A DNA stretch of 64,000 nt, from assembly GCF_900087015.1 (NCBI RefSeq), contig NZ_FLKP01000002.1, positions 1,922,001 to 1,986,000 of the forward strand, given 5' to 3'. The notes below the pieces were generated by a model. It saw only the letters and a program-made list of their open reading frames with translations, was not told where the DNA came from and ran no database searches. Shown piece after piece: positions 1 to 64,000 of this stretch. Both the position numbers and the translations under genes were made by a program. This DNA comes from Christensenella timonensis. GTDB lineage: Bacteria > Bacillota > Clostridia > Christensenellales > Christensenellaceae. The first letter of the stretch is position 1; the number at the start of each line of letters is the position of its first letter.

Positions 1-57
1 TTTCCCAACAGGCAAAGAAATCCCTTCCACTTTGCCCATCCGGTACAAAAAAGCAGC

Positions 58-150
58 AAAAAAAGCACGATTTGTTTTATTTTTGCAACAATCCGCGCTG
101 TTATTTTTAAATGTTTTACGTTTTATATAGAAATCACCGTGCTTTTTTGA
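58..150. repeat. Long-range inverted repeat in the left-edge intergenic DNA
   Basis: The stretch 1-187 holds no gene that I can support. Arms reading AAAAAAGCACG near 59-69 and CGTGCTTTTTT near 138-148 are complementary and enclose about 70 AT-rich bases. It lies just downstream of the sigma-54 activator gene on the minus strand, so it may act in 3' end formation or belong to the next, unseen gene. Its left arm and following bases resemble DNA near 5607-5645. Confidence 0.35.
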
Positions 151-187
151 TGTGCCGGGCTTATGCGTTTCATTTTCGCAACGCGTT

Positions 188-1621
188 TCATTCCTGCAAC
201 AGCATATGTTTCTGCCGGTACTTTTTCCGTTTGCGTACAAAGGTCGCCGCATCCATATTCAGGCTTTTGGCCGCGTCGCGTACGTTTCCCCAGCGCTGGT
301 AGGCATGGTTGATGTAATCGAGCTCCATACGCTCTACCAGCGATTTCAGGTCGATGCCCTCCCCGCTCGACAAGAGCTGCGCTTCGGCCGACGCCACATG
401 CAAAAACAGGCTGCCCACCGTGATCTCGTCCGTACTGCTCATGATCATCGCCCGTTCCACGACGTTTTTAAGCTCGCGCACATTGCCCGGCCAGCGATAC
501 TCCACGAGCACGTCCTCGGCGGCCGGCGTCAGGTATTTGCGCATACCGTATTTATGGTTCAGCTCCTCCAAAAAGCGGTAAGCAAGGGGCAGGATATCCC
601 CCGGGCGCTCCCGCAGCGGCGGGATGGTCACAGGGAAAACGTTGAGGCGGTAAAAAAGATCCGCACGGAACGTCTTTTCCTTGAGCATCTCTTCCAAATT
701 CCTGTTGGTCGCGGCGATGACGCGCACGTCTACCTTGACCGGCTTATTCGAGCCGATACGCTCGATCTCTCCTTCCTGCAGCACACGCAACAGCTTCACC
801 TGCATATCAGGCGGCAGCTCGCCGATCTCGTCTAAAAAGATCGTCCCATTATCCGCTACCTCAAAAAGGCCCATCTTCCCTTCCTTGTTGGCCCCTGTAA
901 AAGCGCCGCGCTCATAGCCGAAAAGCTCGCTTTCGATAAGGGTCGCCGGGATCGCCCCGCAATTCACCTTGATAAAGCGCTCCTTGGCGCGGTTGCTTTC
1001 CTTATAAATATAAGAAGCGATCCGATCCTTGCCGACGCCCGTTTCCCCCGTCAGCAGTACGGTCGTATCCAGCTTGCAAACGCGGTCTATCATCTTCATC
1101 ATAGAGATCATGGCGTGGTCCCGCACGATGAGCTCGCTGTCTCCCAAAAGCTCCCTGCGCATGGCCTCCAGCTCGGAAACGTTCGCTTCGTTTTCCCGCA
1201 GGCGCAGGCGCAGCTCATGCAGCTCTGTGATATCGCGCACGTTCGTCATGACCATGACGACCTCGCCCGTTTCGTCCAAGGTCGGCGTACTGGTGATGAC
1301 CGCACGCTTGCCCGTCTGGAATTCCTGCTCCAGCGTCACGCTTTTCCGCGTGCGGATCGCTTCCAGCGTCCCCGACTGGTTGATGATATCGTGCGACACC
1401 AGGTCGCGCATATTTTTTCCGATCACCTGCTCGCGCTTCAGTCCTGAAATGATCTCGTAGGACGTATTGACCATCAGCGTATTGGCGCTGCCGTCCGTGA
1501 TATAGATGCCGTCGTAAGATGCCTCAATCACCACTTCAAGGACGCCGCGCGCTTTGTCAAGATCGCTTAACAGGTTATTGGGGCCGCCATTTTCGTAGTA
1601 GGCAGGTTCCCTCGTTTTCAT
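188..1621 (-). CDS. PAS-containing sigma-54-dependent transcriptional activator
   Basis: A 477-residue enhancer-binding protein that should remodel RNA polymerase holding sigma-54. Domains in order: a PAS sensor at about 25-130; a short coiled linker; an AAA+ ATPase with Walker A GETGVGKD at 192-199, the sigma-54 contact loop GAFTGA at 239-244 and Walker B IFLDE at 261-265; and a Fis-type helix-turn-helix at about 425-477. There is no receiver domain, so the PAS domain probably binds the signal. It starts 15 bases after the response regulator gene and shares its promoter. The target is unknown: I found no convincing -24/-12 promoter with GG-N10-GC spacing in the window, so the controlled operon may lie off the left edge. 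The family assignment is secure and the signal is not known. Confidence 0.93.
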   Translation of the reverse strand: MKTREPAYYENGGPNNLLSDLDKARGVLEVVIEASYDGIYITDGSANTLMVNTSYEIISGLKREQVIGKNMRDLVSHDIINQSGTLEAIRTRKSVTLEQEFQTGKRAVITSTPTLDETGEVVMVMTNVRDITELHELRLRLRENEANVSELEAMRRELLGDSELIVRDHAMISMMKMIDRVCKLDTTVLLTGETGVGKDRIASYIYKESNRAKERFIKVNCGAIPATLIESELFGYERGAFTGANKEGKMGLFEVADNGTIFLDEIGELPPDMQVKLLRVLQEGEIERIGSNKPVKVDVRVIAATNRNLEEMLKEKTFRADLFYRLNVFPVTIPPLRERPGDILPLAYRFLEELNHKYGMRKYLTPAAEDVLVEYRWPGNVRELKNVVERAMIMSSTDEITVGSLFLHVASAEAQLLSSGEGIDLKSLVERMELDYINHAYQRWGNVRDAAKSLNMDAATFVRKRKKYRQKHMLLQE

Positions 1622-1636
1622 CCTTTTTCCTCCCGG

Positions 1637-2302
1637 TCACGGCAGGCGGTACCGCACGCGCGGATGCCCGCCCGTATGGTAATCGATGTCCGCAACGACG
1701 CGTCCCGCGTCCGCCAGCCGCTTTAAATAACGCCGCACCGTTACAACCGAACTTGTAAGCTGTCCGGCAAGCTCTTTCACGGTGACGTCCTGCCCCGGCC
1801 TATCTTCCATATATTCCAAGATCCTTTGTTCCATACCGCCCGTGCCTTTGGGGCATCCGGTTTCTGCTCCCAGTGCCGCGTGCAGTAAATGATCCACCGT
1901 TTCCTGGTCCACGGAACGCAGCCCGCGCACCGTTTGCTCGTGGTCGGTATAGCGCCCGAGCGCCTCCTTTAAGCGTTCGCAGGAAAACGGCTTGACCAGA
2001 TAATCGACCGCGCCCAGATGCGCCGCGGCCTGCAGCGCGCCTGCATCCCTTGCCGCCGTCACCACGATGAGGTAGGTTTCGCAGCTTTCGTTAAGCAGCG
2101 CCTTTTCCAGCAATCCGCCGTCATAATCCGGGACGCACAGATCGAGGATCATCAGGTCAACGTCATTTTTATCAAGGAACGCAAGCGCACTTTTTAATTT
2201 CCGGAACTCCCCTGCAACGCAAAACCCGCCGTCCTTTTCCACATATCCGCGAATCAGGTAAGATACCATCGGATCCTGGTCGACAATGATCACACTGTGC
2301 AT
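1637..2302 (-). CDS. CitB/DcuR-type response regulator
   Basis: A 221-residue two-component regulator. The receiver domain fills about 1-120, with the phospho-acceptor Asp54 in ILDLCVPD and a conserved Lys in the VKPF motif. The C-terminal winged helix ends in a TVRRYLKRL and GHPRVRYRL pattern typical of regulators paired with CitA/DcuS/MalK sensors of di- and tricarboxylates. The start is set at the ATG giving MHSVIIVDQD because GGAGAAAG lies just upstream; a longer frame would run into the promoter. No sensor kinase is next to it. It heads an operon with the sigma-54 activator, an unusual pairing of a receiver-controlled sigma-70 regulator with a PAS-controlled sigma-54 activator. The ligand class is inferred from the family only. 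Confidence 0.88.
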   Translation of the reverse strand: MHSVIIVDQDPMVSYLIRGYVEKDGGFCVAGEFRKLKSALAFLDKNDVDLMILDLCVPDYDGGLLEKALLNESCETYLIVVTAARDAGALQAAAHLGAVDYLVKPFSCERLKEALGRYTDHEQTVRGLRSVDQETVDHLLHAALGAETGCPKGTGGMEQRILEYMEDRPGQDVTVKELAGQLTSSVVTVRRYLKRLADAGRVVADIDYHTGGHPRVRYRLP

Positions 2303-2324
2303 GCAACTTTCTCCAATCACTATT

Positions 2325-2353
2325 ATTGTAAGAGATTTCACAAACCGTGTCAA
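2325..2353 (-). promoter_or_regulatory. Sigma-70 promoter of the response regulator/sigma-54 activator operon
   Basis: On the minus strand TTGACA (2348-2353) is followed after 17 bases by TACAAT (2325-2330). This near-consensus promoter sits 22 bases upstream of the start codon at 2302 and supports that start. Confidence 0.8.
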
Positions 2354-2370
2354 TGCGCCGCACGGCAAAC

Positions 2371-2398
2371 AAAAAGCGCATCCCTATGCCGGATGCGC
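2371..2398 (-). terminator. Rho-independent terminator after the 63-residue gene
   Basis: An 8-bp stem (GCGCATCC with GGATGCGC) is followed on the minus strand by a T run. It ends transcription coming from the small gene at 2417-2608, just before the next promoter. Confidence 0.75.
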
Positions 2399-2416
2399 CG
2401 CCTCGCCAAACGATAT

Positions 2417-2608
2417 TCAACAATCCCTGTAACTGATCGGATCGAAATCCATTTCCGTATATCTCCTAAGCGGCTCGTCCCAGATCCAGTGGATCGGGTG
2501 CATGTCTATGCGGCCTGCGCCGTCGGCTTTTTTATCCTGTCCTGGCGCCGCATATTCGCCCGCTATTATTTTCGCATCTGCCAATCCAAACAATGAAAAC
2601 TGAACCAT
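2417..2608 (-). CDS. Small protein of unknown function, 63 residues
   Basis: I do not recognise this protein. It is soluble, begins MVQFSLFGLADAK and has an acidic, aromatic C-terminal half with WIWDEPLRRYTEMDF. There is no signal peptide, membrane segment or cysteine pair; the only Cys is the last residue. Support for its being real is a GGTGAGGGG ribosome site a few bases before the ATG, a dedicated terminator 19 bases after the stop, and placement between two genes of the same direction. It could be cotranscribed with the c-di-GMP phosphodiesterase gene 80 bases upstream. A non-coding leader is the main alternative. Confidence 0.5.
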   Translation of the reverse strand: MVQFSLFGLADAKIIAGEYAAPGQDKKADGAGRIDMHPIHWIWDEPLRRYTEMDFDPISYRDC

Positions 2609-2688
2609 GACCCCTCACCATTCCTTTTCTTCTTACCGCTGTTTTAATAATCTATCACAAAGGCCGGCGGATTTCAATATCATTTCTT

Positions 2689-5583
2689 TCAATCGGAGAA
2701 AAAATCCTCCGCTGGCATGGGTTTTGCAAAATAATATCCCTGCACGATCCCGCAGCCTGCATCCCGCAGGAAATCAACGTAACCGGCGCTTTCCACTCCT
2801 TCCGCAACCGTCTGTATCCCAAGCTCGTCGGCCATTTTGATAATATTGCGGATCACCGTGTTCGCGCGTTCCTTGTCACTGCTCCCCGCAAAAAACGCGC
2901 GGTCGATCTTGATCACATCCACGAGCAGGTCTTTTAGCAGTCCCAGCGACGAATAGCCGGAGCCAAAATCGTCCATTGATAACGCGAACCCTTCGCCGTG
3001 GAGTTGGTCAAGCACCTTTTTGAAGGCCGCCTCGTTACCGACGATCGCCGTTTCCGTCAGCTCGATCTCCAGGTATTTCTTCGGTACGCCGTATTCATCC
3101 GCAATACGCGAAAGCCCTTTCACAAAACCGGGGTCGCTTAGGTGCAGGCGTGAAAAATTAACGGATACCGTCACCGGCTCCCGCCCCTCATCTATCCAGC
3201 CTTGCACGATCGCGCACACCTGTGTGAACATATACAGGTCAAGCTTGACGACAAAGCCGTTTTTTTCAAAGACAGGGATAAAATCCACCGGATCGACCAG
3301 CTTTCCGTCCTTCTTCCGCCAACGCGCAAGCGCTTCCGCCCCCACCAATTTCTCATCCCGCAAGCGGTACTTTGGCTGCAAATAGACGCGGAATTCCCCG
3401 CGCGCCATCGCTTCTTCCATGGTAGATTCGATCTCCTGCGTACGGATCGCCTTTTCCTTGAGCTCTTTGTCGTAATCCACCTGCTCGCGCCCATCCGGGC
3501 TTTTGCGCGCTAAATTATGGGCATAATTGACTTTTTCAAAGATCGACTCGATATCCGTTTCACCCTGCCCGATCATGTAGCGACCCACGGAAAAAAGCAG
3601 GTTGCGCCCCGTGATCCGGCTGCTCTCTTTTTTGAAGCGCTCAAAATCTTCTTCCGTATCGCGCCGCGCACTATCCGGCCCTTCATATGCCTTCAACAGG
3701 GCGAACTCGTCGTCGTTCAAGCGTCCATATACATCCGTCCGCGGATCGGCGAGCATCCCGATCGCCTTTGCAACGCCGCACAGCACCCTGTTCCCTTCGT
3801 CAAATCCGTAAATTTCGTTGATGAGGTTGAAGCCCCTGATGTCGAGCTTCACGATATTATAGGTAACCTTCCCGTTCTGCTCCAGCAGCTTTTGTGCGTC
3901 CGCCTTGAATTTATTCAGGTTCCCCAGCCCCGTAAGCGGGTCGATATACGCCATCTTCCACAGGCGCTGCTTATATTTTTTCTGGCTGACGACGATATAG
4001 ACGAGGGAGGCGATCAGCAAGCCGATAATAACGAGCATGACCGCTATGATCTGCGTACTGTATTGCTCGACCATAACCATCAGCGGCGACGCCTGCTGTG
4101 CGGAGGTGTTTTCCAAAAGCAGCGAATTGAACTGCGCCTCCGTGATCGAAGGAATACTCTTATTCAGGATGCCGAGCAGGACAGGGTCTGCGTCCTCCCT
4201 GAAAGCAAAGGAAAATTCATCGGAAAGCGTTGTCACCGCCGAGATCATCAGCGACGGGTAGCGCTTGTGGATGGAGTCGGTGGCGGCATACAGGTTTTCC
4301 ATCGTAAAATCCGCCTCGCCCGCTTCGATCGCCTGGTAGCAGTCTTCCACATTGTCGTAATATACGATTTTATTTTGCGGGTAGTAGTGCTGCACATATT
4401 CCCTGTGCGGCACATAGATGGACGGAAGTGCGAATACGGCATCCGGCGCGACCGCGACCGTCCTTCCCACGATCACGATCGGACACTTTAAAAAGGTGTC
4501 GGAAAGGGACATCCCCAGGTTTCGCGCCTCGTCCGGGTTGTTATCATAGCTAAGGAGCATATCCGCTTCGCCGCTGCCGACCATATCAATGGCTTCGTCA
4601 TACTCGTATCCGCCCATGAAATCAAAATCCAGCCCTGTTTTGTCCGCGACCAGGCGCAGGATATCCACGTTGATCCCCTGCGGCTGCCCATCCGCGCCAA
4701 GGCTCTCGAACGGCGCCCAGCGCCGGTCGCAGATAAAGCGGATCGGCGGGGCGTTGTTGATATAGTCGATCTCTTTGGCCGTCAGCAGGAGCTGTTCCGA
4801 TTGCCCTCCAAAGTATTCCTGGTAAAGCGCTTCATCAAAGCCCGGCTTTTCGATCTGTATTTGTTCCAGGGCCTCGTCCACCGTTTCCAGCAGCTGTGCG
4901 TTCCCTTTGGCGGTCATCATATAAAAAGAAGCCGGGGCAAATTGCGCGACCGGTTTTTCCCCTTCCGTATTGCGGAAGTTGTTGGACACGATTGCATCCA
5001 CTTCGCCGGCGTGCAGAGCATAGACCAGCGACGCCATATCCGGGTACAGGACTTTTGTTACCGTAAAACCATGCTCTTTTTCAAACGTACGGAAATCTTC
5101 GTTCCTGCTGTTCGCCTCCATAAAACCGACCCTGATCCCATCAAAAACGTCATAATCGTTGAAGGTCAGCGCCTCATTTTCATCAAGCGCGTACATGCGG
5201 CCGAAATTCGTACCCGTAGGATAAGCGGTAAAATCAAACTTCGCTTCCCGTTCCGGTGTTTTCAGGGCATAATCCAAAAGGTCGATCTCCCCTGCTTCCA
5301 GCCGCTTCAAACATTCGTCCCACGTACCATATACATATTCAAAGGTAAGTCCGGAATATTGGGATATCTCGTTCAAATAGTCAAAGCCATAGCCGGCGTC
5401 ACGCCCTTTTGCGTCTTTGCCATAAAAACCTTCCAGCTCAAATACGCCTACCCTTACCGCTTTCTGCGGAGCGGCACGCCCGGGCTGCGGCAAGGCAAAA
5501 AACAACAGGCAGGCGCATAAAGCAGCGCACAATATCCTGGATAAACATATCTTTTTTGAAGCAGGGCACCTCACAATAAGCAC
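2689..5583 (-). CDS. Membrane c-di-GMP phosphodiesterase with two solute-binding sensor domains
   Basis: A 964-residue sensor-effector. A signal peptide leads into two tandem family-3 solute-binding modules (about 40-265 and 275-500), which in this family bind amino acids or similar small ligands outside the cell. A membrane helix follows near 510-535, then a GGDEF domain (about 540-700) and an EAL domain (about 710-960). The GGDEF signature is degraded to NDDEF, so cyclase activity is unlikely. The EAL domain looks active: GAEALARW, the ELTETA glutamate, DDFGSGYSS and VAEGVES are all present. It probably breaks down c-di-GMP in response to an extracellular ligand. It has its own promoter, flanked by a repeated 13-base motif. 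The domain calls are firm; the ligand is unknown. Confidence 0.92.
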   Translation of the reverse strand: MLIVRCPASKKICLSRILCAALCACLLFFALPQPGRAAPQKAVRVGVFELEGFYGKDAKGRDAGYGFDYLNEISQYSGLTFEYVYGTWDECLKRLEAGEIDLLDYALKTPEREAKFDFTAYPTGTNFGRMYALDENEALTFNDYDVFDGIRVGFMEANSRNEDFRTFEKEHGFTVTKVLYPDMASLVYALHAGEVDAIVSNNFRNTEGEKPVAQFAPASFYMMTAKGNAQLLETVDEALEQIQIEKPGFDEALYQEYFGGQSEQLLLTAKEIDYINNAPPIRFICDRRWAPFESLGADGQPQGINVDILRLVADKTGLDFDFMGGYEYDEAIDMVGSGEADMLLSYDNNPDEARNLGMSLSDTFLKCPIVIVGRTVAVAPDAVFALPSIYVPHREYVQHYYPQNKIVYYDNVEDCYQAIEAGEADFTMENLYAATDSIHKRYPSLMISAVTTLSDEFSFAFREDADPVLLGILNKSIPSITEAQFNSLLLENTSAQQASPLMVMVEQYSTQIIAVMLVIIGLLIASLVYIVVSQKKYKQRLWKMAYIDPLTGLGNLNKFKADAQKLLEQNGKVTYNIVKLDIRGFNLINEIYGFDEGNRVLCGVAKAIGMLADPRTDVYGRLNDDEFALLKAYEGPDSARRDTEEDFERFKKESSRITGRNLLFSVGRYMIGQGETDIESIFEKVNYAHNLARKSPDGREQVDYDKELKEKAIRTQEIESTMEEAMARGEFRVYLQPKYRLRDEKLVGAEALARWRKKDGKLVDPVDFIPVFEKNGFVVKLDLYMFTQVCAIVQGWIDEGREPVTVSVNFSRLHLSDPGFVKGLSRIADEYGVPKKYLEIELTETAIVGNEAAFKKVLDQLHGEGFALSMDDFGSGYSSLGLLKDLLVDVIKIDRAFFAGSSDKERANTVIRNIIKMADELGIQTVAEGVESAGYVDFLRDAGCGIVQGYYFAKPMPAEDFFSD

Positions 5584-5624
5584 TCACCCCATTCGCCGTC
5601 TTCGCAGAAAAAAGCACGATTGTA

Positions 5625-5716
5625 TTTCGCTTGCAAACCATCGCGCACAATTGGTTTCTTATCACTTGGTATACCACATAACGGGGCGTTTTTCAACTTG
5701 ATTTTTCGCTTGCAAA
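5625..5716. repeat. Direct repeat flanking the phosphodiesterase promoter
   Basis: The 13-mer TTTCGCTTGCAAA occurs at 5625-5637 and again at 5704-5716, on either side of the promoter at 5669-5696. The 79-base spacing and placement suggest operator sites for a regulator I cannot identify. Confidence 0.45.
5669..5696 (-). promoter_or_regulatory. Promoter of the phosphodiesterase gene
   Basis: Minus-strand TTGAAA (5691-5696), a 17-base spacer and TATACC (5669-5674). It lies 86 bases before the start codon, leaving an untranslated leader of about 80 bases. Confidence 0.6.
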
Positions 5717-5773
5717 AAAACGTTCGATACGTTTTTTCGATAGGTATCGTATTTTTGTCTTGACACTTTCATT

Positions 5774-5807
5774 AAAATAAAAAAGAGCTCGTCCCGCAGG
5801 CAAGCCC
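5774..5807 (-). terminator. Terminator after the PurF-like gene
   Basis: A 7-bp stem with two G-U pairs (GGGCTTG with CGAGCTC) is followed on the minus strand by a T-rich tract. It starts 17 bases past the stop codon of the PurF-like gene. Confidence 0.65.
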
Positions 5808-5823
5808 TTTTGACGCCTTACGC

Positions 5824-7227
5824 TCATTCTTTCCCATTCCAGCAATAAGTACACATTTTACATGGGTCGATCCCCACCGAAGCCTGCAAGTCGTCTAAGC
5901 GGTGGTAGCGCAGGGAAGTAAAATGCAGTTCCGCGCACACCTGCTCCGTCAATTCCGCGTGGCGCGCGCTGTCCGGCTCGGCATATTCCCGCAGCACCTT
6001 TTCAGAAACGTCCCCTTCTTTCTGCGCGATCAGCTTGCGCGCGATCAGTTCGAGATCGGACGTCGAGCGGGAAAAGCTCAAATATTTACAGCCGTACAGG
6101 ATCGGCGGACAGGCCGAACGCACATGTACTTCCTTAGCGCCGCTCTCGTACAAAAATTCCGTCGTTTCCCGCATCTGTGTACCGCGTACGATGGAATCGT
6201 CTATCAACAGCAGTTTTTTCCCCCGGATCAACCCCTCGACCGGGATCAGCTTCATATGCGCGATCAGGTTGCGCAAGTCCTGCTTTTGCGGCATGAACGA
6301 GCGCGGCCAGGTGGGCGTATATTTGATAAACGGGCGGGCAAAGGGAATCCCCGAGGCATTCGCATAGCCGATGGCGTACGCCGTACCGGAATCCGGTATC
6401 CCGGCGACCATATCCGGCTGCACGCAATCGTGGGAGGCCAGAAGCTGTCCGCTCTCATAGCGCATCTGTTCCACATTTACGCCTTCATAGCAGGTGGTCG
6501 GGTAGCCGTAATACGTCCACAGGAAACTGCAGATCTTCATGTCTTCTTTGGGGGGCAATACTTCTTCGATCCCTTCGGGCGTGATCAGGACGACCTCGGC
6601 CGGCCCTAATTCACGCACGTCACGATATCCCAGGTTCAGGTAGGAGAAGCTTTCCGAGGCCACGCAATAGCCGTCTTCCTTTTCGCCCAGCACCAGCGAT
6701 GTCCGGCCTACATTATCCCGCGCGGCATAAATGCCGTCAGGGGTGAGCACCAGCATGGTCATGGAGCCCTCGATATGTTCCTGTGCATAGCGGATCCCCT
6801 CCGCCAGCGTCGCCTGGCTTCCCACCAGAGCCGCCACCAGCTCCGTAGGGTTCAGCTTGCCGTTCCCCATTTCCGAAAACTGCGCAAAGCTGTTTTGGAA
6901 GCATTTGCGGATGATCTCGTCGGCGTTGTTGATGCGTCCCACCGTTGCAACGGCATAAGTGCCCAAATGCGAACGTACGGTAAGGGGCTGCGGCGCGGTA
7001 TCAGAGATGCTGCCGATACCCATCGGCCCGGTGAGGTCTTCTACATCCCGCTCAAACTTCGTACGGAACGGGGAATTCTGGATCCCATGGATCGCCCGCA
7101 GGAACCGCCCTTCCGAATATACCGTCATACCGCCGCGATAGGTTCCTAAATGTGAATGGTAATCCGTCCCGAAAAACAGATCGTATGCACAATTCCCTCT
7201 TTTTGCTACGCCGAAAACACCGCCCAA
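5824..7227 (-). CDS. Amidophosphoribosyltransferase-like protein lacking the N-terminal cysteine
   Basis: A 467-residue PurF homologue. The N-terminal half is a class II glutamine amidotransferase fold; the C-terminal half holds a phosphoribosyltransferase site, LLIDDSIVRGTQ, that binds PRPP in true PurF. In PurF the mature N-terminus is a catalytic cysteine (CGVFG). Here the protein starts MGGVFG with Gly in that place, so glutaminase action by that residue is not possible. A cysteine-rich end, CKMCTYCW, is distinctive. The start is TTG, chosen because GGAGG stands 9 bases upstream and an extended -10 promoter lies beyond. It appears monocistronic and is not among purine genes. It may use free ammonia or have another role; the family is often labelled purF automatically. 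Confidence 0.8.
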   Translation of the reverse strand: MGGVFGVAKRGNCAYDLFFGTDYHSHLGTYRGGMTVYSEGRFLRAIHGIQNSPFRTKFERDVEDLTGPMGIGSISDTAPQPLTVRSHLGTYAVATVGRINNADEIIRKCFQNSFAQFSEMGNGKLNPTELVAALVGSQATLAEGIRYAQEHIEGSMTMLVLTPDGIYAARDNVGRTSLVLGEKEDGYCVASESFSYLNLGYRDVRELGPAEVVLITPEGIEEVLPPKEDMKICSFLWTYYGYPTTCYEGVNVEQMRYESGQLLASHDCVQPDMVAGIPDSGTAYAIGYANASGIPFARPFIKYTPTWPRSFMPQKQDLRNLIAHMKLIPVEGLIRGKKLLLIDDSIVRGTQMRETTEFLYESGAKEVHVRSACPPILYGCKYLSFSRSTSDLELIARKLIAQKEGDVSEKVLREYAEPDSARHAELTEQVCAELHFTSLRYHRLDDLQASVGIDPCKMCTYCWNGKE

Positions 7228-7265
7228 TTCACTGATCCTCCGTCTATAATTTCTTTTGCGTTACA

Positions 7266-7274
7266 ATTATATCA
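7266..7274 (-). promoter_or_regulatory. Extended -10 promoter of the PurF-like gene
   Basis: Minus-strand TGATATAAT is an exact extended -10 element about 40 bases before the TTG start. I see no good -35 box. Confidence 0.55.
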
Positions 7275-7311
7275 TTTTAACGTGTTCCAGACTACCGCAA
7301 ACGACGAAAAA

Positions 7312-7340
7312 ACGAAAATCCCGCCCTCCCGGGGCGGGAT
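7312..7340 (-). terminator. Terminator after the Rrf2 gene
   Basis: A perfect 9-bp stem, ATCCCGCCC with GGGCGGGAT, followed on the minus strand by a T-rich stretch. It begins about 22 bases after the Rrf2 stop codon. Confidence 0.75.
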
Positions 7341-7361
7341 AAAAAGATACCCTTGCCGGCT

Positions 7362-7793
7362 TCAGGAGCCGGTTTTTGAATGTTCCTTAAAAATCATTGC
7401 GTCAATATCCGCAATCGTGATTTTGCCAAGTCGTTCCTTACACGCCCGGTCTAGGCCGGCGTAAATCCCGTCCATCACCGCTGCCATGCCCGACGCCACC
7501 AGGCACTTCATGTCCGCGTTGCCCGAGCGCCACCCCGCCGCAACGAGCGGCTCTTCGAGCGCGTCGCTCACCATGCGTAACGTCACCCCTTTTGGGTCAA
7601 GCCGGAAGGCATACCCCCCGACAGCGCCCTCTTTTGTGGTAAGCAGCCCCGCTTTTTTGAGCTTGGACATCACTTTGCGGATGCGCGCCGGATGGGTGCA
7701 TACATTTTTTGCAAGCTCGTCGCTGCTCAGCATTTCCTGCTTGTGGTTCAAATAAACCAGCGCATGGACAGCTATGGTAAATTCGCCTGTCAT
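7362..7793 (-). CDS. Rrf2-family transcriptional regulator
   Basis: A 143-residue regulator with the Rrf2 winged helix in the first 80 residues (MTGEFTIAVHALVYL, then LAKNVCTHPARIRKVMSKLKK and the wing KEGAVGGYAF). Three cysteines (near 32, 96 and 118) are present but not in the CX5-7CX5C cluster of IscR or NsrR, so an Fe-S form is uncertain; a thiol-sensing role as in YwnA/HypR-like members fits better. It lies 72 bases after the TlpA-like gene and could be read from the same promoter, which suggests control of that thiol-redox pair. The regulator family is clear, while the target and signal are inferred. Confidence 0.88.
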   Translation of the reverse strand: MTGEFTIAVHALVYLNHKQEMLSSDELAKNVCTHPARIRKVMSKLKKAGLLTTKEGAVGGYAFRLDPKGVTLRMVSDALEEPLVAAGWRSGNADMKCLVASGMAAVMDGIYAGLDRACKERLGKITIADIDAMIFKEHSKTGS

Positions 7794-7865
7794 AAAACAT
7801 TCCCTTCCAGCAATTTTTTCAACAATGCAATCATAAATGATGCGTATGCAAAAATCAAGCTTTTC

Positions 7866-8519
7866 TTACTCCGCGGGTTTGTCTGGCTCCGGCATGGAGG
7901 CAAGAAGGCCGTCTATGATCTCCTTCCATGCGGCTTTGTCGCGCGCGCCCCTGTAAGACTCTCCCACCTGGTTTCCGTTTTCGTCCACGAACACCGTTTC
8001 CGGCACCGCCGTCACGCTGCCCAGCTTCGCGTCGACCAGCTCCTGCGTAGGCAAGATGTGCGGATAGTCCGCGCCGGTTTTTTCGGCGATCTCGTTGACC
8101 AGCGCCACCTGCTCCGGGTCGATCGCGCCGTCTTGGTCAATGACATCCGTCGGCATGCCCACGACCTGGAACCCCTGATCCCGGTATTCCTCGTCCAGTT
8201 CCCCAAGCTCGGGCATCTCGCGCAGGCACGGCCCGCAGAACGTTGCCCAGATGTTGACCATCGTCAGCTTATGCCCGGCAAAAATTTCCTGCGTCACTTC
8301 ATTTCCGTTTGAATCCTCCGCTTTGAACGCCCCAAACAGCGGCGTTACTTCCGGGGCGGCCGTTTGTGTTTCCTTCTCATTTGCCGACGGCTCCGGCGTT
8401 GTTTGCGCCTGTGTTTGCGGTGCGCCCGCGTCCGGGGACGCCGGCCCTGCACACGCCGCTATCATCAATGCCGCCGCAACCAACAGCGATATTAAAATCG
8501 TTTTTCCCTGCCTTTTCAT
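7866..8519 (-). CDS. TlpA-like thioredoxin-fold lipoprotein
   Basis: A 217-residue extracytoplasmic thiol-disulfide protein. The N-terminus has a lipoprotein signal (MKRQGKTILISLL, then lipobox IAAC), followed by a flexible Ala/Pro/Glu/Thr-rich linker to about residue 65. The redoxin domain contains the active site TFCGPCLREMPEL and the conserved cis-Pro region near TAVPETVF. Such proteins are anchored outside the membrane and reduce disulfides or keep partners reduced. It is the second gene of an operon with the rhodanese lipoprotein, 15 bases after it. The nearby Rrf2 gene may control both. No CcdA-type membrane electron donor is seen beside it. Confidence 0.9.
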   Translation of the reverse strand: MKRQGKTILISLLVAAALMIAACAGPASPDAGAPQTQAQTTPEPSANEKETQTAAPEVTPLFGAFKAEDSNGNEVTQEIFAGHKLTMVNIWATFCGPCLREMPELGELDEEYRDQGFQVVGMPTDVIDQDGAIDPEQVALVNEIAEKTGADYPHILPTQELVDAKLGSVTAVPETVFVDENGNQVGESYRGARDKAAWKEIIDGLLASMPEPDKPAE

Positions 8520-8534
8520 ACCATGCCTCCTTGT

Positions 8535-8975
8535 TTAACTTACCGTTTCATACGGCCAATCGGCGATCCCGCCCATGTCGTATACATTATGATAACCCAT
8601 TTTTACCAGTTTATCGGACGCCTGCTTGCTGCGCACTCCTGTGCGGCAGTACACGACCAGCTTTGCATCCTTGTCCGCAAGCTCTGCGGGCGGCTCTTCC
8701 CCGATCGTTTCATTGGGGATGTTGAGCGCCCCCTCAAGGTGTTTCTCCGCATATTCTTCAGGCCTGCGCACATCCACGATCGTCACGTCCCCTTCCCCGA
8801 TCATCCGCTTTGCTTCTTCCGCGTCGATCTTATGGTAGGCCATTTCGGCTGTCGTTTCCGCCGCTACGCCATCCTCTACTCCTTTGCTCCCCGCGTCCCC
8901 TGCCGGGGCACATCCCGCGAGCACCATGACCGCAGCCACGCCTGTGAGCATCAATCCCATCCATTTTCGTTTCAT
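8535..8975 (-). CDS. Rhodanese-domain lipoprotein
   Basis: A 146-residue single-domain rhodanese. The signal ends in the lipobox VLAGC, so the protein should be lipid-anchored outside the cell. The domain runs from about 45 to the end: IVDVRRPEEYAEKHLEGALNIP is the conserved start and VVYCRTGVRSKQA holds the catalytic cysteine loop that carries a persulfide. It is the first gene of a two-gene operon with the TlpA-like protein, suggesting extracellular sulfur or thiol handling. Its promoter is near consensus. The physiological sulfur donor cannot be told from sequence. Confidence 0.9.
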   Translation of the reverse strand: MKRKWMGLMLTGVAAVMVLAGCAPAGDAGSKGVEDGVAAETTAEMAYHKIDAEEAKRMIGEGDVTIVDVRRPEEYAEKHLEGALNIPNETIGEEPPAELADKDAKLVVYCRTGVRSKQASDKLVKMGYHNVYDMGGIADWPYETVS

Positions 8976-9018
8976 ATTTTTTCTCCATATGTAATTTATT
9001 TTGTATCAGTTTAATGTA

Positions 9019-9047
9019 ATTTTAGCGCTTACAGTTTCTGGTGTCAA
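9019..9047 (-). promoter_or_regulatory. Promoter of the rhodanese/TlpA operon
   Basis: Minus-strand TTGACA (9042-9047), 17 bases, then TAAAAT (9019-9024), about 45 bases before the start at 8975. The ribosome site GGAGA stands just before the ATG. Confidence 0.75.
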
Positions 9048-9086
9048 GTATTTTTTTCCTAAGATTTTAAGGGGATCGCTGTAAAA

Positions 9087-9121
9087 GCAAAAAAGCCCGC
9101 GCGATTGCGTGGGCTTTTTTG
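9087..9121. terminator. Terminator at the end of the 19-gene operon
   Basis: AAAAAGCCC and GGGCTTTTT arms, extended by GC pairs, form a strong hairpin with T runs usable on either strand. It begins 36 bases after the phosphofructokinase stop and closes the long minus-strand operon. Confidence 0.85.
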
Positions 9122-9156
9122 CTACAGATGGTTGAAATGTCCTGTATATTTTCACA

Positions 9157-10134
9157 TCAGCCGTTCCTTGAAAGGATCCTGTACTCTTCCAAAAGCTGCG
9201 TTTGCGCCCTTGGCTCCGTTGCCAGCGCGGCCTTGATCTCCTCATCGAAAAGATTATTGTTCCTGATCCCGACGGCCCGTCCGCCGTTCCCCCTTGCTAA
9301 AAGCTGCACGGCGTGTATCCCAAACGACGAGGCCCTCATCCTGTCGGCGGCGCTGGGGCTTCCTCCCCTTTGGGTATATCCGAGTACGATGGCCTTTGCC
9401 TCCAGCCCCGTCATATCGTGGATATACTGTGCGGTCTCTATCCCGCTGCCCGCTCCCTCCGCAACCAGCACAAGGCTCGCCGTTTTGCCTTTGATACGCT
9501 CCGAGACCAGCCTGTCACAGATTTCGTCCAGGTCTTTTTCCTTTTCCGGGATCACGATATTTTCGGCCGGGCCGGCGATCCCCGCATACAGCGCGATATC
9601 CCCGCATTGGTTCCCCATCACTTCGATCACGCCGATACGTTCGTGTGAATTCATCGTGTCCCGTATCTTCGCCATTTCGCTGATCACGAGGTTCACGGCC
9701 GCATCGAAGCCGATCGTAAAATCCGTGTAAGGCAAATCGTTGTCGATCGTTGCCGGGACAGCGACCGTCGGTATGCCGTGCCTGTCGAGGACTTCGGCTC
9801 CCGCAAAGCTCCCGTCCCCTCCGATCACGACCATCCCTTCGATATTGTATGCTTTGATGACATTGAGGGCTTTCTGCCGGCCGGCGTCTGTCATGAATTC
9901 CCGGCATCGCGCCGTTTTCAGGATCGTACCGCCCATATTGGCGATATCCCGGACGTCCTCCGGTTTGATACGGGATACGTCGCCGCTGATCAGCCCGGCG
10001 TATCCTTTTTTGATGCCCATGGCCACAAAACCATTGTCATCCGCAGCCAAAACCACGGAACGGATGGCTGCGTTCATGCCCGGCGTGTCTCCGCCGCTTG
10101 TCAGTACACCGAGTTTTTTCCTCATAACCGCCAA
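9157..10134 (-). CDS. pfkA: 6-phosphofructokinase-type kinase, last gene of the long operon
   Basis: A 325-residue phosphofructokinase of group A size. Motifs: the nucleotide loop GVLTSGGDTPGMNAAIR, GGDGSFAGA, the substrate region TIDNDLPYTDFTIGFDAA with its catalytic Asp, and EVMGNQCGDIALYAG. The GGDGS glycine points to ATP rather than pyrophosphate as donor. Just before TIDND the protein has PA where bacterial ATP enzymes usually have PG and pyrophosphate enzymes PK, an oddity close to the active site. It begins 3 bases after etfA, so it belongs to the sugar-import and acyl-CoA operon rather than standing next to pyruvate kinase. It may phosphorylate fructose 6-phosphate or another sugar phosphate such as tagatose or sedoheptulose phosphate. 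The family is certain, the substrate is not. Confidence 0.88.
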   Translation of the reverse strand: MAVMRKKLGVLTSGGDTPGMNAAIRSVVLAADDNGFVAMGIKKGYAGLISGDVSRIKPEDVRDIANMGGTILKTARCREFMTDAGRQKALNVIKAYNIEGMVVIGGDGSFAGAEVLDRHGIPTVAVPATIDNDLPYTDFTIGFDAAVNLVISEMAKIRDTMNSHERIGVIEVMGNQCGDIALYAGIAGPAENIVIPEKEKDLDEICDRLVSERIKGKTASLVLVAEGAGSGIETAQYIHDMTGLEAKAIVLGYTQRGGSPSAADRMRASSFGIHAVQLLARGNGGRAVGIRNNNLFDEEIKAALATEPRAQTQLLEEYRILSRNG

Positions 10135-10137
10135 CCT

Positions 10138-11157
10138 TCAACAAGTCGTTTCCATACTCTTTATTTCTTTTATTTTTGCGATCAGCTCCGGGATCACCTT
10201 ATGCATATCCCCGACGACCGCACTGTTTGCGACCTGCATGATCGGCGCGTCGATCTGCTTGTTGATGGCGATGATATAATCGGATTCCTGCATCCCCGCC
10301 AAATGCTGTATCGCTCCCGAAATCCCGCAGGCGATATATACCTGGGGACGCACTGTTTTGCCCGTCTGCCCTACCTGGTACGCTTTATCGATCCAGCCCG
10401 CGTCCACTGCCGCACGCGATCCGGACACGACCCCGTTAAGCTCATCCGCCAAGTCGTACAACAGCGAAAAATTTTCTTTGCAGCCGACGCCCCTGCCGCC
10501 GGATACCAAAATTTTGGCCTCACCAATATCTACGACCTGCTTTGCCGCTTTGGCGATTTCCACGATATCCGTACGGATATCCTCCGGCATTAAGTCCGGT
10601 ATGATTTCTTCCAGAATTCCTTTTCCCGTCCTGCAACCCTGCGGGATCTCAAACACGCCCGGCCGCACCGTAGACATCTGCGGGCGGTGCTCCTGGCAGA
10701 TGATCGTCGCCATCAGGTTGCCGCCGAAAGCGGGCCGTGTCATCAGGAGGTTGGCGGTGTCCGGGCAAAGCGCGAGCCCCGTACAGTCCGCCGTGAGCCC
10801 TGTTTCAAGGCGCGCGGCGACGCGCGGCCCCAGGTCCCTGCCGATATTCGTTGCCCCAATGATAAATATTTCCGGCTTCCTTTCGTTCACAAGCTCGCAG
10901 ACGACCTTTGTATAAGCGTCCGTCGTATAGTTTTTCAGGAAGGCATGCTCCACTGCCAGTACGCGGTCTGCGCCGTGGGCAAACAGCTCGCCTGCCAGCC
11001 CTTTGATCCCTTCGCCCGGCAATACGGCGGTCAGCTCCACGCCCAGTTCGTCCGCCAGTTCACGCCCTTTGCCCAATATCTGCAAGGACACCTTTTGCAG
11101 CGCTCCTTCACGCTGCTCCGCAAAAATCCACACACCCTTATATTCTTCCTTCTCCAT
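10138..11157 (-). CDS. etfA: Electron transfer flavoprotein alpha subunit
   Basis: A 339-residue ETF alpha subunit. The N-terminal domain (to about 190) carries GATNIGRDLGPRVAARL; the C-terminal FAD domain carries SGGRGVGCKENF, SRAAVDAGW, QVGQTGKTVRPQVYIACGIS and the AINKQIDAPI stretch that cradles the flavin. It pairs with EtfB to pass electrons from the acyl-CoA dehydrogenase. The start is the second ATG after EtfB, with GGAGGG 4 bases ahead; the much longer frame runs back into etfB. In clostridia such pairs with butyryl-CoA dehydrogenase can bifurcate electrons to ferredoxin, which is possible here but not shown by sequence alone. Confidence 0.93.
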   Translation of the reverse strand: MEKEEYKGVWIFAEQREGALQKVSLQILGKGRELADELGVELTAVLPGEGIKGLAGELFAHGADRVLAVEHAFLKNYTTDAYTKVVCELVNERKPEIFIIGATNIGRDLGPRVAARLETGLTADCTGLALCPDTANLLMTRPAFGGNLMATIICQEHRPQMSTVRPGVFEIPQGCRTGKGILEEIIPDLMPEDIRTDIVEIAKAAKQVVDIGEAKILVSGGRGVGCKENFSLLYDLADELNGVVSGSRAAVDAGWIDKAYQVGQTGKTVRPQVYIACGISGAIQHLAGMQESDYIIAINKQIDAPIMQVANSAVVGDMHKVIPELIAKIKEIKSMETTC

Positions 11158-11180
11158 AAGTCCCTCCATCCTCACTATGC

Positions 11181-11966
11181 CTACAAGATGTGCAGCTCTT
11201 TTAGCACGCCCGCAACATATCCCGCGGCTTCCTTTGCCGGCGCCTCGTACGGCTGCCCGACCTGCCGAAGCTCTTTCGTCATAGATTTCTTTACCCGCGT
11301 AGGCGAACCGCTGAGCCCCAAAAGCGCCGGGTCTAGACCGATATCCCCTGCGCCCCATTGCCTGATCTCTTTACCGAACGCGCCGGATATCCCTTTGATA
11401 CCCATATACCGCGGCTCGTTTAATTCTTTGATCGTAGTCAGCACCACGGGCATTTTCACCGATATACATTCATATCCGTCCTCCAGCGACCGCTTGACAA
11501 CGAGCCTGCCGCCTTGAACCTTCATGCCTTCCACATACGTTACCTGCGGCAGTCCAAGGTGCTCCGCCATCTCCGGCCCCACCTGTGCGGTATCCCCGTC
11601 GATCGCTTGCCTGCCCGCAAAGATGATGTCCACAGCATATCCCAGCTTCCTGACGGCAGCCGCCAATACCCTGGAGGTAGCGAGCGTATCCGCCCCGGAA
11701 AACTGCCTGTCCGTGAGCAGCACGGCTTCGTCGGCCCCCATCGCCAGCGCTTCCCTGAGCGCGTATTCCGCCTGCGGCGGCCCCATTGTCATGACAAGGA
11801 CATGCGCGCCCAGCTCTTCTTTGGTCTTTAATGCCTCCTCCAGCGCGCTCAGATCGTCGGGGTTTATGATAGTGGGGATCCCGTCCCTGACCAGCGTCCC
11901 CGTCACGGGATCGATCCGCACTTCATTGGTATCCGGCACTTGCTTGATACAAACAACGATATTCAT
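11181..11966 (-). CDS. etfB: Electron transfer flavoprotein beta subunit
   Basis: A 261-residue ETF beta subunit, beginning MNIVVCIKQVPDT as in the family. The AMP/FAD-binding region includes AGRQAIDGDTAQVGP, and the mid-section ALAMGADEAVLLTD is conserved. It is followed 23 bases later by etfA and preceded 13 bases earlier by the acyl-CoA dehydrogenase, the order seen in many clostridial butyrate clusters. It should form a heterodimer with EtfA and accept electrons from the dehydrogenase. Its length is normal and there are no defects. Confidence 0.94.
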   Translation of the reverse strand: MNIVVCIKQVPDTNEVRIDPVTGTLVRDGIPTIINPDDLSALEEALKTKEELGAHVLVMTMGPPQAEYALREALAMGADEAVLLTDRQFSGADTLATSRVLAAAVRKLGYAVDIIFAGRQAIDGDTAQVGPEMAEHLGLPQVTYVEGMKVQGGRLVVKRSLEDGYECISVKMPVVLTTIKELNEPRYMGIKGISGAFGKEIRQWGAGDIGLDPALLGLSGSPTRVKKSMTKELRQVGQPYEAPAKEAAGYVAGVLKELHIL

Positions 11967-11979
11967 CTGCTTTTGCTCC

Positions 11980-13119
11980 TCATTTCAATATATTGGCGGC
12001 GATCACCATTTTCTGCACTTCGGAAGTCCCCTCGTATATCTCTGTGATCTTCGCGTCGCGCATGATCCGTTCCACCGGATAATCCATCGTATATCCATAG
12101 CCGCCGAGTACCTGTATCGCTTTTGTCGCCACCGCATTGGCAGTCTGGGCCGCAAACAATTTGGCCTGCGCCGCATCCAGCGATATGGGCAGCCCCTGCT
12201 GCTTCTTGAACGCCGCTTTATAGACCAGCAGCTTTGCCGCTTCTACCTGTACGTTCATATCCGCCAAATACCATTGCAGCCCCTGGAATTTTGACAGCGG
12301 TTTGCCAAATTGCCGGCGCTGTTTTACATGTTCCAGGCACTGTGCGTATGCCGCTTCCGCAAACCCCAGCGCCTGCGCCGCGATCCCGATCCTCCCGCTG
12401 TCCAGCGTAGCCATCGCCACGCCAAAGCCCTTGTTCTCTTTACCCAGCAGGTTTTCCTTCGGCACTTTGCAGTCGGCCATAACCAGCTCCCCCGTCGACG
12501 ATGCGCGTATGCCCAATTTTTCCTCGATCTTCCCGATTGAAAAGCCCGGAAAGTTTTTTTCTACGATAAAGGCCGATATCCCACGCGTTCCCTTGGCCTT
12601 GTCCGTCATCGCAAAAATGATGTAAACGTCCGCAAAGCCCGCGTTTGTGATGAATACCTTAGAGCCGTTCAGGATATAATGATCTCCTTCCAATACCGCC
12701 ATCGTCTGCTGGCTTCCCGCATCCGAACCCGCATTTGGTTCGGTCAGGCCAAACGCGCCCAGCTTTTCCCCTGAAAGCAGGCCGGGAAGGTATTTTCTCT
12801 TTTGCTCCTCTGTACCGAAATTGAAAATCGGGGATGCACACAGCGAAGTATGCGCAGCCACGATGACAGAGGTCGTGCCGCAGGCCTTCGCCAGTTCCTC
12901 CATGACGATGATATAGCTCACAAAGTCCGAGTCATTCCCACCGTATTCGCTTGGGAACGACATCCCCATCAGGCCGTATTTGGCCATTTTTTTCACCGTA
13001 TCAAGCGGGAATTGCTCCGTTTTATCGATCTCGGCAGCGACCGTCGCCACCTCGTTTTCGGCGAATTTCCTGACCATCTGCCGTACTAAGTCATTTTCTT
13101 TTGTAAATTCCATCTCCAT
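11980..13119 (-). CDS. Acyl-CoA dehydrogenase, butyryl-CoA dehydrogenase type
   Basis: A 379-residue flavoenzyme of the short-chain acyl-CoA dehydrogenase type. Conserved blocks: FGLTEPNAGSDAG (FAD and substrate binding), GSKVFITNAG, MATLDSGRIGIAAQ, the QVLGGYGYTMDYPVERIMRD signature (partial quote: QVLGGYGY then RIMRDAKI), and the catalytic glutamate in YEGTSEVQ. It interconverts crotonyl-CoA and butyryl-CoA or a close analogue, with EtfAB encoded directly after it. The start was placed at MEMEFTKEND because GAGGT lies 5 bases upstream; the longer frame would overlap the CoA-transferase gene. Whether it runs in the reducing (butyrate-forming) direction depends on the substrate of the operon. 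Confidence 0.93.
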   Translation of the reverse strand: MEMEFTKENDLVRQMVRKFAENEVATVAAEIDKTEQFPLDTVKKMAKYGLMGMSFPSEYGGNDSDFVSYIIVMEELAKACGTTSVIVAAHTSLCASPIFNFGTEEQKRKYLPGLLSGEKLGAFGLTEPNAGSDAGSQQTMAVLEGDHYILNGSKVFITNAGFADVYIIFAMTDKAKGTRGISAFIVEKNFPGFSIGKIEEKLGIRASSTGELVMADCKVPKENLLGKENKGFGVAMATLDSGRIGIAAQALGFAEAAYAQCLEHVKQRRQFGKPLSKFQGLQWYLADMNVQVEAAKLLVYKAAFKKQQGLPISLDAAQAKLFAAQTANAVATKAIQVLGGYGYTMDYPVERIMRDAKITEIYEGTSEVQKMVIAANILK

Positions 13120-13126
13120 CACTACC

Positions 13127-13972
13127 TCAAAAGTTTTCCAAAGAATTTTCCAGCATCCTAATATAGCTTTCAAACGTGATCTCTTTTAACCCGTTCCCGA
13201 TATAGATGCCCTGCGGATCCAAACTGCGTATGATTTTAATCTGCTCTACCGTGGGCAGCTCCGTTTCCCGTACGTCGTCCGCCACTTTCAGATCCCACGA
13301 TACTTCGTTTTTCACGTCCTCTACGCTCACGCCGGGATGGACGCTCGCCAAATAGGCTTCCTTCGTCACTTCGTCGAACCTGAAAATACATTTGTTGGTA
13401 ATGATGGCGGACGGCCCGCCCTGCTTGAGCCCCGCCTTCTCGCGCGAATCGTATCCATCCAGGTATCCGGGAGAGCTGATATAGTCTACGCGTTCCAAAA
13501 ACCTGCGTTTTTGCAGCGGCAGCGTGATGATGGTGCGCAGCGCACAAGAGGCGATATCGTTGGCCCCGCCGCTCCCCGGCAGCCGCGCCGCCGGATGGAA
13601 ATAGTCTCCCCCGCCGAAAATCGCGGTGCTGTTTAAGTTTCCGTACCTGTCGACCTGTGCGCCGCCCAGCATACCGATATCAAAAAAGCCCCGCTGCTGG
13701 TCGCTGAAAAGGCGCCACAGCGACGTATCCACCAATGCGTCCTCCACCCCTGCGTTGTCCCCGATGCCCAATATGATCCGCTTGGGCGCCGGCCCGATGC
13801 TGCCTGATTCCGTCGCGATGACTGCGCTTGGCGCATGCGTCATTTTTGCCAGCAAAGCCCCCAGCGTAGGGATCCCGACTCCCGCAAAAACGGTATCATT
13901 TTCTTTGATCTCCCTTGCCGACGAAACCACAAGGAATTCGGACATGCTGTATTCTTTTGCATATTCTGCCAT
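13127..13972 (-). CDS. CoA-transferase subunit B, glutaconate CoA-transferase-like
   Basis: A 281-residue beta subunit of a family I CoA-transferase. The catalytic glutamate lies in IATESGSIGPAP, and FDIGMLGGAQVDRYGNLN is a typical subunit-B segment. The start is ATG at MAEYAKEYS, with AGGAAAGGA upstream. Its partner, subunit A, is encoded 16 bases before it. Such heteromeric enzymes move CoA from acetyl-CoA or another thioester to a carboxylic acid. In this operon it could activate a hydroxy acid such as 4-hydroxybutyrate, or release an acid as end product. The similarity is closer to GctB than to the AtoA/AtoD acetoacetate enzymes, judging by length and the ESG motif. Confidence 0.88.
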   Translation of the reverse strand: MAEYAKEYSMSEFLVVSSAREIKENDTVFAGVGIPTLGALLAKMTHAPSAVIATESGSIGPAPKRIILGIGDNAGVEDALVDTSLWRLFSDQQRGFFDIGMLGGAQVDRYGNLNSTAIFGGGDYFHPAARLPGSGGANDIASCALRTIITLPLQKRRFLERVDYISSPGYLDGYDSREKAGLKQGGPSAIITNKCIFRFDEVTKEAYLASVHPGVSVEDVKNEVSWDLKVADDVRETELPTVEQIKIIRSLDPQGIYIGNGLKEITFESYIRMLENSLENF

Positions 13973-13988
13973 GGTTTTGTTCCTTTCC

Positions 13989-14912
13989 TCAATATCTAAG
14001 CTTGCTGAACCTGCGCTCGACACGCGCCAGTTCGGAAAGCCGTCCATATCCTACCTTTTCCAGGTATCCTTCATGGCTGCCTGTTTTGTAGCACCATTCG
14101 TCCAGCCACTTCAAAAAATCCTCCCGCTGGGCAAACTGTTCCAGCTGCCGGGCATGGAAAGGAATATCGTACGCGTAAGCAAAAGGCATGTTCCATGGGT
14201 GGCAGGCATAGGGAAGCTCCACGACCGCGTCGACACAATACTCCGGTATGATCGTCAAATTCCCGTTTTTCCTGATCTCATCCGTCAAGACCAGCTCTTC
14301 GCAGGTCAGGATCGTATGCTTTGCCGCCCTGGCCATGTTTTCCGCGTTTGATGAGAAGCCGAACATCTGTCCGTTCCCCCGCTTGTCGGCCCTCGATACG
14401 TGTATGATGGCCGTATCCGGCGCAACTGCCGGAACGAGCGAGACCAGCTCCCCCGTATATGGATCCTTTTCTATTTTGATATCCTTGTTGTACGTCGGCA
14501 GGTCGGAACCCATCAGCGAACGGGAGGGCATGTAGGGAATGTTCAGCGCCCCCGCGAGGAAACGCAGCCCGATGGTATAGTTTGAATAATCCACGACCTC
14601 TACCTTATGCGGGATCCCGCTCTCCACGGCACGGCGGAAATTGTATCCCAGCCCCGCTACGGCGTAAGAGCAAAACGCGATCTCCATTCTTTTGACGCAG
14701 CCCGCCCCGGCCAGCAGATCCCCCGCTTCACACGGGCTGTCGCCGATCAGCGTCAGGTCTTTTTTTCCCTGCCGTATCACTTCATAGGTCTGCGCCACGC
14801 ATTGCGCCCCGCCCATACCGCTGAAGCAAATGCTCGACCCGTCCGCGACAAACCGCGACACCGCTTCTTTGAGCGTTGTCCTTTTATCATGTTGTTTCTT
14901 CCAATTCGTCAT
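13989..14912 (-). CDS. CoA-transferase subunit A, glutaconate CoA-transferase-like
   Basis: A 307-residue alpha subunit that completes the CoA-transferase with subunit B. Visible features are the early SICFSGMGGAQCVA loop, LTLIGDSPCEAGDLL, and the internal AIIHVSRADKRGNGQMFG stretch, equivalent to the HVQRADKYGN region of GctA-like proteins. The acid substrate is not predictable from sequence. It follows the SDR gene by 18 bases. Subunits of this size, about 300 residues each, match GctAB rather than the shorter AtoDA (about 220 each). Confidence 0.87.
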   Translation of the reverse strand: MTNWKKQHDKRTTLKEAVSRFVADGSSICFSGMGGAQCVAQTYEVIRQGKKDLTLIGDSPCEAGDLLAGAGCVKRMEIAFCSYAVAGLGYNFRRAVESGIPHKVEVVDYSNYTIGLRFLAGALNIPYMPSRSLMGSDLPTYNKDIKIEKDPYTGELVSLVPAVAPDTAIIHVSRADKRGNGQMFGFSSNAENMARAAKHTILTCEELVLTDEIRKNGNLTIIPEYCVDAVVELPYACHPWNMPFAYAYDIPFHARQLEQFAQREDFLKWLDEWCYKTGSHEGYLEKVGYGRLSELARVERRFSKLRY

Positions 14913-14930
14913 AGCTTTCCCCTCTTCGCC

Positions 14931-15698
14931 TTACTGCGCCAGCCATCCGCCGTCTACGGCGATCGTCGAACCCGTCACATAATTTGCCGCTTCAGAGGCC
15001 AAATAAACGACCGCCCCCGCAATTTCTTCGGCTTTCCCCAAACGCCGCATGGGGATCTTTCCGGTGATATATTGGTAGACCTTCTCCTCGCCCAGTTCTT
15101 TTTCGTTCATGGGCGTCATCACATAACCCGGCGCAACGGCATTGACCTGGATATTGTACTTTGTCCATTCCAACGCCAGCCCCCGCGTCATCTGCAGCAC
15201 CGCTCCCTTGCTTGCGAGGTAAGGCAATACCGCTTTATCCCCCACGATCCCGAAGATGGAAGCGATGTTGATGATTTTCCCCGCCTTTTGCGCGATCATT
15301 TTTTTGCCGACGGCCTGCGTCAGCATAAATACGCCCCGGAGGTTTACGTTCATCACGCGATCCCATTCGTCTATCGTGAGCTCCTCCGCCCGCTTGGTGA
15401 CGGCCGTACCCGCGTTGTTCACCAGGATGTCGATCTTCCCAAATTTATCGAGAGTTGCCTGCAGAAGCGCTTCGACTGATTCCGGCCTCGAAACGTCCGT
15501 CGCTTTTGACAGCGTTTCTACCCCATATGTCTCCTTGATTTCCCGTGCCACCGCGTCACATTCACCGGCTGTCCTGCTGCAAACGACAATATTTGCGCCC
15601 GCCTGCGCAAGCCCGTTGGCTATACCGCGTCCCAGCCCCTTGGTACTCCCCGTAACGATCGCCACCTTTGACGTCAAATCAAACATCGGCAAATTCAT
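14931..15698 (-). CDS. Short-chain dehydrogenase/reductase
   Basis: A 255-residue classical SDR. The Rossmann loop TGSTKGLG is near the N-terminus, NNAGT follows, and the catalytic Ser (IASIFG) and YLASKG pair supply the Ser-Tyr-Lys triad. The end AVDGGWLAQ is typical of FabG-like and sugar or polyol dehydrogenases. The start at MNLPMFDLTS was chosen because GGAGG stands 8 bases upstream. Placed between crotonase and the CoA-transferase, it may oxidise or reduce a hydroxy or keto intermediate. It is a candidate for the missing hydroxyacid dehydrogenase of the pathway, but substrate assignment within SDRs by sequence is unreliable. Confidence 0.88.
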   Translation of the reverse strand: MNLPMFDLTSKVAIVTGSTKGLGRGIANGLAQAGANIVVCSRTAGECDAVAREIKETYGVETLSKATDVSRPESVEALLQATLDKFGKIDILVNNAGTAVTKRAEELTIDEWDRVMNVNLRGVFMLTQAVGKKMIAQKAGKIINIASIFGIVGDKAVLPYLASKGAVLQMTRGLALEWTKYNIQVNAVAPGYVMTPMNEKELGEEKVYQYITGKIPMRRLGKAEEIAGAVVYLASEAANYVTGSTIAVDGGWLAQ

Positions 15699-15727
15699 CT
15701 TCCATTCCTCCATTTCATCCATTCTGT

Positions 15728-16501
15728 CTATTTTCCCTGAAAACAGGGCCTGCGCTTTTCCAAAAAGGCGCTCATTCCTTCCTCCTTATCGCCGGTCGCA
15801 AAGCATTCGCAGAAAAGGCGCATTTCATAGCCGTATCCCTCCCGGCTGCTTACCGCGCCGTAATTGACCGCTTTTTTCGCATATTCTACTGCAAGCGGCG
15901 CATTGGCGCGTATCCGCTTCGCAAGCTTTTCCGCCTCGGGCATCAGCCCTTCCCTGGTCGTCACAAGGTCTGTCAGGCCGATCTTTTCCGCCGTTTGCGC
16001 ATCGACCGTGTCCCCGGTCAATATCATCCGCATGGCGTGCGATTTGCCAACGATCCCCGGCAGCCTCTGCGTACCGCCAAAACCCGGGAATATCCCCAGC
16101 GTTACCTCGGGTAGGCCGAAGCGGGCATTTTCCGAACAAATACGGATGTCGCACGCCATGGCCAGCTCGCAGCCGCCGCCCAGCGCAAATCCATTGATGG
16201 CGGCGATTACCGGCTTTTTCATCTGCTCCAGCTTGAAAAGCAGGGATTGTCCGCTGCCGATATAATTTGCTACGTCATGGATGTACATGCTTTCCAGTTC
16301 GGCGATGTCCGCTCCCGCAACAAAGGCCTTTTCCCCAGCCCCGGTAAGGATGACCGCATGCACATACGCGTCGGCGTCCAATTCCTGCAGCGCAGCATGC
16401 ATTTGCGCGATCACCTGGCTGCTTAACGCATTCATACTTTCCGCCCGGTCGACCGTCAGAATCGCGATCCCCTCTTTTTTTTCCACCTTAATCGATTTCA
16501 T
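15728..16501 (-). CDS. crt: Enoyl-CoA hydratase/crotonase
   Basis: A 257-residue crotonase. The oxyanion-hole region AFVAGADIAELE, the NGFALGGGCELAMACD block with the first catalytic Glu, and GLPEVTLGIFPGFGGTQ with the second Glu are all intact, so hydratase action is expected (crotonyl-CoA to 3-hydroxybutyryl-CoA). The start is ATG at MKSIKVEKK; an in-frame TTG further upstream has no ribosome site. It lies 14 bases after hbd, the usual partner. Together with thiolase, Hbd and the acyl-CoA dehydrogenase it gives the whole C4 interconversion route between acetyl-CoA and butyryl-CoA. Confidence 0.92.
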   Translation of the reverse strand: MKSIKVEKKEGIAILTVDRAESMNALSSQVIAQMHAALQELDADAYVHAVILTGAGEKAFVAGADIAELESMYIHDVANYIGSGQSLLFKLEQMKKPVIAAINGFALGGGCELAMACDIRICSENARFGLPEVTLGIFPGFGGTQRLPGIVGKSHAMRMILTGDTVDAQTAEKIGLTDLVTTREGLMPEAEKLAKRIRANAPLAVEYAKKAVNYGAVSSREGYGYEMRLFCECFATGDKEEGMSAFLEKRRPCFQGK

Positions 16502-16515
16502 TCTTCCGCCCCGTA

Positions 16516-17358
16516 TCAATATGCGTAAAATCCTTTTTTCGTCTTCCTGCCCAAATAACCGGCGGCGACCATCTTATGCAGCAGCGGGCACGCCCTGTAC
16601 TTGGTATCTCCAAATTTTTCATACAGCGTTTCCATCACGGCAAGGCATACATCCACGCCGATCAGGTCTGCCAGTGCCAGCGGGCCGATCGGATGGTTGG
16701 CTCCCAGCTTCATCGCATAATCGATGTCGTTGGCGCTCGCTATGCCCTCGCTAAGCAGGAAGGCCGCTTCGTTGATCATGGGCACCAGCATGCGGTTCAC
16801 GACAAAGCCGGGGGATTCTTCCACTTCCACGCCCGTCTTCCCGATCCGCCGCACATATTCCTTCGCCTTGTAAAGCGTCGCGTCCGAAGTCTGGAGCCCT
16901 TTGATGACCTCGACCAGCTTCATGGTGTTGGCAGGATTGAAAAAATGCATCCCAATAAAGTTTTCCGGCCTTTTGGTTTGCGCCGCCAGCTCTGTGATGC
17001 TGAGGGCCGAGGTATTGGAGGCAATGAGGGCGCCATCCTTTAAGATATCGTCAAGCTGCCCGTACAGCCGTACTTTCGCCTGCATGTCCTCGCTGATGGC
17101 CTCAACCGCCAAGCTGATCCCGTCAGCCCCGCAAAGGTCGTAAAGCGGCGCGATATTGCCCAGTATCTTCGCCTTGTCCTCTCCCTCGAGCAGCGCTTTT
17201 CCAACCATCCTGGAAAGCGTCTTTTCTATCCTTTCGATCCCCTTGTCGACAAACGGTTGCCCGATATCGTACAGCAGGACGCAATAACCGGCCTGCGCAA
17301 AAACCTGCGCGATCCCGCTGCCCATTGTCCCGGCTCCCGCGACGAGTATTTTTTCCAT
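16516..17358 (-). CDS. hbd: 3-hydroxybutyryl-CoA dehydrogenase
   Basis: A 280-residue enzyme of the expected size for the short clostridial form. It starts MEKILVAGAGTMGSGIAQ, an NAD(P)-binding Rossmann motif. GMHFFNPANTMKLVEV holds the catalytic His, and ESPGFVVNRMLVPMINEA and ANHPIGPLALADLIGVD are the C-terminal dimer and substrate blocks. It interconverts 3-hydroxybutyryl-CoA and acetoacetyl-CoA. It follows the 4-hydroxybutyryl-CoA dehydratase by 31 bases and precedes crotonase. No anomalies were seen. Confidence 0.94.
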   Translation of the reverse strand: MEKILVAGAGTMGSGIAQVFAQAGYCVLLYDIGQPFVDKGIERIEKTLSRMVGKALLEGEDKAKILGNIAPLYDLCGADGISLAVEAISEDMQAKVRLYGQLDDILKDGALIASNTSALSITELAAQTKRPENFIGMHFFNPANTMKLVEVIKGLQTSDATLYKAKEYVRRIGKTGVEVEESPGFVVNRMLVPMINEAAFLLSEGIASANDIDYAMKLGANHPIGPLALADLIGVDVCLAVMETLYEKFGDTKYRACPLLHKMVAAGYLGRKTKKGFYAY

Positions 17359-17389
17359 ATCCTTTGCTGCCTTTCCACACGTTTCCCGT

Positions 17390-18832
17390 TTACTTCTTTT
17401 CCTTTTCCCGGTCGATCCCCGCCAGATCCTGCGCCAGCTTTACTTTCATCGGCAGGTTGCCCATGCGGTACATCATGATCCGCTGCGCCTGCGGCGAACC
17501 CGCCCCATGCATACTTTCCACCAGCGCTGTGCCGCCCGTCATATTTTCTAATAGCCGCGCCATCCGGTACCTGTCCTCGACAGGATAATCGGCTTTGCCC
17601 GCCAAATACTTTTTCAGCTTCCCGCCGATCTCGGGATCCTCGAAATCCTGTTCCGAGGGCAAGGTCGCGATCAGTCCTCCCGCGATATCGTGGCTAAGCC
17701 TGTCGATCTCGTAGATATTTCGGGTCACATTCTGTTTTACGATATTTCCCAGCATCGGGTCGGGATAATAGGCGCCCGACGGCAGCTTGCCGCCTTCTGC
17801 GGAACATGCTACAGAGCAGCAGTACAGGCTTTCGGTCAGGTGCATCATTTCGATGAGTTTATCCTTTATGTGGGAGGCCTTTCCCGCGCCGTTGTATTCC
17901 GCCATCGCGGCCGAAGCACCCGTCACAACGTCGCTCACCCCGCTTTTGCATCCACCGTAATTTTGGCGGTGCAGCGTGGCAAAACGCTCCACGAGGGAAC
18001 CGGAGAACTCATATTCCCCAGCCATAAACACCTTGTCCCACGGCACGAATACGTCTTCTAAGATCGTGATCGCCTCCCCGCCTACGATCCCGTACATGCA
18101 ATTGCCCTGATCCATTTTGCATTTCTTCCGGTCGTCGTTCGTCTGGCGGCCAAAAACATGCGTCACGCCGGGTGCGTCCACCGGGATCGCGCAGGAAACG
18201 GCATAGTCCCGATCCTCTTCCTTCATCGCGGCGGTGGGCATAATGAGCATCTCATGGGAATTCACCATGCCCGTCATGTGCATTTTGGCCCCGCGTATGA
18301 CGATGCCGTCCTCGCGCCTTTCAGTAATATGTACAAAGAGATCCGGGTCTGCCTGCTGCGAGGGGGCAAGCCCCCTGTCGCCTTTGGGATCCGTCATCGC
18401 TCCAGCGACCATGATATCGCTTTTCTGGACATACTCCAGATATTTGACAAATCTCTGGTGGTAATCCGTCCCAAGCTTCTGGTCCATATCATAGGTGGTA
18501 GAATAAAGCGCATTCAGTGCGTCCCATCCTACGCAGCGCTGGAAGCAGGAACCTGTACGCTGGGCGACCATGCGCAGCAGTTTTACCTTTTTCACCAAAT
18601 CTTCCTGGCTCTGGTGGATATGTGTCCAACGGTTGATTTTCTCCCCGCTGATATGCGAGGTGGCTGTCGCCAGATCCTCCGTGAGCGCGTCATGCGCAGC
18701 GTCATAGGTCATGGCTGCGGCATTCACGTGCGGCGCGATCATCGGGTCGTCAACCGTGATCCTTTTTCCTTCAAAATATATGACCGGTTTAAGCTTCCTC
18801 AAGCTTTCCCTGTATTCGTTTCCCGTCATCAT
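17390..18832 (-). CDS. abfD: 4-hydroxybutyryl-CoA dehydratase/vinylacetyl-CoA isomerase
   Basis: A 480-residue member of the flavin and [4Fe-4S] dehydratase family related to AbfD of 4-aminobutyrate fermenters. The cluster ligands known from the Clostridium aminobutyricum enzyme (Cys99, Cys103, His292, Cys299) have clear counterparts here: Cys96 and Cys100 in GSCFQRC, and His288 and Cys295 in LHRQNYGGC, with the same spacing. That separates it from the related 4-hydroxyphenylacetate monooxygenases, which lack the cluster. The reaction converts 4-hydroxybutyryl-CoA to crotonyl-CoA via a ketyl radical and is oxygen sensitive. Unusually, no 4-hydroxybutyrate or succinate semialdehyde dehydrogenase of the standard types lies nearby. 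The assignment is strong, the physiological substrate slightly less so. Confidence 0.9.
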   Translation of the reverse strand: MMTGNEYRESLRKLKPVIYFEGKRITVDDPMIAPHVNAAAMTYDAAHDALTEDLATATSHISGEKINRWTHIHQSQEDLVKKVKLLRMVAQRTGSCFQRCVGWDALNALYSTTYDMDQKLGTDYHQRFVKYLEYVQKSDIMVAGAMTDPKGDRGLAPSQQADPDLFVHITERREDGIVIRGAKMHMTGMVNSHEMLIMPTAAMKEEDRDYAVSCAIPVDAPGVTHVFGRQTNDDRKKCKMDQGNCMYGIVGGEAITILEDVFVPWDKVFMAGEYEFSGSLVERFATLHRQNYGGCKSGVSDVVTGASAAMAEYNGAGKASHIKDKLIEMMHLTESLYCCSVACSAEGGKLPSGAYYPDPMLGNIVKQNVTRNIYEIDRLSHDIAGGLIATLPSEQDFEDPEIGGKLKKYLAGKADYPVEDRYRMARLLENMTGGTALVESMHGAGSPQAQRIMMYRMGNLPMKVKLAQDLAGIDREKEKK

Positions 18833-18853
18833 AGCTCATATTCTCCCATCCAT

Positions 18854-20050
18854 TTAAAATGCCCGTGTCCAAAGCGATGCCATCGCCGGGCCGCCGCCCA
18901 CGCACAATGACGCCCCGCCGTTCTTGAGATCCAGCCGCTGCATTTCATGCAGCAGGGAAACGACGATGCGCAGTCCGGTACATCCCACGGGATGCCCCAG
19001 GGCAATGCCCGAGCCATTGTGATTGACCTTGTCCATGGCAAGGGATATCCCATTTTCTTCCAGCATGCGTCCAACGCCCAGCCACTGGGCCGCGAACGCT
19101 TCGTTGATCTCCCAATACTCCACTTCTTCAAACCGCATGCCCGCTTGCTTTAAACATTTGGGGATCGCTACCGCCGGGCCGAGTCCCATCACCTCCGGGG
19201 CCACACCCTCCCCGCAGATATTGACCAGCTTGAGCAGCGGCTTGATCCCTAATTCTGCCGCCCTTTTTGCCGATGTCACCACGACCGCAGCCGCCCCGTC
19301 GTTGATCCCGGATGCGTTTGCCGCCGTAACAACCCCCTCTTTTTTGAACACCGGCCGCAATCCGCCGATCTCGTCGATGCTGTCTATGCGCACCGGGTGT
19401 TCATCCCTGCAGAAGCAGGTTTCACCTTTTTTGCTTTTGACCGTCACAGGGATAATTTCCCGCTCGAAGCGCCCTTGGTCGATCGCTTCGACCGCCCTGT
19501 TGTTGCTCAGCATTGCCAGCTCGTCACATTCCGCGCGCGTGATCTTGTATCTTTCGGCCACGTTTTCCGCCGTGACCCCCATATGCCCGCCCACGAGTTC
19601 GTCATAAAGCCCGTCGCACAGCATGCTGTCCTCCACGCTGCCCGGCCCCATGCGATACCCCATCCTCGCCTTGGGAAGAAGGTACGGCGCATTCGTCATG
19701 CTTTCCACTCCCACGACCAGTCCAAAATCCGTCTTGCCCAGCATGATATTGTGGCAGGCGATTTCCAGTGCGCGCATACCCGATGCACAGTTCTGGTTCA
19801 CGTTGACGGCATTGCTTTTCTCCGGCATCCCGATTCTCATGGAAACCTGCCGGGCGGGCAGCGAGCCCTGCATACCGGTATACAATTGCCCCATGCAAAT
19901 CTCGTCAATCATCTCCGGGGAAAGGTTGGCCCTGCTTATCGCTTCCCTACCGACAGTGATGGCCAATTCCCTGGCGGGGACATTTTGCAATGCCCCCATA
20001 AAGTTTCCGATCGCCGTACGGCAGGCGCTTACGATTACTACTTCGTTCAT
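18854..20050 (-). CDS. Thiolase, acetyl-CoA C-acetyltransferase type
   Basis: A 398-residue thiolase. The acyl-accepting Cys88 lies in NQNCASGMRALE, EINEAFAA supplies the conserved active-site Asn/Glu region, NHNGSGIALGHPVGCTGLR holds the catalytic His, and a GG-C-GGG motif near the end holds the second Cys. It should interconvert acetoacetyl-CoA and two acetyl-CoA, or cleave another 3-ketoacyl-CoA. Its ATG overlaps the stop of the transketolase C-terminal gene by one base (TAATG), which suggests translational coupling. The coupling of a transketolase to a thiolase is uncommon. Confidence 0.93.
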   Translation of the reverse strand: MNEVVIVSACRTAIGNFMGALQNVPARELAITVGREAISRANLSPEMIDEICMGQLYTGMQGSLPARQVSMRIGMPEKSNAVNVNQNCASGMRALEIACHNIMLGKTDFGLVVGVESMTNAPYLLPKARMGYRMGPGSVEDSMLCDGLYDELVGGHMGVTAENVAERYKITRAECDELAMLSNNRAVEAIDQGRFEREIIPVTVKSKKGETCFCRDEHPVRIDSIDEIGGLRPVFKKEGVVTAANASGINDGAAAVVVTSAKRAAELGIKPLLKLVNICGEGVAPEVMGLGPAVAIPKCLKQAGMRFEEVEYWEINEAFAAQWLGVGRMLEENGISLAMDKVNHNGSGIALGHPVGCTGLRIVVSLLHEMQRLDLKNGGASLCVGGGPAMASLWTRAF

Positions 20051-21021
20051 TATTTTTGTTTCCTTCGGATCGCTTTTTCCGCCGCGGTCGCAATATCCTC
20101 CGCTGTCATGCCAAATTTTTTCTTCAGATATTCAAGCTGGCCGACTTCGCCGAAGGTATCCGGCATACCGACGATTTCCACTGGTACGGGATAGTTCTGT
20201 ACGACTGCTTCCGAGACTGCCGCTCCCAGCCCTGTTTCCGTATAGTGGTTCTCCGCCGTTACGATCGCCCCGGTGTCGCGCGCCGCTTCAACAATCGCTT
20301 GCTCATCTAAAGGCTTGATCGTGAGCATATCGATCACGCGTGCGGAAATCCCCTTTTCCTCCAGCAGCTTTGCCGCTTTGATGGACTCCGCCACACACAG
20401 GCCCATCGCGATCAGCGTAACGTCTTTTCCGTCACGGATCGGCACTGCTTTTCCGATCTCGAAAACCGATCCTTCTTCATAGACCTTGACTGCGCTCCTG
20501 CGAACCAGCCTTAAATAGAAATTCCCATATGTTTCAGCCGCCAGCTTGACCATGCATTTCATGACCGTAGAGTCCGTCGGCTCGATCACCGTCATCGTCG
20601 GGAAACTCCTCATGATTCCCAGGTCTTCAAATGCCATGTGTGTCCCGCCGTTGATCTGCGCCGAGATGCCCGGATCGCTGCCCACCACCTTTACATTCAG
20701 CCGGGGATAGCAGCACGACTCATAAATCTGGTCGCAGGCACGCCTGGCCGAAAACACGCCGAACGTATGCGCGAACGGTATTTTCCCCAGCCGCGACATC
20801 CCCGCCGCCACGCCGTACATATTCGCCTCCTGGATCCCACAGTTTACCGTTTGATCTGGGAAACGCTTCAAAAACCGTGCCGTACCCATCGCGCCCATCA
20901 AGTCGCAGTCCAAGGCAATAATATCCCTGTTGTTTTCCGCCAGCTCGATCAATGCATCCGTATATGCATTTCTCATCTCAGTTGTTTCGAGAACATTTTC
21001 TTTTGCCAGTTTGATGTTCAT
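20050..21021 (-). CDS. Transketolase, C-terminal subunit
   Basis: A 323-residue protein matching the pyrimidine-binding and C-terminal domains of transketolase, encoded apart from the N-terminal half. The conserved stretch DCDLMGAMGTARFLKRFPDQ, then NCGIQEANMYGVAAGMS, contains the Glu that activates thiamine diphosphate; FGVFSARRACDQI and GTHMAFEDLGIMRSFP follow. The C-terminal Rossmann domain starts near 195. The start is ATG at MNIKLAKEN, with GGAAGG upstream. It forms one enzyme with the N-terminal subunit encoded 16 bases before it. Split transketolases occur in archaea, many Firmicutes and specialised sugar pathways such as apiose or sulfosugar breakdown. Confidence 0.92.
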   Translation of the reverse strand: MNIKLAKENVLETTEMRNAYTDALIELAENNRDIIALDCDLMGAMGTARFLKRFPDQTVNCGIQEANMYGVAAGMSRLGKIPFAHTFGVFSARRACDQIYESCCYPRLNVKVVGSDPGISAQINGGTHMAFEDLGIMRSFPTMTVIEPTDSTVMKCMVKLAAETYGNFYLRLVRRSAVKVYEEGSVFEIGKAVPIRDGKDVTLIAMGLCVAESIKAAKLLEEKGISARVIDMLTIKPLDEQAIVEAARDTGAIVTAENHYTETGLGAAVSEAVVQNYPVPVEIVGMPDTFGEVGQLEYLKKKFGMTAEDIATAAEKAIRRKQK

Positions 21022-21037
21022 ATACTTTCCTTCCTTT

Positions 21038-21880
21038 CTATCGGATCGACTCCAAGACACTCTGCAATTCTGCGATTGTCTCTTCCATCAATTCGCGTGA
21101 AACAGGCATATTATGATTGCCGGGCTTTAATTCCGCCCAGCTGATCCCTTTTCCCTTGGCTGTGTTAAGTACGATCATGGAAGGCGCCTTGCCCTGTGCT
21201 TTGGCGTTCTGGATCGCTTTGTAGATCGCTTCCACGTTATGCCCGTCGATGCTTTGTGCATACCAGCCAAAATCCGCAAACTTCTGCGCCACATCCCCGA
21301 TGTCGTTCTGCTCTTTGGTAAATCCATCCAGCATCTGCTGGTTGTAATCGATAAACGCGATCAGGTTGGTCAGCTTGAATTGGTTGGCGAACATGGCCAT
21401 TTCCCATACCTGTCCTTCGTTGCATTCCCCGTCGCCGAACAAGGTGTAGACGTAATTGGGCTTGTTGTCCTTTTTCAGGGCCAGCGCGATTCCCGCCGCC
21501 TGCGACCCGCCTTGGCCCAGCGATCCGGTCGTCATGTCAACACCGGGCGTTTTCAGCCTGTCGGTATGGCTGGGAAGGTTCGTGCCGTCCTTATTCAGCG
21601 TTTCCAGCCATTCCATCGGGAAATACCCTTTCATCGCCAACGCCGCATACACAGCGGGCCCGCAATGGCCTTTTGACACTACAAAATAATCGCGCTCTTC
21701 CCATTCAGGGTTTTTGGGATCGATCTTCAGCACCTTCCCGTACAGGACTGCGATCAATTCGGCCACAGACATGGTGCCGCCGATGTGCCCGACCCCCAGC
21801 AAACCGATCTCACGTACCGTCTCGATCCTGATCTTTGCCGCAAAACGCTTCAGTTCCAGAATTTCTTTTTGACTCAACAT
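21038..21880 (-). CDS. Transketolase, N-terminal subunit
   Basis: A 280-residue protein equal to the diphosphate-binding domain of transketolase. Evidence: GHIGGTMSVAELIAVLYG near the start with a conserved His; SKGHCGPAVYAALA; GSLGQGGSQAAGIALA; and the thiamine diphosphate/Mg motif GDGECNEGQVWEMAMFANQF ending in the Asn-containing segment FIDYNQQ. The start is ATG at MLSQKE with GAGGGG 8 bases upstream. It needs the C-terminal subunit encoded next. It should transfer a two-carbon ketol unit between sugars; the acceptor and donor in this operon are unknown. Confidence 0.92.
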   Translation of the reverse strand: MLSQKEILELKRFAAKIRIETVREIGLLGVGHIGGTMSVAELIAVLYGKVLKIDPKNPEWEERDYFVVSKGHCGPAVYAALAMKGYFPMEWLETLNKDGTNLPSHTDRLKTPGVDMTTGSLGQGGSQAAGIALALKKDNKPNYVYTLFGDGECNEGQVWEMAMFANQFKLTNLIAFIDYNQQMLDGFTKEQNDIGDVAQKFADFGWYAQSIDGHNVEAIYKAIQNAKAQGKAPSMIVLNTAKGKGISWAELKPGNHNMPVSRELMEETIAELQSVLESIR

Positions 21881-21894
21881 AGTTTTGTCACCCC

Positions 21895-22863
21895 TCAATT
21901 TCCTTGTTCAAATACCCTTCTCGGGTTATCTTCCAGCACCTTGTTTATCTGTGCTTCCGTCACGTCGCTTTTCCGCAGCTCCGGTAATACCAGCCTGTCG
22001 ATATACCTTAGGTCGCGTTCCTCGGGCGTACGGTTTTCAGGCGTTTTCTTCCGCTTGATCTCCCACGTGTTGGCTCCAAAATCAATAAACACGTCGCTGT
22101 CCTGCGACAAAATGATATGGCTTTCATGGCCTCTTTTAATCATTTTGACGAGCGTATCGATCCGCTTCCTGAGCGGGTTGAAATTATTGTCGCCGAAGCG
22201 ATCCATACCGATAAAGCTCCCGCGCCCCAGCACCTCTTCCAAAAAGCCGATATCATTGCTGTCGCCCACATGCCCAATCACGACGTTTTTCAGGTTCACG
22301 CCCGCTTCTTCAAAGATATCCTGCTGCAAAAGCCCGGTCTTTTGCTTTGCGTTGGAATGTGTCGTTATGGGTACGCCTGTCTCCAAATGCGCTTTTGCCG
22401 CAGCTTTTAATACCCTGATGTTGTTTTCGGTAAGGCCCAGCGTATCGTCTGTCGCCACCTTGATGATACCTGCTTTAACCGCTTTTCCCTGCATCCCCTT
22501 TTCAATGTCGTCCACCATCACGCGCACCAGCTCGGATTCCGGCTTCCCAATCATCCACGGTTCCTCCTGGCAGTAAAAGCCCGTCGACGCTATGATCTGC
22601 ATCCCCGACTTGTCGGCTACTTCTGTTAAGATATCGACATCCCGTCCGAGGTTGATCGGCGTACAATCCACAATGGTCTTGACGCCCGTCTCTTTCGTCA
22701 ATTGCAGTTCGCGTACCGCCATACGCACCAGCTCATCCCTGTCAAACCAGTTTTTGTTCGCTATCCGCACCGACCAGTCGCATATCAGGATGTGCTCGTG
22801 CATCAGCGTCCTCCCCAGGTCCCGGGTATCCAGAGGCCCTGTCACACTATTTATTTTTGCCAT
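21895..22863 (-). CDS. Phosphotriesterase-family metal hydrolase, probable lactonase
   Basis: A 322-residue amidohydrolase-fold enzyme of the phosphotriesterase/Php family. All metal ligands seem present: HxH in LMHEHILI, the bridging lysine in GIIKVATD, His in PITTHSN, His in VIGHVGD and Asp in LSQDSDVF. True phosphotriesterases are rare; most family members in sugar clusters hydrolyse lactones, including sugar-acid and lactone phosphates. It stands between the zinc dehydrogenase and the split transketolase, so a dehydrogenase-then-lactonase sequence is a sensible reading. Of two adjacent ATGs I prefer the second because it sits 6 bases after AAGGAG. Confidence 0.85.
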   Translation of the reverse strand: MAKINSVTGPLDTRDLGRTLMHEHILICDWSVRIANKNWFDRDELVRMAVRELQLTKETGVKTIVDCTPINLGRDVDILTEVADKSGMQIIASTGFYCQEEPWMIGKPESELVRVMVDDIEKGMQGKAVKAGIIKVATDDTLGLTENNIRVLKAAAKAHLETGVPITTHSNAKQKTGLLQQDIFEEAGVNLKNVVIGHVGDSNDIGFLEEVLGRGSFIGMDRFGDNNFNPLRKRIDTLVKMIKRGHESHIILSQDSDVFIDFGANTWEIKRKKTPENRTPEERDLRYIDRLVLPELRKSDVTEAQINKVLEDNPRRVFEQGN

Positions 22864-22888
22864 CATAAGCTCCTTTCAGGCTAACTGC

Positions 22889-23914
22889 TCAATACACCTG
22901 CAGCAGTACCTTGAAGTGTTCCTTATCATTGTAGGAATAATCCATCGCTTCCTTCACATCGTCCAGCTTGTAGACCTTTGTGATGAATTTTTCCAGGGCT
23001 TCGTCGATCACACCCGATTCAATGATGCCGATCGCGGCGCCAAAATTGAGCTGGCTGTGTATCCGTACGCCAATGATGTTCAGCTGGCGGGAAAATACGT
23101 CTATCGTATCCACAAGCACAGGCTGGGTCGGTACGCCTACGATCACGACCTTGCCACCCGTTTTGCATACCTTCGTCATCAACGCGGCGCCGGGCGCAGT
23201 CCCTGAAACTTCGTATACCGCGTCAAAGCCCTTGCCCTGCGTCATCAAAAGCGCAGCGGCGGCAGCATCCTCTTCCGCCGGATTGATCACTTGAAAACCA
23301 AGCTCCCGTGCGAAATTGCTGCGGTATTCGTTGATCTCGCTGATCACTACTTTGGAGGCGCCGCTTAAGCGTGCGACCAGGGCAATCAATATCCCGATCG
23401 GGCCGCCGCCGATCACAAACGCGCTTTGCCCCACCAGGAAATTGCTTTGCCGCACATCATGGACAGCAACCGCCAACGGCTCTATCAGCGCCGCCAGTTT
23501 CAAATCCATTTCTTCCGGCAGCTTGAATACTTTGCGCAGCGGTACTTTCACATATTCCGCAAACCCGCCGTTCTCATGCACGCCGATGATGCTTAGTTTG
23601 GAGCACACATTTTCCAGCCCTGTGATGCATGCTTCGCAGGTACGGCAGGAATTATACGGCTGTGCCGCCACATGGTCGCCGACCTTCAGGTCGACCGCTT
23701 CTTTCGATTTAAAATCCGCCAGCTCGCCGACAAATTCATGCCCCATGATAACGGGCAGCGCGGCCGTTTTGTGCTCCCCTGCCATCACGTGCAGGTCGGA
23801 GCCGCAAATTCCATTGTACTTAACCTTGATCAATGCTTCGCCTTCCTGTATCTCCGGTACGGGTGCTTCCTCAACGTTGATCTCACCGTGCTTTCTTACG
23901 ATTGCTGCTTTCAT
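22889..23914 (-). CDS. Zinc-dependent medium-chain alcohol/polyol dehydrogenase
   Basis: A 341-residue MDR enzyme resembling sorbitol, threonine or butanediol dehydrogenases. Catalytic zinc residues are present in YNGICGSDLH (Cys) and PVIMGHEFVG (His, Glu). Four structural zinc cysteines lie in SCRTCEACITGLENVC. The NAD loop FVIGGGPIGILIA is at about residue 165-180. It likely oxidises an alcohol group of the imported compound. It follows the second permease gene by 38 bases and precedes the lactonase-like gene by 25. A second, zinc-less MDR protein is encoded at 30368-31387. Confidence 0.9.
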   Translation of the reverse strand: MKAAIVRKHGEINVEEAPVPEIQEGEALIKVKYNGICGSDLHVMAGEHKTAALPVIMGHEFVGELADFKSKEAVDLKVGDHVAAQPYNSCRTCEACITGLENVCSKLSIIGVHENGGFAEYVKVPLRKVFKLPEEMDLKLAALIEPLAVAVHDVRQSNFLVGQSAFVIGGGPIGILIALVARLSGASKVVISEINEYRSNFARELGFQVINPAEEDAAAAALLMTQGKGFDAVYEVSGTAPGAALMTKVCKTGGKVVIVGVPTQPVLVDTIDVFSRQLNIIGVRIHSQLNFGAAIGIIESGVIDEALEKFITKVYKLDDVKEAMDYSYNDKEHFKVLLQVY

Positions 23915-23952
23915 TTTTGATCTCCTCCTTATATATTTATATTTTTTTCCAT

Positions 23953-24963
23953 TTATTCCGCGCAGTTCACTGCCGCTTTTACCTTTTTGCGCCTCCGGCC
24001 GCGCTGTCCCTGCAAATTGTTCAGCAGGAAACCAAACACCAGTATGATCCCCTTGATCATCGTCCTGATCGCGATATCCAGGTTCAGCACCGCAATGAGG
24101 CTGAACAGCACCATCAGGAACAGCGAAGCCAGTATCGTCCCCACAATGGAGCCCTTGCCTCCGTCAAAGGCGGCCCCGCCCAGTATAGCCACGGTCAGGG
24201 AATCCATTTGGTAGTCGTCCCCGACCGTAAGGCTGCCCGTGCCGATATAGGCTGCCAAAACCAGTCCTGCCAATGCCGCCAGCAGGCCGCACAGTCCATA
24301 GGCGATCAGCTTTATTTTCACGACGTTCAGCCCGGCTAGGTTTACCGCGCGTTCATTGGCGCCTGTGCAGAAAATATAACGTCCCAGCGGCGTGAGTTTG
24401 ATCAATATCATCACGACCACGGCGATCAGGATCCATACATAAAACGCGCTCGGGATGCCTGCGATAAACCCTGTCGCCCAAAACCGCAGGTTCTCCGGGA
24501 TCTTCCCGCTCGGCGCGCCGTTGCACATGATCATCATCACGCCAAACAAAAGCATGCTCATGCCGAGCGTCGTCACAAACGGCGGCATCCGCAGCTTTGC
24601 GCAGAACAGCCCGTTTGCCAGTCCCACGCCGATGCCGATCAAGATGCATAAGAGCACGCCAAAGCCTGCATTTTCCGGATGCCCCATCATCAAGCCCGAC
24701 GCCATGACCGTTGTAAACGACATCATCGCGCCTACAGAAAGGTCGATACCGCCGATCAGCATCACCAGCGTCTGGCCTATGCCCACGATGATCAGGGGGG
24801 CTGCCTGCCGCGTAAAGTCGAGTAAATGCGCGCCTTCGATCGATGATGGCGAAACGATCCCCAATACCACGACCGCAATGACCAGCGCCCATAAAACAGG
24901 CGGTATCTTATGCAATACTTTCCCCAAACTGTTTTTTTCTTTTTCAAGAGAATGTTCATTCAT
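23953..24963 (-). CDS. ABC transporter permease, RbsC type (second)
   Basis: A 336-residue inner-membrane subunit of a carbohydrate-type ABC importer, with 8-10 hydrophobic segments. The conserved GIGQTLVMLIGGIDLSVGAM block and a late LGGAAFDGGKGSIVGT block are hallmarks of the ribose/galactose permease family. The start was placed at MNEHSLEKEKN, where AAGGAGA lies 8 bases ahead. It is encoded with a second, related permease and a two-domain ATPase, so the channel is probably a heterodimer. The C-terminus is basic (GRRRKKVK). Confidence 0.9.
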   Translation of the reverse strand: MNEHSLEKEKNSLGKVLHKIPPVLWALVIAVVVLGIVSPSSIEGAHLLDFTRQAAPLIIVGIGQTLVMLIGGIDLSVGAMMSFTTVMASGLMMGHPENAGFGVLLCILIGIGVGLANGLFCAKLRMPPFVTTLGMSMLLFGVMMIMCNGAPSGKIPENLRFWATGFIAGIPSAFYVWILIAVVVMILIKLTPLGRYIFCTGANERAVNLAGLNVVKIKLIAYGLCGLLAALAGLVLAAYIGTGSLTVGDDYQMDSLTVAILGGAAFDGGKGSIVGTILASLFLMVLFSLIAVLNLDIAIRTMIKGIILVFGFLLNNLQGQRGRRRKKVKAAVNCAE

Positions 24964-24988
24964 GTTACTGTCTCCTTCATCCGGTTCC

Positions 24989-25945
24989 CTAGTTCTCCTT
25001 ACGATCCTTGACCGCATATATCAGCACAATGAGGATCAGTATCGCTCCTTTTAGCGCGTATTGCCAATACGAATCGACCCCAACGAGGTTCAATATGTTG
25101 TTCAAAATAGTCATAACGAACGTGGACGCTATGATTCCCGAAAGCCTGCCTACGCCACCCGCAAGACTCAGCCCGCCCAGTACGCAGACGGTGACGGAAT
25201 CGAGCGAGAAATTTTTTCCAAGCGACGCGTCGCCCGTACCCATCCTTGCGGTCAGGTAGATGCCTGCGATCGCCGCCAGCATACCGCCTAGCGCATATAC
25301 CGCAATTTTTACTTTTTTGGTGTTGATGCCCGATAGCTGCGAAGTGCGTTCACTGCCGCCCACCGCATAGATGTTACGTCCAAAACGCGTTTTTCCCAGG
25401 ACGGTGATCATGATGGCAAAAAACGCAACCATGATCAGGATCCCTACCGGTATCACCCCCAGCCGGTAGGTCAGGAACTCCGTCAAGGCGTAGGGTACGG
25501 AGCCGCCCGGCGTAGGCCGGAATACCAGGGCGATCCCCGTCAGCACCGACATCGTTGCCAGCGTCATCGCGAACGGCGGTACCTTGAGCGTGGTGATGCC
25601 CCAGCCGTTCAAGGCGCCAAAGCCGATGCCGAAAGCCAGTGCCACCACGATCCCGATCAGTATTCCCACCGGGCTGTCGGCCGTGATCACCGACAGCATC
25701 GCGCACGTCGCGCTGATCATCGCGCCCAGCGAGAGGTCGATTCCCCCGGTGAGGATGATCAATGCCTGTGCAATCGATACGATGCCCAGTCCTACCGCCT
25801 GCTCAAAGATATTGCCTAAATTGACGGCGCTGATAAAACGGTTACTTACCAAAAGCCCAATGATGATTTCAATAATGAGCACAATGTAAACGGTCACAAT
25901 GGCGTCATTCTTTTTTACAAATTGCTTTAAAGCCATACTGTTCAT
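24989..25945 (-). CDS. ABC transporter permease, RbsC type (first)
   Basis: A 318-residue membrane subunit paralogous to the next gene. It shares the signature SIAQALIILTGGIDLSLGAM and the late VCVLGGLSLAGGVGRLSG motif of RbsC/BPD_transp_2 permeases, and spans the membrane many times. The ribosome site before the ATG is weak (AAGGG), and translation may be coupled to the ATPase gene 24 bases upstream. Having two different permeases suits sugar importers of the ribose or xylose type, but does not fix the substrate. Confidence 0.9.
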   Translation of the reverse strand: MNSMALKQFVKKNDAIVTVYIVLIIEIIIGLLVSNRFISAVNLGNIFEQAVGLGIVSIAQALIILTGGIDLSLGAMISATCAMLSVITADSPVGILIGIVVALAFGIGFGALNGWGITTLKVPPFAMTLATMSVLTGIALVFRPTPGGSVPYALTEFLTYRLGVIPVGILIMVAFFAIMITVLGKTRFGRNIYAVGGSERTSQLSGINTKKVKIAVYALGGMLAAIAGIYLTARMGTGDASLGKNFSLDSVTVCVLGGLSLAGGVGRLSGIIASTFVMTILNNILNLVGVDSYWQYALKGAILILIVLIYAVKDRKEN

Positions 25946-25969
25946 CTCTGCTACCCTTTCGTCTGCATG

Positions 25970-27484
25970 TTATCCGGCTGTTTTCGTTTGCGCCTTGTTG
26001 CCCACTGCCAGGTTGATGATCCCTTCTTCCGTTGCGCTTTCAGGATCGACTTCCCCGATGATATGGTGGTCGTAGCATACCAGTATCCTGTTGCTGGTAT
26101 GGATCGTCTCCAGCAGGTCGCTGGAAACCATCAGTATCGCTACGCCGCTGTCCGCAAGCTCACGCAACAACCGGTAAATTTCCATTTTTGCGTTGACATC
26201 GATCCCCCTTGTAGGTTCATGGATGATCAGAAGTCCCGGCTTCGCCACTAGGCAGCGGGCCAAAGCGACTTTTTGCTGGTTCCCACCGGAAAGCGACTGT
26301 ACCTCCAAGTCCAGAGATGTCGTTTTGATGCGCAATTGCTTTACCATCTCTTTTGAAAGCTTTCTTTCCTCGTTGGCCGTTACGAACAGGCCCTTTTTGG
26401 ATATTTTTTTTAAAATGGGTAAACAGATATTGTTATAAATGGGTAGGCCCAGGCACAGGCATTCCTGCTTCCTGTCGTCACTTAGGAAGGCAATCTTATT
26501 TTGCACCGCATCCTTTGTCGACCGGATCCGCAGTTCCTTCCCGTGCAGCTTCACCGTTCCCGAAAGTATGGTTTCCAGCCCAAAGATTGCCCTGATGACC
26601 TCTCGTTGGCCCTGGCCTTCCAGCCCGGCAATCGAAACGATTTCCCCTTTCCTTACGGCAAAGCTCGCGCCCTGCTTCCCCTTTTTGACGACAAGGCCGT
26701 CCACTTCCAGTACGGTCTCGCCGCATTTATCCTTTTCAAACGCAGGGAAGATACTGTCCACCTTGCGCCCAACCATCATGTTTACGATGTCGTCCCTGCT
26801 GATTTCCCCCGTATTCACGGTGCTGACCATATGACCGTCCTTGAGCACCGTGATCCTGTCGGATATTTCCATGATTTCATTGATCCTGTGCGTAATAAAA
26901 ATAATGGATTTGTTCTGTGCTTTTAGCGACTGCACGATGTCAAAGAGGAATTTCACCTCCTGCGGCGTAAGGGCCGCGGTCGGTTCATCCATAATGATCA
27001 GCTTCGCATCCACGCTGAGCGCCTTCATGATCTCCACCATCTGCTGCTGCGCGACGCTCAATTCTTTTACCAAGGTATCCGGCCGGATATCTACCTCCAG
27101 GCGCTTGCTTAGTTCCCGCACACTCTGGTGTATCTTCTTGGAATCGATGAAATGCTTGGTGCGTAAAGGCTGTTTTCCCAAATAAATATTTTCCGCAACC
27201 GACAAATGCGGGATCAAGTTGAATTCCTGGTGGATGATGCTGATGCCATAATCGCTCGCCTGTAGCGGGTTTTGTACATCTACCGCTTTTCCCTCCAGGC
27301 AGATCGTCCCTTCATCTTTGGAGAGCACCCCGCAAATGATGTTCATCAGGGTCGATTTTCCCGCGCCGTTTTCCCCGACCAGCGCGTGGATCTCACCCTT
27401 CAGGATACTCATATCGATATTTTCCAGCACAACGTTATCGCCAAATGATTTTTTGATATTTTTTACTTCCAATAATGTTTCCAC
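25970..27484 (-). CDS. Sugar-type ABC transporter ATPase with two nucleotide-binding domains
   Basis: A 504-residue RbsA/XylG-like ATPase with two cassettes. The first has Walker A GENGAGKSTLMN, signature LSVAQQQMVEI and Walker B LIIMDEPTAAL; the second has a degenerate loop GLEGQGQREVIRAIFG, then SLSGGNQQKVALARCL and LLIIHEPTRGID, in which the usual Asp-Glu is His-Glu. The asymmetry is normal for this class. The start is GTG at 27484, favoured because GAGGAG stands 7 bases upstream; an earlier GTG overlaps that site. It energises import of the ligand bound by the lipoprotein encoded first in the operon. Confidence 0.92.
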   Translation of the reverse strand: METLLEVKNIKKSFGDNVVLENIDMSILKGEIHALVGENGAGKSTLMNIICGVLSKDEGTICLEGKAVDVQNPLQASDYGISIIHQEFNLIPHLSVAENIYLGKQPLRTKHFIDSKKIHQSVRELSKRLEVDIRPDTLVKELSVAQQQMVEIMKALSVDAKLIIMDEPTAALTPQEVKFLFDIVQSLKAQNKSIIFITHRINEIMEISDRITVLKDGHMVSTVNTGEISRDDIVNMMVGRKVDSIFPAFEKDKCGETVLEVDGLVVKKGKQGASFAVRKGEIVSIAGLEGQGQREVIRAIFGLETILSGTVKLHGKELRIRSTKDAVQNKIAFLSDDRKQECLCLGLPIYNNICLPILKKISKKGLFVTANEERKLSKEMVKQLRIKTTSLDLEVQSLSGGNQQKVALARCLVAKPGLLIIHEPTRGIDVNAKMEIYRLLRELADSGVAILMVSSDLLETIHTSNRILVCYDHHIIGEVDPESATEEGIINLAVGNKAQTKTAG

Positions 27485-27522
27485 AAGACTTCTCCTCACA
27501 TCCGCCTCTTAGCGTTGGTGCT

Positions 27523-27553
27523 GCCGGACGGCGTTTTTCCGGCGCCGCCCGGC
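27523..27553 (-). promoter_or_regulatory. Stable hairpin between binding-protein and ATPase genes
   Basis: Arms of 11 bases (GCCGGGCGGCG with CGCCGTCCGGC, one G-U pair) around a 9-base loop, with no T run after it. This placement after the binding-protein gene is typical of mRNA 3'-end stabilisers that raise binding protein over membrane subunits. It is the largest gap (91 bases) in the 19-gene operon. Confidence 0.6.
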
Positions 27554-27575
27554 CTCCAACTTACCTTAGGTCATA

Positions 27576-28802
27576 TCATTCTCCATACAGCTCTTGTAGC
27601 AGGCTTTCCGGAAGAGCGCTCATGCCCCAGTAAGAATCCGAGAGATCCGGCCGTGCATATTCCTCCACCGTATCCTGTGTCACCACGGAATTTTCAAAGA
27701 TAAGGCTTTTGTCGACTTCCTCGCCCTGCAAACACTTGAGCGCGATGCGCAGCGCTTCGCCGCCGATCCATGAGGGATAGCCGGGGCCTACGCTCTCAAA
27801 GCCTTCCGGTTTGAGGTTCAGCCACATCTTCAGGAAGCCGTTGTTCGTTTCCCCTGTAATTGGCACCAGGTCTCGTCCTGCCGCCTGCATCGCTTCGATC
27901 GCCCCCTGCGCTACCGCGCCGCCGTGCGAAAACACCGCGTCGATCTCCGGATATGCAGCCAGTGCGGTTTCCATCGCCTGTTTCCCTTTGGCATAATCCC
28001 AGTCCGTGAAATATTCCGCCAGAACTTCGATCCCCGCGCCGCCGTCCGGCAATGCCGCGAGGGCGTCTTCCCAGGCCTGTGTCCTTTGCGCGGTGATATC
28101 GTTCCCTGCCATGCCGCTCAATACGACGACTTTGCCTTTGCCGCCGATTTTATCCAGCAGGAACTCCGCGCTTACTTTACCAAAATCATAATCGTCGCAG
28201 CCGATATACGCCGTATAGGCCGTTTCATCCTCGATTTGCGAGCTGAACGTAATAACCGGAATCCCCTGCGCGATCGCCTGTTTTGTCACGACATTGGTCG
28301 CGGTCGGCGAATTCGGCGCCAATAACAGGGCATCAATACCTTTGGCCAGCAAATCCTGTATGTCGGATATCTGCTTGGAGATATCTCCGCCTGCATCCGC
28401 TTCATATAATTCAATGCCCTGTCTCTTTGCTTCTTCTTCCAATTCCGTTACCATCTGCACGCGCCACGTATTGTCTACAGAGAAGTTTGAAAAACCGATC
28501 TTATACGGGCCATCCTTTTTAAATTCGGTCGTATCCACTTTCTCGCCGCTGGCTGTCCCTACGACTTCCCAGTCCACAAACCCGTCCGCCGCGGCTGCGC
28601 TCCCGTCGCCCGCAGCGCCGTCCGTTGCTTTTTGCGTACTGCCGGCCCCTGATGATTCCTGTGCGCTTTCCTCCGCCACAGGAGCGCTTGTTTCAGCGCT
28701 GCCCGAACCTTCTGCAGCCTGTTCAGCCGTCGTGCAGCCCGTCGCGAATACCGCAAGCACCATCATTACAACAACGGCAAGTACAATAACTCTTTTCTTC
28801 AT
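27576..28802 (-). CDS. Sugar-type ABC substrate-binding lipoprotein, first gene of the long operon
   Basis: A 408-residue periplasmic-binding-protein type 1 receptor. It has a lipoprotein signal with lipobox ATGC, a linker rich in Ser/Ala/Glu to about residue 75, then the binding domain (GPYKIGFSNFSVDNTWRVQM onward). Likely ligand-facing residues are in SNFSVDNTW, HGGAVAQG and TGETNNGFLKMW. The strong ribosome site AGGAGG precedes the ATG. Ligand class: sugar-like by family, not identified further. A close, membrane-anchored paralogue is encoded divergently at 29182-30321 and shares these same residues. Confidence 0.93.
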   Translation of the reverse strand: MKKRVIVLAVVVMMVLAVFATGCTTAEQAAEGSGSAETSAPVAEESAQESSGAGSTQKATDGAAGDGSAAAADGFVDWEVVGTASGEKVDTTEFKKDGPYKIGFSNFSVDNTWRVQMVTELEEEAKRQGIELYEADAGGDISKQISDIQDLLAKGIDALLLAPNSPTATNVVTKQAIAQGIPVITFSSQIEDETAYTAYIGCDDYDFGKVSAEFLLDKIGGKGKVVVLSGMAGNDITAQRTQAWEDALAALPDGGAGIEVLAEYFTDWDYAKGKQAMETALAAYPEIDAVFSHGGAVAQGAIEAMQAAGRDLVPITGETNNGFLKMWLNLKPEGFESVGPGYPSWIGGEALRIALKCLQGEEVDKSLIFENSVVTQDTVEEYARPDLSDSYWGMSALPESLLQELYGE

Positions 28803-29181
28803 ATTCTTCCTCCTAATATTTACTTTTGCATTTCTGCAAATCAGCTTTCGGGGATCGTTCGATTTTGCCTGTATCCATAAAATGTTTTGAAGTTATGTGT
28901 ATTATAGGTGCTAAATGATCGAATAAAAATGCAACACGGTTTCGAATGGTTCAAAATATTACTTCCTTTTTGAGCCCTACCCAAAAGAAATCGTTCAAAA
29001 TATTTAGGTTGCTGCGGGTGTGCCCCATAATATATTCATATTTTTAAATGTTGGAAGATATGTTATAATTTGATTACCTTAAACTGATAGATGTTACATT
29101 CTTCATGGATCATTGGCCTTATCTTCTTCGGCCCGAATCATCCCTGGCATAAAGGATTATTTTGAAAGTGAATGTTCTATT
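28803..29181. promoter_or_regulatory. Divergent control region between the two binding-protein genes
   Basis: This 379-base AT-rich gap holds no gene. It contains a minus-strand TATAAT at 28901-28906 for the long operon (poor -35), a plus-strand extended -10 TGTTATAAT at 29061-29069 for the anchored binding protein, and a direct repeat GTTCAAAATATT at 28949-28960 and 28993-29004. The repeats lie upstream of both promoters and are 44 bases apart, about four helical turns, as AraC-family or YesN regulators often need. Confidence 0.6.
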
Positions 29182-30321
29182 ATGACTGGAAAGAAAAAAT
29201 ATTGTGTTGTTTTGGTTATCACAATACTGCTTGCCATAACGGTGGTTTGTTTGTTGTTCTATATCCGTTCCCGCGAGCAGGAACAGGCTACCATTCTTAA
29301 TGCGCCCGTTTCCGAAGAAAGTACGGTACCTGCCGCGCCTTCGGGCAACGATGCTATTTTAGATACCCAATCCTTTAAAAAGGACGGCCCATACACAATC
29401 GGTTTTTCCAATATTTCGCTGGCGAATACCTGGCGTGTGCAAATGGCCAACGAGCTTACCGCCGAGGCCGAGCGCCAAGGCGTCGACCTCATTATCCGCG
29501 ATGCAAGCGACAGCCCTGCCCAGCAGGAGGCCGATATACAGGAATTGATCGATTTGCAGGTCGACGCACTATTGGTCGCCCCAGATTCTCCAATCGCCAC
29601 CAGCCACCTTACAAAACAGGCCATAGAATCGGGGATCCCCGTTATCATTATCAGCACGAGGATACAGGGGGAGGATAGCTATACCGCCTATATTGGCGTG
29701 GACGATTATGAATTCGGCTATATCAGCGCCACCTGGTTTTTAGAACAGCTTGACGGCAAAGGCGACATCATCATCATCAGTGGTATGGAGGGCAACCAGA
29801 TCACCAACGACCGCCACCAAGCCTGGCTTGACGTCCTGCACTCCCTTCCCGACCACGGCGACAATATCAACGTCCTGGAAACATATTATTCCGAATGGTC
29901 GTACGACCAGGGACGCGAGATCATGCAGGATGCGCTGTCCAAGTACGATAAGATAGACGGCGTATTTTCCCACGGCGGCGCATTGAGCCAGGGTGCGATC
30001 GAGGTTATGCTGGAAAACGGATACGAGCTTGTCCCCATTACCGGGGAATCCAACAACGGTTTCCTAAAGCTATGGACGACCCTGCGCCCAACCGGTTTCA
30101 GCAGTATTGCCCCCGGCTATCCCACTTGGATCGCTGCCGAGGGGTTACGCTCCGCCATTGCCATCCTGCAGGGCGAATCCGTCGCCAAATTCAATATTCT
30201 GCCCTGTACTGCCATCACAGACGATACGCTCGCAAAATATACGCGGCAGGACTTATCCGACGATTTTTGGGTCATCAGCAGCCTTACGGAAGAACAGCTC
30301 CAATACTGGTATGGAAAATAA
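29182..30321 (+). CDS. Membrane-anchored sugar-binding protein, probable sensor paralogue
   Basis: A 379-residue protein whose body is very similar to the operon's transport lipoprotein (GPYTIGFSNISLANTWRVQM, HGGALSQGAIEV, TGESNNGFLKLW). The N-terminus, MTGKKKYCVVLVITILLA and on, is one hydrophobic helix without a good lipobox (VVC is preceded by Val, not a small residue), so it is likely an uncleaved anchor. No transport subunits accompany it; instead a YesM/YesN two-component pair lies nearby. It recalls XylFII of Clostridium beijerinckii, an anchored xylose-binding protein that signals through LytS/YesN. The start is the ATG at 29182; an earlier TTG has no support. The ribosome site is weak. 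Confidence 0.82.
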   Translation: MTGKKKYCVVLVITILLAITVVCLLFYIRSREQEQATILNAPVSEESTVPAAPSGNDAILDTQSFKKDGPYTIGFSNISLANTWRVQMANELTAEAERQGVDLIIRDASDSPAQQEADIQELIDLQVDALLVAPDSPIATSHLTKQAIESGIPVIIISTRIQGEDSYTAYIGVDDYEFGYISATWFLEQLDGKGDIIIISGMEGNQITNDRHQAWLDVLHSLPDHGDNINVLETYYSEWSYDQGREIMQDALSKYDKIDGVFSHGGALSQGAIEVMLENGYELVPITGESNNGFLKLWTTLRPTGFSSIAPGYPTWIAAEGLRSAIAILQGESVAKFNILPCTAITDDTLAKYTRQDLSDDFWVISSLTEEQLQYWYGK

Positions 30322-30355
30322 AAAAGCCCGGCAGCCATTCATTGACTGCCGGATA
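30322..30355. terminator. Bidirectional terminator between convergent genes
   Basis: CCGGCAG and CTGCCGG arms form a hairpin with a T-rich tail on the minus strand (GCTTTTTTATT) and an AT-rich tail on the plus strand. It serves the anchored binding protein and the zinc-less dehydrogenase homologue. Confidence 0.75.
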
Positions 30356-30367
30356 AATTTGTTTCCG

Positions 30368-31387
30368 TCAACCCTCCATACGGAGCAGCGGCAATACGTT
30401 CCTGCCATCGACGCAGTCCCGCATCGCTCCATTGGCCTCCTCCATGGGATATTCCCTGACGATCCGCCCGATCCCGTACTTGCCAAGCACATTCACCGCT
30501 TTCCACAGGTCTTTCATGGAAAAGCCGCTCAACCCGACAACTTTCAGGCAATTTTGCGTGACATGCAGCATATTGAACGAAAATACTTGGTTTGCATGGT
30601 GATCCGATAATAATACCAGCATGCCGCCTTTTTTGATGTTGTAAAACATCGGCATCAGCAATTCTTCCTTTGCCGTAGTATCAAGCACGGCATAAAACCC
30701 CCTTGAGTCCGTGATCTTTGCCGCCGCCTCCCACAAATTCTGTGTCTGGGGATCGATCACGTGATCCGCCCCCAGCAGGCCTGCCAATTTCCTCCTGTAT
30801 GCTGACTGGTCGACTAGGGCTATTTTACCGATGTCCGTACGCATGGCCAGCAGCAGGAGCATGATGCCGATGCCGCTTTCACTTAGGATCGCGAGCGCGC
30901 CCGCGGGCTCGGCATTCGTTTTTTCGATAGCTTTCGTCCCTTTTGCCAGCAGAATAGCAAAACAAGCCTCCGCATAACCAAGTCCGTCGGGAATTTTGAC
31001 CAACTGGTTTTTATCCAAAACCACGAATTGTGAACATACGCCTCCCACCTGCTGCATGTCCAGGCACGCGCTTTCAAGGCCGATCAGGCAATTGGCGCAG
31101 TTCCCGCATGGCCCTACGTCGCTTCCCGCCACCCTGTCCCCTACCTGGAACCCAAACCGGGCCGCTTCATCCCCCACTTCCACAACGACCCCGGACATCA
31201 TGCTGCCCGCAATCTGCGGTTCGGAGCTGTCCGCAAGCATTTCCTCTCCCGCAAACACCCGCTTCTCGCGCTCATCCATGGCCGCGAAGCGTACCTTTAT
31301 GCGGATCTCCTGCGGCTTTCGCACCCGCACGTCCTGTATCTCCTCGATATCAAGATGGCTTTTCCCGTGCAATACGACTGCTTTCAT
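30368..31387 (-). CDS. Medium-chain dehydrogenase homologue without catalytic zinc ligands
   Basis: A 339-residue MDR-fold protein. The four structural-zinc cysteines are intact (CGNCANCLIGLESAC), but the catalytic cysteine motif (normally CGSD) reads AAMDEREKR and the GHE motif reads AGSMMSG. Catalytic zinc is therefore improbable. The nucleotide region is also changed: where GxGxxG is expected one finds SESGIGIML. It overlaps the AraC-type regulator gene by four bases (ATGA), so the two are translationally coupled. It may be a diverged enzyme or a ligand-sensing partner of the regulator. The function is not known. Confidence 0.75.
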   Translation of the reverse strand: MKAVVLHGKSHLDIEEIQDVRVRKPQEIRIKVRFAAMDEREKRVFAGEEMLADSSEPQIAGSMMSGVVVEVGDEAARFGFQVGDRVAGSDVGPCGNCANCLIGLESACLDMQQVGGVCSQFVVLDKNQLVKIPDGLGYAEACFAILLAKGTKAIEKTNAEPAGALAILSESGIGIMLLLLAMRTDIGKIALVDQSAYRRKLAGLLGADHVIDPQTQNLWEAAAKITDSRGFYAVLDTTAKEELLMPMFYNIKKGGMLVLLSDHHANQVFSFNMLHVTQNCLKVVGLSGFSMKDLWKAVNVLGKYGIGRIVREYPMEEANGAMRDCVDGRNVLPLLRMEG

Positions 31388-32994
31388 AGTCCTGCCAAAT
31401 GTTCGCCCCGTTGCATTTGTTTCTTATAGTCGACGGGCGACAAGCCTGTGATATCCTTGAAGATCGTGCTGAAATACCTGACGTTTTCAAAGCCGACCGC
31501 GGCAGCGACCTGATAAATCTTCTTGCTTCCGCCGCAGATGATTTCCTTGGCTTTCTTGACCCGGGTATCTTTGATATAGTGGTGCAGGTTGATCCCCGTC
31601 TCCTGCTTAAACAGGTAACACAGATAAGATTTGCTCATGTGCATTTTATTGGCGATATACGTCAGCGTCAGGGGTTCGTTGTAATGCTGTTTGATATAAT
31701 CCACCACCGTGCCGATCACAGGGTTGGTATATCGTGTCTGCTCCAACTGCAGCCGCACCAGCTCGCTAAAGTTGCCTTTCATGCGCCCGATCGCTTGCTC
31801 AATGCTATCGTCAGACGCTTGGTAGAATAAGAATACCTCGTCGCTGTGTACGCCGCTGTGCAGCAGCGCTTCATTGAAGATCGCGTTGACCCTGCCGCAG
31901 GCATAATAGTAACCGTCAAAATCCATGGAATACTTGATCGTACCATAGAACAGCCCTTCTAAAGCGCTGTTCACCGCTTGCAAATCCCGCTGCTCCAGTC
32001 CAGACTTGAGCATATTCAGAAGCTGTTCGATGGTTGCTTTGTCCACCAGATGGATACACCGTTCCATATAGCTCCAGTCAAGGATGTTCATTCCTTTCAT
32101 AAAAAAGGCGTAGCGGTGCAATTCTTCAATCTGTCCGATCCCCAGATGGATGTTCTGGTTGCCCTCTACCGGGCTGCTGATGTAATAGATGATCTCATGG
32201 TCTTCCAGTGCCGTGATCTCTTTGCGGGCCACGGTCTTGGCGATCCTGTGCAGTGCCGCAAACCGTTCCTTTTCCCACTGCACACTATTCTGTTTGAAGT
32301 CGTTCAATATGATATGCACGCTTTTTTCGTCACGCTGGAACGCTTCCCCGCACTGTTCCCCTGATACGAAATCCCCGACCTCTTTGCAGATTTCCAGAAG
32401 CGTACGGGCGCATAAATGTTCTTCCAGCCCTTTTTTACCGGCAGCCTCCGGCGATATCTCGATGGATACGATATGCATCTTGCCATTGTTCAAATACAGC
32501 CGCGGGATTCTGTCCGCATCCACCAGTCGGTTTTTCTTCTCCTTTTGGCAAAGCATTTCCAGATATTCCGCTTTGGAAACGCACGCGGTACGCATACCGT
32601 TGATCCTTTCGCGCTTATTCCCTTCCATACGCATCTTGGCATCCCGTTCCAAAAGCGTCTCTTTTACTTTTTTCACATCTTTTTCGCCGCTGATCAAGAC
32701 GCAGCCCTCTTTTACACAGGCTGCTGTACCCCATGCAAAATCGACAAAAATGATCTCCGGGTAGGCCCCGCGCTCGTCCAACCGCCGCATAAATTCTTTT
32801 TCGTCAAAATGGCGCAACCTTTTATTGAGTATGAGAATATCCGGCCGCAGGGCCGCCGTCTTTTCAAACGCAGCAACTACGCACCCGACTTCGTCAACGA
32901 CCTCAAACAGCCCTTTGGGAAGCTGTCTGACAGCATCGGCAAGAAACCTGATTTCATTTATGGTATTGGACACAACAAGGATTTTCCTGGACAT
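31384..32994 (-). CDS. AraC-family regulator with degenerate receiver domain
   Basis: A 536-residue regulator. The N-terminal 120 residues look like a receiver, but the acidic pocket is lost (VVSNT where VVDDE is usual) and the phospho-acceptor Asp is replaced by Asn57 in LILNKRL, so phosphorylation is unlikely. A long middle region is unassigned. The C-terminal 100 residues are a double helix-turn-helix of AraC type (LTLTYIANKMHMSKSYLCYL, then VAAAVGFENVRYFSTIFKD). It lies downstream of the YesM/YesN genes, with a separate candidate promoter, and is coupled to the zinc-less dehydrogenase gene. It probably acts on the neighbouring sugar-operon promoter with a signal other than phosphorylation. 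Confidence 0.85.
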   Translation of the reverse strand: MSRKILVVSNTINEIRFLADAVRQLPKGLFEVVDEVGCVVAAFEKTAALRPDILILNKRLRHFDEKEFMRRLDERGAYPEIIFVDFAWGTAACVKEGCVLISGEKDVKKVKETLLERDAKMRMEGNKRERINGMRTACVSKAEYLEMLCQKEKKNRLVDADRIPRLYLNNGKMHIVSIEISPEAAGKKGLEEHLCARTLLEICKEVGDFVSGEQCGEAFQRDEKSVHIILNDFKQNSVQWEKERFAALHRIAKTVARKEITALEDHEIIYYISSPVEGNQNIHLGIGQIEELHRYAFFMKGMNILDWSYMERCIHLVDKATIEQLLNMLKSGLEQRDLQAVNSALEGLFYGTIKYSMDFDGYYYACGRVNAIFNEALLHSGVHSDEVFLFYQASDDSIEQAIGRMKGNFSELVRLQLEQTRYTNPVIGTVVDYIKQHYNEPLTLTYIANKMHMSKSYLCYLFKQETGINLHHYIKDTRVKKAKEIICGGSKKIYQVAAAVGFENVRYFSTIFKDITGLSPVDYKKQMQRGEHLAGL

Positions 32995-33046
32995 GACTAC
33001 CTCCTGCGAAAGTAGGGATGGCGATGCCGATCACGATGTTACCTCT

Positions 33047-33074
33047 ACTATAGGAAATAGTATCCGGATATGAA
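33047..33074 (-). promoter_or_regulatory. Candidate promoter and palindrome before the degenerate-receiver AraC gene
   Basis: Minus-strand TTCATA (33069-33074), 16 bases, TATAGT (33047-33052), about 50 bases before the start. The -10 is part of a palindrome, TACTAT-AGGAA-ATAGTA, that could be an operator. Confidence 0.45.
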
Positions 33075-33129
33075 ATCTACATTATTACTATTTGGTGTAA
33101 TTTATTATGATGTGCCTTTTGGCCCGGTA

Positions 33130-34707
33130 TCAGATGGTTTTATATTTTGTTGGCGTAAACCCCGTATATTTTTTGAAAAGTTTACAGAAATATTTCGTAT
33201 CGGGGATCCCCACCGCCGCCGCGATTTCATACACCCGCGCGTCCGAAGAATGGATCAGTTCTTTTGCTTTTTCGATCCTGAAGCTGGTCAGGTATTCCGT
33301 CAGGTTTGTCCCTGTTTTTTGCTTGAACAGCGCGCTCAGGTAGGTACGGCTCACATTCACGTCATTGGCAATGATATTGAGATCCAATGCTTCTTTGTAG
33401 TTATCCCGGATAAATTTTATCGTATTTAAAACGACTTGGTTGGAATAGCTCTCCTTTTCTGACATAGCGTTGAAAAATTCAGTGAATACGGCCCGGAAGT
33501 TTTCTTTGGCATCCCGTATACTTTGCGGCGCAAAGGTTTCGTCTACCCCTTTTAAGGTGAGGTTATAGTCGATCTCTAAGGCTTTCGCAAAGGAAAGCAG
33601 TTTATTAGAGTAACGTTTATACGCTTCCAGGTCCATTTTTTCTGCAATCAGCTGGAACAGCGTATCCAGTGTTTCAAAGAAAAATTCCTTTTCAGATATC
33701 TGTACAGCATCGGTCAGCAGTAAAAAAGCGACTTCCAGCTTTTCAGGATCGACCGGCTCCAGCTTTTCCAGTTCGTGCTGGTAGATCAGCGGGTCTCCTT
33801 CATAAAACACACGGTACGGGATCATCGCGCTGATCCGCTCCACCGCTCCATGGATCCCCAATACGCCCTTTACCGGCTGCGCAACATAGATACCAAAGCG
33901 ATCGTGTACCAATTCCCCTATCGCCTGCCGCATGCTTTTCAGCAGCTTGTGCAGCATATTCTTTTTGTGCATCATGCTGTTGCTTTTGATATCATTGATC
34001 ATAACGCACGCCAGGTTTGCGGAAATTGAACACACCTCTCCGCCGTTATATTTCTTTAAGAGTATGCTTATCTTTTCAAATAAGGACATCCAGATCGCCT
34101 CATACGGATTTTGCTTATGCATCCCCGTATCCTTTTGGTACCGCTCGATCACCACCACAAAAATATCGTTTGAGACCAAATTGAGCGGGGCGACCTCCTG
34201 TATTTGCCGGTAGCGCTCTTCCGTCACGCCGCAGATGATCTCACGCAGCAACAGCTCTTTCCTGATATCCACCACGTTCTCCAAATTTGTTTTCAGGTTT
34301 TTCAGCTCCATTTCCCGCTGCCGTTCGGCGGAGATCATACCTACGGCCTTTTTCAGGGAGCTGCACAGCTTTTCTTTGGTCAGTTGGTGCTTCAATATAT
34401 AATCCACTACGCCGTAATCTATAGCATGGCTGGCATAGGTAAAATCGTCGTAACTGCTCAAAATAATGATCTTGACGTCCGTCTGCATTTCTTTTAAGCG
34501 CATCATAAACTCAATCCCGTCCATATGCGGCATCTTGATATCCAGCAGCACGATGTCGGGCTGGTACTTTCCTACCATCTGCAAGCCGTTTGCGCCATTC
34601 GTAGCCTCCCCCACGACCACGAAGCCTTCTTCCTTCCAATCCAGTAGTTGATACAAATGTTCCCTTATGATCAGCTCATCTTCAATGATCAATACTTTAA
34701 TCGGCAC
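33130..34707 (-). CDS. YesN-type response regulator with AraC DNA-binding domain
   Basis: A 525-residue regulator. The receiver (1-125) is complete: acidic pair in IIEDE, phospho-acceptor Asp56 in LLDIKMP, and Lys in the YILKHQ region. A long linker domain follows, then an AraC-type DNA-binding domain at about 425-525 (LNIIANDVNVSRTYLSALFKQ and VYEIAAAVGIPDTKYFCKLF). It begins 21 bases after the YesM-like kinase gene and should be its partner. The most likely target is the divergent promoter region at 28803-29181, but that is inference. Its length is normal for YesN. Confidence 0.92.
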   Translation of the reverse strand: MPIKVLIIEDELIIREHLYQLLDWKEEGFVVVGEATNGANGLQMVGKYQPDIVLLDIKMPHMDGIEFMMRLKEMQTDVKIIILSSYDDFTYASHAIDYGVVDYILKHQLTKEKLCSSLKKAVGMISAERQREMELKNLKTNLENVVDIRKELLLREIICGVTEERYRQIQEVAPLNLVSNDIFVVVIERYQKDTGMHKQNPYEAIWMSLFEKISILLKKYNGGEVCSISANLACVMINDIKSNSMMHKKNMLHKLLKSMRQAIGELVHDRFGIYVAQPVKGVLGIHGAVERISAMIPYRVFYEGDPLIYQHELEKLEPVDPEKLEVAFLLLTDAVQISEKEFFFETLDTLFQLIAEKMDLEAYKRYSNKLLSFAKALEIDYNLTLKGVDETFAPQSIRDAKENFRAVFTEFFNAMSEKESYSNQVVLNTIKFIRDNYKEALDLNIIANDVNVSRTYLSALFKQKTGTNLTEYLTSFRIEKAKELIHSSDARVYEIAAAVGIPDTKYFCKLFKKYTGFTPTKYKTI

Positions 34708-34728
34708 CTTTTATCTCCTCCCATTCTT

Positions 34729-36468
34729 TTATTTCATCCGCGGGAAAATGAGCTCCACACACATTCCTTTCCCCGGCTCCGCGTTCAGGCGCACGCCATA
34801 TTTCTCACCAAAATGCAGTTTGATCCTCTTGTCTATGTTGCTGATCCCAATGCTGCCCGAGCTGCCCCTATCTTCTCCGGAGCCGATCATCTTACGCAGC
34901 GCATCCAACTGTGCCGCGCCCATGCCGACGCCATCGTCCGCGATCGTGATAACGATATTATCCCCGCGCACTTCGCCTCCCACCGACACTGTGCCTGTAT
35001 AGGATTTCGGCTCCAATCCGTGAAACAGGGCGTTTTCCACGATCGGCTGCAATATCAGTTTGGGCGTCAGGTAGTCCCCCACTTCGTCACTGATCGAAAT
35101 ATCCAGGTTGATATTGTCTCCATAGCGCAACTTTTGTATTTTCATATAGCTTTTCACATGCTCGATCTCTTCGTTTACCGTGATAAACTCGTTCGGGTTG
35201 CTGATGGTGATCCTCAAAAGGTCGATCAGCGACGTAACCGCTTCCATAATGTCCTCCGCCCCGTAGGAGCTCGCCATGATCCGTATCGTATTCAGCGTAT
35301 TGTACAGGAAATGGGGATTGATCTGCGACTGCAATACCTTTAGCTGTATGTCCTTTTTCTCATCCTCTTCCCGGATAATTTTGCCGATCAGGTTGGTGAT
35401 CTCGTTTACCATGGAATTAAAGCCCTTTGACAAGACTCCAAGCTCCGCCCATTCGTTTTCCCGCACGCTTACTTCCAGGTTCCCTTGTTCTACCTTCAGC
35501 ATTGCGTTTTTAACAGATATGATGGGGCGCAAAACCTTTACCATCATAAGGTAACTGAAAATGGCGATCGCCGCTACATAAATAATCACAAAAAAGACGA
35601 TATAGCCCCCCACGATCAGGGAGTCGTGTATGGGCGTTTTGGACAGGATCGTCCAGTTGGTGTAGCCGGATGTACTGAATGCAACAATATTGATCAAATT
35701 GTCCTGGTGCACGATCTCATAACCGGCTTTCTCTTTGCCGTCATACCCTGTATATTCGGTCCCCGCGCCAGCACCGCTGTTCGTGGTATAAAGCAGGTTC
35801 CCCGTTTCATCCATCATCAATAATTCTTCATCTTCGGATAATATGAAATTATTCAGCTTATCCTGTATAAACGAATAGTCGATATTCACCACGATATAGC
35901 CTATGCTGTTTCCGCTCCCCCCGTATAAGCTGTATTCCTTTATCATCGAGATGTATTGGAGTCCGCTGTTTTCATCGTCCTGTAAAAATGGATAAGCCCG
36001 CGGGGTCGTAATGACAAAAGGATCCTCCTGCTCGATCGCGGTCTCATACCCTTCATTTTGCCAAATATTTTCCCGCGTCAATTTACTGTTGCTGGAGATG
36101 ACTGCCCCATCCAGGTTTACAAGCGCGATGTCCAGTATCTCCGATCTGGATTTCACGTAATAATTCAGCAGCCGTCCCCTGATATCGTTTTCCCGCTGCA
36201 CCCATTCAAACGTCCCTTCCTCGATCGGCTGGCTGAAATAAGACGTAATGTAAGAGTCCATCATGATACTGGAAATCATCCGCTCAATATCCTGCAGCGA
36301 GATGTCGACATTCTGTATCGTTTTGTTGATGGTGTTGACCGACGAATTGGCCGTTCTCTGTACGGAATAGCCTTCGATGCCTTTATACAGGGAAAACGTG
36401 CCAAAAACCGTAATAAAAAGCAAAAGCGTCAATCCGATAGCCATCATGAAGGAAATACTTTTTTTCAT
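34729..36468 (-). CDS. YesM-type sensor histidine kinase
   Basis: A 579-residue membrane kinase. Transmembrane helices lie at about 7-28 and 286-308 and flank an extracytoplasmic Cache-like domain. A HAMP segment follows (about 309-365), then the His_kinase domain with phospho-acceptor His386 in SQINPHFLYNTLN, then the ATP-binding domain with VENALFHGLEP, ADDGVGMG and SIGISNIDKR. It should phosphorylate the YesN protein encoded next. The external domain could sense a small molecule directly or contact the anchored binding protein encoded at 29182-30321. It belongs to the sugar-responsive LytS/YesM class. Confidence 0.92.
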   Translation of the reverse strand: MKKSISFMMAIGLTLLLFITVFGTFSLYKGIEGYSVQRTANSSVNTINKTIQNVDISLQDIERMISSIMMDSYITSYFSQPIEEGTFEWVQRENDIRGRLLNYYVKSRSEILDIALVNLDGAVISSNSKLTRENIWQNEGYETAIEQEDPFVITTPRAYPFLQDDENSGLQYISMIKEYSLYGGSGNSIGYIVVNIDYSFIQDKLNNFILSEDEELLMMDETGNLLYTTNSGAGAGTEYTGYDGKEKAGYEIVHQDNLINIVAFSTSGYTNWTILSKTPIHDSLIVGGYIVFFVIIYVAAIAIFSYLMMVKVLRPIISVKNAMLKVEQGNLEVSVRENEWAELGVLSKGFNSMVNEITNLIGKIIREEDEKKDIQLKVLQSQINPHFLYNTLNTIRIMASSYGAEDIMEAVTSLIDLLRITISNPNEFITVNEEIEHVKSYMKIQKLRYGDNINLDISISDEVGDYLTPKLILQPIVENALFHGLEPKSYTGTVSVGGEVRGDNIVITIADDGVGMGAAQLDALRKMIGSGEDRGSSGSIGISNIDKRIKLHFGEKYGVRLNAEPGKGMCVELIFPRMK

Positions 36469-36690
36469 ATGAACAACCTAACTGTTTTCCTTGCAGCAAA
36501 ATTTGCTGTTCGCTGTATTGATTTTATAAAATGGAAGTGTCGACTGACTTTTATGGCTGTTTTCGGGCCGGATTACGGGGAAATCGTCGTGTTGTTTTGT
36601 AAAAAAATGACGGGATTAGTTGCTATTATAACGCGAAAGCTGCATAATGTCTATGCCTTGATGATGAAATCGTACTTGTTGATAAAAAAA
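36469..36690. other. Intergenic DNA before the YesM gene, nothing assigned
   Basis: About 220 bases between the kinase start and the tRNA terminator. It must hold the kinase promoter, but I found no convincing -35/-10 pair and no credible small gene. Confidence 0.5.
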
Positions 36691-36713
36691 TAAACCGTGA
36701 ATACCACGGTTTA
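36691..36713 (-). terminator. Terminator after tRNA-Val
   Basis: TAAACCGTG and CACGGTTTA arms with a T-rich tail on the minus strand, beginning 5 bases past the tRNA CCA end. Confidence 0.8.
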
Positions 36714-36717
36714 TTAC

Positions 36718-36794
36718 TGGTGGGACTAGCTGGACTCGAACCAGTGACCCCCTCGATGTCAACGAGGTACTCTAACCATCTGAGCTATAGTCCC
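36718..36794 (-). tRNA. tRNA-Val (anticodon GAC)
   Basis: The minus strand folds as a complete cloverleaf. Acceptor arms are GGGACTA and TAGTCCC with A as discriminator and an encoded CCA; the D arm contains GCTCAGATGGTTAGAGTA; the anticodon stem is CCTCG/CGAGG around loop TTGACAT, giving anticodon GAC (Val codons GUC and GUU); the T arm has GTTCGAGTC. It is transcribed alone. Confidence 0.96.
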
Positions 36795-36866
36795 ACATCT
36801 TTATTGAATTGACGGCGGAAAAACATACGGTTCCAAACGGCCGCGCCTTAACCCCAAGCTCTTTCT

Positions 36867-36894
36867 ATTATACTGATTTTCTTAAAAAAGACAA
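36867..36894 (-). promoter_or_regulatory. Candidate promoter of tRNA-Val
   Basis: Minus-strand TTGTCT (36889-36894), 16 bases, TATAAT (36867-36872), about 70 bases before the mature tRNA. It is almost back to back with the DUF4364 promoter. Confidence 0.5.
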
Positions 36895-36901
36895 TACTTT
36901 C

Positions 36902-36930
36902 TTTAGAAACTTTTAGGGATATGTTATAAT
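36902..36930 (+). promoter_or_regulatory. Promoter of the DUF4364 gene
   Basis: TTTAGA (36902-36907), 17 bases, TATAAT (36925-36930) with an extended TG motif at 36922-36923. The ATG follows 17 bases later with GAGGTGG between. Confidence 0.75.
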
Positions 36931-36947
36931 AAACAAGAGGTGGAATC

Positions 36948-37472
36948 ATGCAGGTAAAGCCAAAACAGACGGTGGCGAACAACAAGCTGCTGCTGTTATA
37001 CCTTTTGGGGAAAAGTGATATTGCTCTTTCGGAGCTGCAAATTGTGCGCATCATGGGCGAGCTTTCGTTCATGACTTATTTTGATTTGAAGGAATGCCTC
37101 TTCGAGCTTTCCGAGAGCGCCCACATCTATTCCAAAGCTACGCCGCAAAGCGTGCTTTACGGCATTACCGAAAAGGGCGCGAACATGCTTGACGTGCTCC
37201 AGGGCGACCTGCGCCAGTCCTTCCGTACCTCTATCGACGATTATTTAAAGGAACACGCTACCGAGCTCAAGATGGAATCCCAGCTTGTGGGCGAGCTCAT
37301 CAAGCTGTCGGACGGGGAATACCGCGTGATCTTAAAGGTGTTGGAGGACGGCCGCACCATATTTGAGCTGAGCTGCATCGTTTACTCTAAGGAAGAAGCG
37401 CAGCGCATGATCCAAAACTGGCGCGCAAACGCGGTCTCGCTCTATAAGGAAGTCATTACGCGTCTTGGCTGA
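36948..37472 (+). CDS. DUF4364 family protein
   Basis: A 174-residue protein of the DUF4364 family, common in Clostridia and without a known function. The N-terminal 90 residues look like a winged helix (NNKLLLLYLLGKSDIALSE, then DLKECLFELSES and YGITEKGANML), so DNA binding is possible. The C-terminal half is a mixed alpha/beta region with EYRVILKVLEDGRTIFEL. It has a clear GAGGTGG ribosome site and its own extended -10 promoter. Its 3' end overlaps the convergent folC gene by 17 bases. There is no membrane segment. Confidence 0.85.
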   Translation: MQVKPKQTVANNKLLLLYLLGKSDIALSELQIVRIMGELSFMTYFDLKECLFELSESAHIYSKATPQSVLYGITEKGANMLDVLQGDLRQSFRTSIDDYLKEHATELKMESQLVGELIKLSDGEYRVILKVLEDGRTIFELSCIVYSKEEAQRMIQNWRANAVSLYKEVITRLG

Positions 37473-38571
37473 GCAACGCCAATACACAGGATGCAAGGTA
37501 AAAGGAGCCGCATACCACAAGTATGCCTCCTTTTTGTTTTGCAAGGGCACGCGCCCCCAAAAAAGCGGCCCGCGGGTCTTCGACGGCCTGTGCGCACGGA
37601 AAATACGGCTGCAGCTCATGGGCGGGCAGCCCTCTTTTTTTGTCCGCGCAGGTACAGACGACGCGGTCGGCAAAGGTTGCAATTTCGCGCGTGATTGCCA
37701 TGATGTCCTTGTCGCGCATGACCGCGGCCAAAACGGTGGTGTCCCTGCCTGCAAAATACCTGTGCAGCGTACGCGACAGCTCGCGCAGGGCCGCCGGGTT
37801 ATGCGCCCCGTCGATCACGATGTCCCCGCACACCTGCGCGCGCGCCGCTATGAGCGTTTCTTTGAGCCCTTCCCTGATCTCGCCTTCCGGGATGCCGAGC
37901 TCTACCGCCGCAATCAGCGCCACACAAGCGTTTTGCACCTGCATGGGCGACGCGGCATGGATAAAGAGGTCGCGGTAACGCTTGCCCTCATAGGTAAAAT
38001 CAAACGCCTGTCCCCCTACCCCGCTTTGGTGTACGTGTATCCCGCCTGCATCGAGCACGATGAGCCGTGCGTTTTGCCGCGCGCACGCCGCACGGATGAC
38101 ACGCATGGCCTCCTCTTCCTGCGGATGGGAGACCACGACGGAATCCGGCTTGATGATGCCGCATTTTTCCCGCGCGATCTTTGTGAGCGTGTCTCCCAGC
38201 AAGGCCATATGGTCGTAGCTGATGGGTGTTAATACCTGCATCTTCGACGGGACGATATTGGTCGGGTCGAGCCGTCCGCCCAGCCCCGTTTCGATCACGG
38301 CATATTCGACATGGTTGTCCCTAAACCACAAAAGGGCTGCGTTCGTCCAAACGGAAAAGAGGTGAGCATCCTTTTCACCTCTTGCCTTTTCCATATATTC
38401 TTCATATTGCTGTTTTGGGATGTCCTGTCCGCCGATGCGCATGCGCTCGCACGGCGAGATGATATGCGGCGATGTGAACAGCCCGCACGTATGCCCTTGC
38501 GACAATATCCCGGCAATATACTGCGCTGTGGAACCCTTGGCGTTCGTCCCCGCAAGGTGCACATATTGCAT
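37456..38571 (-). CDS. folC: Folylpolyglutamate synthase family, short N-terminus
   Basis: A 371-residue Mur-ligase-type enzyme that adds glutamate to folates (and in some bacteria makes dihydrofolate). Motifs: P-loop GTNAKGSTAQYI, FTSPHIISPCERMRIGG, ETGLGGRLDPTN, TPISYDHMALLGDTL and DGAHNPAALRELS. Standard FolC is 420-430 residues and has about 45 residues before the P-loop; here the P-loop begins at residue 7-8, right after the start, so an N-terminal helix region is missing. The ATG directly follows the valS stop, and no in-frame upstream coding was found. The P-loop second Gly is Ala. It is probably functional in this lineage, but that needs testing. Confidence 0.87.
   Translation of the reverse strand: MQYVHLAGTNAKGSTAQYIAGILSQGHTCGLFTSPHIISPCERMRIGGQDIPKQQYEEYMEKARGEKDAHLFSVWTNAALLWFRDNHVEYAVIETGLGGRLDPTNIVPSKMQVLTPISYDHMALLGDTLTKIAREKCGIIKPDSVVVSHPQEEEAMRVIRAACARQNARLIVLDAGGIHVHQSGVGGQAFDFTYEGKRYRDLFIHAASPMQVQNACVALIAAVELGIPEGEIREGLKETLIAARAQVCGDIVIDGAHNPAALRELSRTLHRYFAGRDTTVLAAVMRDKDIMAITREIATFADRVVCTCADKKRGLPAHELQPYFPCAQAVEDPRAAFLGARALAKQKGGILVVCGSFYLASCVLALLSQDA
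37500..37536 (+). terminator. Terminator of DUF4364 embedded in the folC coding end
   Basis: Arms AAAGGAG-CC-GCATAC and GTATGC-CTCCTTT with a small bulge, then TTTTTGTTTT on the plus strand. It lies 28 bases after the DUF4364 stop and wholly inside the 3' coding region of convergent folC. Confidence 0.7.
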
Positions 38572-41205
38572 TTACTTCATCCCCTCGAGGAACGCAAGCC
38601 GTTCGCCCAGCTTGGAGCGCATCTCAAGGTAAGTATTAAGCTTGTCGCGTTCTTCTTCCACTACATGCGCGGGCGCTTTTTCCGTAAAGCCCTTGTTGTT
38701 GAGCTTTCCCTGCGCGCGCTTGATCTCGCCTTCGTTTTTGTCCGCTTCCTTTTTGAGGCGCTCGATCTCCTTTTGCACGTCGATCAGCTCCGACAAAGGC
38801 ATGAATGCCTCGCCCACCGCGCACACCGCCGACACGCTGTTTTGCGGGATCCGGGCCTTGTCGCCCACCACCTCCACTTCGCTCGCGTAAGCCAGCTTTT
38901 TCAGGTATTCCCTGCACGCCTCGATCGCGCCGGCGTGTTTGGAAACGATGGTCAGCTTCACATGCACGCTCGGCGGCACGTTCATTTCCGCACGGACGTT
39001 GCGGATGGAGCGGATCATATCCATCACGCCGTCCATCATCTCTGCCTGGGCCTTGCCTCCTTCGTATTCCACCGCCGGCCATGCGCTGAGCATGATCGTT
39101 TCGTCCGCGCCCGGCAGGCTCGTGTATATTTCCTCCGTGATAAACGGCATGAACGGATGCAGCAGCTTGAGCGTATTTTTGAGCACATACACAAGCACGC
39201 TCACCGTTGCCGCTTTCACGTCCTCGTCCTCGCCGTAAAGCCGTGGTTTTGCCATTTCGATATACCAATCGCACAGCTCGTTCCAGGCAAAATCGTATAT
39301 CTTCTGCGCCGCCAGGCCGAGGTCATATTTATCCATGCTGTCCGTACATTCGCGGATCGCGCCGTTCAGCTTGCCCAATATCCACTGGTCGGCGATATCG
39401 AGCTTGGCTTCGTCGATGGGCGAAACCCCGCCCTCCAGGTTCATCATCACAAAACGCGACGCGTTCCATACCTTGTTTGCGAAGTTGCGCGCCGCCTCCA
39501 CCTTTTCCCAGTAAAAACGCATGTCGTTGCCCGGGCTTACGCCCATCGCAAGCGAAAAGCGCAGCGCGTCCGCACCGTATTTGTCGATCACCTCGAGCGG
39601 GTCGATGCCGTTGTTTAGGGATTTGGACATCTTGCGCCCTTCGCTGTCGCGCACGATGCCGTGGATATCCACCGTCGAAAACGGGATATCGCCCATGACC
39701 TCCAGCCCGAACATGATCATGCGGGCCACCCAGAAAAAGATGATGTCGTAGCCCGTTACAAGCACGTCCGTCGGATAAAAATATTTGAGCTCCGGCGTTT
39801 CGTCCGGCCAGCCGAGCGTGGAAAAAGGCCACAGCCCGGACGAGAACCATGTATCGAGCACGTCCTCTTCCTGCGTGAACACCGTATTGCCGCAATCCGG
39901 GCAGGCGGCAGGCATATCTGTCGCTACGACCAGCTTGCCGCACGCGCCGCAGGTATAGGCGGGTATCCTGTGCCCCCACCACAGCTGGCGCGAAATACAC
40001 CAGTCGCGGATGTTGTAAAGCCAGTTGAAATAGATCTTGGAGAAGCGCTCGGGCACGAATTTGATGCGCCCGTCCTCCACCGCTTTGATGGCGGGCTGCG
40101 CCAGCCCCTTCATTTTGACGAACCATTGCTTGGAGATGATCGGTTCGATCACCGTGTGGCAGCGGTAGCAGTGCCCGACGTTGTGCGTATAATCCTCGAT
40201 CTTTTCCATCGCACCGATATCCTGCAGATCCGCGACGATCTGTTTGCGCGCTTCGTCGCGGCCCAGCCCCGCATATTTGCCCGCGTTATCCGCCATCGTG
40301 CCGTCGTCGTTCATCACACGCACGATGGGCAAGCCGTGGCGCACGCCTACCTCGTAGTCGTTCGGGTCGTGCGCAGGCGTGATCTTCACCGCCCCCGTAC
40401 CAAATTCCATATCCACATATTCGTCCGCCACCACAGGAATGGGTTTATCGAGCAGCGGCAGGATCACATTTTGGCCGATCAGGTGCTTATAACGCGCATC
40501 CTCCGGGTTTACGGCCACCGCCGTATCGCCGAGCATCGTTTCCGGCCGCGTGGTCGCGACCACGATACCCTCGCCGCCATCCTGCGCGCGGTAACGCATA
40601 TACCAGAGGTGCGAAGCCTGCTCCTCGTATTCCACCTCCGCATCGGAAAGCGCGGTCATGCAGTCCGGGCACCAGTTGATGATGCGGCTGCCCTGGTAAA
40701 TCAGCCCTTTTTCGTACAGGCGCACGAACACCTCGCGCACAGCGCGGCTGCATCCTTCGTCCATCGTAAAGCGTTCGCGCTCCCAGTCGAGCGACGAACC
40801 GAGTTTTTTCAGTTGCTCTACGATACGCCCGCCGTATTTTGCTTTCCATTCCCACGCGCGTTCCAAGAACCCCTCGCGCCCAAGGTCTTCCTTTGCAAGC
40901 CCCTCTGCGCGCAGCGCGTCCACGATCTTGACCTCCGTCGCGATGCTCGCGTGGTCCGTCCCCGGCATCCACAGCGCGGAATAGCCCTGCATCCGCTTGG
41001 TACGGATGATCGCGTCCTGTATCATATTATCGAGCGCGTGGCCCATATGCAGCTGCCCCGTGATGTTGGGCGGCGGGATCACGATGGCAAAGGGCTTTTT
41101 TTCCGGGTCGACGGCCGCGTGGAAATACCCTTTTTCCATCCACCTCTCGTATAATTTCGTTTCCGTTTGTTTTGGGTCGTACGTCGTGCTCAATTCTTTT
41201 TGCAT
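38572..41205 (-). CDS. valS: Valyl-tRNA synthetase
   Basis: An 877-residue class I synthetase charging tRNA-Val. The ATP signatures are [17 protein letters not shown] (HIGH-type HMGH) and [12 protein letters not shown]. The editing domain lies in the middle ([11 protein letters not shown]), a zinc-binding CGACGKLV and CPDCGN pair lies in the catalytic insertion, and a C-terminal coiled coil ([17 protein letters not shown]) is present as in bacterial ValRS. The length is normal. It is followed immediately by folC and preceded 21 bases earlier by a small membrane-protein gene. A T-box leader, usual for this gene in Firmicutes, is not visible. Confidence 0.97.
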
Positions 41206-41226
41206 CGTCTTTCCTCCAAAAAATGA

Positions 41227-41433
41227 TTAGATGAAAACAAGCAGGAATCCGGCGATCGCGCATCCCAGCCCGATAAATTTCCATACCACGTCCGCATGCT
41301 CATACGAAAACGCTCCGGCGATCCGCCCCGCGGCAAAGGTGATCACCGCGCCGACAGCCAGCAGTACCAGCGCAAAGACCTGCAGGGACGTAATGTTCAT
41401 AAAAAAGTTCATTTGTTCTACCGTTTCATTCAA
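41227..41433 (-). CDS. Small two-helix membrane protein, 68 residues
   Basis: An unrecognised 68-residue protein with two hydrophobic helices, about 16-36 (LQVFALVLLAVGAVITFAA) and 51-68 (KFIGLGCAIAGFLLVFI), joined by a short charged loop. An extended -10 promoter, TGCTATAAT, lies about 20 bases before the first ATG. The ribosome site is weak, and a second in-frame ATG (MNFFMN) could be the true start. It stops 21 bases before valS, so it may be the first gene of a small membrane protein-valS-folC unit. The function is unknown. Confidence 0.6.
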   Translation of the reverse strand: MNETVEQMNFFMNITSLQVFALVLLAVGAVITFAAGRIAGAFSYEHADVVWKFIGLGCAIAGFLLVFI

Positions 41434-41450
41434 AAATTCGTTGCCGGTAT

Positions 41451-41459
41451 ATTATAGCA
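41451..41459 (-). promoter_or_regulatory. Extended -10 promoter before the small membrane protein and valS
   Basis: Minus-strand TGCTATAAT. The -35 region is poor. It is the only promoter I can see for valS and folC. Confidence 0.5.
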
Positions 41460-41591
41460 TAAATGCAATATAAAATGAATGGTTTTCCGCCAGGGGCCGC
41501 CCGCCCATTTTCTGTAAAATTTTTGTGTAACGATGTTTTCGGGACAAATTTAGGTTATAATAAAAAAAAGGCATATCCGCGAGGTTATCAT

Positions 41592-43700
41592 ATGGGTGAA
41601 AATAAGTACAAGCATCTGGTCAACAGGGATTTAAGCTGGCTGAAATTCAACGAGCGCGTTTTGGAGGAGGCGGAGGACAAGGGCAATCCCCTTTTCGAGC
41701 GGCTCAATTTTGTTTCCATCTACCAGAGCAACCTGTCGGAATTTTTGATGGTACGCGTGGGCGGCCTGCACGACCGCCTTCTTTTGAAGAAGGATTCCAT
41801 CGACGAGATGTCCGGCATGACGACGGGCGAACAGCTGCGCGCGATCCACAAGGAGATACGCCGCCTGTCCCCGCGTAAGAACCGCGCGCTGATCCAGATT
41901 TTAAACGAGCTGGAAAATTACGGTATCTTCTATAAGACGGGCAAGCACCTGACCAAATACGAGGAACGCTTTTTGCAGCGCTATTTCGAGCGCAACGTCC
42001 TGCCGCTCCTGTCCCCGCATATCATCGACAAACACCACCCGTTCCCCTTTTTGCAGAACAATACGGTACACATTGCCGTGCTCTTAAAATCGAAGGAAGG
42101 GACGCAGCTTGGCATCATCCCGGCGAGCGGCTACTTTGAACGCCTGCTCCTCATGCCCAGCAAATATATCAAATTTACGCTGATCGAAGACCTGATCTTC
42201 CACTTTGCGGCCAGGGTCTTCCCCAAACACAAGATCGTCGCCAGGAGTATCTTTACCATTACGCGCAATGCGGACATCGACGCGGACGAAGCGTTTTTCG
42301 ATTATGACATGTCTTACCGCGACATCATGGAGATCATCGTCAAAAAACGCAAAAGGCTGGAACCCGTGCGCCTCGATATCTCCCGCAGCCAGAATGACGA
42401 GATCACAAGGCTGCTCACCAAAAACCTGAAGCTGTCGGACGACGAGGTCTTTTTCAACGAGACGCCCACCATCCTTTCCTTTGTCTCCGACCTCAAAGAC
42501 CAGCTCACTGACGAAAAATTCGCCCCGCTTTTTTACCCGCCGCTCACGCCGCAGCCTTCCGCGCTGCTCGATCCTTCGCTGCCGCTGATGGCGCAGGTCA
42601 AAAAAAAGGACGTGCTGCTCTCCTATCCCTACCAGGATATGAAAACCTTCGTGCGCCTTTTAGACGAGGCGGCCGCCGACCCTAAGGTCATTTCCATCAA
42701 GATCACGCTGTACCGTGTAGCGCGCCATTCCAAGGTGGTGGATGCGCTCATCCGCGCGGCGGAAAACGGCAAGGAGGTCATCGCCGTGGTGGAGCTGCGC
42801 GCGCGTTTCGACGAGGAAAACAACATCGACTGGTCGCGCAGGCTGCAGGATGCGGGCGTGTCCCTCATTTACGGCATCGAAGATTATAAGGTGCATTCCA
42901 AGCTCCTGCTCATCACCCGCAAGGAAAAGAAGGGCCTGTCCTTCTTCACGCAGGTCGGCACGGGCAATTATAACGAATCCACCGCAAAGCTGTACACCGA
43001 CCTTTCCCTGTTTACCGCCAACGAGGAGATCGCCATGGGCGCGCAGGATGTTTTTAAAAACCTCTGCATGGGCAGCCTGGTGGAAAATTCCGACCTGCTG
43101 ATGGTGTCCCCGCTGACCTTAAAACCGGCGGTGCTGCGCGGGATCGACCGGGAGATCGCGCTGGCAAAATCCGGGGCGGAGGCCCAGCTCATTTTCAAAC
43201 TCAACTCCCTAAACGACCTCGACATCATCCGCAAGCTGGTCGAGGCTTCGGACGCGGGCGTGAAGATACGCCTGCTGATCCGCGGCATCTGTTGCCTGAA
43301 CGTGGAGGAAACGGGACGCACCCGCAACATACAGGTCACGAGTATCGTCGGGCGCTTTTTAGAGCATTCGCGCATCTATATGTTCGGTACGCAGGAGCGG
43401 CGCAGGATCTATATTTCTTCCGCGGATTTCATGACGCGCAACACACAGCGGCGCGTGGAAGTGGCTGTTCCCATCCTCGACGCCGCGTGCAGGCAGGAGA
43501 TCGAGGAAACCATGGCATTGCAGCTTAAGGACAACGTAAAAGCGCGCCGGCAGGTCGGCAAGGGCGTTTACCGAAAGCCCGTGCCCGACCCCTGTGCGCC
43601 GCGCATCGACAGCCAGGTCGAACTTTTCAGGCGGGCATACCAGCAAGCCGGTTCTCCCCTGCCCGCATGGCTTAAGGGGCGGCAGGCGCGTTTTGACTAA
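41592..43700 (+). CDS. ppk1: Polyphosphate kinase 1
   Basis: A 702-residue polyphosphate kinase, which reversibly moves the ATP gamma-phosphate to a polyphosphate chain. The N-terminal domain begins VNRDLSWLKFNERVLEEA and NLSEFLMVRVGGL. The catalytic core has the autophosphorylated His in DYKVHSKLLLI and a second active-site His in EHSRIYMFG. FFTQVGTGNYNESTAKLYTD is conserved. The start is ATG at MGENKYKHL with GAGG 7 bases upstream; the longer frame overlaps the promoter region (TATAAT at 41556-41561). It is a single-gene unit with its own terminator. Confidence 0.95.
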   Translation: MGENKYKHLVNRDLSWLKFNERVLEEAEDKGNPLFERLNFVSIYQSNLSEFLMVRVGGLHDRLLLKKDSIDEMSGMTTGEQLRAIHKEIRRLSPRKNRALIQILNELENYGIFYKTGKHLTKYEERFLQRYFERNVLPLLSPHIIDKHHPFPFLQNNTVHIAVLLKSKEGTQLGIIPASGYFERLLLMPSKYIKFTLIEDLIFHFAARVFPKHKIVARSIFTITRNADIDADEAFFDYDMSYRDIMEIIVKKRKRLEPVRLDISRSQNDEITRLLTKNLKLSDDEVFFNETPTILSFVSDLKDQLTDEKFAPLFYPPLTPQPSALLDPSLPLMAQVKKKDVLLSYPYQDMKTFVRLLDEAAADPKVISIKITLYRVARHSKVVDALIRAAENGKEVIAVVELRARFDEENNIDWSRRLQDAGVSLIYGIEDYKVHSKLLLITRKEKKGLSFFTQVGTGNYNESTAKLYTDLSLFTANEEIAMGAQDVFKNLCMGSLVENSDLLMVSPLTLKPAVLRGIDREIALAKSGAEAQLIFKLNSLNDLDIIRKLVEASDAGVKIRLLIRGICCLNVEETGRTRNIQVTSIVGRFLEHSRIYMFGTQERRRIYISSADFMTRNTQRRVEVAVPILDAACRQEIEETMALQLKDNVKARRQVGKGVYRKPVPDPCAPRIDSQVELFRRAYQQAGSPLPAWLKGRQARFD

Positions 43701-43750
43701 GGACAGGCCGCCATCCGGGGCGGTTTTGGCAGGCCGGACGGGATACCAGC

Positions 43751-43776
43751 AAACGCTTGACAAATCAAGCGTTTTT
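43751..43776 (+). terminator. Terminator of the polyphosphate kinase gene
   Basis: A perfect 10-bp stem, AAACGCTTGA with TCAAGCGTTT around CAAA, then a T run. It starts 50 bases after the stop codon. Its loop side also contains the -35 box of the next gene. Confidence 0.85.
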
Positions 43777-43785
43777 GTTTATCTT
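43757..43785 (+). promoter_or_regulatory. Promoter of the MarR/MATE operon, overlapping the terminator
   Basis: TTGACA (43757-43762), exactly 17 bases, TATCTT (43780-43785). The -35 box falls in the ppk terminator hairpin, whose palindrome could double as a MarR operator. A second CTTGACTTGG-like copy follows at 43790-43799. Confidence 0.65.
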
Positions 43786-43826
43786 ATTACTTGACTTGGC
43801 AATCATTTTGGATGGGGGCTTTTTTT

Positions 43827-44273
43827 ATGCGTAACCAACAGGTGGAAAAAATCGGGCGGCAGGTCTCGACCCTGTACCGGCAGACACAAAAATTCATCAA
43901 CAGGCGGATGCAGCCTTACGGCCTCAAATATTCCGACCACGCCTTCCTGATCTATATCGCCAAAAACCCCGGCCTGAACCAGCGCCGCCTCGCACGCCTT
44001 TTGTCCATCGACGAGGCGGTTGTGACGCGCGTCCTCAAGAAGCTGGAAGAAAACGGTTTTGTGCGGCGCGAGAGGGATCCGGAGGATCTGCGTTCCTTTT
44101 GCCTGTACCTCACGGCGCGCGGCGAAGAGCTGATCCCCGCACTGCTGGAAACGTTCAACGCACTGGACAGCGTCCTCACACAGGGCTTTGACACCGCTTC
44201 GCTTATCACGCTGCGCACACAGCTTGAAAAAATGACGGACAACGCGTGCGCCGCGAATGGGGAGGAACTTTAA
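43827..44273 (+). CDS. MarR-family transcriptional regulator
   Basis: A 148-residue winged-helix regulator. LNQRRLARLLSIDEAVVTRVLKKLEENGFV is the recognition helix region, and RRERDPEDLRSFCLYLTARG is the wing with the conserved Asp-Arg. N- and C-terminal helices form the dimer. It precedes the MATE pump gene by 3 bases, a common arrangement in which MarR represses its own operon and is released by a toxic compound. The start ATG at 43827 is preceded by a G-rich stretch; the ribosome site is only moderate. The palindromic DNA at the promoter is a likely binding site. Confidence 0.9.
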   Translation: MRNQQVEKIGRQVSTLYRQTQKFINRRMQPYGLKYSDHAFLIYIAKNPGLNQRRLARLLSIDEAVVTRVLKKLEENGFVRRERDPEDLRSFCLYLTARGEELIPALLETFNALDSVLTQGFDTASLITLRTQLEKMTDNACAANGEEL

Positions 44274-44276
44274 AAC

Positions 44277-45671
44277 ATGGAGCAAACGCTAAAAAGCAAT
44301 CCGCTGGGCAGGGAAAAGATCAGCAAATTGCTTGTGAAATTTGCCGTTCCCAGTATTATCGCCATGCTGGTGAGCGCGCTTTATAACATCGTAGACCAGA
44401 TCTTTATCGGCCAGAGCGTGGGCATGCTGGGCAACGCCGCGACAAACGTGGCTTTCCCGCTCACCACCATCTGCACCGCGATCGCCCTTCTGTTCGGCAT
44501 CGGCGGCGCGGCCAACTTCAACCTTTCGATGGGCGCCAAAAAGGAAAAGGAAGCGACTGCCTTTGTAGGCAACGCAATTTTGATGCTCGTGCTGTGCGGA
44601 GTCGTGCTCATGGTCGTGGTGCGCCTCTTCCTCGAGCCTATGATGGTCTCGTTCGGTTCTACGCCGGACGTGCTGGAGCATGCCATGGTCTATACGGGGA
44701 TCACGTCGATCGGTTTCCCGTTCCTGATCTTTGCCACAGGCGCGAGCAACCTGATCCGCGCAGACGGCAGCCCCAAATTTTCCATGATCTGCGTGCTCGT
44801 CGGCGCGGTCATTAACACGATCCTCGACCCCCTCTTTATTTTCGGATTCAACATGGGCATGGCGGGCGCGGCGCTCGCGACCATCCTCGGCCAGATCGCC
44901 TCGGCCAGCCTGGCGGCCTATTACCTGGCCTTTCGCTTCAAAACGGTCAAGCTTGGCCGCTCCATCCTGCGCGTCAAGGCAAAGCGGACGCGGATGATCA
45001 TGGGGCTGGGCGCAGCCGCATGCTTTAACCAGCTCGCCATGATGGTCGTACAGATCGTTTTCAACAACGTGCTCACCTACTACGGCGCGCTTTCCGCCTA
45101 CGGCAGCGAGATTCCCTTAGCCGTCGTGGGGATCATCATGAAGGTCAACATGATCTATATGTCCATTATCATCGGCATCGCGCAGGGCCTGCAGCCCATA
45201 TCGAGCTTTAATTACGGCGCTAAAAACTATGGGCGCGTGCGCGAGACATACAGGAAGGCCATCACCGTAGCAACCATCATTTCCGTGGTCGCCTTCCTGG
45301 CCTTTCAGCTGTTTCCGCGCGAGATCATCAGTATCTTCGGCCCGGGCAGCGAGGCATATTTCCACTTTGCGGAGCGGTGTTTCCGTATTTTCTTGATGCT
45401 CACCTTCCTAAACGGCTTGCAGCCCGTCACCTCCAACTTCTTTTCGTCGATCGGCAAGGCGACGCGCGGCATCTGGCTCTCGCTCACACGGCAGATCATT
45501 TTCCTGCTGCCGCTGGTTTTGATCCTGCCGGCGATCCTCGGCATCGACGGCGTGATGTACGCGGGGCCTGTCGCGGACGGCATGGCGGCGCTGGTGGCGG
45601 TTCTCCTCGTCCGCCGCGAAATGAAAATCTTAAAACGGATGGAACGTGAAGCGCTCCCCGCCCCATCCTAA
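44277..45671 (+). CDS. MATE-family multidrug efflux pump
   Basis: A 464-residue, 12-helix exporter of the MATE family, nearest in appearance to MepA/DinF-like Firmicute proteins. The N-terminal signature LLVKFAVPSIIAMLVSALYNIVDQIFIGQ (start LLVKFAVPSIIAML) and the second-half repeat around GLGAAACFNQLAMMVVQIVF fit two six-helix bundles. It should expel cationic drugs or metabolites using a sodium or proton gradient. It is cotranscribed with the MarR gene, so expression is probably inducible. A shared terminator separates it from the convergent C_GCAxxG gene. Confidence 0.93.
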   Translation: MEQTLKSNPLGREKISKLLVKFAVPSIIAMLVSALYNIVDQIFIGQSVGMLGNAATNVAFPLTTICTAIALLFGIGGAANFNLSMGAKKEKEATAFVGNAILMLVLCGVVLMVVVRLFLEPMMVSFGSTPDVLEHAMVYTGITSIGFPFLIFATGASNLIRADGSPKFSMICVLVGAVINTILDPLFIFGFNMGMAGAALATILGQIASASLAAYYLAFRFKTVKLGRSILRVKAKRTRMIMGLGAAACFNQLAMMVVQIVFNNVLTYYGALSAYGSEIPLAVVGIIMKVNMIYMSIIIGIAQGLQPISSFNYGAKNYGRVRETYRKAITVATIISVVAFLAFQLFPREIISIFGPGSEAYFHFAERCFRIFLMLTFLNGLQPVTSNFFSSIGKATRGIWLSLTRQIIFLLPLVLILPAILGIDGVMYAGPVADGMAALVAVLLVRREMKILKRMEREALPAPS

Positions 45672-45682
45672 ATGACGCATAC

Positions 45683-45716
45683 GAAAAAGCCCCTCCTGTT
45701 ACGGGAGAGGCTTTTT
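45683..45716. terminator. Bidirectional terminator between MATE and C_GCAxxG genes
   Basis: AAAAAGCC-CTCC and GGAG-GGCTTTTT arms around CTGTTACG, with T runs on both strands. It lies between two convergent stops. Confidence 0.85.
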
Positions 45717-45723
45717 GATATTG

Positions 45724-46164
45724 TTACAGTTGTTTTTCCACGATCGCCGCCGCACACTCCACGAGCTCCGCGCATGGGCGCTTCTTATAGTATTCCGCCG
45801 TACGTTCCGCGGGATTTACTTCCTTCGGCGCTTCCGTAAGCCCCAGAAGTTCCTTGCATACGATGGAGCCGTTTTCCGCCTTGAATTGTTCCGCCAAATC
45901 GCGGATGCGCTGGTAATGCGCTTTTTTCGCTTCCTTATCCGTAGGCGAGGTGTAACCGTTTTTCATGCCCGCAACGATGAACATGCCGGTGACAGCGCCG
46001 CATACCTCGCGCAGCTGTCCCATGCCGCCGCCAAACGACGCCGCGATCTTGAGCGCGGTTTCTTTATCGAGCCCTACCTCGTCCGCATACGCGAGTACGA
46101 CCGCCTGGCAGCAATTGTACCCTTCCTTGAAATGTGCCTGCGCCTGTTTTGATTTTTCGCTCAC
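45724..46164 (-). CDS. C_GCAxxG_C_C family redox-type protein
   Basis: A 146-residue protein of the C_GCAxxG_C_C family. The N-terminal FKEGYNCCQAVVLAYADEVGL and FGGGMGQLREVCGAVTGMF blocks hold the family cysteines, and two further cysteines lie in GSIVCKELLG and KRPCAELVECAA. Cysteine number and spacing suggest metal or Fe-S binding; the biochemical role is not established. Its start overlaps the mrp gene by four bases (ATGA), which ties it to an Fe-S carrier and supports a link to metal clusters. No signal peptide. Confidence 0.88.
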   Translation of the reverse strand: MSEKSKQAQAHFKEGYNCCQAVVLAYADEVGLDKETALKIAASFGGGMGQLREVCGAVTGMFIVAGMKNGYTSPTDKEAKKAHYQRIRDLAEQFKAENGSIVCKELLGLTEAPKEVNPAERTAEYYKKRPCAELVECAAAIVEKQL

Positions 46165-47009
46165 TTTTCTTCCCCCTTCTGATAAGCGGCCACCACATCC
46201 GCCGCCTCGTCAAGCCATTCTCCCTCGATCCCGCCGATCGTCCCTGCGTCCGCCGCCTGTGCGATGCGCGGGTCGATGGGGATCCGTCCCAGTACGGGAA
46301 TGCCGTATTTCTTTGCCGTTTCGTCGATGTGGCTTTCGCCGAACACCGAAATCCGCTTGCCGCAGTCAGGGCACGCAAGGTAACTCATATTCTCAACCAG
46401 CCCGACGATCGGGATATTCATCATGTTCGCCATCTGTACCGCCTTGCCCACGATCATGGACACCAGCTCCTGCGGCGAGGTCACCACGAGGATACCGTCC
46501 ACCGGCAGCGACTGGAACACCGTAAGCGGTACGTCTCCCGTTCCCGGCGGCATATCCACAAATAGGCAGTCAACGTCAGTCCATACCGTATCCGTCCAGA
46601 ACTGCTTGACCGTTGCGCCGATGACCGGGCCGCGCCATACAACGGGCGTGCTTTCGTCCGGCAGCAGCAGGTTAACGGACATGATCTGTATGCCCTCCTT
46701 GGTATAGACCGGAAAGATCGTCTCTCCCGCGCCTGTCGCCTTTTCCGTTACGCCGAACATCTTGGGGATGGACGGCCCTGTGATATCCGCGTCTAAAATC
46801 GCCGTTACAAGCCCTTTGCGGCGCAGCTTGACCGCCATCATGGATGTGACCAGCGACTTGCCGACGCCCCCCTTGCCGCTCACGACGCCGATCACCTTTT
46901 TGACCGTGCTCAGCTCATGCGGCCGTTCGATGAAATCCTTGGGATCCGCTTGCCTCGAAGAGCAGCTTTCCCCACAGCTACCACAGTCATGCGTACAATT
47001 TTCACTCAT
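46161..47009 (-). CDS. mrp: Mrp/NBP35-type Fe-S cluster carrier ATPase
   Basis: A 282-residue P-loop ATPase. The N-terminus carries a compact cysteine cluster, CTHDCGSCGESC, as in NBP35-like proteins. The deviant Walker A is GVVSGKGGVGKSLVTSM, switch I/II motifs are LDADITGPSIPKMFG and DCLFVDMPPGTGDV, and the C-terminal CPDCGKR motif is the conserved CxxC that bridges an Fe-S cluster at the dimer interface. It should assemble or hand over [4Fe-4S] clusters in the cytoplasm. It sits between DUF1622 (36 bases upstream) and the C_GCAxxG protein. Confidence 0.94.
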   Translation of the reverse strand: MSENCTHDCGSCGESCSSRQADPKDFIERPHELSTVKKVIGVVSGKGGVGKSLVTSMMAVKLRRKGLVTAILDADITGPSIPKMFGVTEKATGAGETIFPVYTKEGIQIMSVNLLLPDESTPVVWRGPVIGATVKQFWTDTVWTDVDCLFVDMPPGTGDVPLTVFQSLPVDGILVVTSPQELVSMIVGKAVQMANMMNIPIVGLVENMSYLACPDCGKRISVFGESHIDETAKKYGIPVLGRIPIDPRIAQAADAGTIGGIEGEWLDEAADVVAAYQKGEEK

Positions 47010-47045
47010 TTTGCATCTTCTTCTTTCTTTAAAATATCTGAACCA

Positions 47046-47405
47046 TTACTGGCCTTTGTGCGTTTTGATCAGATCCGATTCGCGGATCTCCTTGTTCAGG
47101 AAGTAAGAGATCACCGTACGGATCGCCACGATTGCCGCCAGTCGAACGATATCTTCCAGCGTCGGCTTTACGATCGTGTCGATGATATCGGCAACGATCA
47201 ATATCTCAAGGCTCAAAAGGATGTAGCCGCCCAGGCTGTTTTTTGTGTCCTGCAGCTTTCCGAGGCGCTCGGCCCTGTCCCTGCTGCGTACGTGTGCAAG
47301 CAAAAAATCCTTCACGCTTAAGATCACACCCCATACCAATATGATGATGGATATGAGGTTCAAGCATGTCGTTACGACGTCGAGTACCGGTGAAAGCGCT
47401 GCCAT
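47046..47405 (-). CDS. DUF1622 family membrane protein
   Basis: A 119-residue integral membrane protein with hydrophobic helices at about 14-33, 60-80 and 88-106. The pattern VLDVVTTCLNLISIIILVWG, GKLQDTKNSLGGYILLSLE and IRTVISYFLNKEI fits DUF1622, a family of unknown function. It is the first of three co-directional genes with mrp and the C_GCAxxG protein, though it may only share the transcript. Nothing in the sequence shows transport or catalysis. Confidence 0.8.
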   Translation of the reverse strand: MAALSPVLDVVTTCLNLISIIILVWGVILSVKDFLLAHVRSRDRAERLGKLQDTKNSLGGYILLSLEILIVADIIDTIVKPTLEDIVRLAAIVAIRTVISYFLNKEIRESDLIKTHKGQ

Positions 47406-47453
47406 AGCCGTTTTTCTCCTTACGTTTGATTTTACTCCCCCGCATGCCTATAA

Positions 47454-47482
47454 ACAAAAAAACGCAACTGAAAACGCTGCGT
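47454..47482 (-). terminator. Terminator after the cysS/membrane-protein operon
   Basis: Short ACGCA/TGCGT stem followed on the minus strand by seven Ts. It separates the 113-residue protein gene from DUF1622. Confidence 0.6.
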
Positions 47483-47499
47483 CATTTTTTGCAGTTTCC

Positions 47500-47841
47500 C
47501 TATTTCCGCGGCACGTTCTTGCGCGGGTCGCGCAGATATTCTTTGAAGCGCACCTTGAAAATGATGAAATACCCGACCACGCAGGCAAGGACATATATGA
47601 TGCTGATGATGCCCCAGATGGACGAAATCCCCTGGTTTGCCGTATATTCGAGCACCGACAGTACCAACAGCGGCACGCCCGTGACCCAACAGAACTTGCG
47701 CAGCAGTTTGGCGTGCGGCTCTTTCATTTCTGCGGGATAGTCGTTCTCATATACCTTACCGCTACCTTTGATCGCATAATAAAGCAGATACACCGCGATA
47801 AAGATATTGAACAATATCATAAAACTAAAAGCGCCTTCCAT
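47500..47841 (-). CDS. Three-helix membrane protein of unknown function
   Basis: A 113-residue protein I cannot name. It has hydrophobic helices at about 5-23 (FSFMILFNIFIAVYLLYYA), 50-66 and 75-95, a charged loop KVYENDYPAEMKEPHAKLL and a basic tail RDPRKNVPRK, which by the positive-inside rule faces the cytoplasm. It follows cysS by 15 bases and likely shares its promoter, with a terminator just after it. Position alone gives no functional clue. Confidence 0.65.
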   Translation of the reverse strand: MEGAFSFMILFNIFIAVYLLYYAIKGSGKVYENDYPAEMKEPHAKLLRKFCWVTGVPLLVLSVLEYTANQGISSIWGIISIIYVLACVVGYFIIFKVRFKEYLRDPRKNVPRK

Positions 47842-47856
47842 TTACAACCGTTCCCC

Positions 47857-49236
47857 CTAAATCTTGTTTATTTTTACGCCGTCAGGCGTATCCTTTAATT
47901 CATAGCCAAGAGCCGTTAGCTCGTCGCGCAGGCGGTCTGCCTCCGCCCAGTTTTTCTGCGCGCGCGCCGCCTGGCGTTTTTCCGCCAGTTCCGCGATCTC
48001 CCGCGGGATCTCTTCCTGTGTTTCCGGCTCGATGCCGAGCACGTTAAGCAGCGTATCCAGCGCCTTGAGCGCCGCCTGTGCGTCCTCTGCGCGCCCGCCG
48101 TTTCCAAAGAGCATATTCAGCTGCCTGACGTATTCAAAGATATCGCCGATCGCGTCCGCCGTATTGAGGTCGTCGTCCATCGCCGCATTGAATTTTTCCG
48201 TTACGGTATCGACCGCCTGTTTCACGTCCACCGCAATATCTTTGGGATTGGCGATGATGAAGGCGAGGTTTGCGCGGCAGTTTAAAATGCGGTCGTAAGC
48301 GGCCTCCGCCTGCTTTAACAGTTCGCGCGAGAAATTGATCGGGTTTGCATAGTGTGCGCTCAGCATAAAAAGCCGTACCGCATTGCCGCGGAATTCCTTT
48401 AAGATATCGCGCACCGTAAAGAAATTGCCCGCCGATTTGGACATTTTCTTGTTGTCGATATTGATGTAGCCGTTGTGCATCCAGTAGTTGGCGAACGGTT
48501 TTCCCGTCGCCGCTTCGCTCTGTGCGATCTCGTTTTCGTGGTGCGGGAATTTGAGGTCCTGTCCGCCGCCGTGGATGTCGAGGGTCTCGCCCAGATATTT
48601 CATGCTCATGGCGGAACACTCGATGTGCCAGCCCGGACGCCCCTTGCCCCACGGGCTGTCCCAGGCGATTTCGCCTTCCTTTTGCGCCTTCCACAGCGCA
48701 AAATCCATCGGGTTTTTCTTATTTTCGTTGATGTCGATACGAGCGCCGAGCTCCAGCTCCGATAAATCCTGCCCGGAAAGCTTGCCGTAACCGGGAAAGC
48801 TCTGCGTATCAAAATAGACGTCGCCGCAAAGCTCATAGGCGTGGCCGGCGTCAATCAGCTTTTTTACCAGCGCGATGATATCGCCGATGTGCTCCGTCGC
48901 TTTGGGGTGTACGGTCGCAGGGCGGATATTGAGCGCCTTTGCGTCCTTGAAATATTCTTTGATGAAGCGCTCGCCGAGCTCACCGACCGTGATGCCCTCT
49001 TCCGCCGCCACGCGGATCATCTTGTCGTCCACGTCCGTAAAGTTCTGTACAAAGTTCACCTTGTAGCCGCGGTATTCGAGGTAGCGGCGCAGGGTATCGA
49101 ATATAATAAAAGGGCGCGCATTGCCGATATGGAAATAGTTATATACGGTCGGCCCGCACGCATAAATGTTAAACTGCCCCGGCAAAAGCGGATTTAACTC
49201 TTCTTTCTTGCCTGTCATTGAGTTGAAGATTTTCAA
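47857..49236 (-). CDS. cysS: Cysteinyl-tRNA synthetase
   Basis: A 459-residue class I synthetase for tRNA-Cys. Zinc ligands lie in [18 protein letters not shown] and [12 protein letters not shown]; the ATP motifs are YFHIGNAR and KMSKSAGNF. The start is TTG at 49236 (L-K-I-F-N-S), chosen because AAAGGTG stands 8 bases upstream and because the promoter -10 at 49273-49278 places the transcript start at about 49266, downstream of or at the alternative ATG at 49269. The resulting length matches the family. A C-terminal DALR-type domain is present. No T-box leader fits in the short 5' region. Confidence 0.96.
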
Positions 49237-49272
49237 GCTGGTTTCACCTTTTTCCTTTTTACGATCCATTCC

Positions 49273-49301
49273 ATTATAATATATCCGCCCGCAAGTATCA
49301 A
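49273..49301 (-). promoter_or_regulatory. Promoter of cysS
   Basis: Minus-strand TTGATA (49296-49301), 17 bases, TATAAT (49273-49278): one mismatch from consensus. It leaves a leader of about 30 bases. Confidence 0.85.
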
Positions 49302-49326
49302 CAGAATAAAGCAAATTTCATCGCAT

Positions 49327-49359
49327 GCAAAAACCCCGGAGGTATGCGGCCGGGGTTTT
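49327..49359. terminator. Terminator after the DUF3793 gene
   Basis: AAAACCCCGG and CCGGGGTTTT arms make a strong hairpin with T runs on both strands, 45 bases after the DUF3793 stop. Confidence 0.85.
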
Positions 49360-49404
49360 GTGCGGGTTGTTATGAACATCCCAAAATAGGGGAGGTAGCT
49401 TAAG

Positions 49405-49956
49405 TTAATAGCACATGATCGTCTTACCCTCTTTGATCAGCGCGTCAAATGCGTCGCTCAAGGCACGGTAGCGCTCAAAAAGCCTTCGCGCCTTTTTTTC
49501 GCCGGCGTACACTTTCCACGGCCCGGCAAGCTTGTAATTTTTGCCGCCATGCCGGATAAAGCCGAGCACATCGCTTAGCGGATAACCTAGGAACAGGCCA
49601 ATTTCATGAGGGAAATCCCCACATTCCCGCACGCGCTGCGCAAGGCGCTCCAGCATCGCATGAAAGGAAGTTTCCTTATAGCCACAGCCAAAGAGGTAAG
49701 CGCGTACATTGGGCTTGCGCAGTATCTTCCGTAAGAGCTTTTCATGATAGATAAGCACCAGTTTGCGGTCTTCACAGTCACATAATCCATAGAAATATAC
49801 GCCCCGCTTGCGCATGCCCCGCGTGTACCAATAGAGCCATTTTTCCGCGTCTACCTTATTCTTTTTCAGCGACACAAGGCTTGCAGGCTTTTTTCCTGCG
49901 ATCGTCGGCGCGCAGTGCCGTGCCAATATCTTTTCAAAGTCTCTGTGCGTACCCAT
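49405..49956 (-). CDS. DUF3793 family protein
   Basis: A 183-residue soluble protein of the DUF3793 family, known mainly from anaerobic Firmicutes and of unknown function. Diagnostic stretches are HCAPTIAGKKPASLVSL, then HEIGLFLGYPLSDVLGFI, then GPWKVYAGEKKARRLFERY. Six cysteines are scattered without a clear CxxC. From memory, family members often sit near iron-uptake or flavodoxin genes, but none is here. Its 130-base leader has a consensus promoter, two palindromes and a terminator-like hairpin, so it is probably tightly controlled. The start ATG has AGAGG directly before it and GGGGA 7 bases before it. Confidence 0.85.
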   Translation of the reverse strand: MGTHRDFEKILARHCAPTIAGKKPASLVSLKKNKVDAEKWLYWYTRGMRKRGVYFYGLCDCEDRKLVLIYHEKLLRKILRKPNVRAYLFGCGYKETSFHAMLERLAQRVRECGDFPHEIGLFLGYPLSDVLGFIRHGGKNYKLAGPWKVYAGEKKARRLFERYRALSDAFDALIKEGKTIMCY

Positions 49957-49977
49957 CCTCTTGTCCCCGTTTATTTA

Positions 49978-49993
49978 ATTAGCTTTCGCTAAC
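49978..49993. promoter_or_regulatory. Palindrome TTAGC-N4-GCTAA, copy near the DUF3793 start
   Basis: Plus-strand TTAGC-TTTC-GCTAA at 49979-49992, 22 bases before the start codon. In RNA the minus strand gives a 5-6 bp stem with a GAAA tetraloop. It is one of two near-identical copies in this leader. Confidence 0.6.
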
Positions 49994-50002
49994 TCGTTTT
50001 TA

Positions 50003-50029
50003 AAAAAGAAAGGGAGGAACCTTTCTCCC
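50003..50029 (-). terminator. Terminator-like hairpin in the DUF3793 leader
   Basis: GGGAG and CTCCC arms, then TTTCTTTTTT on the minus strand. Because the DUF3793 promoter lies upstream of it, this could be an attenuator as well as the end of the ABC-F transcript. Confidence 0.6.
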
Positions 50030-50033
50030 GTTG

Positions 50034-50049
50034 GTTAGCTTTTGCTAAC
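50034..50049. promoter_or_regulatory. Palindrome GTTAGC-N4-GCTAAC, copy at the transcription start
   Basis: Perfect 6-bp arms around TTTT at 50034-50049, immediately after the -10 box at 50057-50062. The position over the expected start point is classic for a repressor site; the RNA would form a hairpin with an AAAA loop. Confidence 0.65.
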
Positions 50050-50056
50050 TAGCTAC

Positions 50057-50085
50057 ATGATACACAAATTTTAAAAAGCTGTCAA
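50057..50085 (-). promoter_or_regulatory. Promoter of the DUF3793 gene
   Basis: Minus-strand TTGACA (50080-50085), 17 bases, TATCAT (50057-50062). It touches the ABC-F stop codon region, about 100 bases before the DUF3793 start. Confidence 0.8.
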
Positions 50086-50087
50086 GA

Positions 50088-51989
50088 CTAATTTTCATTT
50101 TTTTCATCGAGCTCCATCCACTTTTCAAGCTGCGCCTCATATTGGGCCTTGACCTCTTCCAGCTGTGCGCAATTTTGGTTGAGCAGCGCGTAATCCGTCG
50201 GGTTTTCGCCTATTTCCCTTTTCAGGCGTTCCTCTTCCGCCTCCAGCCTCTTAAGTTCCTGTTCCACGGCGGAAAGCTCCTGCCTGCGCTTTGCCTCCTG
50301 CGCGCGGCGCTGCTTGGGGTTCATGGCCGTTTCTTCCTTGGGGTTTGGGCGCGTTTGCGCCTTAACGGCGCTCTTTGCTGCCGCCATCCCCTCTTTGGCG
50401 CCCTGGTATTCGTCGAACGTTCCTTCAAAGGCGCTTACACCGCCGTCCGCGATCTCGTACACCTTGCCCGCCAGCGCATTGATGAAGTACCTGTCGTGCG
50501 ACACGAAGAGCAGCGTTCCCTTATAATCTTTGAGCGCCTGCTCCAGCGCTTCGCGCGCGGGCAGGTCGAGGTGGTTGGTCGGTTCGTCCAAAAACAGCAC
50601 GTTGTAGTCCCCGCACATGAGCAGCGCCAGGCCCACCTTGGCGCGTTCGCCGCCCGATAAGTCCCCCACGCGTTTGAATACGTTCTCCCCCGTGATGAGC
50701 ACGCGCCCGAGCATGGAGCGCGCACCGTATTCGAGCAGCGCGGGAAAGGCGTCCCATACCTCGCTCAGTACCGTCTTGGACGACGTCATATTCTTGTTTT
50801 CCTGGTCGTAATAGCCAACCGACGTATTTTTTCCAAAGGCGATGTGCCCGTCCGGCGGTTTGTCCGCATGCTCCATCAAAAGCTTGATGAGCGTGGACTT
50901 CCCCGTGCCGTTGTCGCCGATGACCGCCGCCTTTTGTCCGCGCTTGATATCCATATTGACACCGCGCGCGAGCACTTTTTCTTCCCTGCCCACAGTCAGC
51001 GTTAAATCACTGACGGTCAGCACATCGTTTGCCGGGCGCACGGTTGCCGCAAACGAAAACGACGGCGCGCTCACATGGGTACGCGGCTTTGTAATGCGCT
51101 CCAGGCTGCTTAATTTCTTGACGCGGCTTTGCGCGCTTTTTGCCGTGGAAGCGCGCGCTAAGTTACGCGCCACATAATCTTCCATATGCGCGATCTGCCG
51201 CGACTGCTTTTCGTATTCCTTGAGCCGGAAAGCGAGATATTCCGCTTTCAGTTGTTTGTACTGCGTATAATTTCCCGTGTATTCGGTGAGCTCCCCGTCC
51301 TCGACCTCCCATATCTTTTCCGCGAGCTTGTCCAGGAAATACCTGTCGTGCGATACGATGAGCACCGCGCCCTTGTAGCCGCGCAAATATTCCTCCAGCC
51401 ACATCAGCGTTTTGAAATCGAGATGGTTGGTCGGTTCGTCCAAAATCAGCAGATCCGGATCCTGCAGCAGCAGCTTGGCGATCGCCAGGCGCGTCTTTTC
51501 CCCGCCGGAGAGCGTCGAGATGTCCGTATCGTATGCCTTATCTGAAAAGCCCATGCCATTCAGTATCTTTTTGATATTGACCCCGATCTGGTAACCGTCC
51601 CCGGCCTCGAACACCGCCTGCGCATGTGCGTAATCCCGCTGGAGCGCCTTGTCGTCCGGGCTCTCGTGCATCTTCTGCTCCAAACGCCGCATGTCCTCTT
51701 TGGCGGCAAGCGCCTCATGGAACACCGCGCGCATTTCCGCGATGATCGTATTTTGCTTGTTCAGGCCGCTGTTTTGTTCCAGATAGCCGATCGAAAGCCC
51801 GGATTTGTGGATCACGCTGCCTTCTTCCGGCAGGATACGCTTCACAAGGGTATTGAGAAGCGTGGTCTTTCCTGCGCCGTTCGCGCCGATCAGGCCGATC
51901 TTGTCCCCGGCGTTCAGGTTCGCCGTAATATTCTTTAATATGGTTGCGTCGCCGTATGCGACGGTCACGTCTGCAAATGATGCCAGCAT
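50088..51989 (-). CDS. ABC-F family ATPase
   Basis: A 633-residue soluble ABC-F protein with two ATPase cassettes and no membrane domain. The first has GANGAGKTTLLN, LSGGEKTRLAIAKLL and ILDEPTNHLD; the second has GDNGTGKSTLIKL, LSGGERAKVGLALLM and FLDEPTNHLD. The inter-domain linker (about 235-310) is basic and helical, and a coiled coil forms the C-terminal tail (about 560-633). The layout resembles YdiF/Uup housekeeping members, which act on the ribosome or on DNA-linked processes; resistance-type members usually lack this long tail. Its promoter (TTGAAG-17-TATACT) faces the divergent ydcF promoter. Confidence 0.93.
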   Translation of the reverse strand: MLASFADVTVAYGDATILKNITANLNAGDKIGLIGANGAGKTTLLNTLVKRILPEEGSVIHKSGLSIGYLEQNSGLNKQNTIIAEMRAVFHEALAAKEDMRRLEQKMHESPDDKALQRDYAHAQAVFEAGDGYQIGVNIKKILNGMGFSDKAYDTDISTLSGGEKTRLAIAKLLLQDPDLLILDEPTNHLDFKTLMWLEEYLRGYKGAVLIVSHDRYFLDKLAEKIWEVEDGELTEYTGNYTQYKQLKAEYLAFRLKEYEKQSRQIAHMEDYVARNLARASTAKSAQSRVKKLSSLERITKPRTHVSAPSFSFAATVRPANDVLTVSDLTLTVGREEKVLARGVNMDIKRGQKAAVIGDNGTGKSTLIKLLMEHADKPPDGHIAFGKNTSVGYYDQENKNMTSSKTVLSEVWDAFPALLEYGARSMLGRVLITGENVFKRVGDLSGGERAKVGLALLMCGDYNVLFLDEPTNHLDLPAREALEQALKDYKGTLLFVSHDRYFINALAGKVYEIADGGVSAFEGTFDEYQGAKEGMAAAKSAVKAQTRPNPKEETAMNPKQRRAQEAKRRQELSAVEQELKRLEAEEERLKREIGENPTDYALLNQNCAQLEEVKAQYEAQLEKWMELDEKNEN

Positions 51990-52020
51990 TTTGATATCCT
52001 CTTCGTTAGATTCCTAACCG

Positions 52021-52049
52021 AGTATATCACAATGCGCGCCGCCCTTCAA
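52021..52049 (-). promoter_or_regulatory. Promoter of the ABC-F gene
   Basis: Minus-strand TTGAAG (52044-52049), 17 bases, TATACT (52021-52026), about 30 bases before the start at 51989. Confidence 0.65.
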
Positions 52050-52061
52050 ACCTTTGTCTGC

Positions 52062-52091
52062 TTGTGCTATACGCGGCAAAGGCGGTATAAT
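52062..52091 (+). promoter_or_regulatory. Promoter of the YdcF-like gene
   Basis: TTGTGC (52062-52067), 18 bases, TATAAT (52086-52091). GGAGG follows and the ATG is at 52119. Confidence 0.6.
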
Positions 52092-52118
52092 GGAAAAAAA
52101 CGGCGGAGGTCTTTCCTT

Positions 52119-52859
52119 ATGGACGAAAACACCCTCAAACACGATATCGATACGCTGTCCCGCTTTTTGGCGCGGCGCGACTTGTGCGGCCTGTCCCCTG
52201 CCGCCCTCGCGGGCGCCGGGTTTTCCCGTGTGGATGTATTGTTCGTATTCGGCTGCGAGGTGATCCCTGTTATCGAATGCGCGGCCCAAGCCGCATCGCA
52301 GGGGCTGTGCAATACCGTCGTGTTCAGCGGCGGCATCGGCCATTCCACGCAAAACCTCGTCCATACGGCGCGCGAGCTGTTCGGCGAGGAATGCGGCGGC
52401 CTTCCGGAGGCCGATATCATGGCGCGTATCGCCATCCGGCATTACGGCATGGATCCGTCGATCGCCTTATGCGAAGGGAAATCCACCAATTCGGGCGAAA
52501 ACGCCCGCTTTTCGCTCGCGCTTTTGAAAGAACGCGGGATCTCCCTAAAAAGCGCGATGCTCATGCAGGATCCGTTCATGCAGCTGCGCAGCCATTTTAC
52601 ACTGCTCAAATACCTGCGCCCCGGCGTGCCTCTCCTAAGCTATGCACCTTTCATCCCCTATGCGGGGATGCCCTGCGGCAGCGAAAATGGTTTATGGTCA
52701 AAAGAGCGTTTCCGCGAATTCCTGCTGCGCGAGATCCCGCGCCTGCGCGACGACGAAAACGGCTACGGGCCTAAGGGCGCCGGATTCATGGAGCATGTCG
52801 ATATTCCTTCCGAAGTTGAGCAAAGCTACGCGCGTATCTGCCGCGCGTACGGGGAATAG
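52119..52859 (+). CDS. YdcF-like (DUF218) protein
   Basis: A 246-residue cytoplasmic protein with a DUF218/YdcF fold. Typical blocks are VDVLFVFGCEVIPVIECAAQA, NTVVFSGGIGHST, EADIMARIAIRHYGMDPSIAL, and the ligand-binding stretch EGKSTNSGENARFSLALLKE. Unlike SanA-type relatives it lacks a membrane anchor. YdcF of E. coli binds S-adenosylmethionine, but no reaction is known. The start was set at MDENTLKHD because GGAGG is 9 bases upstream and the promoter lies between this and the longer frame's start. It is transcribed alone. Confidence 0.85.
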   Translation: MDENTLKHDIDTLSRFLARRDLCGLSPAALAGAGFSRVDVLFVFGCEVIPVIECAAQAASQGLCNTVVFSGGIGHSTQNLVHTARELFGEECGGLPEADIMARIAIRHYGMDPSIALCEGKSTNSGENARFSLALLKERGISLKSAMLMQDPFMQLRSHFTLLKYLRPGVPLLSYAPFIPYAGMPCGSENGLWSKERFREFLLREIPRLRDDENGYGPKGAGFMEHVDIPSEVEQSYARICRAYGE

Positions 52860-52880
52860 GCCGCGATTGCGTCCAAAAGC

Positions 52881-52914
52881 AAAAGCCGGGCATACCAGCG
52901 TATGTCCGGCTTTT
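52881..52914. terminator. Bidirectional terminator between ydcF-like gene and arcC
   Basis: AAAAGCCGG-GCATAC and GTATG-CCGGCTTTT arms around CAGC with T runs on both strands. It serves two convergent genes. Confidence 0.85.
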
Positions 52915-52941
52915 TTAGGGAGATATGTACAGGTGGCTATT

Positions 52942-53877
52942 TTATTTCGCCTCGATCAGCGTACCGCTTTTCCCTTCCAGGGCCAGGGGCGCTTTTTCCA
53001 GCGAACCGATGATCGCTTTCCTGCCTTCCCTGCTGCTTGCAAATTCGCATGCGGCCTGTACCTTGGGCAGCATACTGCCCGGCGCGAACTGGTTTTCGTC
53101 CATATATGCCTGCGCCTCTTTCGGCGTCATATGAATGATCTCCTTTTGATTTGCTTTGCCGAAATTGATGCAGACGCGATCCACCGCCGTCAGGATAAAC
53201 AGGTATTCCGCATGTACCAGCTCGGCCAGTTTTTCCGCGGCAAAATCCTTGTCCACGACCGCCGCTACGCCCTTGTAACCGTCCTTGGTATGGATGACGG
53301 GGATGCCCCCGCCGCCGCCGGCGATGATGACCTCGCGCGCGCTGATCAGCGTGTCAAGCGTCATATATTCGTAGATGCTCACAGGCCTCGGCGAAGCGAC
53401 CACCCGCCGCCAGCCGCGCCCTGCGTCCTCCACATATTTGCACCCCGTTTCCGCCATCAGTTTCTTCGCCGTTTCCTCGTCGTAGAAAGCCCCGATCGGC
53501 TTGGCCGGGTTTTTGAACGCGGGATCGTTTTCGTCGACGATGACCTGCGTGAGCATCGTGATCACGGGCGTATCGCCGCTTCCGTTGCGGACGAGCTCCG
53601 CATCTATGGCCTGCTGCAAATGATAGCCGATGTAGCCCTGGCTCATCGCCGTACATTCCGCGAGCGGCATCATAGGCGTATAGCCGCCCTCGAATCCTTT
53701 TTCAAACGCTAAGTTGATCATCCCCACCTGCGGCCCGTTCCCGTGGCATACGATGATATCGTTGCCCGCAAGAATGAGCGGCACGATCGACTTTGCCGCA
53801 AATTTTACTTTTTCCATCTGCTCTTCGGGCGTGTTGCCGAGCGCGTTGCCCCCGAGCGCGATTACCATTCTGCACAT
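52942..53877 (-). CDS. arcC: Carbamate kinase, last step of agmatine catabolism
   Basis: A 311-residue carbamate kinase making ATP from carbamoyl phosphate and ADP. It starts MCRMVIALGGNALG, with the nucleotide and carbamoyl-phosphate loops CHGNGPQVGM and ASPRPVSIYE, and AGGGGGIPVI as the glycine-rich strand-turn. It is the fourth gene of an agmatine deiminase set, 246 bases after aguA, and could also be called aguC by context. Its substrate would come from the putrescine carbamoyltransferase encoded at 56768-57790. Length and motifs are normal. Confidence 0.95.
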   Translation of the reverse strand: MCRMVIALGGNALGNTPEEQMEKVKFAAKSIVPLILAGNDIIVCHGNGPQVGMINLAFEKGFEGGYTPMMPLAECTAMSQGYIGYHLQQAIDAELVRNGSGDTPVITMLTQVIVDENDPAFKNPAKPIGAFYDEETAKKLMAETGCKYVEDAGRGWRRVVASPRPVSIYEYMTLDTLISAREVIIAGGGGGIPVIHTKDGYKGVAAVVDKDFAAEKLAELVHAEYLFILTAVDRVCINFGKANQKEIIHMTPKEAQAYMDENQFAPGSMLPKVQAACEFASSREGRKAIIGSLEKAPLALEGKSGTLIEAK

Positions 53878-54123
53878 AATTGCTTACCGCCTTTTCCGGT
53901 ATTTTAGGATGACGAAACCAAAAGCGGATCAACGACCCGTTTCCCTTTCGTGCCAATACAATTTCCCCAATGGATTTTGCGCCGGAGAGGCGGAGCGGAG
54001 CGCTCCGCCCTTCCCACGCAGTTCGTTATAAGGTCCTTCACACGGAGGCCACCCCGTGCAAATGTGAGTCCATGTATGCCCATAGAAGTGATGCAGCGTG
54101 TCCGATCGCCGCGCTGGGCGTTT
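53878..54123. repeat. Unassigned 246-base gap with GC-rich palindrome between aguA and arcC
   Basis: No credible gene. The plus strand has GGCGGAGC-GGA-GCGCTCCGCC near 53989-54009, a near-perfect palindrome, and a second hairpin, CACGG/CCGTG, near 54039-54055. The GC-rich palindrome looks like a REP-type element. The region may process or attenuate the agu transcript before arcC. Confidence 0.4.
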
Positions 54124-55224
54124 CTATTTTTTACCGGAAGGCTGCTGCTGCGTAATACAGTGGACGTTCCCGCCTCCGAGGAGGATCTCCCTTGCGGGGA
54201 TCTGTACGATCTCGCGGCCTGGGAAACATTCCCTGAGCGTGGCCACTGCTTTTTCGTCGTTCGGATCGCCAAAGCCCGGCACCACGATACCGCCGTTCGC
54301 GATATAGAAGTTCACATACGAAGCGGCCAGGCGGTCGCCTTCCAGCCTCGGCAATGTGCCGTCCACCGCGTCTACGCCCTCTTCCTCTTCTTTGGTGATC
54401 GTAATCGGCGCGGGCACATACAGTTTGACGACCTCAAGCTTCCTGCCCTTTGCGTCCGTTTCCGATTCGAGGATATCGAGGTTTTCCTTGCTGATCGCGT
54501 ACTGCGGGTCGTTTTCATCGTCCGTCCATGCGAGCAATACCTTACCCGGCCTTACAAAGCAGCAGATGTTGTCCACATGCCCGTTCGTTTCGTCGAGGTA
54601 GATCCCCTTTTTCAGCCAAATCACCTTGTCCGCGCCGAGGTAATCGCACAGCACCTGCGTGATCTCCTCTTTTGTGAGGTCGGGGTTCCGGCCTTCGGAA
54701 AGCAAACATTCCTCCGTCACCATCACGGTTCCGTCGCCGTCCGAATGGATGCTGCCGCCTTCGAGTACGAAATCGTCCAGGCGGTAACGCCCCTTGCGTT
54801 CGATATCGCACATCTTGCGCGCTACCTCGTCGTCCTTGTCCCACGGGAAGTAAAGCCCGTCCACCAGGCCGCCCCACGAGTTGAACGTCCAGTCCACGCC
54901 GCGCACCTCGCCCGCGTCGTTTACGACAAACGTTGCGCCGCAGTCGCGGATCCACGAGTCGTTGTTGGACATTTCCACTACGCGGATCTCCTCCGGGAGC
55001 ATGCCGCGCGCGTTTTCGTACTGGTCCTCGTTCACGCCCACTGTGACAGGCTCGAATTGATTGATCGCTTTTGCGACTTCCACGAACACCTTCTGCGCGG
55101 GCTTGCCGCCCAACCTCCAGTTGTCCGGGCGCTGCGGCCACAGGATCCAGCAGCCGTCGTGATGTTCAAACTCTCCGGGCATCCGAAAGCCGTCAGCCTT
55201 TGGTTTTGAATCGTAATTAATCAT
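54124..55224 (-). CDS. aguA: Agmatine deiminase
   Basis: A 366-residue agmatine deiminase that hydrolyses agmatine to N-carbamoylputrescine and ammonia. It has the guanidine-modifying fold: [20 protein letters not shown] at the start, [16 protein letters not shown] with active-site Asp, [13 protein letters not shown] and [12 protein letters not shown] with the catalytic Glu/His, and the nucleophile Cys in [13 protein letters not shown] near the C-terminus. Downstream and upstream genes complete the pathway. Distinguishing it from peptidyl-arginine deiminases is straightforward given length and neighbours. Confidence 0.96.
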
Positions 55225-55278
55225 GATAATACATCGCCTTTCTTTGTATTTTAACTTAGCATATAAGTCCGTATCGCT

Positions 55279-56676
55279 TTACTGTTTTTTCTGTTCCAGC
55301 GCTTCCTGCTTATTCTTTTTCCCCGCGCATACCGCGGCGATAATTTCGCCCAGTACCACAGAGATCACCACGCCGATGATCAGTACCACGTCCGGCGTCA
55401 GCATGCCCGTCTCCGCGTCATACGGGAACAGCAGGAAGAAGATCGCCAGGATGAGCAGCGCGAACGGCACCCATGTCATGATCCCGATCATGCCCTTTTT
55501 GCCCGGTACCTTGTACGGGCGTTCCCTGTCGGGATCTTTTTTGCGCAGCTTTTGGAAAGCCGGGAACATGAAGATATACGAAGCGAGCAGCGTTACCACG
55601 TTTAAGGCAAACAAAGTCCAGAAGGAGTCCACCGCGTCCGGGTTGACCTGCCCTAAAATGGCCGCGACCACCACGATCACGGTCGCCACCACCCCGTTGA
55701 TGATGTTTGCGCTCGAAGGAACCTCGTCCTTGTTTTCTTTCCCGAATACTTTGGGCATCGCATGGTCGCGCGCCGCGTACATCGCGACATAGTTTACGCC
55801 GAACGACCACGAGGAGAGGTTGGCGATCAGCGAGAACATGAAGAGGATGCCGATAATCGTGAGGATGATACCCGGCGCTCCTGCCAGCAGGATCCCTGCC
55901 GCGTCCATAAAGCCGCTGTCCACGGAAAGCTCATTATACGGGATCGCGGCGCTGACGCCGAACGCGCCGAACAGGTAAAATACCGCGATCAGGATGCCGC
56001 CGACAACGATCGCCTTCGGAATTTCCTTTTTGGGGTTCTGCATATCGCCCGCAAAGGTAGTAACGACCTCAAAGCCCATGAAATTAAAGAGGATGATCGA
56101 AATAAACGAGATGCCCATCAGCGGCGAGATATCCGCCAAGGAACCGGAGTTCGCGAAACCGTTCACAACCGCGCCGTAAATCCCCAGCCCGCCCATCGCA
56201 ACGATCAGTATGACCTTGACGATGGTGCCGATGTTGATCAGCCATTTGCTCTGGCTGACACGGTAATTGCTGATGAGGATGACCACCCAGATAAAGACGA
56301 GCTGTATCACGAGCGTCAAGATCCAGTTGATCTCGATTCCGGCCGCCGCCATCAGGATATCTGTGAAAAGCACCGCGAGGGACGCCATCCACAGCGGGAA
56401 GTTTACCCAGTAATACCATGCGACGCGCGAGCCGTTGCGCCGCCCGAACGCGCGCTTGACCCAGTCGTAAAGGCCGCCTTCGTCGTCGTACGTCGTACCG
56501 AGCTCTGCTGAAATCATGCCGTACGGCAGGAAGAACGCAATGAGCATGATCGCCCACCAAATGTACTGCCATGGGCCGATCGCCGCCGCAGGCGCTACCG
56601 CCTCCACGACAAGGACGATGCATACCGCAGCCAGCACTGCGTCAAAAAGTTTGAATTTCTTCTTTGTAGCCATCAT
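55279..56676 (-). CDS. aguD: APC-family permease, probable agmatine/putrescine antiporter
   Basis: A 465-residue amino acid/polyamine permease with about 12 membrane helices. It starts MMATKKKFKLFDAVLAAVCI, and AAAIGPWQYIWWAIMLI and SAELGTTYDDEGGLYDWVKR are typical of the antiporter subgroup that includes AguD. Lying between the carbamoyltransferase and agmatine deiminase genes, it most likely exchanges external agmatine for internal putrescine. AAGGAGG lies 8 bases before the start. Specificity is inferred from context. Confidence 0.88.
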   Translation of the reverse strand: MMATKKKFKLFDAVLAAVCIVLVVEAVAPAAAIGPWQYIWWAIMLIAFFLPYGMISAELGTTYDDEGGLYDWVKRAFGRRNGSRVAWYYWVNFPLWMASLAVLFTDILMAAAGIEINWILTLVIQLVFIWVVILISNYRVSQSKWLINIGTIVKVILIVAMGGLGIYGAVVNGFANSGSLADISPLMGISFISIILFNFMGFEVVTTFAGDMQNPKKEIPKAIVVGGILIAVFYLFGAFGVSAAIPYNELSVDSGFMDAAGILLAGAPGIILTIIGILFMFSLIANLSSWSFGVNYVAMYAARDHAMPKVFGKENKDEVPSSANIINGVVATVIVVVAAILGQVNPDAVDSFWTLFALNVVTLLASYIFMFPAFQKLRKKDPDRERPYKVPGKKGMIGIMTWVPFALLILAIFFLLFPYDAETGMLTPDVVLIIGVVISVVLGEIIAAVCAGKKNKQEALEQKKQ

Positions 56677-56767
56677 ATACCATACCTCCTTCTTAGTGAC
56701 GCCCGCCGGGATACGCCCGCAGGAGGCGCTCCCGGTTCCGGCGTTTGTTTTTTCAGGAACGGATGTT

Positions 56768-57790
56768 TCAAACCAGCTTGATCTCCTTCATATACGCTTC
56801 GAGGCCTGCCTTGGAAGCATCCTTTGCCACGATGTCCACCGGCTTTTCCGGGTACATGAAGTATACGAGCAAGCTGCGCATTGCGGAAAGGCGGTTTTCC
56901 GCCTCGTCGATCACAATGGAGTATGGCGCGTCGATGACTTCGTCCGTCACTTCTTCGCCGCGCGTTGCGGGCAGGCAGTGCATGAACTTCACCGTCGGCG
57001 CCGCTTTGCCGATCATTTCGGCGTCTACCTGGTATTTGGGATAGAAGATGCGCATGCGGTCTTCCTTGGAAAGCTCCGCCTCGTACAGGCCGTACCAGAC
57101 GTCCGTATAAATGAAGTCCGCGCCGGATACCGCCTCGTCCTCATCCTCCGTAAGCAGGAAAGAGCCGCCCGAAACCTTGCAGTTTTCTTCGCAAATCTTC
57201 TGGAAATTCTCTTTTAACTGGAAGCCTTTCGGCCCGAATTGTACGAATTTCATGCCCAGCTTTGTCGTGAGCATGGCAAGGGAGGCGCACACCTGCGTGG
57301 CGTCGCCTACGAATACGACCTTGCAGTCTTCCATCTTTTTGCCGTCCGGCAGGTGTTCTTTCATAGTGATCGCGTCGCCCATCTCCTGCGTCGGATGGTT
57401 GTAATCGCTCATGCCGTTGATGACGGGGATGGAAGCGCCCTGCGCCATTTCAACGATCGTCTGGTGGCGTTCTACGCGCGCCATCAGGATATCGACCAAA
57501 CGGGACAGTACGCGCACCGTATCGCCTACGGATTCGTGCTTGCCCATCTGGATCTGCCCGGGGGCTAAATATTGTGCGTGTCCGCCCATCTGCGCCATCG
57601 CCGTTTCAAACGAAACGCGCGTACGCGTGGAGGACTGCTCAAAAATCATCCCCAGGACTTTATTTTTCATCAGCTGCGGATAGTAACCCAGCTTGATACA
57701 TTTTTTGATGGCGATTCCCAAGTCGATGATCTCCACCAGTTCCTTTTTGGTGAAATCGGTTGTGTCGATAAAATCTTTGATACGAGCCAT
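56768..57790 (-). CDS. ptcA: Putrescine carbamoyltransferase, first gene of the agmatine operon
   Basis: A 340-residue transcarbamylase. The carbamoyl-phosphate loop is [36 protein letters not shown] and HCLPATRG are the residues that mark putrescine rather than ornithine carbamoyltransferases, which have DLWHP-like and HCLPAFH-like motifs. It phosphorolyses N-carbamoylputrescine to putrescine and carbamoyl phosphate. The C-terminal extension [20 protein letters not shown] is also typical. The start is ATG at MARIKDF, because GGAGG stands 9 bases upstream and the earlier in-frame ATG touches that site. No AguR regulator is in the window. Confidence 0.95.
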
Positions 57791-58064
57791 AATCAGCATC
57801 CTCCTTGAATAAAGTGAATTGTTTATAGAACCGAAACGCTTTTCGGTGGTTCAACGTCTGTTACGTCCCCGGGGCCGCCCATCATGAAATTGTCCTTCGG
57901 ATGCTTTCATGATAGTGCCAAAAAAGCCTCAAGTCCATATATAATCCATGTTTTGGAATAAACGAAACGCATATGAAATCGCGTTACGCATTTGTGAACA
58001 AAATACCACGAACACTTTTTTTCACGAAATTCGACAGGCGCCTTTTTCCCGGGGCACCGCGCGT
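57791..58064 (-). promoter_or_regulatory. Leader and control region of the agmatine operon
   Basis: This 274-base gap has no gene. Inverted repeats are ACCGAAA-CGCT-TTTCGGT at 57830-57847 and ATCATGAAA...TTTCATGAT with arms at 57881-57889 and 57905-57913. The latter would form a long RNA hairpin or an operator. I could not assign a firm promoter; TATATA near 57940 is possible. Confidence 0.5.
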
Positions 58065-58535
58065 TTACGCTTCGTTGGCAGCTTTTTTGCGCAAACGCTC
58101 TTCCCTGCGTTTTTGCGCACGCCCGTATTCCCTTCTCTCGTTTTCCGTGTTTGGAACAAAAGGGGGAACCTCCCGGGGCTTGCCGTCGTAGCCCAGGGCC
58201 ACGAACACGAGGTAAGCCGTATTGGTACGGGTCTTTTCATCCGTATTGCACTTTTCGCTGTACACGTCCACGCGCACCTCAAGCGACGTTCGCCCAGTCC
58301 ATGTCACGCACGCCTGCAGTGTCACGATCCCGCCGAGCGGCACGGGATGCTTGAAATCCATACTGTCGAGCACTGCCGTCGTGACAATACTGCGGCAGTG
58401 CCGCGTCGCCGCGACCGCGCCGATGATGTCCACCCACTGCATGAGCGTCCCGCCGTGCAGGTTGCCCAGCTGGTTGATGTCGCCTGACATCACGATGTGC
58501 GTCGTTTCCGCGTAACCTTTTCCGCTGTATTCCAT
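58065..58535 (-). CDS. Acyl-CoA thioesterase, hotdog fold (YciA-like)
   Basis: A 156-residue single hotdog-domain protein. The motif GDINQLGNLHGGTLMQWVDIIGAVAATRH holds (quoted in part: GNLHGGTLMQW) the catalytic Asp and the CoA-binding stretch; DSMDFKHPVPLGGIVTL and TSLEVRVDVYSE follow the family. It hydrolyses acyl-CoA thioesters in the cytoplasm, with broad range expected. The C-terminus is a lysine/arginine-rich tail. It is divergent from the APC permease at 58696 and not part of the acyl-CoA operon. Confidence 0.88.
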   Translation of the reverse strand: MEYSGKGYAETTHIVMSGDINQLGNLHGGTLMQWVDIIGAVAATRHCRSIVTTAVLDSMDFKHPVPLGGIVTLQACVTWTGRTSLEVRVDVYSEKCNTDEKTRTNTAYLVFVALGYDGKPREVPPFVPNTENERREYGRAQKRREERLRKKAANEA

Positions 58536-58695
58536 TTTTCTACCCCCCGGCGAAGCTTTTTGATATCCTACTTATACCCCGCTTTTTTTGTTTTATGCAA
58601 AAAAAGGCGATTCTTTTTTGCATATCCTCCGGGTTTTTGTTTATCAATAAGACGTCGCACGACTATCACAAAAATAAACCGCAAAGGAAACTGGT

Positions 58696-60108
58696 ATGAA
58701 GAAAATCGGTTTTTTACAATTGATGTTTTTGACAATGGCGTTTTTCGCATCGATCCGGCGTGTCCCCAATATCGCATACGCGGGATGGGAATCCATTTCC
58801 TTTATGATCTTTGCGATCATCATGTTCGTGATCCCCGTATCCTTTGTTTCGGCGGAGCTTGCCACGGCAATGCCCGTCGACGGCGGGCTTCCCGTATGGA
58901 TCAGCAAGGCGCTTTCCCCGCGCTGGGGCTTTACCGCGGCCTGGCTGGTATGGATACAGATGTGCTTCGGCATGGTCACCGTCGGCGCCGCCTTTGCGGA
59001 CATGCTGGCCACCATGCTGGGCGCCAAGGATCTTTTGAGCAACAATATCTTTATCGGCGTCGTAGTGATCGCTGTTTTCTGGCTGATCACGCTGCTGATC
59101 ATCAAGGGCGTCCCCATTACGGCCATCAGCACGTACGGCACGATTTTCGGGCTTTTCGTCCCCCTTGCCGTCCTGCTCATCTGCGGCACGGTATTTGCCG
59201 CCACGAACGACGCAGCCGCCTTTACGCCGCCGCCCGTCTCGCAGATCATCCCCAACGCTTCGGACTTCGACACCTTATCGCGCCTTTCGGGCATCATTTT
59301 CCTCTTCGCGGGGATGGAGCAGGCCTCCAGCTTTGCAAACCGCATTGACAACCCGCGCAAGAATTATCCGCGCGCCATCATTTTGGCGACGGGCTTTGTC
59401 GCCGTGCTCTTTACCTACGCCGGCATCGTTACGGACGCCATCGTAAAACAGTCGGGCGTGGCGCTGGCCGACCCGGCGCAGGCCTTTTCCGTCATGTTCG
59501 ACCAATGGGGCCTCGGCTGGATCACCACCATCATCGCCGTGATGATCGCGCTTTCGTGCGTCACGGAAATTTCCGCCTGGACTTCCGGCCCTTCGCGCAG
59601 TATGCTCCGGTGCGCGAACGCGGGCAACCTGCCGCCGGTGTTCCAGAAGGTCAACAAGCACGATATCCCCGTACCGATCATGATCCTGCAGGCGGTCATC
59701 GTTACCGGCGTGGCCCTGATCTTCGTGTTCATCCCCGGGACGAACGGCGTATTCAATACCATCCTCACAATGGCGGTCGTGCTATACTGTATCGTCTATA
59801 TCATGATCCTTTTATCCGGTATTATCTTCCGCCGGAGGCATCCGCGCGACTCGCACGCTTTCAAAATCCCCGGCGGTATGCCCGGCATGTGGATCTTTTC
59901 CATCGTCGGTTTCATCGGCATCGCCTTCGTGATCTTTACCAGCTTTATCCCGCCCGCCTCGCTGCGCGCAGACGCTTCCTCGGCCAGCGGCTACATCCTC
60001 TTTATCCTTATCGGATCCGTCGTCTTGACGGCGGTGCCGCTCCTGATCTATAAATTCCGCAAAAAGGAATGGCGCGACCCCGCCAAAGCGGAGCGGGAAC
60101 AATTGTAA
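58696..60108 (+). CDS. APC-superfamily amino acid permease or antiporter
   Basis: A 470-residue membrane protein with about 12 hydrophobic helices. It begins MKKIGFLQLMFLTMAFFASIR and has VSAELATAMPVDGGLPVWIS, IIFLFAGMEQASSFANRID and TEISAWTSGPSRSMLRCA, resembling the glutamate/GABA-type antiporter branch of the APC group. AAAGGA lies 7 bases upstream. It is near, but not in, the agmatine operon and points the other way. The substrate is probably an amino acid or amine; nothing in the sequence fixes which. Confidence 0.87.
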   Translation: MKKIGFLQLMFLTMAFFASIRRVPNIAYAGWESISFMIFAIIMFVIPVSFVSAELATAMPVDGGLPVWISKALSPRWGFTAAWLVWIQMCFGMVTVGAAFADMLATMLGAKDLLSNNIFIGVVVIAVFWLITLLIIKGVPITAISTYGTIFGLFVPLAVLLICGTVFAATNDAAAFTPPPVSQIIPNASDFDTLSRLSGIIFLFAGMEQASSFANRIDNPRKNYPRAIILATGFVAVLFTYAGIVTDAIVKQSGVALADPAQAFSVMFDQWGLGWITTIIAVMIALSCVTEISAWTSGPSRSMLRCANAGNLPPVFQKVNKHDIPVPIMILQAVIVTGVALIFVFIPGTNGVFNTILTMAVVLYCIVYIMILLSGIIFRRRHPRDSHAFKIPGGMPGMWIFSIVGFIGIAFVIFTSFIPPASLRADASSASGYILFILIGSVVLTAVPLLIYKFRKKEWRDPAKAEREQL

Positions 60109-60120
60109 AAATACAGCAAC

Positions 60121-60154
60121 AAAAAACGGACAGCCCATAAGGGCTGCCCGTTTT
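60121..60154. terminator. Bidirectional terminator between APC permease and c-di-GMP gene
   Basis: AAAACGG-CAGCCC and GGGCTG-CCGTTTT arms around ATAA, with T runs on both strands, between convergent stops. Confidence 0.85.
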
Positions 60155-60179
60155 CATTCCTTTGGCTGGAAAACGCGGT

Positions 60180-62285
60180 TCAAATGTATTTTCCTTCATA
60201 TTCCTCGATGGGCATGGGCCGGCTGAAAAGGTAGCCCTGCGCCTGCTCGCAGCCGATAGTGCTCAAGATGTTGAACTGGTCTTCCGTCTCTACCCCCTCG
60301 ACCACCATGCGGATATCCATTTTGCGGCAGATGCCCGCGATGGACTCGATGACCATCTGCGCCTTGCGGTTATGCTGTATGTTTTCCGCCAGGCTTTTGT
60401 CGATCTTCAGCACGTCGAAATCGATGGAAGTAAAGAGCGAGAGGTTCGCGTAATTCACGCCGAAATCGTCGATGGTAATGACGAACCCTTCTTCCTTGAT
60501 CTTGTCGATCAACCGGATCATGTCGATCCCTTCCGTCCCTTTGACGCTCTCGGTGATCTCGATCTCCACCAGTTTTTTATCAAAACCATACTTGTCATAT
60601 ATAGTTTCCAATTTACTTAAAAAGTCTTTTTCCACCAGCGTATAGCGCGAAAAATTGACGGAAATGGGCACGACCTTTTTTCCCTGCCGCAGCCATTCCG
60701 CGATCTTGGAACAGGTATAGTCGAAAACAAAAAAGTCCAGCGTACTGATGGCCCTGGCGTCCTCCAGCACCGGCAGGAACTGCCCGGGCGCCAAAACCAC
60801 GCCCTCCTCGACCTGGTAACGCACCAGTGCTTCCGCGCCGATCAGCGAACGGTCAACAAAGGAGACCTTGGGCTGTAAATAAACCTTGAAGCGCCCTTGG
60901 TCGATCATCCCCTGCAATACGCCCGGCTTGGTAAGGCCCAGCACGTCGTCATTGTAATGGCGGTAGCGGTCGCTTGAGAGCGTCTTGCGGTAATACTGCT
61001 TTTTGTCCTCGTACATCATGGCGTCCGCCGTATAGATGAGGCGCTGCATATTTTCCACCTTTTCCGCCCACTGGTAACCGATGGCAGCCTGGCACCTGTC
61101 GCTTGCGGCAAACTGGTTTTTCAGCTCGCGCACATCCTGGAAAAAATGCTCCTTGGCAATCCCCTTGCAGATCACAATGAACTCATCCCCGCCGATCCGG
61201 TAAAAGTCCCCCTCCACGAATACCTTCCGTATGGTCTGCGCACAGTCGACCAGCGCCCGGTCGCCATAGGAATGTCCAAGCTCGTCGTTTAAGTTTTTAA
61301 GCCCGTTCACATCGACGTAAACGATCCCTACCTTCTCTTCCCCGTCACATTCCGCCAGGTCTTGCATATAACGGTTGCGGTTATAAAAACCCGTGAGCAT
61401 ATCCTCAAAGCTTAAGCGCGTCAACATTCTTTCGTCCTCTACCCTGCGGATGGTGGACATCAAAAAATAGCGCAGCGTGTGGAACAGCGGTACGATATTG
61501 CGCAGTTTTTCCGCAGGCGGGTTATCCACGCCGAAACAACCGACCAATTCGCCATCCTGCTCGAGCGGCGCGGCCACCAGGCTTGTGATATCCTGCACGG
61601 AAAGGAGGTCGTATTCGTCCGGCTTCTCGTCCTTGACGGCCTCTATGTCTTCAATTACGACACATTCGTGCCGGTCAAAGCTTGACCTCCAACGGTCGAT
61701 GAGCGTAATATCCAGGTCTTGCAGCAATTCGATCTCCGGCATGACCCCCTCCGCACACCATTCATATGTGTTGTATATCCTGTCGCCGCGGATCTCGAAT
61801 ACATAGGCCCGGCTTGCCAGGAGGAAACTCCCGATCTTGCCCAGCACAAAATTGACCGCCTCTTCCAGGTCTTTCGTCTCATACAGGTGGTGTACGCATT
61901 CCTGAAGCACCATTTGTGCTTCCAGCGCGTTTTTCAGCGCAACCTTTTCCCGCTCGTTTTCCGTAATATCCGTTGCGATCTCCATACGGGCCGTCCGTCC
62001 GCCCCAGTCTACGAGCTTATCCTTTAAAATGTAATGTCCGCCCACCATTTCGTTGGAAAATTCCCACGTATATACTCTTTCCATACTCAATTTATCGTTG
62101 GTACAAAAAGGACAGGGCGCGTCGCGTCCCTGCAATACTTCATAACATTTTTTTCCTTCAATATCCGTGATGCCGAATGTTTCCCGGCCCGCTGAATTGA
62201 GGTATAAAAGCTCGTAAGTCTCCACATCGGACACATATACCAGTTCGAGCATCTGATCCAGCAGGTCAAGCAACAGGTTTTGCAA
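60180..62285 (-). CDS. PAS-GAF-GGDEF-EAL c-di-GMP turnover protein
   Basis: A 701-residue cytoplasmic signalling protein. Domains: PAS at 1-115 with a Cys pair, CPFC, at 58-61; GAF at about 120-285; GGDEF at about 290-450 with intact RIGGDEF; EAL at about 455-701 with GAEALVRY, EITES, TIDDFG and VVEGVET. The cyclase site looks active; in the EAL domain the DDFGxGYSS motif reads DDFGVNYANLS, so phosphodiesterase activity is likely but altered. No I-site RxxD is seen before GGDEF. The start is TTG at 62285, since GGAGGG lies 7 bases upstream and no ATG fits. It lies downstream of the HD-type regulator but after a terminator. Confidence 0.92.
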   Translation of the reverse strand: MQNLLLDLLDQMLELVYVSDVETYELLYLNSAGRETFGITDIEGKKCYEVLQGRDAPCPFCTNDKLSMERVYTWEFSNEMVGGHYILKDKLVDWGGRTARMEIATDITENEREKVALKNALEAQMVLQECVHHLYETKDLEEAVNFVLGKIGSFLLASRAYVFEIRGDRIYNTYEWCAEGVMPEIELLQDLDITLIDRWRSSFDRHECVVIEDIEAVKDEKPDEYDLLSVQDITSLVAAPLEQDGELVGCFGVDNPPAEKLRNIVPLFHTLRYFLMSTIRRVEDERMLTRLSFEDMLTGFYNRNRYMQDLAECDGEEKVGIVYVDVNGLKNLNDELGHSYGDRALVDCAQTIRKVFVEGDFYRIGGDEFIVICKGIAKEHFFQDVRELKNQFAASDRCQAAIGYQWAEKVENMQRLIYTADAMMYEDKKQYYRKTLSSDRYRHYNDDVLGLTKPGVLQGMIDQGRFKVYLQPKVSFVDRSLIGAEALVRYQVEEGVVLAPGQFLPVLEDARAISTLDFFVFDYTCSKIAEWLRQGKKVVPISVNFSRYTLVEKDFLSKLETIYDKYGFDKKLVEIEITESVKGTEGIDMIRLIDKIKEEGFVITIDDFGVNYANLSLFTSIDFDVLKIDKSLAENIQHNRKAQMVIESIAGICRKMDIRMVVEGVETEDQFNILSTIGCEQAQGYLFSRPMPIEEYEGKYI

Positions 62286-62420
62286 AAAAATCCCTCCGAT
62301 TTTGCCATAAACTATAAAGAAACGATAAGCATAGCGATTTTGTACCTATTGATCCTATCATATACCACTTTTCAGCAAATGGGAAGTAGAAAAATATTTT
62401 TTTAATCCGGAACCGGTATG

Positions 62421-62453
62421 CAAAAAAACAGGCTCCGAAAAGCCCGCAGCCTG
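62421..62453 (-). terminator. Terminator after the HD-type response regulator
   Basis: CAGGCT and AGCCTG arms followed on the minus strand by seven Ts. It begins 16 bases after the stop and separates the phosphorelay operon from the c-di-GMP gene. Confidence 0.75.
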
Positions 62454-62468
62454 CCCATGTGATCCTGC

Positions 62469-63515
62469 TTATGATTTTTCCTTGTTGTTTTCGTAAATGC
62501 TCCGGCAATGATCGCCCACCAGCTTGAGCGTTTCCGTCATGACCGGCGAAAATTGCTGGGCGTCCCCCGCCATCAGCGTCTGCAGCGCCTTGTCGTGGCA
62601 GCCGCCGTATTTGCACATCAGCTCGTCATAATGGTGCGCAAGCGCTACGGCCTGCGCGCAAATCGGTATGTTATTGCCGGAAAGCTTATCCGGATATCCG
62701 CTGCCGTCCCAGCGTTCATGGTGGTAACGGCATATGTTGTAGCAATAATTCGCATAAAACTCGTTTTCGAGGTTTTTCAGCGGATCGATGAGCTTGCATC
62801 CCTTTGTCGTATGCGTCATGAATATCTTTTCTTCTTCGGGCGACAGCGATTCCCTGTTGTTGACGATCGACTCCGGCAGCATCAGCTCGCCTACGTCGTG
62901 CAGGATGGAAGCCATGCCCATCATTTCGATCTTCTGCGGCGTGAGCCCGTAGTTGTCGTCATAATATTCGTAGATATACTTCAGGATCTCCTTCGTATAA
63001 AGCCGGATGCGCTGGATATGCTCCTTTGTCTCCATCGTCTTGGTTTCCATGACGGAAGTTAAGACCGCGACGATCATTTCGTTGATATCGGAAAGCGCCT
63101 CCGTCTTTTCCTCTATGGCCTCTTCCAGATGGTTCTGGTATTTGTAAAGTTCGATGAGCGTACGCGCGCGCCGTTTGACGATATCCGGCGCAAAGGGTTT
63201 GCGGATATAGTCCACCGCTCCCAGCGAAAGGCCTTTTTCTTCCATTTCGTCAGACCCCGCCGCCGTGATCAGCATAACGGGGATGTCGCGCAGCATATCA
63301 TGGAAGCCCATGTATTCCAGCACATCATAACCGCTTACCTCAGGCATGATCACGTCGAGCAGTACCATCGATATCTCTTTCCTGTGTCCATCGAGCAGCT
63401 CGATCGCCTGCCGCCCTCCGTCTGCCACGAGGACATCATATTCGCTCACCAGCAGGTTTTTGAGCATGTTGCGGTTGATCTCGATGTCGTCCACAACCAA
63501 TATACTGTTTGCCAT
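62469..63515 (-). CDS. Response regulator with HD-GYP-like output domain
   Basis: A 348-residue regulator. The receiver (1-120) is complete: acidic pair in VVDDI, phospho-acceptor Asp54 in VLLDVIMP, Thr in MLITAA and Lys in YIRKPF. A coiled coil links it to an HD domain with metal ligands in ILHDVGELMLPE and the HHERWDGSGYP motif. HD-GYP proteins break down c-di-GMP; here HDIGK is HDVGE, a small change whose effect is unclear. It follows the HPt gene by 10 bases, so the chain kinase-receiver to HPt to this regulator is likely. Confidence 0.9.
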   Translation of the reverse strand: MANSILVVDDIEINRNMLKNLLVSEYDVLVADGGRQAIELLDGHRKEISMVLLDVIMPEVSGYDVLEYMGFHDMLRDIPVMLITAAGSDEMEEKGLSLGAVDYIRKPFAPDIVKRRARTLIELYKYQNHLEEAIEEKTEALSDINEMIVAVLTSVMETKTMETKEHIQRIRLYTKEILKYIYEYYDDNYGLTPQKIEMMGMASILHDVGELMLPESIVNNRESLSPEEEKIFMTHTTKGCKLIDPLKNLENEFYANYCYNICRYHHERWDGSGYPDKLSGNNIPICAQAVALAHHYDELMCKYGGCHDKALQTLMAGDAQQFSPVMTETLKLVGDHCRSIYENNKEKS

Positions 63516-63525
63516 GTCCCCTCCC

Positions 63526-63882
63526 CTAGCCTATCCGCTTGATGGTATCGACTGCCGCTTCGTATGCTTCTTTGAGCGCCTGCGCCTCCCGCGCAATATC
63601 CGTTTCCCCGCTTCTAAGCTTATCCACGATGCACGCGCTTTGTTCATATACCCCGCGAAGCCCCAGGTTTCCGCCCAGCCCCTTGAGCGTATGCGCATGT
63701 ACCATCGCCTGCCGCATATCATCCTTGCCATAGGCCGTGCAAAATTCCCCGTAGGTCTGGTCTTCCAGAAACTTGTGCAAAAACTTCACACACAGGCTTT
63801 CATTGCCGCCCATCCGTTTGAGTACGTCCTTCAAATCGATTCCCTGTCCGCTGTATTTTTCCGCAGCCTCCTGAAATGTCAT
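63526..63882 (-). CDS. HPt phosphotransfer protein
   Basis: A 118-residue stand-alone histidine phosphotransfer protein, an all-alpha four-helix bundle. The phospho-accepting His64 is in AHTLKGLGGNLGL, the standard HxxKG motif. It lies between the end of a receiver-containing protein and the HD-type regulator, so it should carry phosphate from the former to the latter. Two cysteines occur but no other domain. The length is normal for a lone HPt protein. Confidence 0.92.
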   Translation of the reverse strand: MTFQEAAEKYSGQGIDLKDVLKRMGGNESLCVKFLHKFLEDQTYGEFCTAYGKDDMRQAMVHAHTLKGLGGNLGLRGVYEQSACIVDKLRSGETDIAREAQALKEAYEAAVDTIKRIG

Positions 63883-63915
63883 ATTCTGTCCTTTCCGCCA
63901 AACAGCTCCCTTTTA

Positions 63916-64000
63916 TTATAGCAAATAGTCTTTCAGTATGGCAAAGACCACTTTTGCATCGATTGGTTTTGATACGTGCGCATTCATGCCGTTTTTGATC
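63916..64000 (-). CDS. C-terminal end of a receiver-domain protein, cut by the window edge
   Basis: The last 28 codons of a minus-strand gene that continues past the right edge. It reads IKNGMNAHVSKPIDAKVVFA and ends ILKDYLL with TAA at 63916-63918. The GMNAHVSKPID stretch with its Lys is the usual end of a receiver domain in hybrid sensor kinases, so the protein is probably the hybrid kinase feeding the HPt protein 33 bases downstream. Only the tail is visible. Confidence 0.8.
   Translation of the reverse strand, partial: IKNGMNAHVSKPIDAKVVFAILKDYLL

Follow-up and report, generated by a model that had tools for sequence, protein, structure and literature searches.

Why should one run of genes join sugar import and a split transketolase to a 4-hydroxybutyryl-CoA dehydratase (AbfD)-like protein and enzymes typical of butyrate formation? 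The run lies in the window, by which we mean the whole 64,000-nucleotide stretch of the Christensenella timonensis genome that was analyzed. An earlier note described it as 19 minus-strand genes at 9157-28802, and all 19 open reading frames were found at that span.

Import genes come first in the minus-strand run: a sugar-binding lipoprotein-like protein (RbsB-like SBP, 27576-28802; NCBIfam RbsB 111.9 bits, under cutoff; 50% identical to its counterpart in G005, a second species of the genus), an RbsA-like ABC ATPase (25970-27484, start refined; RbsA model 493 bits, under cutoff) and two RbsC-like permeases (24989-25945 and 23953-24963), both assigned by NCBIfam profile search and comparison with G005. 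They are followed by a Zn-dependent medium-chain dehydrogenase resembling Tdh and IolM (22889-23914; NCBIfam threonine 3-dehydrogenase 238 bits and IolM 218 bits, both under cutoff; 48% identical to G005 9022-10044), a phosphotriesterase-family hydrolase that is a probable lactonase (21895-22866; PF02126, E 4.7e-70), and the N and C halves of a split transketolase (21038-21880 and 20050-21021; best PDB matches 6yak and 6yaj). The thiolase (Thl; acetyl-CoA C-acyltransferase, 18854-20050) clears TIGR01930 (397.5 bits, cutoff 240.55) and has its highest score, 404.6 bits, with the BktB subfamily model, below that model's cutoff of 565. Next lie the AbfD-like protein (17390-18832; 1U8V, E 2.6e-169), 3-hydroxybutyryl-CoA dehydrogenase (Hbd, 16516-17358; 405 bits, cutoff 408), a crotonase-type enoyl-CoA hydratase (Crt, 15728-16501; short-chain-enoyl-CoA hydratase 308.6 bits, cutoff 394) and a gluconate 5-dehydrogenase-like short-chain dehydrogenase (SDR, 14931-15698; 276.5 bits, cutoff 279). 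The glutaconate CoA-transferase-like pair consists of subunit A (CtfA, 13989-14912; 1poi, E 1.6e-38) and subunit B (CtfB, 13127-13972), which are 69-70% and 71-72% identical, respectively, to proteins of Desulfosporosinus loci L109, L111 and L112. The run ends with a short-chain acyl-CoA dehydrogenase/acryloyl-CoA reductase-like protein (ACD, 11980-13119; 536.6 bits, cutoff 640), ETF beta (11181-11966; 356 bits, cutoff 445), ETF alpha (10138-11157, start refined; 413.9 bits, cutoff 600) and 6-phosphofructokinase (PfkA, 9157-10125; subfamily model 374 bits, cutoff 253; 60% identical to G005 PfkA). At the family level the butyrate set of thl, hbd, crt, acyl-CoA dehydrogenase, etfB and etfA is complete, most members scoring below equivalog cutoffs.

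Start codons of Hbd, Crt, CtfB and PfkA were set by hand and the rest by Shine-Dalgarno-like sequence. With these starts, intergenic distances are -1 to 38 bases, plus 91 between SBP and RbsA, in agreement with the claim of gaps no larger than 38 bases with one 91-base exception. That gap (27485-27575, minus strand) contains a strong hairpin (fold -33.8 kcal/mol, z -2.84) with neither a U tract nor five consecutive T. Because the U tract is missing, the hairpin is, as judged from sequence, not an intrinsic terminator, in agreement with the note. The strong terminator placed after the last gene was also recovered, as a hairpin with a U tail at 9090-9119 on the minus strand (fold -20.2 kcal/mol, z -4.73); beyond it, and ahead of the next gene, is a promoter-like TTGACA-17-TAAAAT at 9047. 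Five consecutive T were absent from all 15 scanned gaps of more than 10 bases, the CtfA-CtfB gap being judged by eye. Internal terminators or promoters, which the note named as evidence for a split transcript, matched only at chance level in a 20-kb scan (8500-28499): 20 terminator-like matches versus 19.5 expected, in a scan that omits the post-PfkA terminator, and 17 promoter-like matches versus 14.9. GC content of the operon, taken in 4-kb steps, is 0.507-0.565, inside the whole-window range of 0.472-0.571. From layout, we infer that the 19 genes form one transcript.

Similar gene order was sought in other genomes, and a partly different version of the operon was found at the same locus in G005, between shared flanks (ValS 89%, FolC 75%, rhodanese 66%). 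The two operons have in common, at 36-60% identity, the transporter, a dehydrogenase, the two halves of the transketolase, Thl, Hbd, Crt and PfkA, and the G005 version is likewise one closely spaced minus-strand run. AbfD, SDR, CoA-transferase, ACD and EtfBA were not found in it, and metallo-beta-lactamase-fold proteins, nearest to lactonases, stand where the window has its phosphotriesterase-like hydrolase. By this comparison the operon core is conserved and its back end is modular. The earlier interpretation is therefore strengthened in part: its parts appear to belong together, and the proposed lactone opening gains from the apparent replacement of the hydrolase by lactonase-like proteins of another fold, but the back-end genes missing from G005, and from own-genome clusters L026 and L028 as well, speak against a fixed pathway.

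Adjacency by chance of two or more operons with no metabolic link is highly improbable, because the G005 locus with the same flanks keeps the core in one run. PfkA closes the run here and stands mid-run in G005, and the scanned gaps are free of T-runs, both of which argue further against it. In its favor are the differing back-end genes of G005 and the putative nature of co-transcription.

What, then, does the transketolase act on? Its C half carries RAFDR in place of the phosphate-binding RSFHR, and D469 (E. coli numbering) is replaced by N. In the available text of PMC11659671, RAFDR is reported for sulfofructose transketolase and RSFHR for phosphate-sugar enzymes. A TktA mutant altered at three of these sites, R358I/H461S/R520Q, is reported in the available part of PMC12016104 to have gained activity on 5-keto-gluconate, with tartaric semialdehyde as product; the window enzyme retains both arginines lost in that mutant and departs from TktA at H461 and S385 alone. 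Relatives of the window transketolase occur in two kinds of neighborhood. Type II GAPDH and PGK-like genes accompany them at 9 of 20 fetched loci, with iolB and/or iolD in six of these nine, a malate racemase-like gene in seven and malic enzyme in four. The other kind combines iolD/iolB, Fe-ADH, a Cat2-like CoA-transferase and AbfD (5 of 80 named AbfD loci, plus G351). Both the malate-type and the AbfD-type neighborhoods would fit an aldehyde-acid product, and the window transketolase most likely cuts a non-phosphorylated keto-sugar acid. A metagenome-assembled genome locus, L175, resembles the window layout, with RbsA, RbsC, two MDR, IolN hydrolase, transketolase, AbfD, CoA-transferase, Crt, ACD, EtfB and EtfA. 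It also carries an IolC-type kinase over cutoff, so the transketolase may not be the sole route there.

Aligned to 4if2, the window hydrolase retains, as judged by eye, the binuclear metal-ligand positions of phosphotriesterase-like lactonases, which we take to be HxH, Lys, His, His and Asp. Relatives were absent at E<=1e-80 from 390 other genomes and at E<=1e-50 from 381 others, and a protein search of genome contigs, which perhaps did not include this genome or its closest relatives, gave no match. The sole other relative seen in the genus (G002, 42%) is transcribed divergently from a regulator-SBP-RbsC-RbsA-RbsC-MDR-transketolase run, and about 11 kb separate it from the transketolase there; Thl/Crt/Hbd were not found in the fetched stretch of that run. 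We do not rely on the hydrolase as a ring-opening stand-in for IolN, since only L026 of the same genome and L175 pair IolN with transketolase. IolN adjoins transketolase in one of nine places surveyed; at the other eight (seven genomes) no transketolase was present in the fetched stretches, several of which end at contig ends.

The dehydratase also departs from the familiar form. In alignment to 1U8V it retains the cluster ligands and catalytic residues, presumably C99, C103, H292, Y296, C299, K300, E257 and E455 in that numbering, and its loops next to E257 and E455 are 15 and 20 residues long, versus 13 and 24 in 1U8V. This loop type is shared by 53 of 109 aligned AbfD rows, and by alignment the window AbfD is a member of a distinct subfamily, class II. 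Class II AbfD has an SDR no more than 6 kb away in 18 loci, class I AbfD in none, and none of the 49 class II loci has Fe-ADH, Cat2 or SSADH. Elsewhere the class II neighbors are SDR, Thl, Hbd, Crt and other acyl-CoA genes; CaiB, 2-oxoacid oxidoreductase and a sigma-54 regulator near AbfD loci were named by eye. In Desulfosporosinus an AbfD-CtfA-CtfB-SDR-Thl-Hbd-Crt block stands without sugar genes. Transketolase of the ordinary RSFHR kind is in view at 3 of the 49 class II loci; that near AbfD in L127, L130 and L139 (RSFHR, 3.4 to 3.9 kb off) was set aside as housekeeping. The AbfD of inositol clusters is class I, and the class I copy of this genome is a separate gene to the left of the window.

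The operon resembles several described systems in part. The sulfo-transketolase pathway of sulfoquinovose (SqwGH; Clostridium sp. MSTE9, Faecalicatena) shares the split transketolase and RAFDR, and SqwGH transfers two carbons of a non-phosphorylated ketose to glyceraldehyde 3-phosphate, according to the available text of PMC11659671; unlike that pathway, the window transketolase is followed by butyrate-type enzymes. Sulfoquinovose use was rejected because sulfoquinovose and sulfoerythrulose isomerases would be expected and the 19 proteins matched no isomerase family. Relatives of the window transketolase sit inside clusters for inositol catabolism (iolG, E, D, B, C, J), but no iolG/E/D/B/C model leads for any of the 19 proteins, and only the dehydrogenase matches IolM, under cutoff. 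Plain inositol use was rejected as well, the operon being without iol genes by NCBIfam and IolD exceeding its cutoff in none of six genus genomes. With the 4-hydroxybutyrate branch (SSADH, 4HbD, Cat2, AbfD) the operon shares an AbfD with catalytic residues, CoA-transferase, Crt, Hbd, Thl and ACD-ETF; it differs in having a class II AbfD and neither SSADH nor Fe-ADH. All families of the acetyl-CoA butyrate cluster (thl-hbd-crt-bcd-etfBA) are represented, but here the set lies within an operon that also carries sugar import genes, transketolase and PfkA. We recognized no description of this combination in the available text of open-licence PMC literature, and the available part of PMC8355322 does not mention transketolase.

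We propose, giving it slightly less than an even chance, that the operon is regulated and serves to break down a non-phosphorylated sugar, sugar acid or cyclitol, which would run through transketolase into the acyl-CoA genes. The ABC system would import the compound, the Zn-dehydrogenase(s) would oxidize it, and the phosphotriesterase-family enzyme would open a lactone (or ring) to give a keto-sugar acid, one end of which is CH2OH-CO-. This two-carbon ketol end would be passed by the split transketolase to glyceraldehyde 3-phosphate, and the resulting xylulose 5-phosphate would re-enter metabolism through pentose phosphate reactions and PfkA. The leftover four-carbon aldehyde acid could be reduced by the SDR and activated by the CoA-transferase, after which class II AbfD, crotonase and ACD-ETF would dehydrate and reduce the C4 acyl-CoA; Hbd and thiolase might then cleave it to acetyl-CoA, or the product might stay butyryl-CoA. 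Gene layout, family membership, the core conserved in G005 and the transketolase motif are read from the DNA itself; every reaction we infer, most of all that the leftover aldehyde acid passes to the acyl-CoA genes.

A competing account, possible with the balance against it, separates the sugar route from the acyl-CoA genes: all of the sugar would go to acetyl-CoA by way of transketolase, pentose phosphate reactions, PfkA and glycolysis, Thl-Hbd-Crt-ACD-ETF would make butyrate only to dispose of NADH, and AbfD, SDR and CoA-transferase would be an extra module for another acid. Thl/Crt/Hbd accompany transketolase in G005 and in own-genome clusters L026 and L028, where AbfD and CoA-transferase are absent (L026 and L028 also lack SDR and ACD/EtfBA); the transketolase product therefore need not feed them. 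PfkA in the G005 operon and the sugar-free Desulfosporosinus block point the same way. Against this account, it leaves AbfD, SDR and CoA-transferase within the run unexplained, and a private butyrate set seems redundant in a genome where L030 is a further thl-crt-hbd set and L027 an ACD-Etf set. Of the evidence on our own proposal, the own-genome count speaks for it: three of six crotonase matches adjoin a transketolase pair of the window type (binomial 2e-4, post hoc). Against it are the genus-wide count, in which Thl-Crt-Hbd is beside only 4 of 17 transketolase places, the arginines retained by the window transketolase, the class I AbfD of inositol clusters and the usual company of class II AbfD. 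It is unlikely that the substrate is composite, a sugar part joined to a 4-hydroxyacid or lactone, from which the phosphotriesterase-family lactonase would free a 4-hydroxyacid (for example, 4-hydroxyvalerate-like) for class II AbfD, SDR and BktB-like thiolase while the transketolase took the sugar part. The company of class II AbfD (SDR near, Fe-ADH, Cat2 and SSADH absent), the sub-cutoff BktB top score and the lactonase-like proteins of both operons would suit such a substrate, but the transporter is of monosaccharide type and no glycosidase is among the families matched by the 19 proteins.

Gut butyrate is generally attributed to lysine, glutamate, succinate or acetyl-CoA made from pyruvate. 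If our proposal is true, the passage of sugar-like compounds through transketolase to the level of 4-hydroxybutyryl-CoA would be a further source, and the route predicts which anaerobes can use it. More speculatively, and rather more apt to be wrong than right, a transketolase whose substrates are non-phosphorylated keto-sugar acids may deliver a C4 aldehyde acid directly to CoA activation and an AbfD-type enzyme, so that carbon would partly reach crotonyl-CoA, acetyl-CoA and butyrate while bypassing pyruvate. Sugars or cyclitols would then be fermented by a hitherto undescribed route, and its logic would extend to Agathobaculum and Lachnospiraceae MAGs with inositol clusters (iolD, iolB, Fe-ADH, Cat2, AbfD, transketolase) and, with malate as product, to other Clostridia. 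The comparison suggests a role for the transketolase subfamily, the second AbfD subfamily and the transketolase-bearing inositol clusters.

The functional locus is probably wider than the 19 genes. Divergent from the operon is a second sugar-binding protein, a possible sensor (29113-30321, plus strand; PF13407, E 1.1e-43). Upstream, the minus strand carries, by domain search, a second Zn-dependent dehydrogenase (30368-31387) and three genes for an AraC-type regulator, a response regulator and a sensor kinase (31384-36468). Between the divergent genes, a repeat search found two 16-base direct repeats (28945-29004) that form a candidate operator.

The open reading frames of the window include, at 9157-28802, the 19 consecutive minus-strand genes claimed in the earlier note. 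With starts chosen for Shine-Dalgarno-like support, their intergenic gaps are 38 bases or less, with a single exception of 91 bases. This longer gap holds a strong fold with no U tract, as expected of the claimed non-terminator hairpin, and a typical terminator closes the operon after its last gene. None of the 15 printed gaps contains a five-T run, and a 20-kb scan gave promoter-like and terminator-like matches at chance level only. We infer that the 19 genes are co-transcribed. By family match, the operon encodes an RbsB/A/C/C-type importer, a Zn-dehydrogenase of the Tdh/IolM kind, a phosphotriesterase-family hydrolase, the N and C halves of a transketolase, thiolase (Thl), a homologue of 4-hydroxybutyryl-CoA dehydratase (AbfD; 17390-18832), 3-hydroxybutyryl-CoA dehydrogenase (Hbd), crotonase (Crt), a short-chain dehydrogenase (SDR), a two-gene glutaconate-type CoA-transferase, acyl-CoA dehydrogenase (ACD) with EtfB and EtfA, and PfkA, all on the minus strand. 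Because most NCBIfam matches of these proteins fall under curated cutoffs, only the family level is certain. The region upstream carries a divergent gene for a second binding protein, another Zn-dehydrogenase gene, and genes for an AraC-type regulator, a response regulator and a kinase. A 16-base direct repeat with 44-base spacing (28945-29004), lying between the divergently oriented binding-protein genes, is a candidate regulator site.

The operon most plausibly serves to break down a sugar-like, non-phosphorylated compound through opening of a lactone and transfer of a ketol group, processes coupled to the formation of acetyl-CoA and butyrate. Like the earlier note, which knew of no such combination, we found no description of import, transketolase, AbfD and butyrate enzymes together in the open-licence literature. 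In an alignment with the solved Carboxydothermus split enzyme, the five sugar-head-group positions of the window's transketolase C half read RAFDR, and D469 (E. coli numbering) is replaced by N, whereas ordinary split transketolases in the same alignment carry RSFHR and D469. Residues 461/469/473 are D/N/H in 43 of 59 rows and H/D/H in 11; among the 59 are the solved enzyme and a few genes entered more than once. RAFDR has also been reported as the motif of sulfofructose transketolase (PMC11659671). A TktA triple mutant changed at three of the compared head-group positions reportedly has raised activity on 5-keto-gluconate, yielding tartaric semialdehyde (PMC12016104); it shares only the loss of H461 with the window enzyme, which retains both arginines. 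The donor of the window transketolase is probably not phosphorylated.

The operon layout is confirmed, and a second species shares its core. The proposed search for the same gene order elsewhere found a related operon in genome G005 of the same genus (C1:1484935-1501494), which matches the core and differs in part of its gene content. Its order is sugar-binding protein (SBP), RbsA, RbsC, RbsC, Zn-dependent medium-chain dehydrogenase (MDR), transketolase N and C halves, metallo-beta-lactamase-fold protein, MDR, PfkA, OYE-type flavoenzyme, Thl, Crt, Hbd, a second metallo-beta-lactamase-fold protein and Fe-ADH, with gaps of 31 bases or less except 102 after SBP and 138 before Fe-ADH. Flanking genes of the window and G005 are 66-89% identical (rhodanese 66, redoxin 72, ORF 7362 80, FolC 75, ValS 89) whereas the operon core is 36-60% identical, which indicates that the shared site holds an operon built on a common plan that has diverged or been exchanged. 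Both G005 metallo-beta-lactamase-fold proteins score highest to lactonase models (4-pyridoxolactonase, AhlS, AiiA), all far under cutoff. Replacement of the phosphotriesterase-type fold by a lactonase-type one would favor a lactone-opening role, in line with the probable lactone opening suggested earlier. The only other relative of the hydrolase seen in the genus, in G002 (42% identity), is divergent to a gene that by eye is LacI-like and to an SBP-RbsC-RbsA-RbsC-MDR-transketolase run.

AbfD sequences fell into two classes, without overlap, among 109 aligned rows in which the window protein is counted twice. Class I (56 rows) contains 1U8V, the second copy of the host and those of inositol clusters; class II (53 rows) contains the window protein, the second copy of genome G004, Desulfosporosinus, Eubacterium callanderi and others. 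Within 6 kb of class II genes (49 loci) are Hbd (23), Thl (23), SDR (18), Crt (16) and CaiB-like genes (12), and Fe-ADH, Cat2 and SSADH at none, compared with 23, 19 and 13 of 34 class I loci. Extending the count to the full fetched stretches, of which some are short, again gives 0 of 49 versus 26, 25 and 13 of 34. Judged from sequence, class II is a second AbfD-like subfamily, distinguished by altered loops next to each of the two catalytic glutamates and by its gene neighbors. Just beyond the left edge of the window, ~9 kb downstream from where the operon ends, lies the host's class I gene (L003 17349-18797); in G005, ~6 kb separates the class I copy from the operon end.

Lactone opening would be followed by ketol transfer, and the transketolase leftover would itself pass into the AbfD route, a tentative proposal that we rate at slightly below even. 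A somewhat less likely alternative is that the butyrate genes serve only as an electron sink. Three Desulfosporosinus loci have, next to class II AbfD, a CoA-transferase 69-72% identical to that of the window; there, SDR, Thl, Hbd and Crt come next and sugar genes are absent. The back end of the window operon thus resembles a module also found alone. All three transketolase C halves of the 2.65-Mb host genome (E<=1e-40) adjoin Thl/Crt/Hbd sets (window, L026, L028). Across six genomes of the genus, 17 transketolase places in 5 genomes, all inspected over ~20 kb, include 4 with Thl-Crt-Hbd and 2 with ACD-EtfBA, the window belonging to both; the remainder mostly have sugar transporters and lack butyrate genes. 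Association of this transketolase with acyl-CoA genes is therefore a trend in certain operons and not a general property of the enzyme. In host locus L026, an IolN-type 3-dehydro-scyllo-inosose hydrolase gene (4761-5873; 300 bits, cutoff 245) stands in the same run as Thl, Crt, Hbd and split transketolase. Open frames matching ETF alpha occur at L027 5616-7496 (626 aa), also in the host, and at L035 1210-3036 (608 aa); the former spans a crotonase match as well and may be an ETF alpha-crotonase fusion.

Transketolase matches at E<=1e-70 occur in 281 of 391 genomes of the class. Among 20 stretches fetched from near the top of the match list, nine place the transketolase together with genes for type II GAPDH and a PGK-like protein (L066-L069, L071, L073-L075, L085), accompanied by a nickel malate racemase-like gene in seven, iolB and/or iolD in six and malic enzyme in four. 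The reference cluster L075 has iolD, E, G and LarAH6 malate racemase over cutoff and iolB under it; no gene in the 20 stretches was labeled iolC-like. These nine clusters read as conversion of inositol to 5-keto-2-deoxygluconate, then by transketolase to malate semialdehyde, and on to malate and pyruvate, which looks like an undescribed inositol branch. Five of 80 named AbfD loci (L175, L178, L180, L181, L182) combine iolD, an Fe-ADH of the 4-hydroxybutyrate-dehydrogenase kind, Cat2-like CoA-transferase, AbfD and this transketolase, four of them with iolB; the two Fe-ADHs tested scored 99 and 119 bits (cutoff 500). The same set plus PfkA occurs in genome G351 (L189, L076). In such loci, transketolase replaces the usual succinate semialdehyde source, and an inositol-to-butyrate route through class I AbfD is possible. 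The count excludes three loci, L127, L130 and L139, in which the transketolase close to AbfD shows the ordinary motif. L184 carries iolD, Fe-ADH, Cat2 and AbfD on a short contig that lacks the transketolase. Hosts of the five loci and G351, whose AbfD is class I, include Agathobaculum and Lachnospiraceae MAGs.
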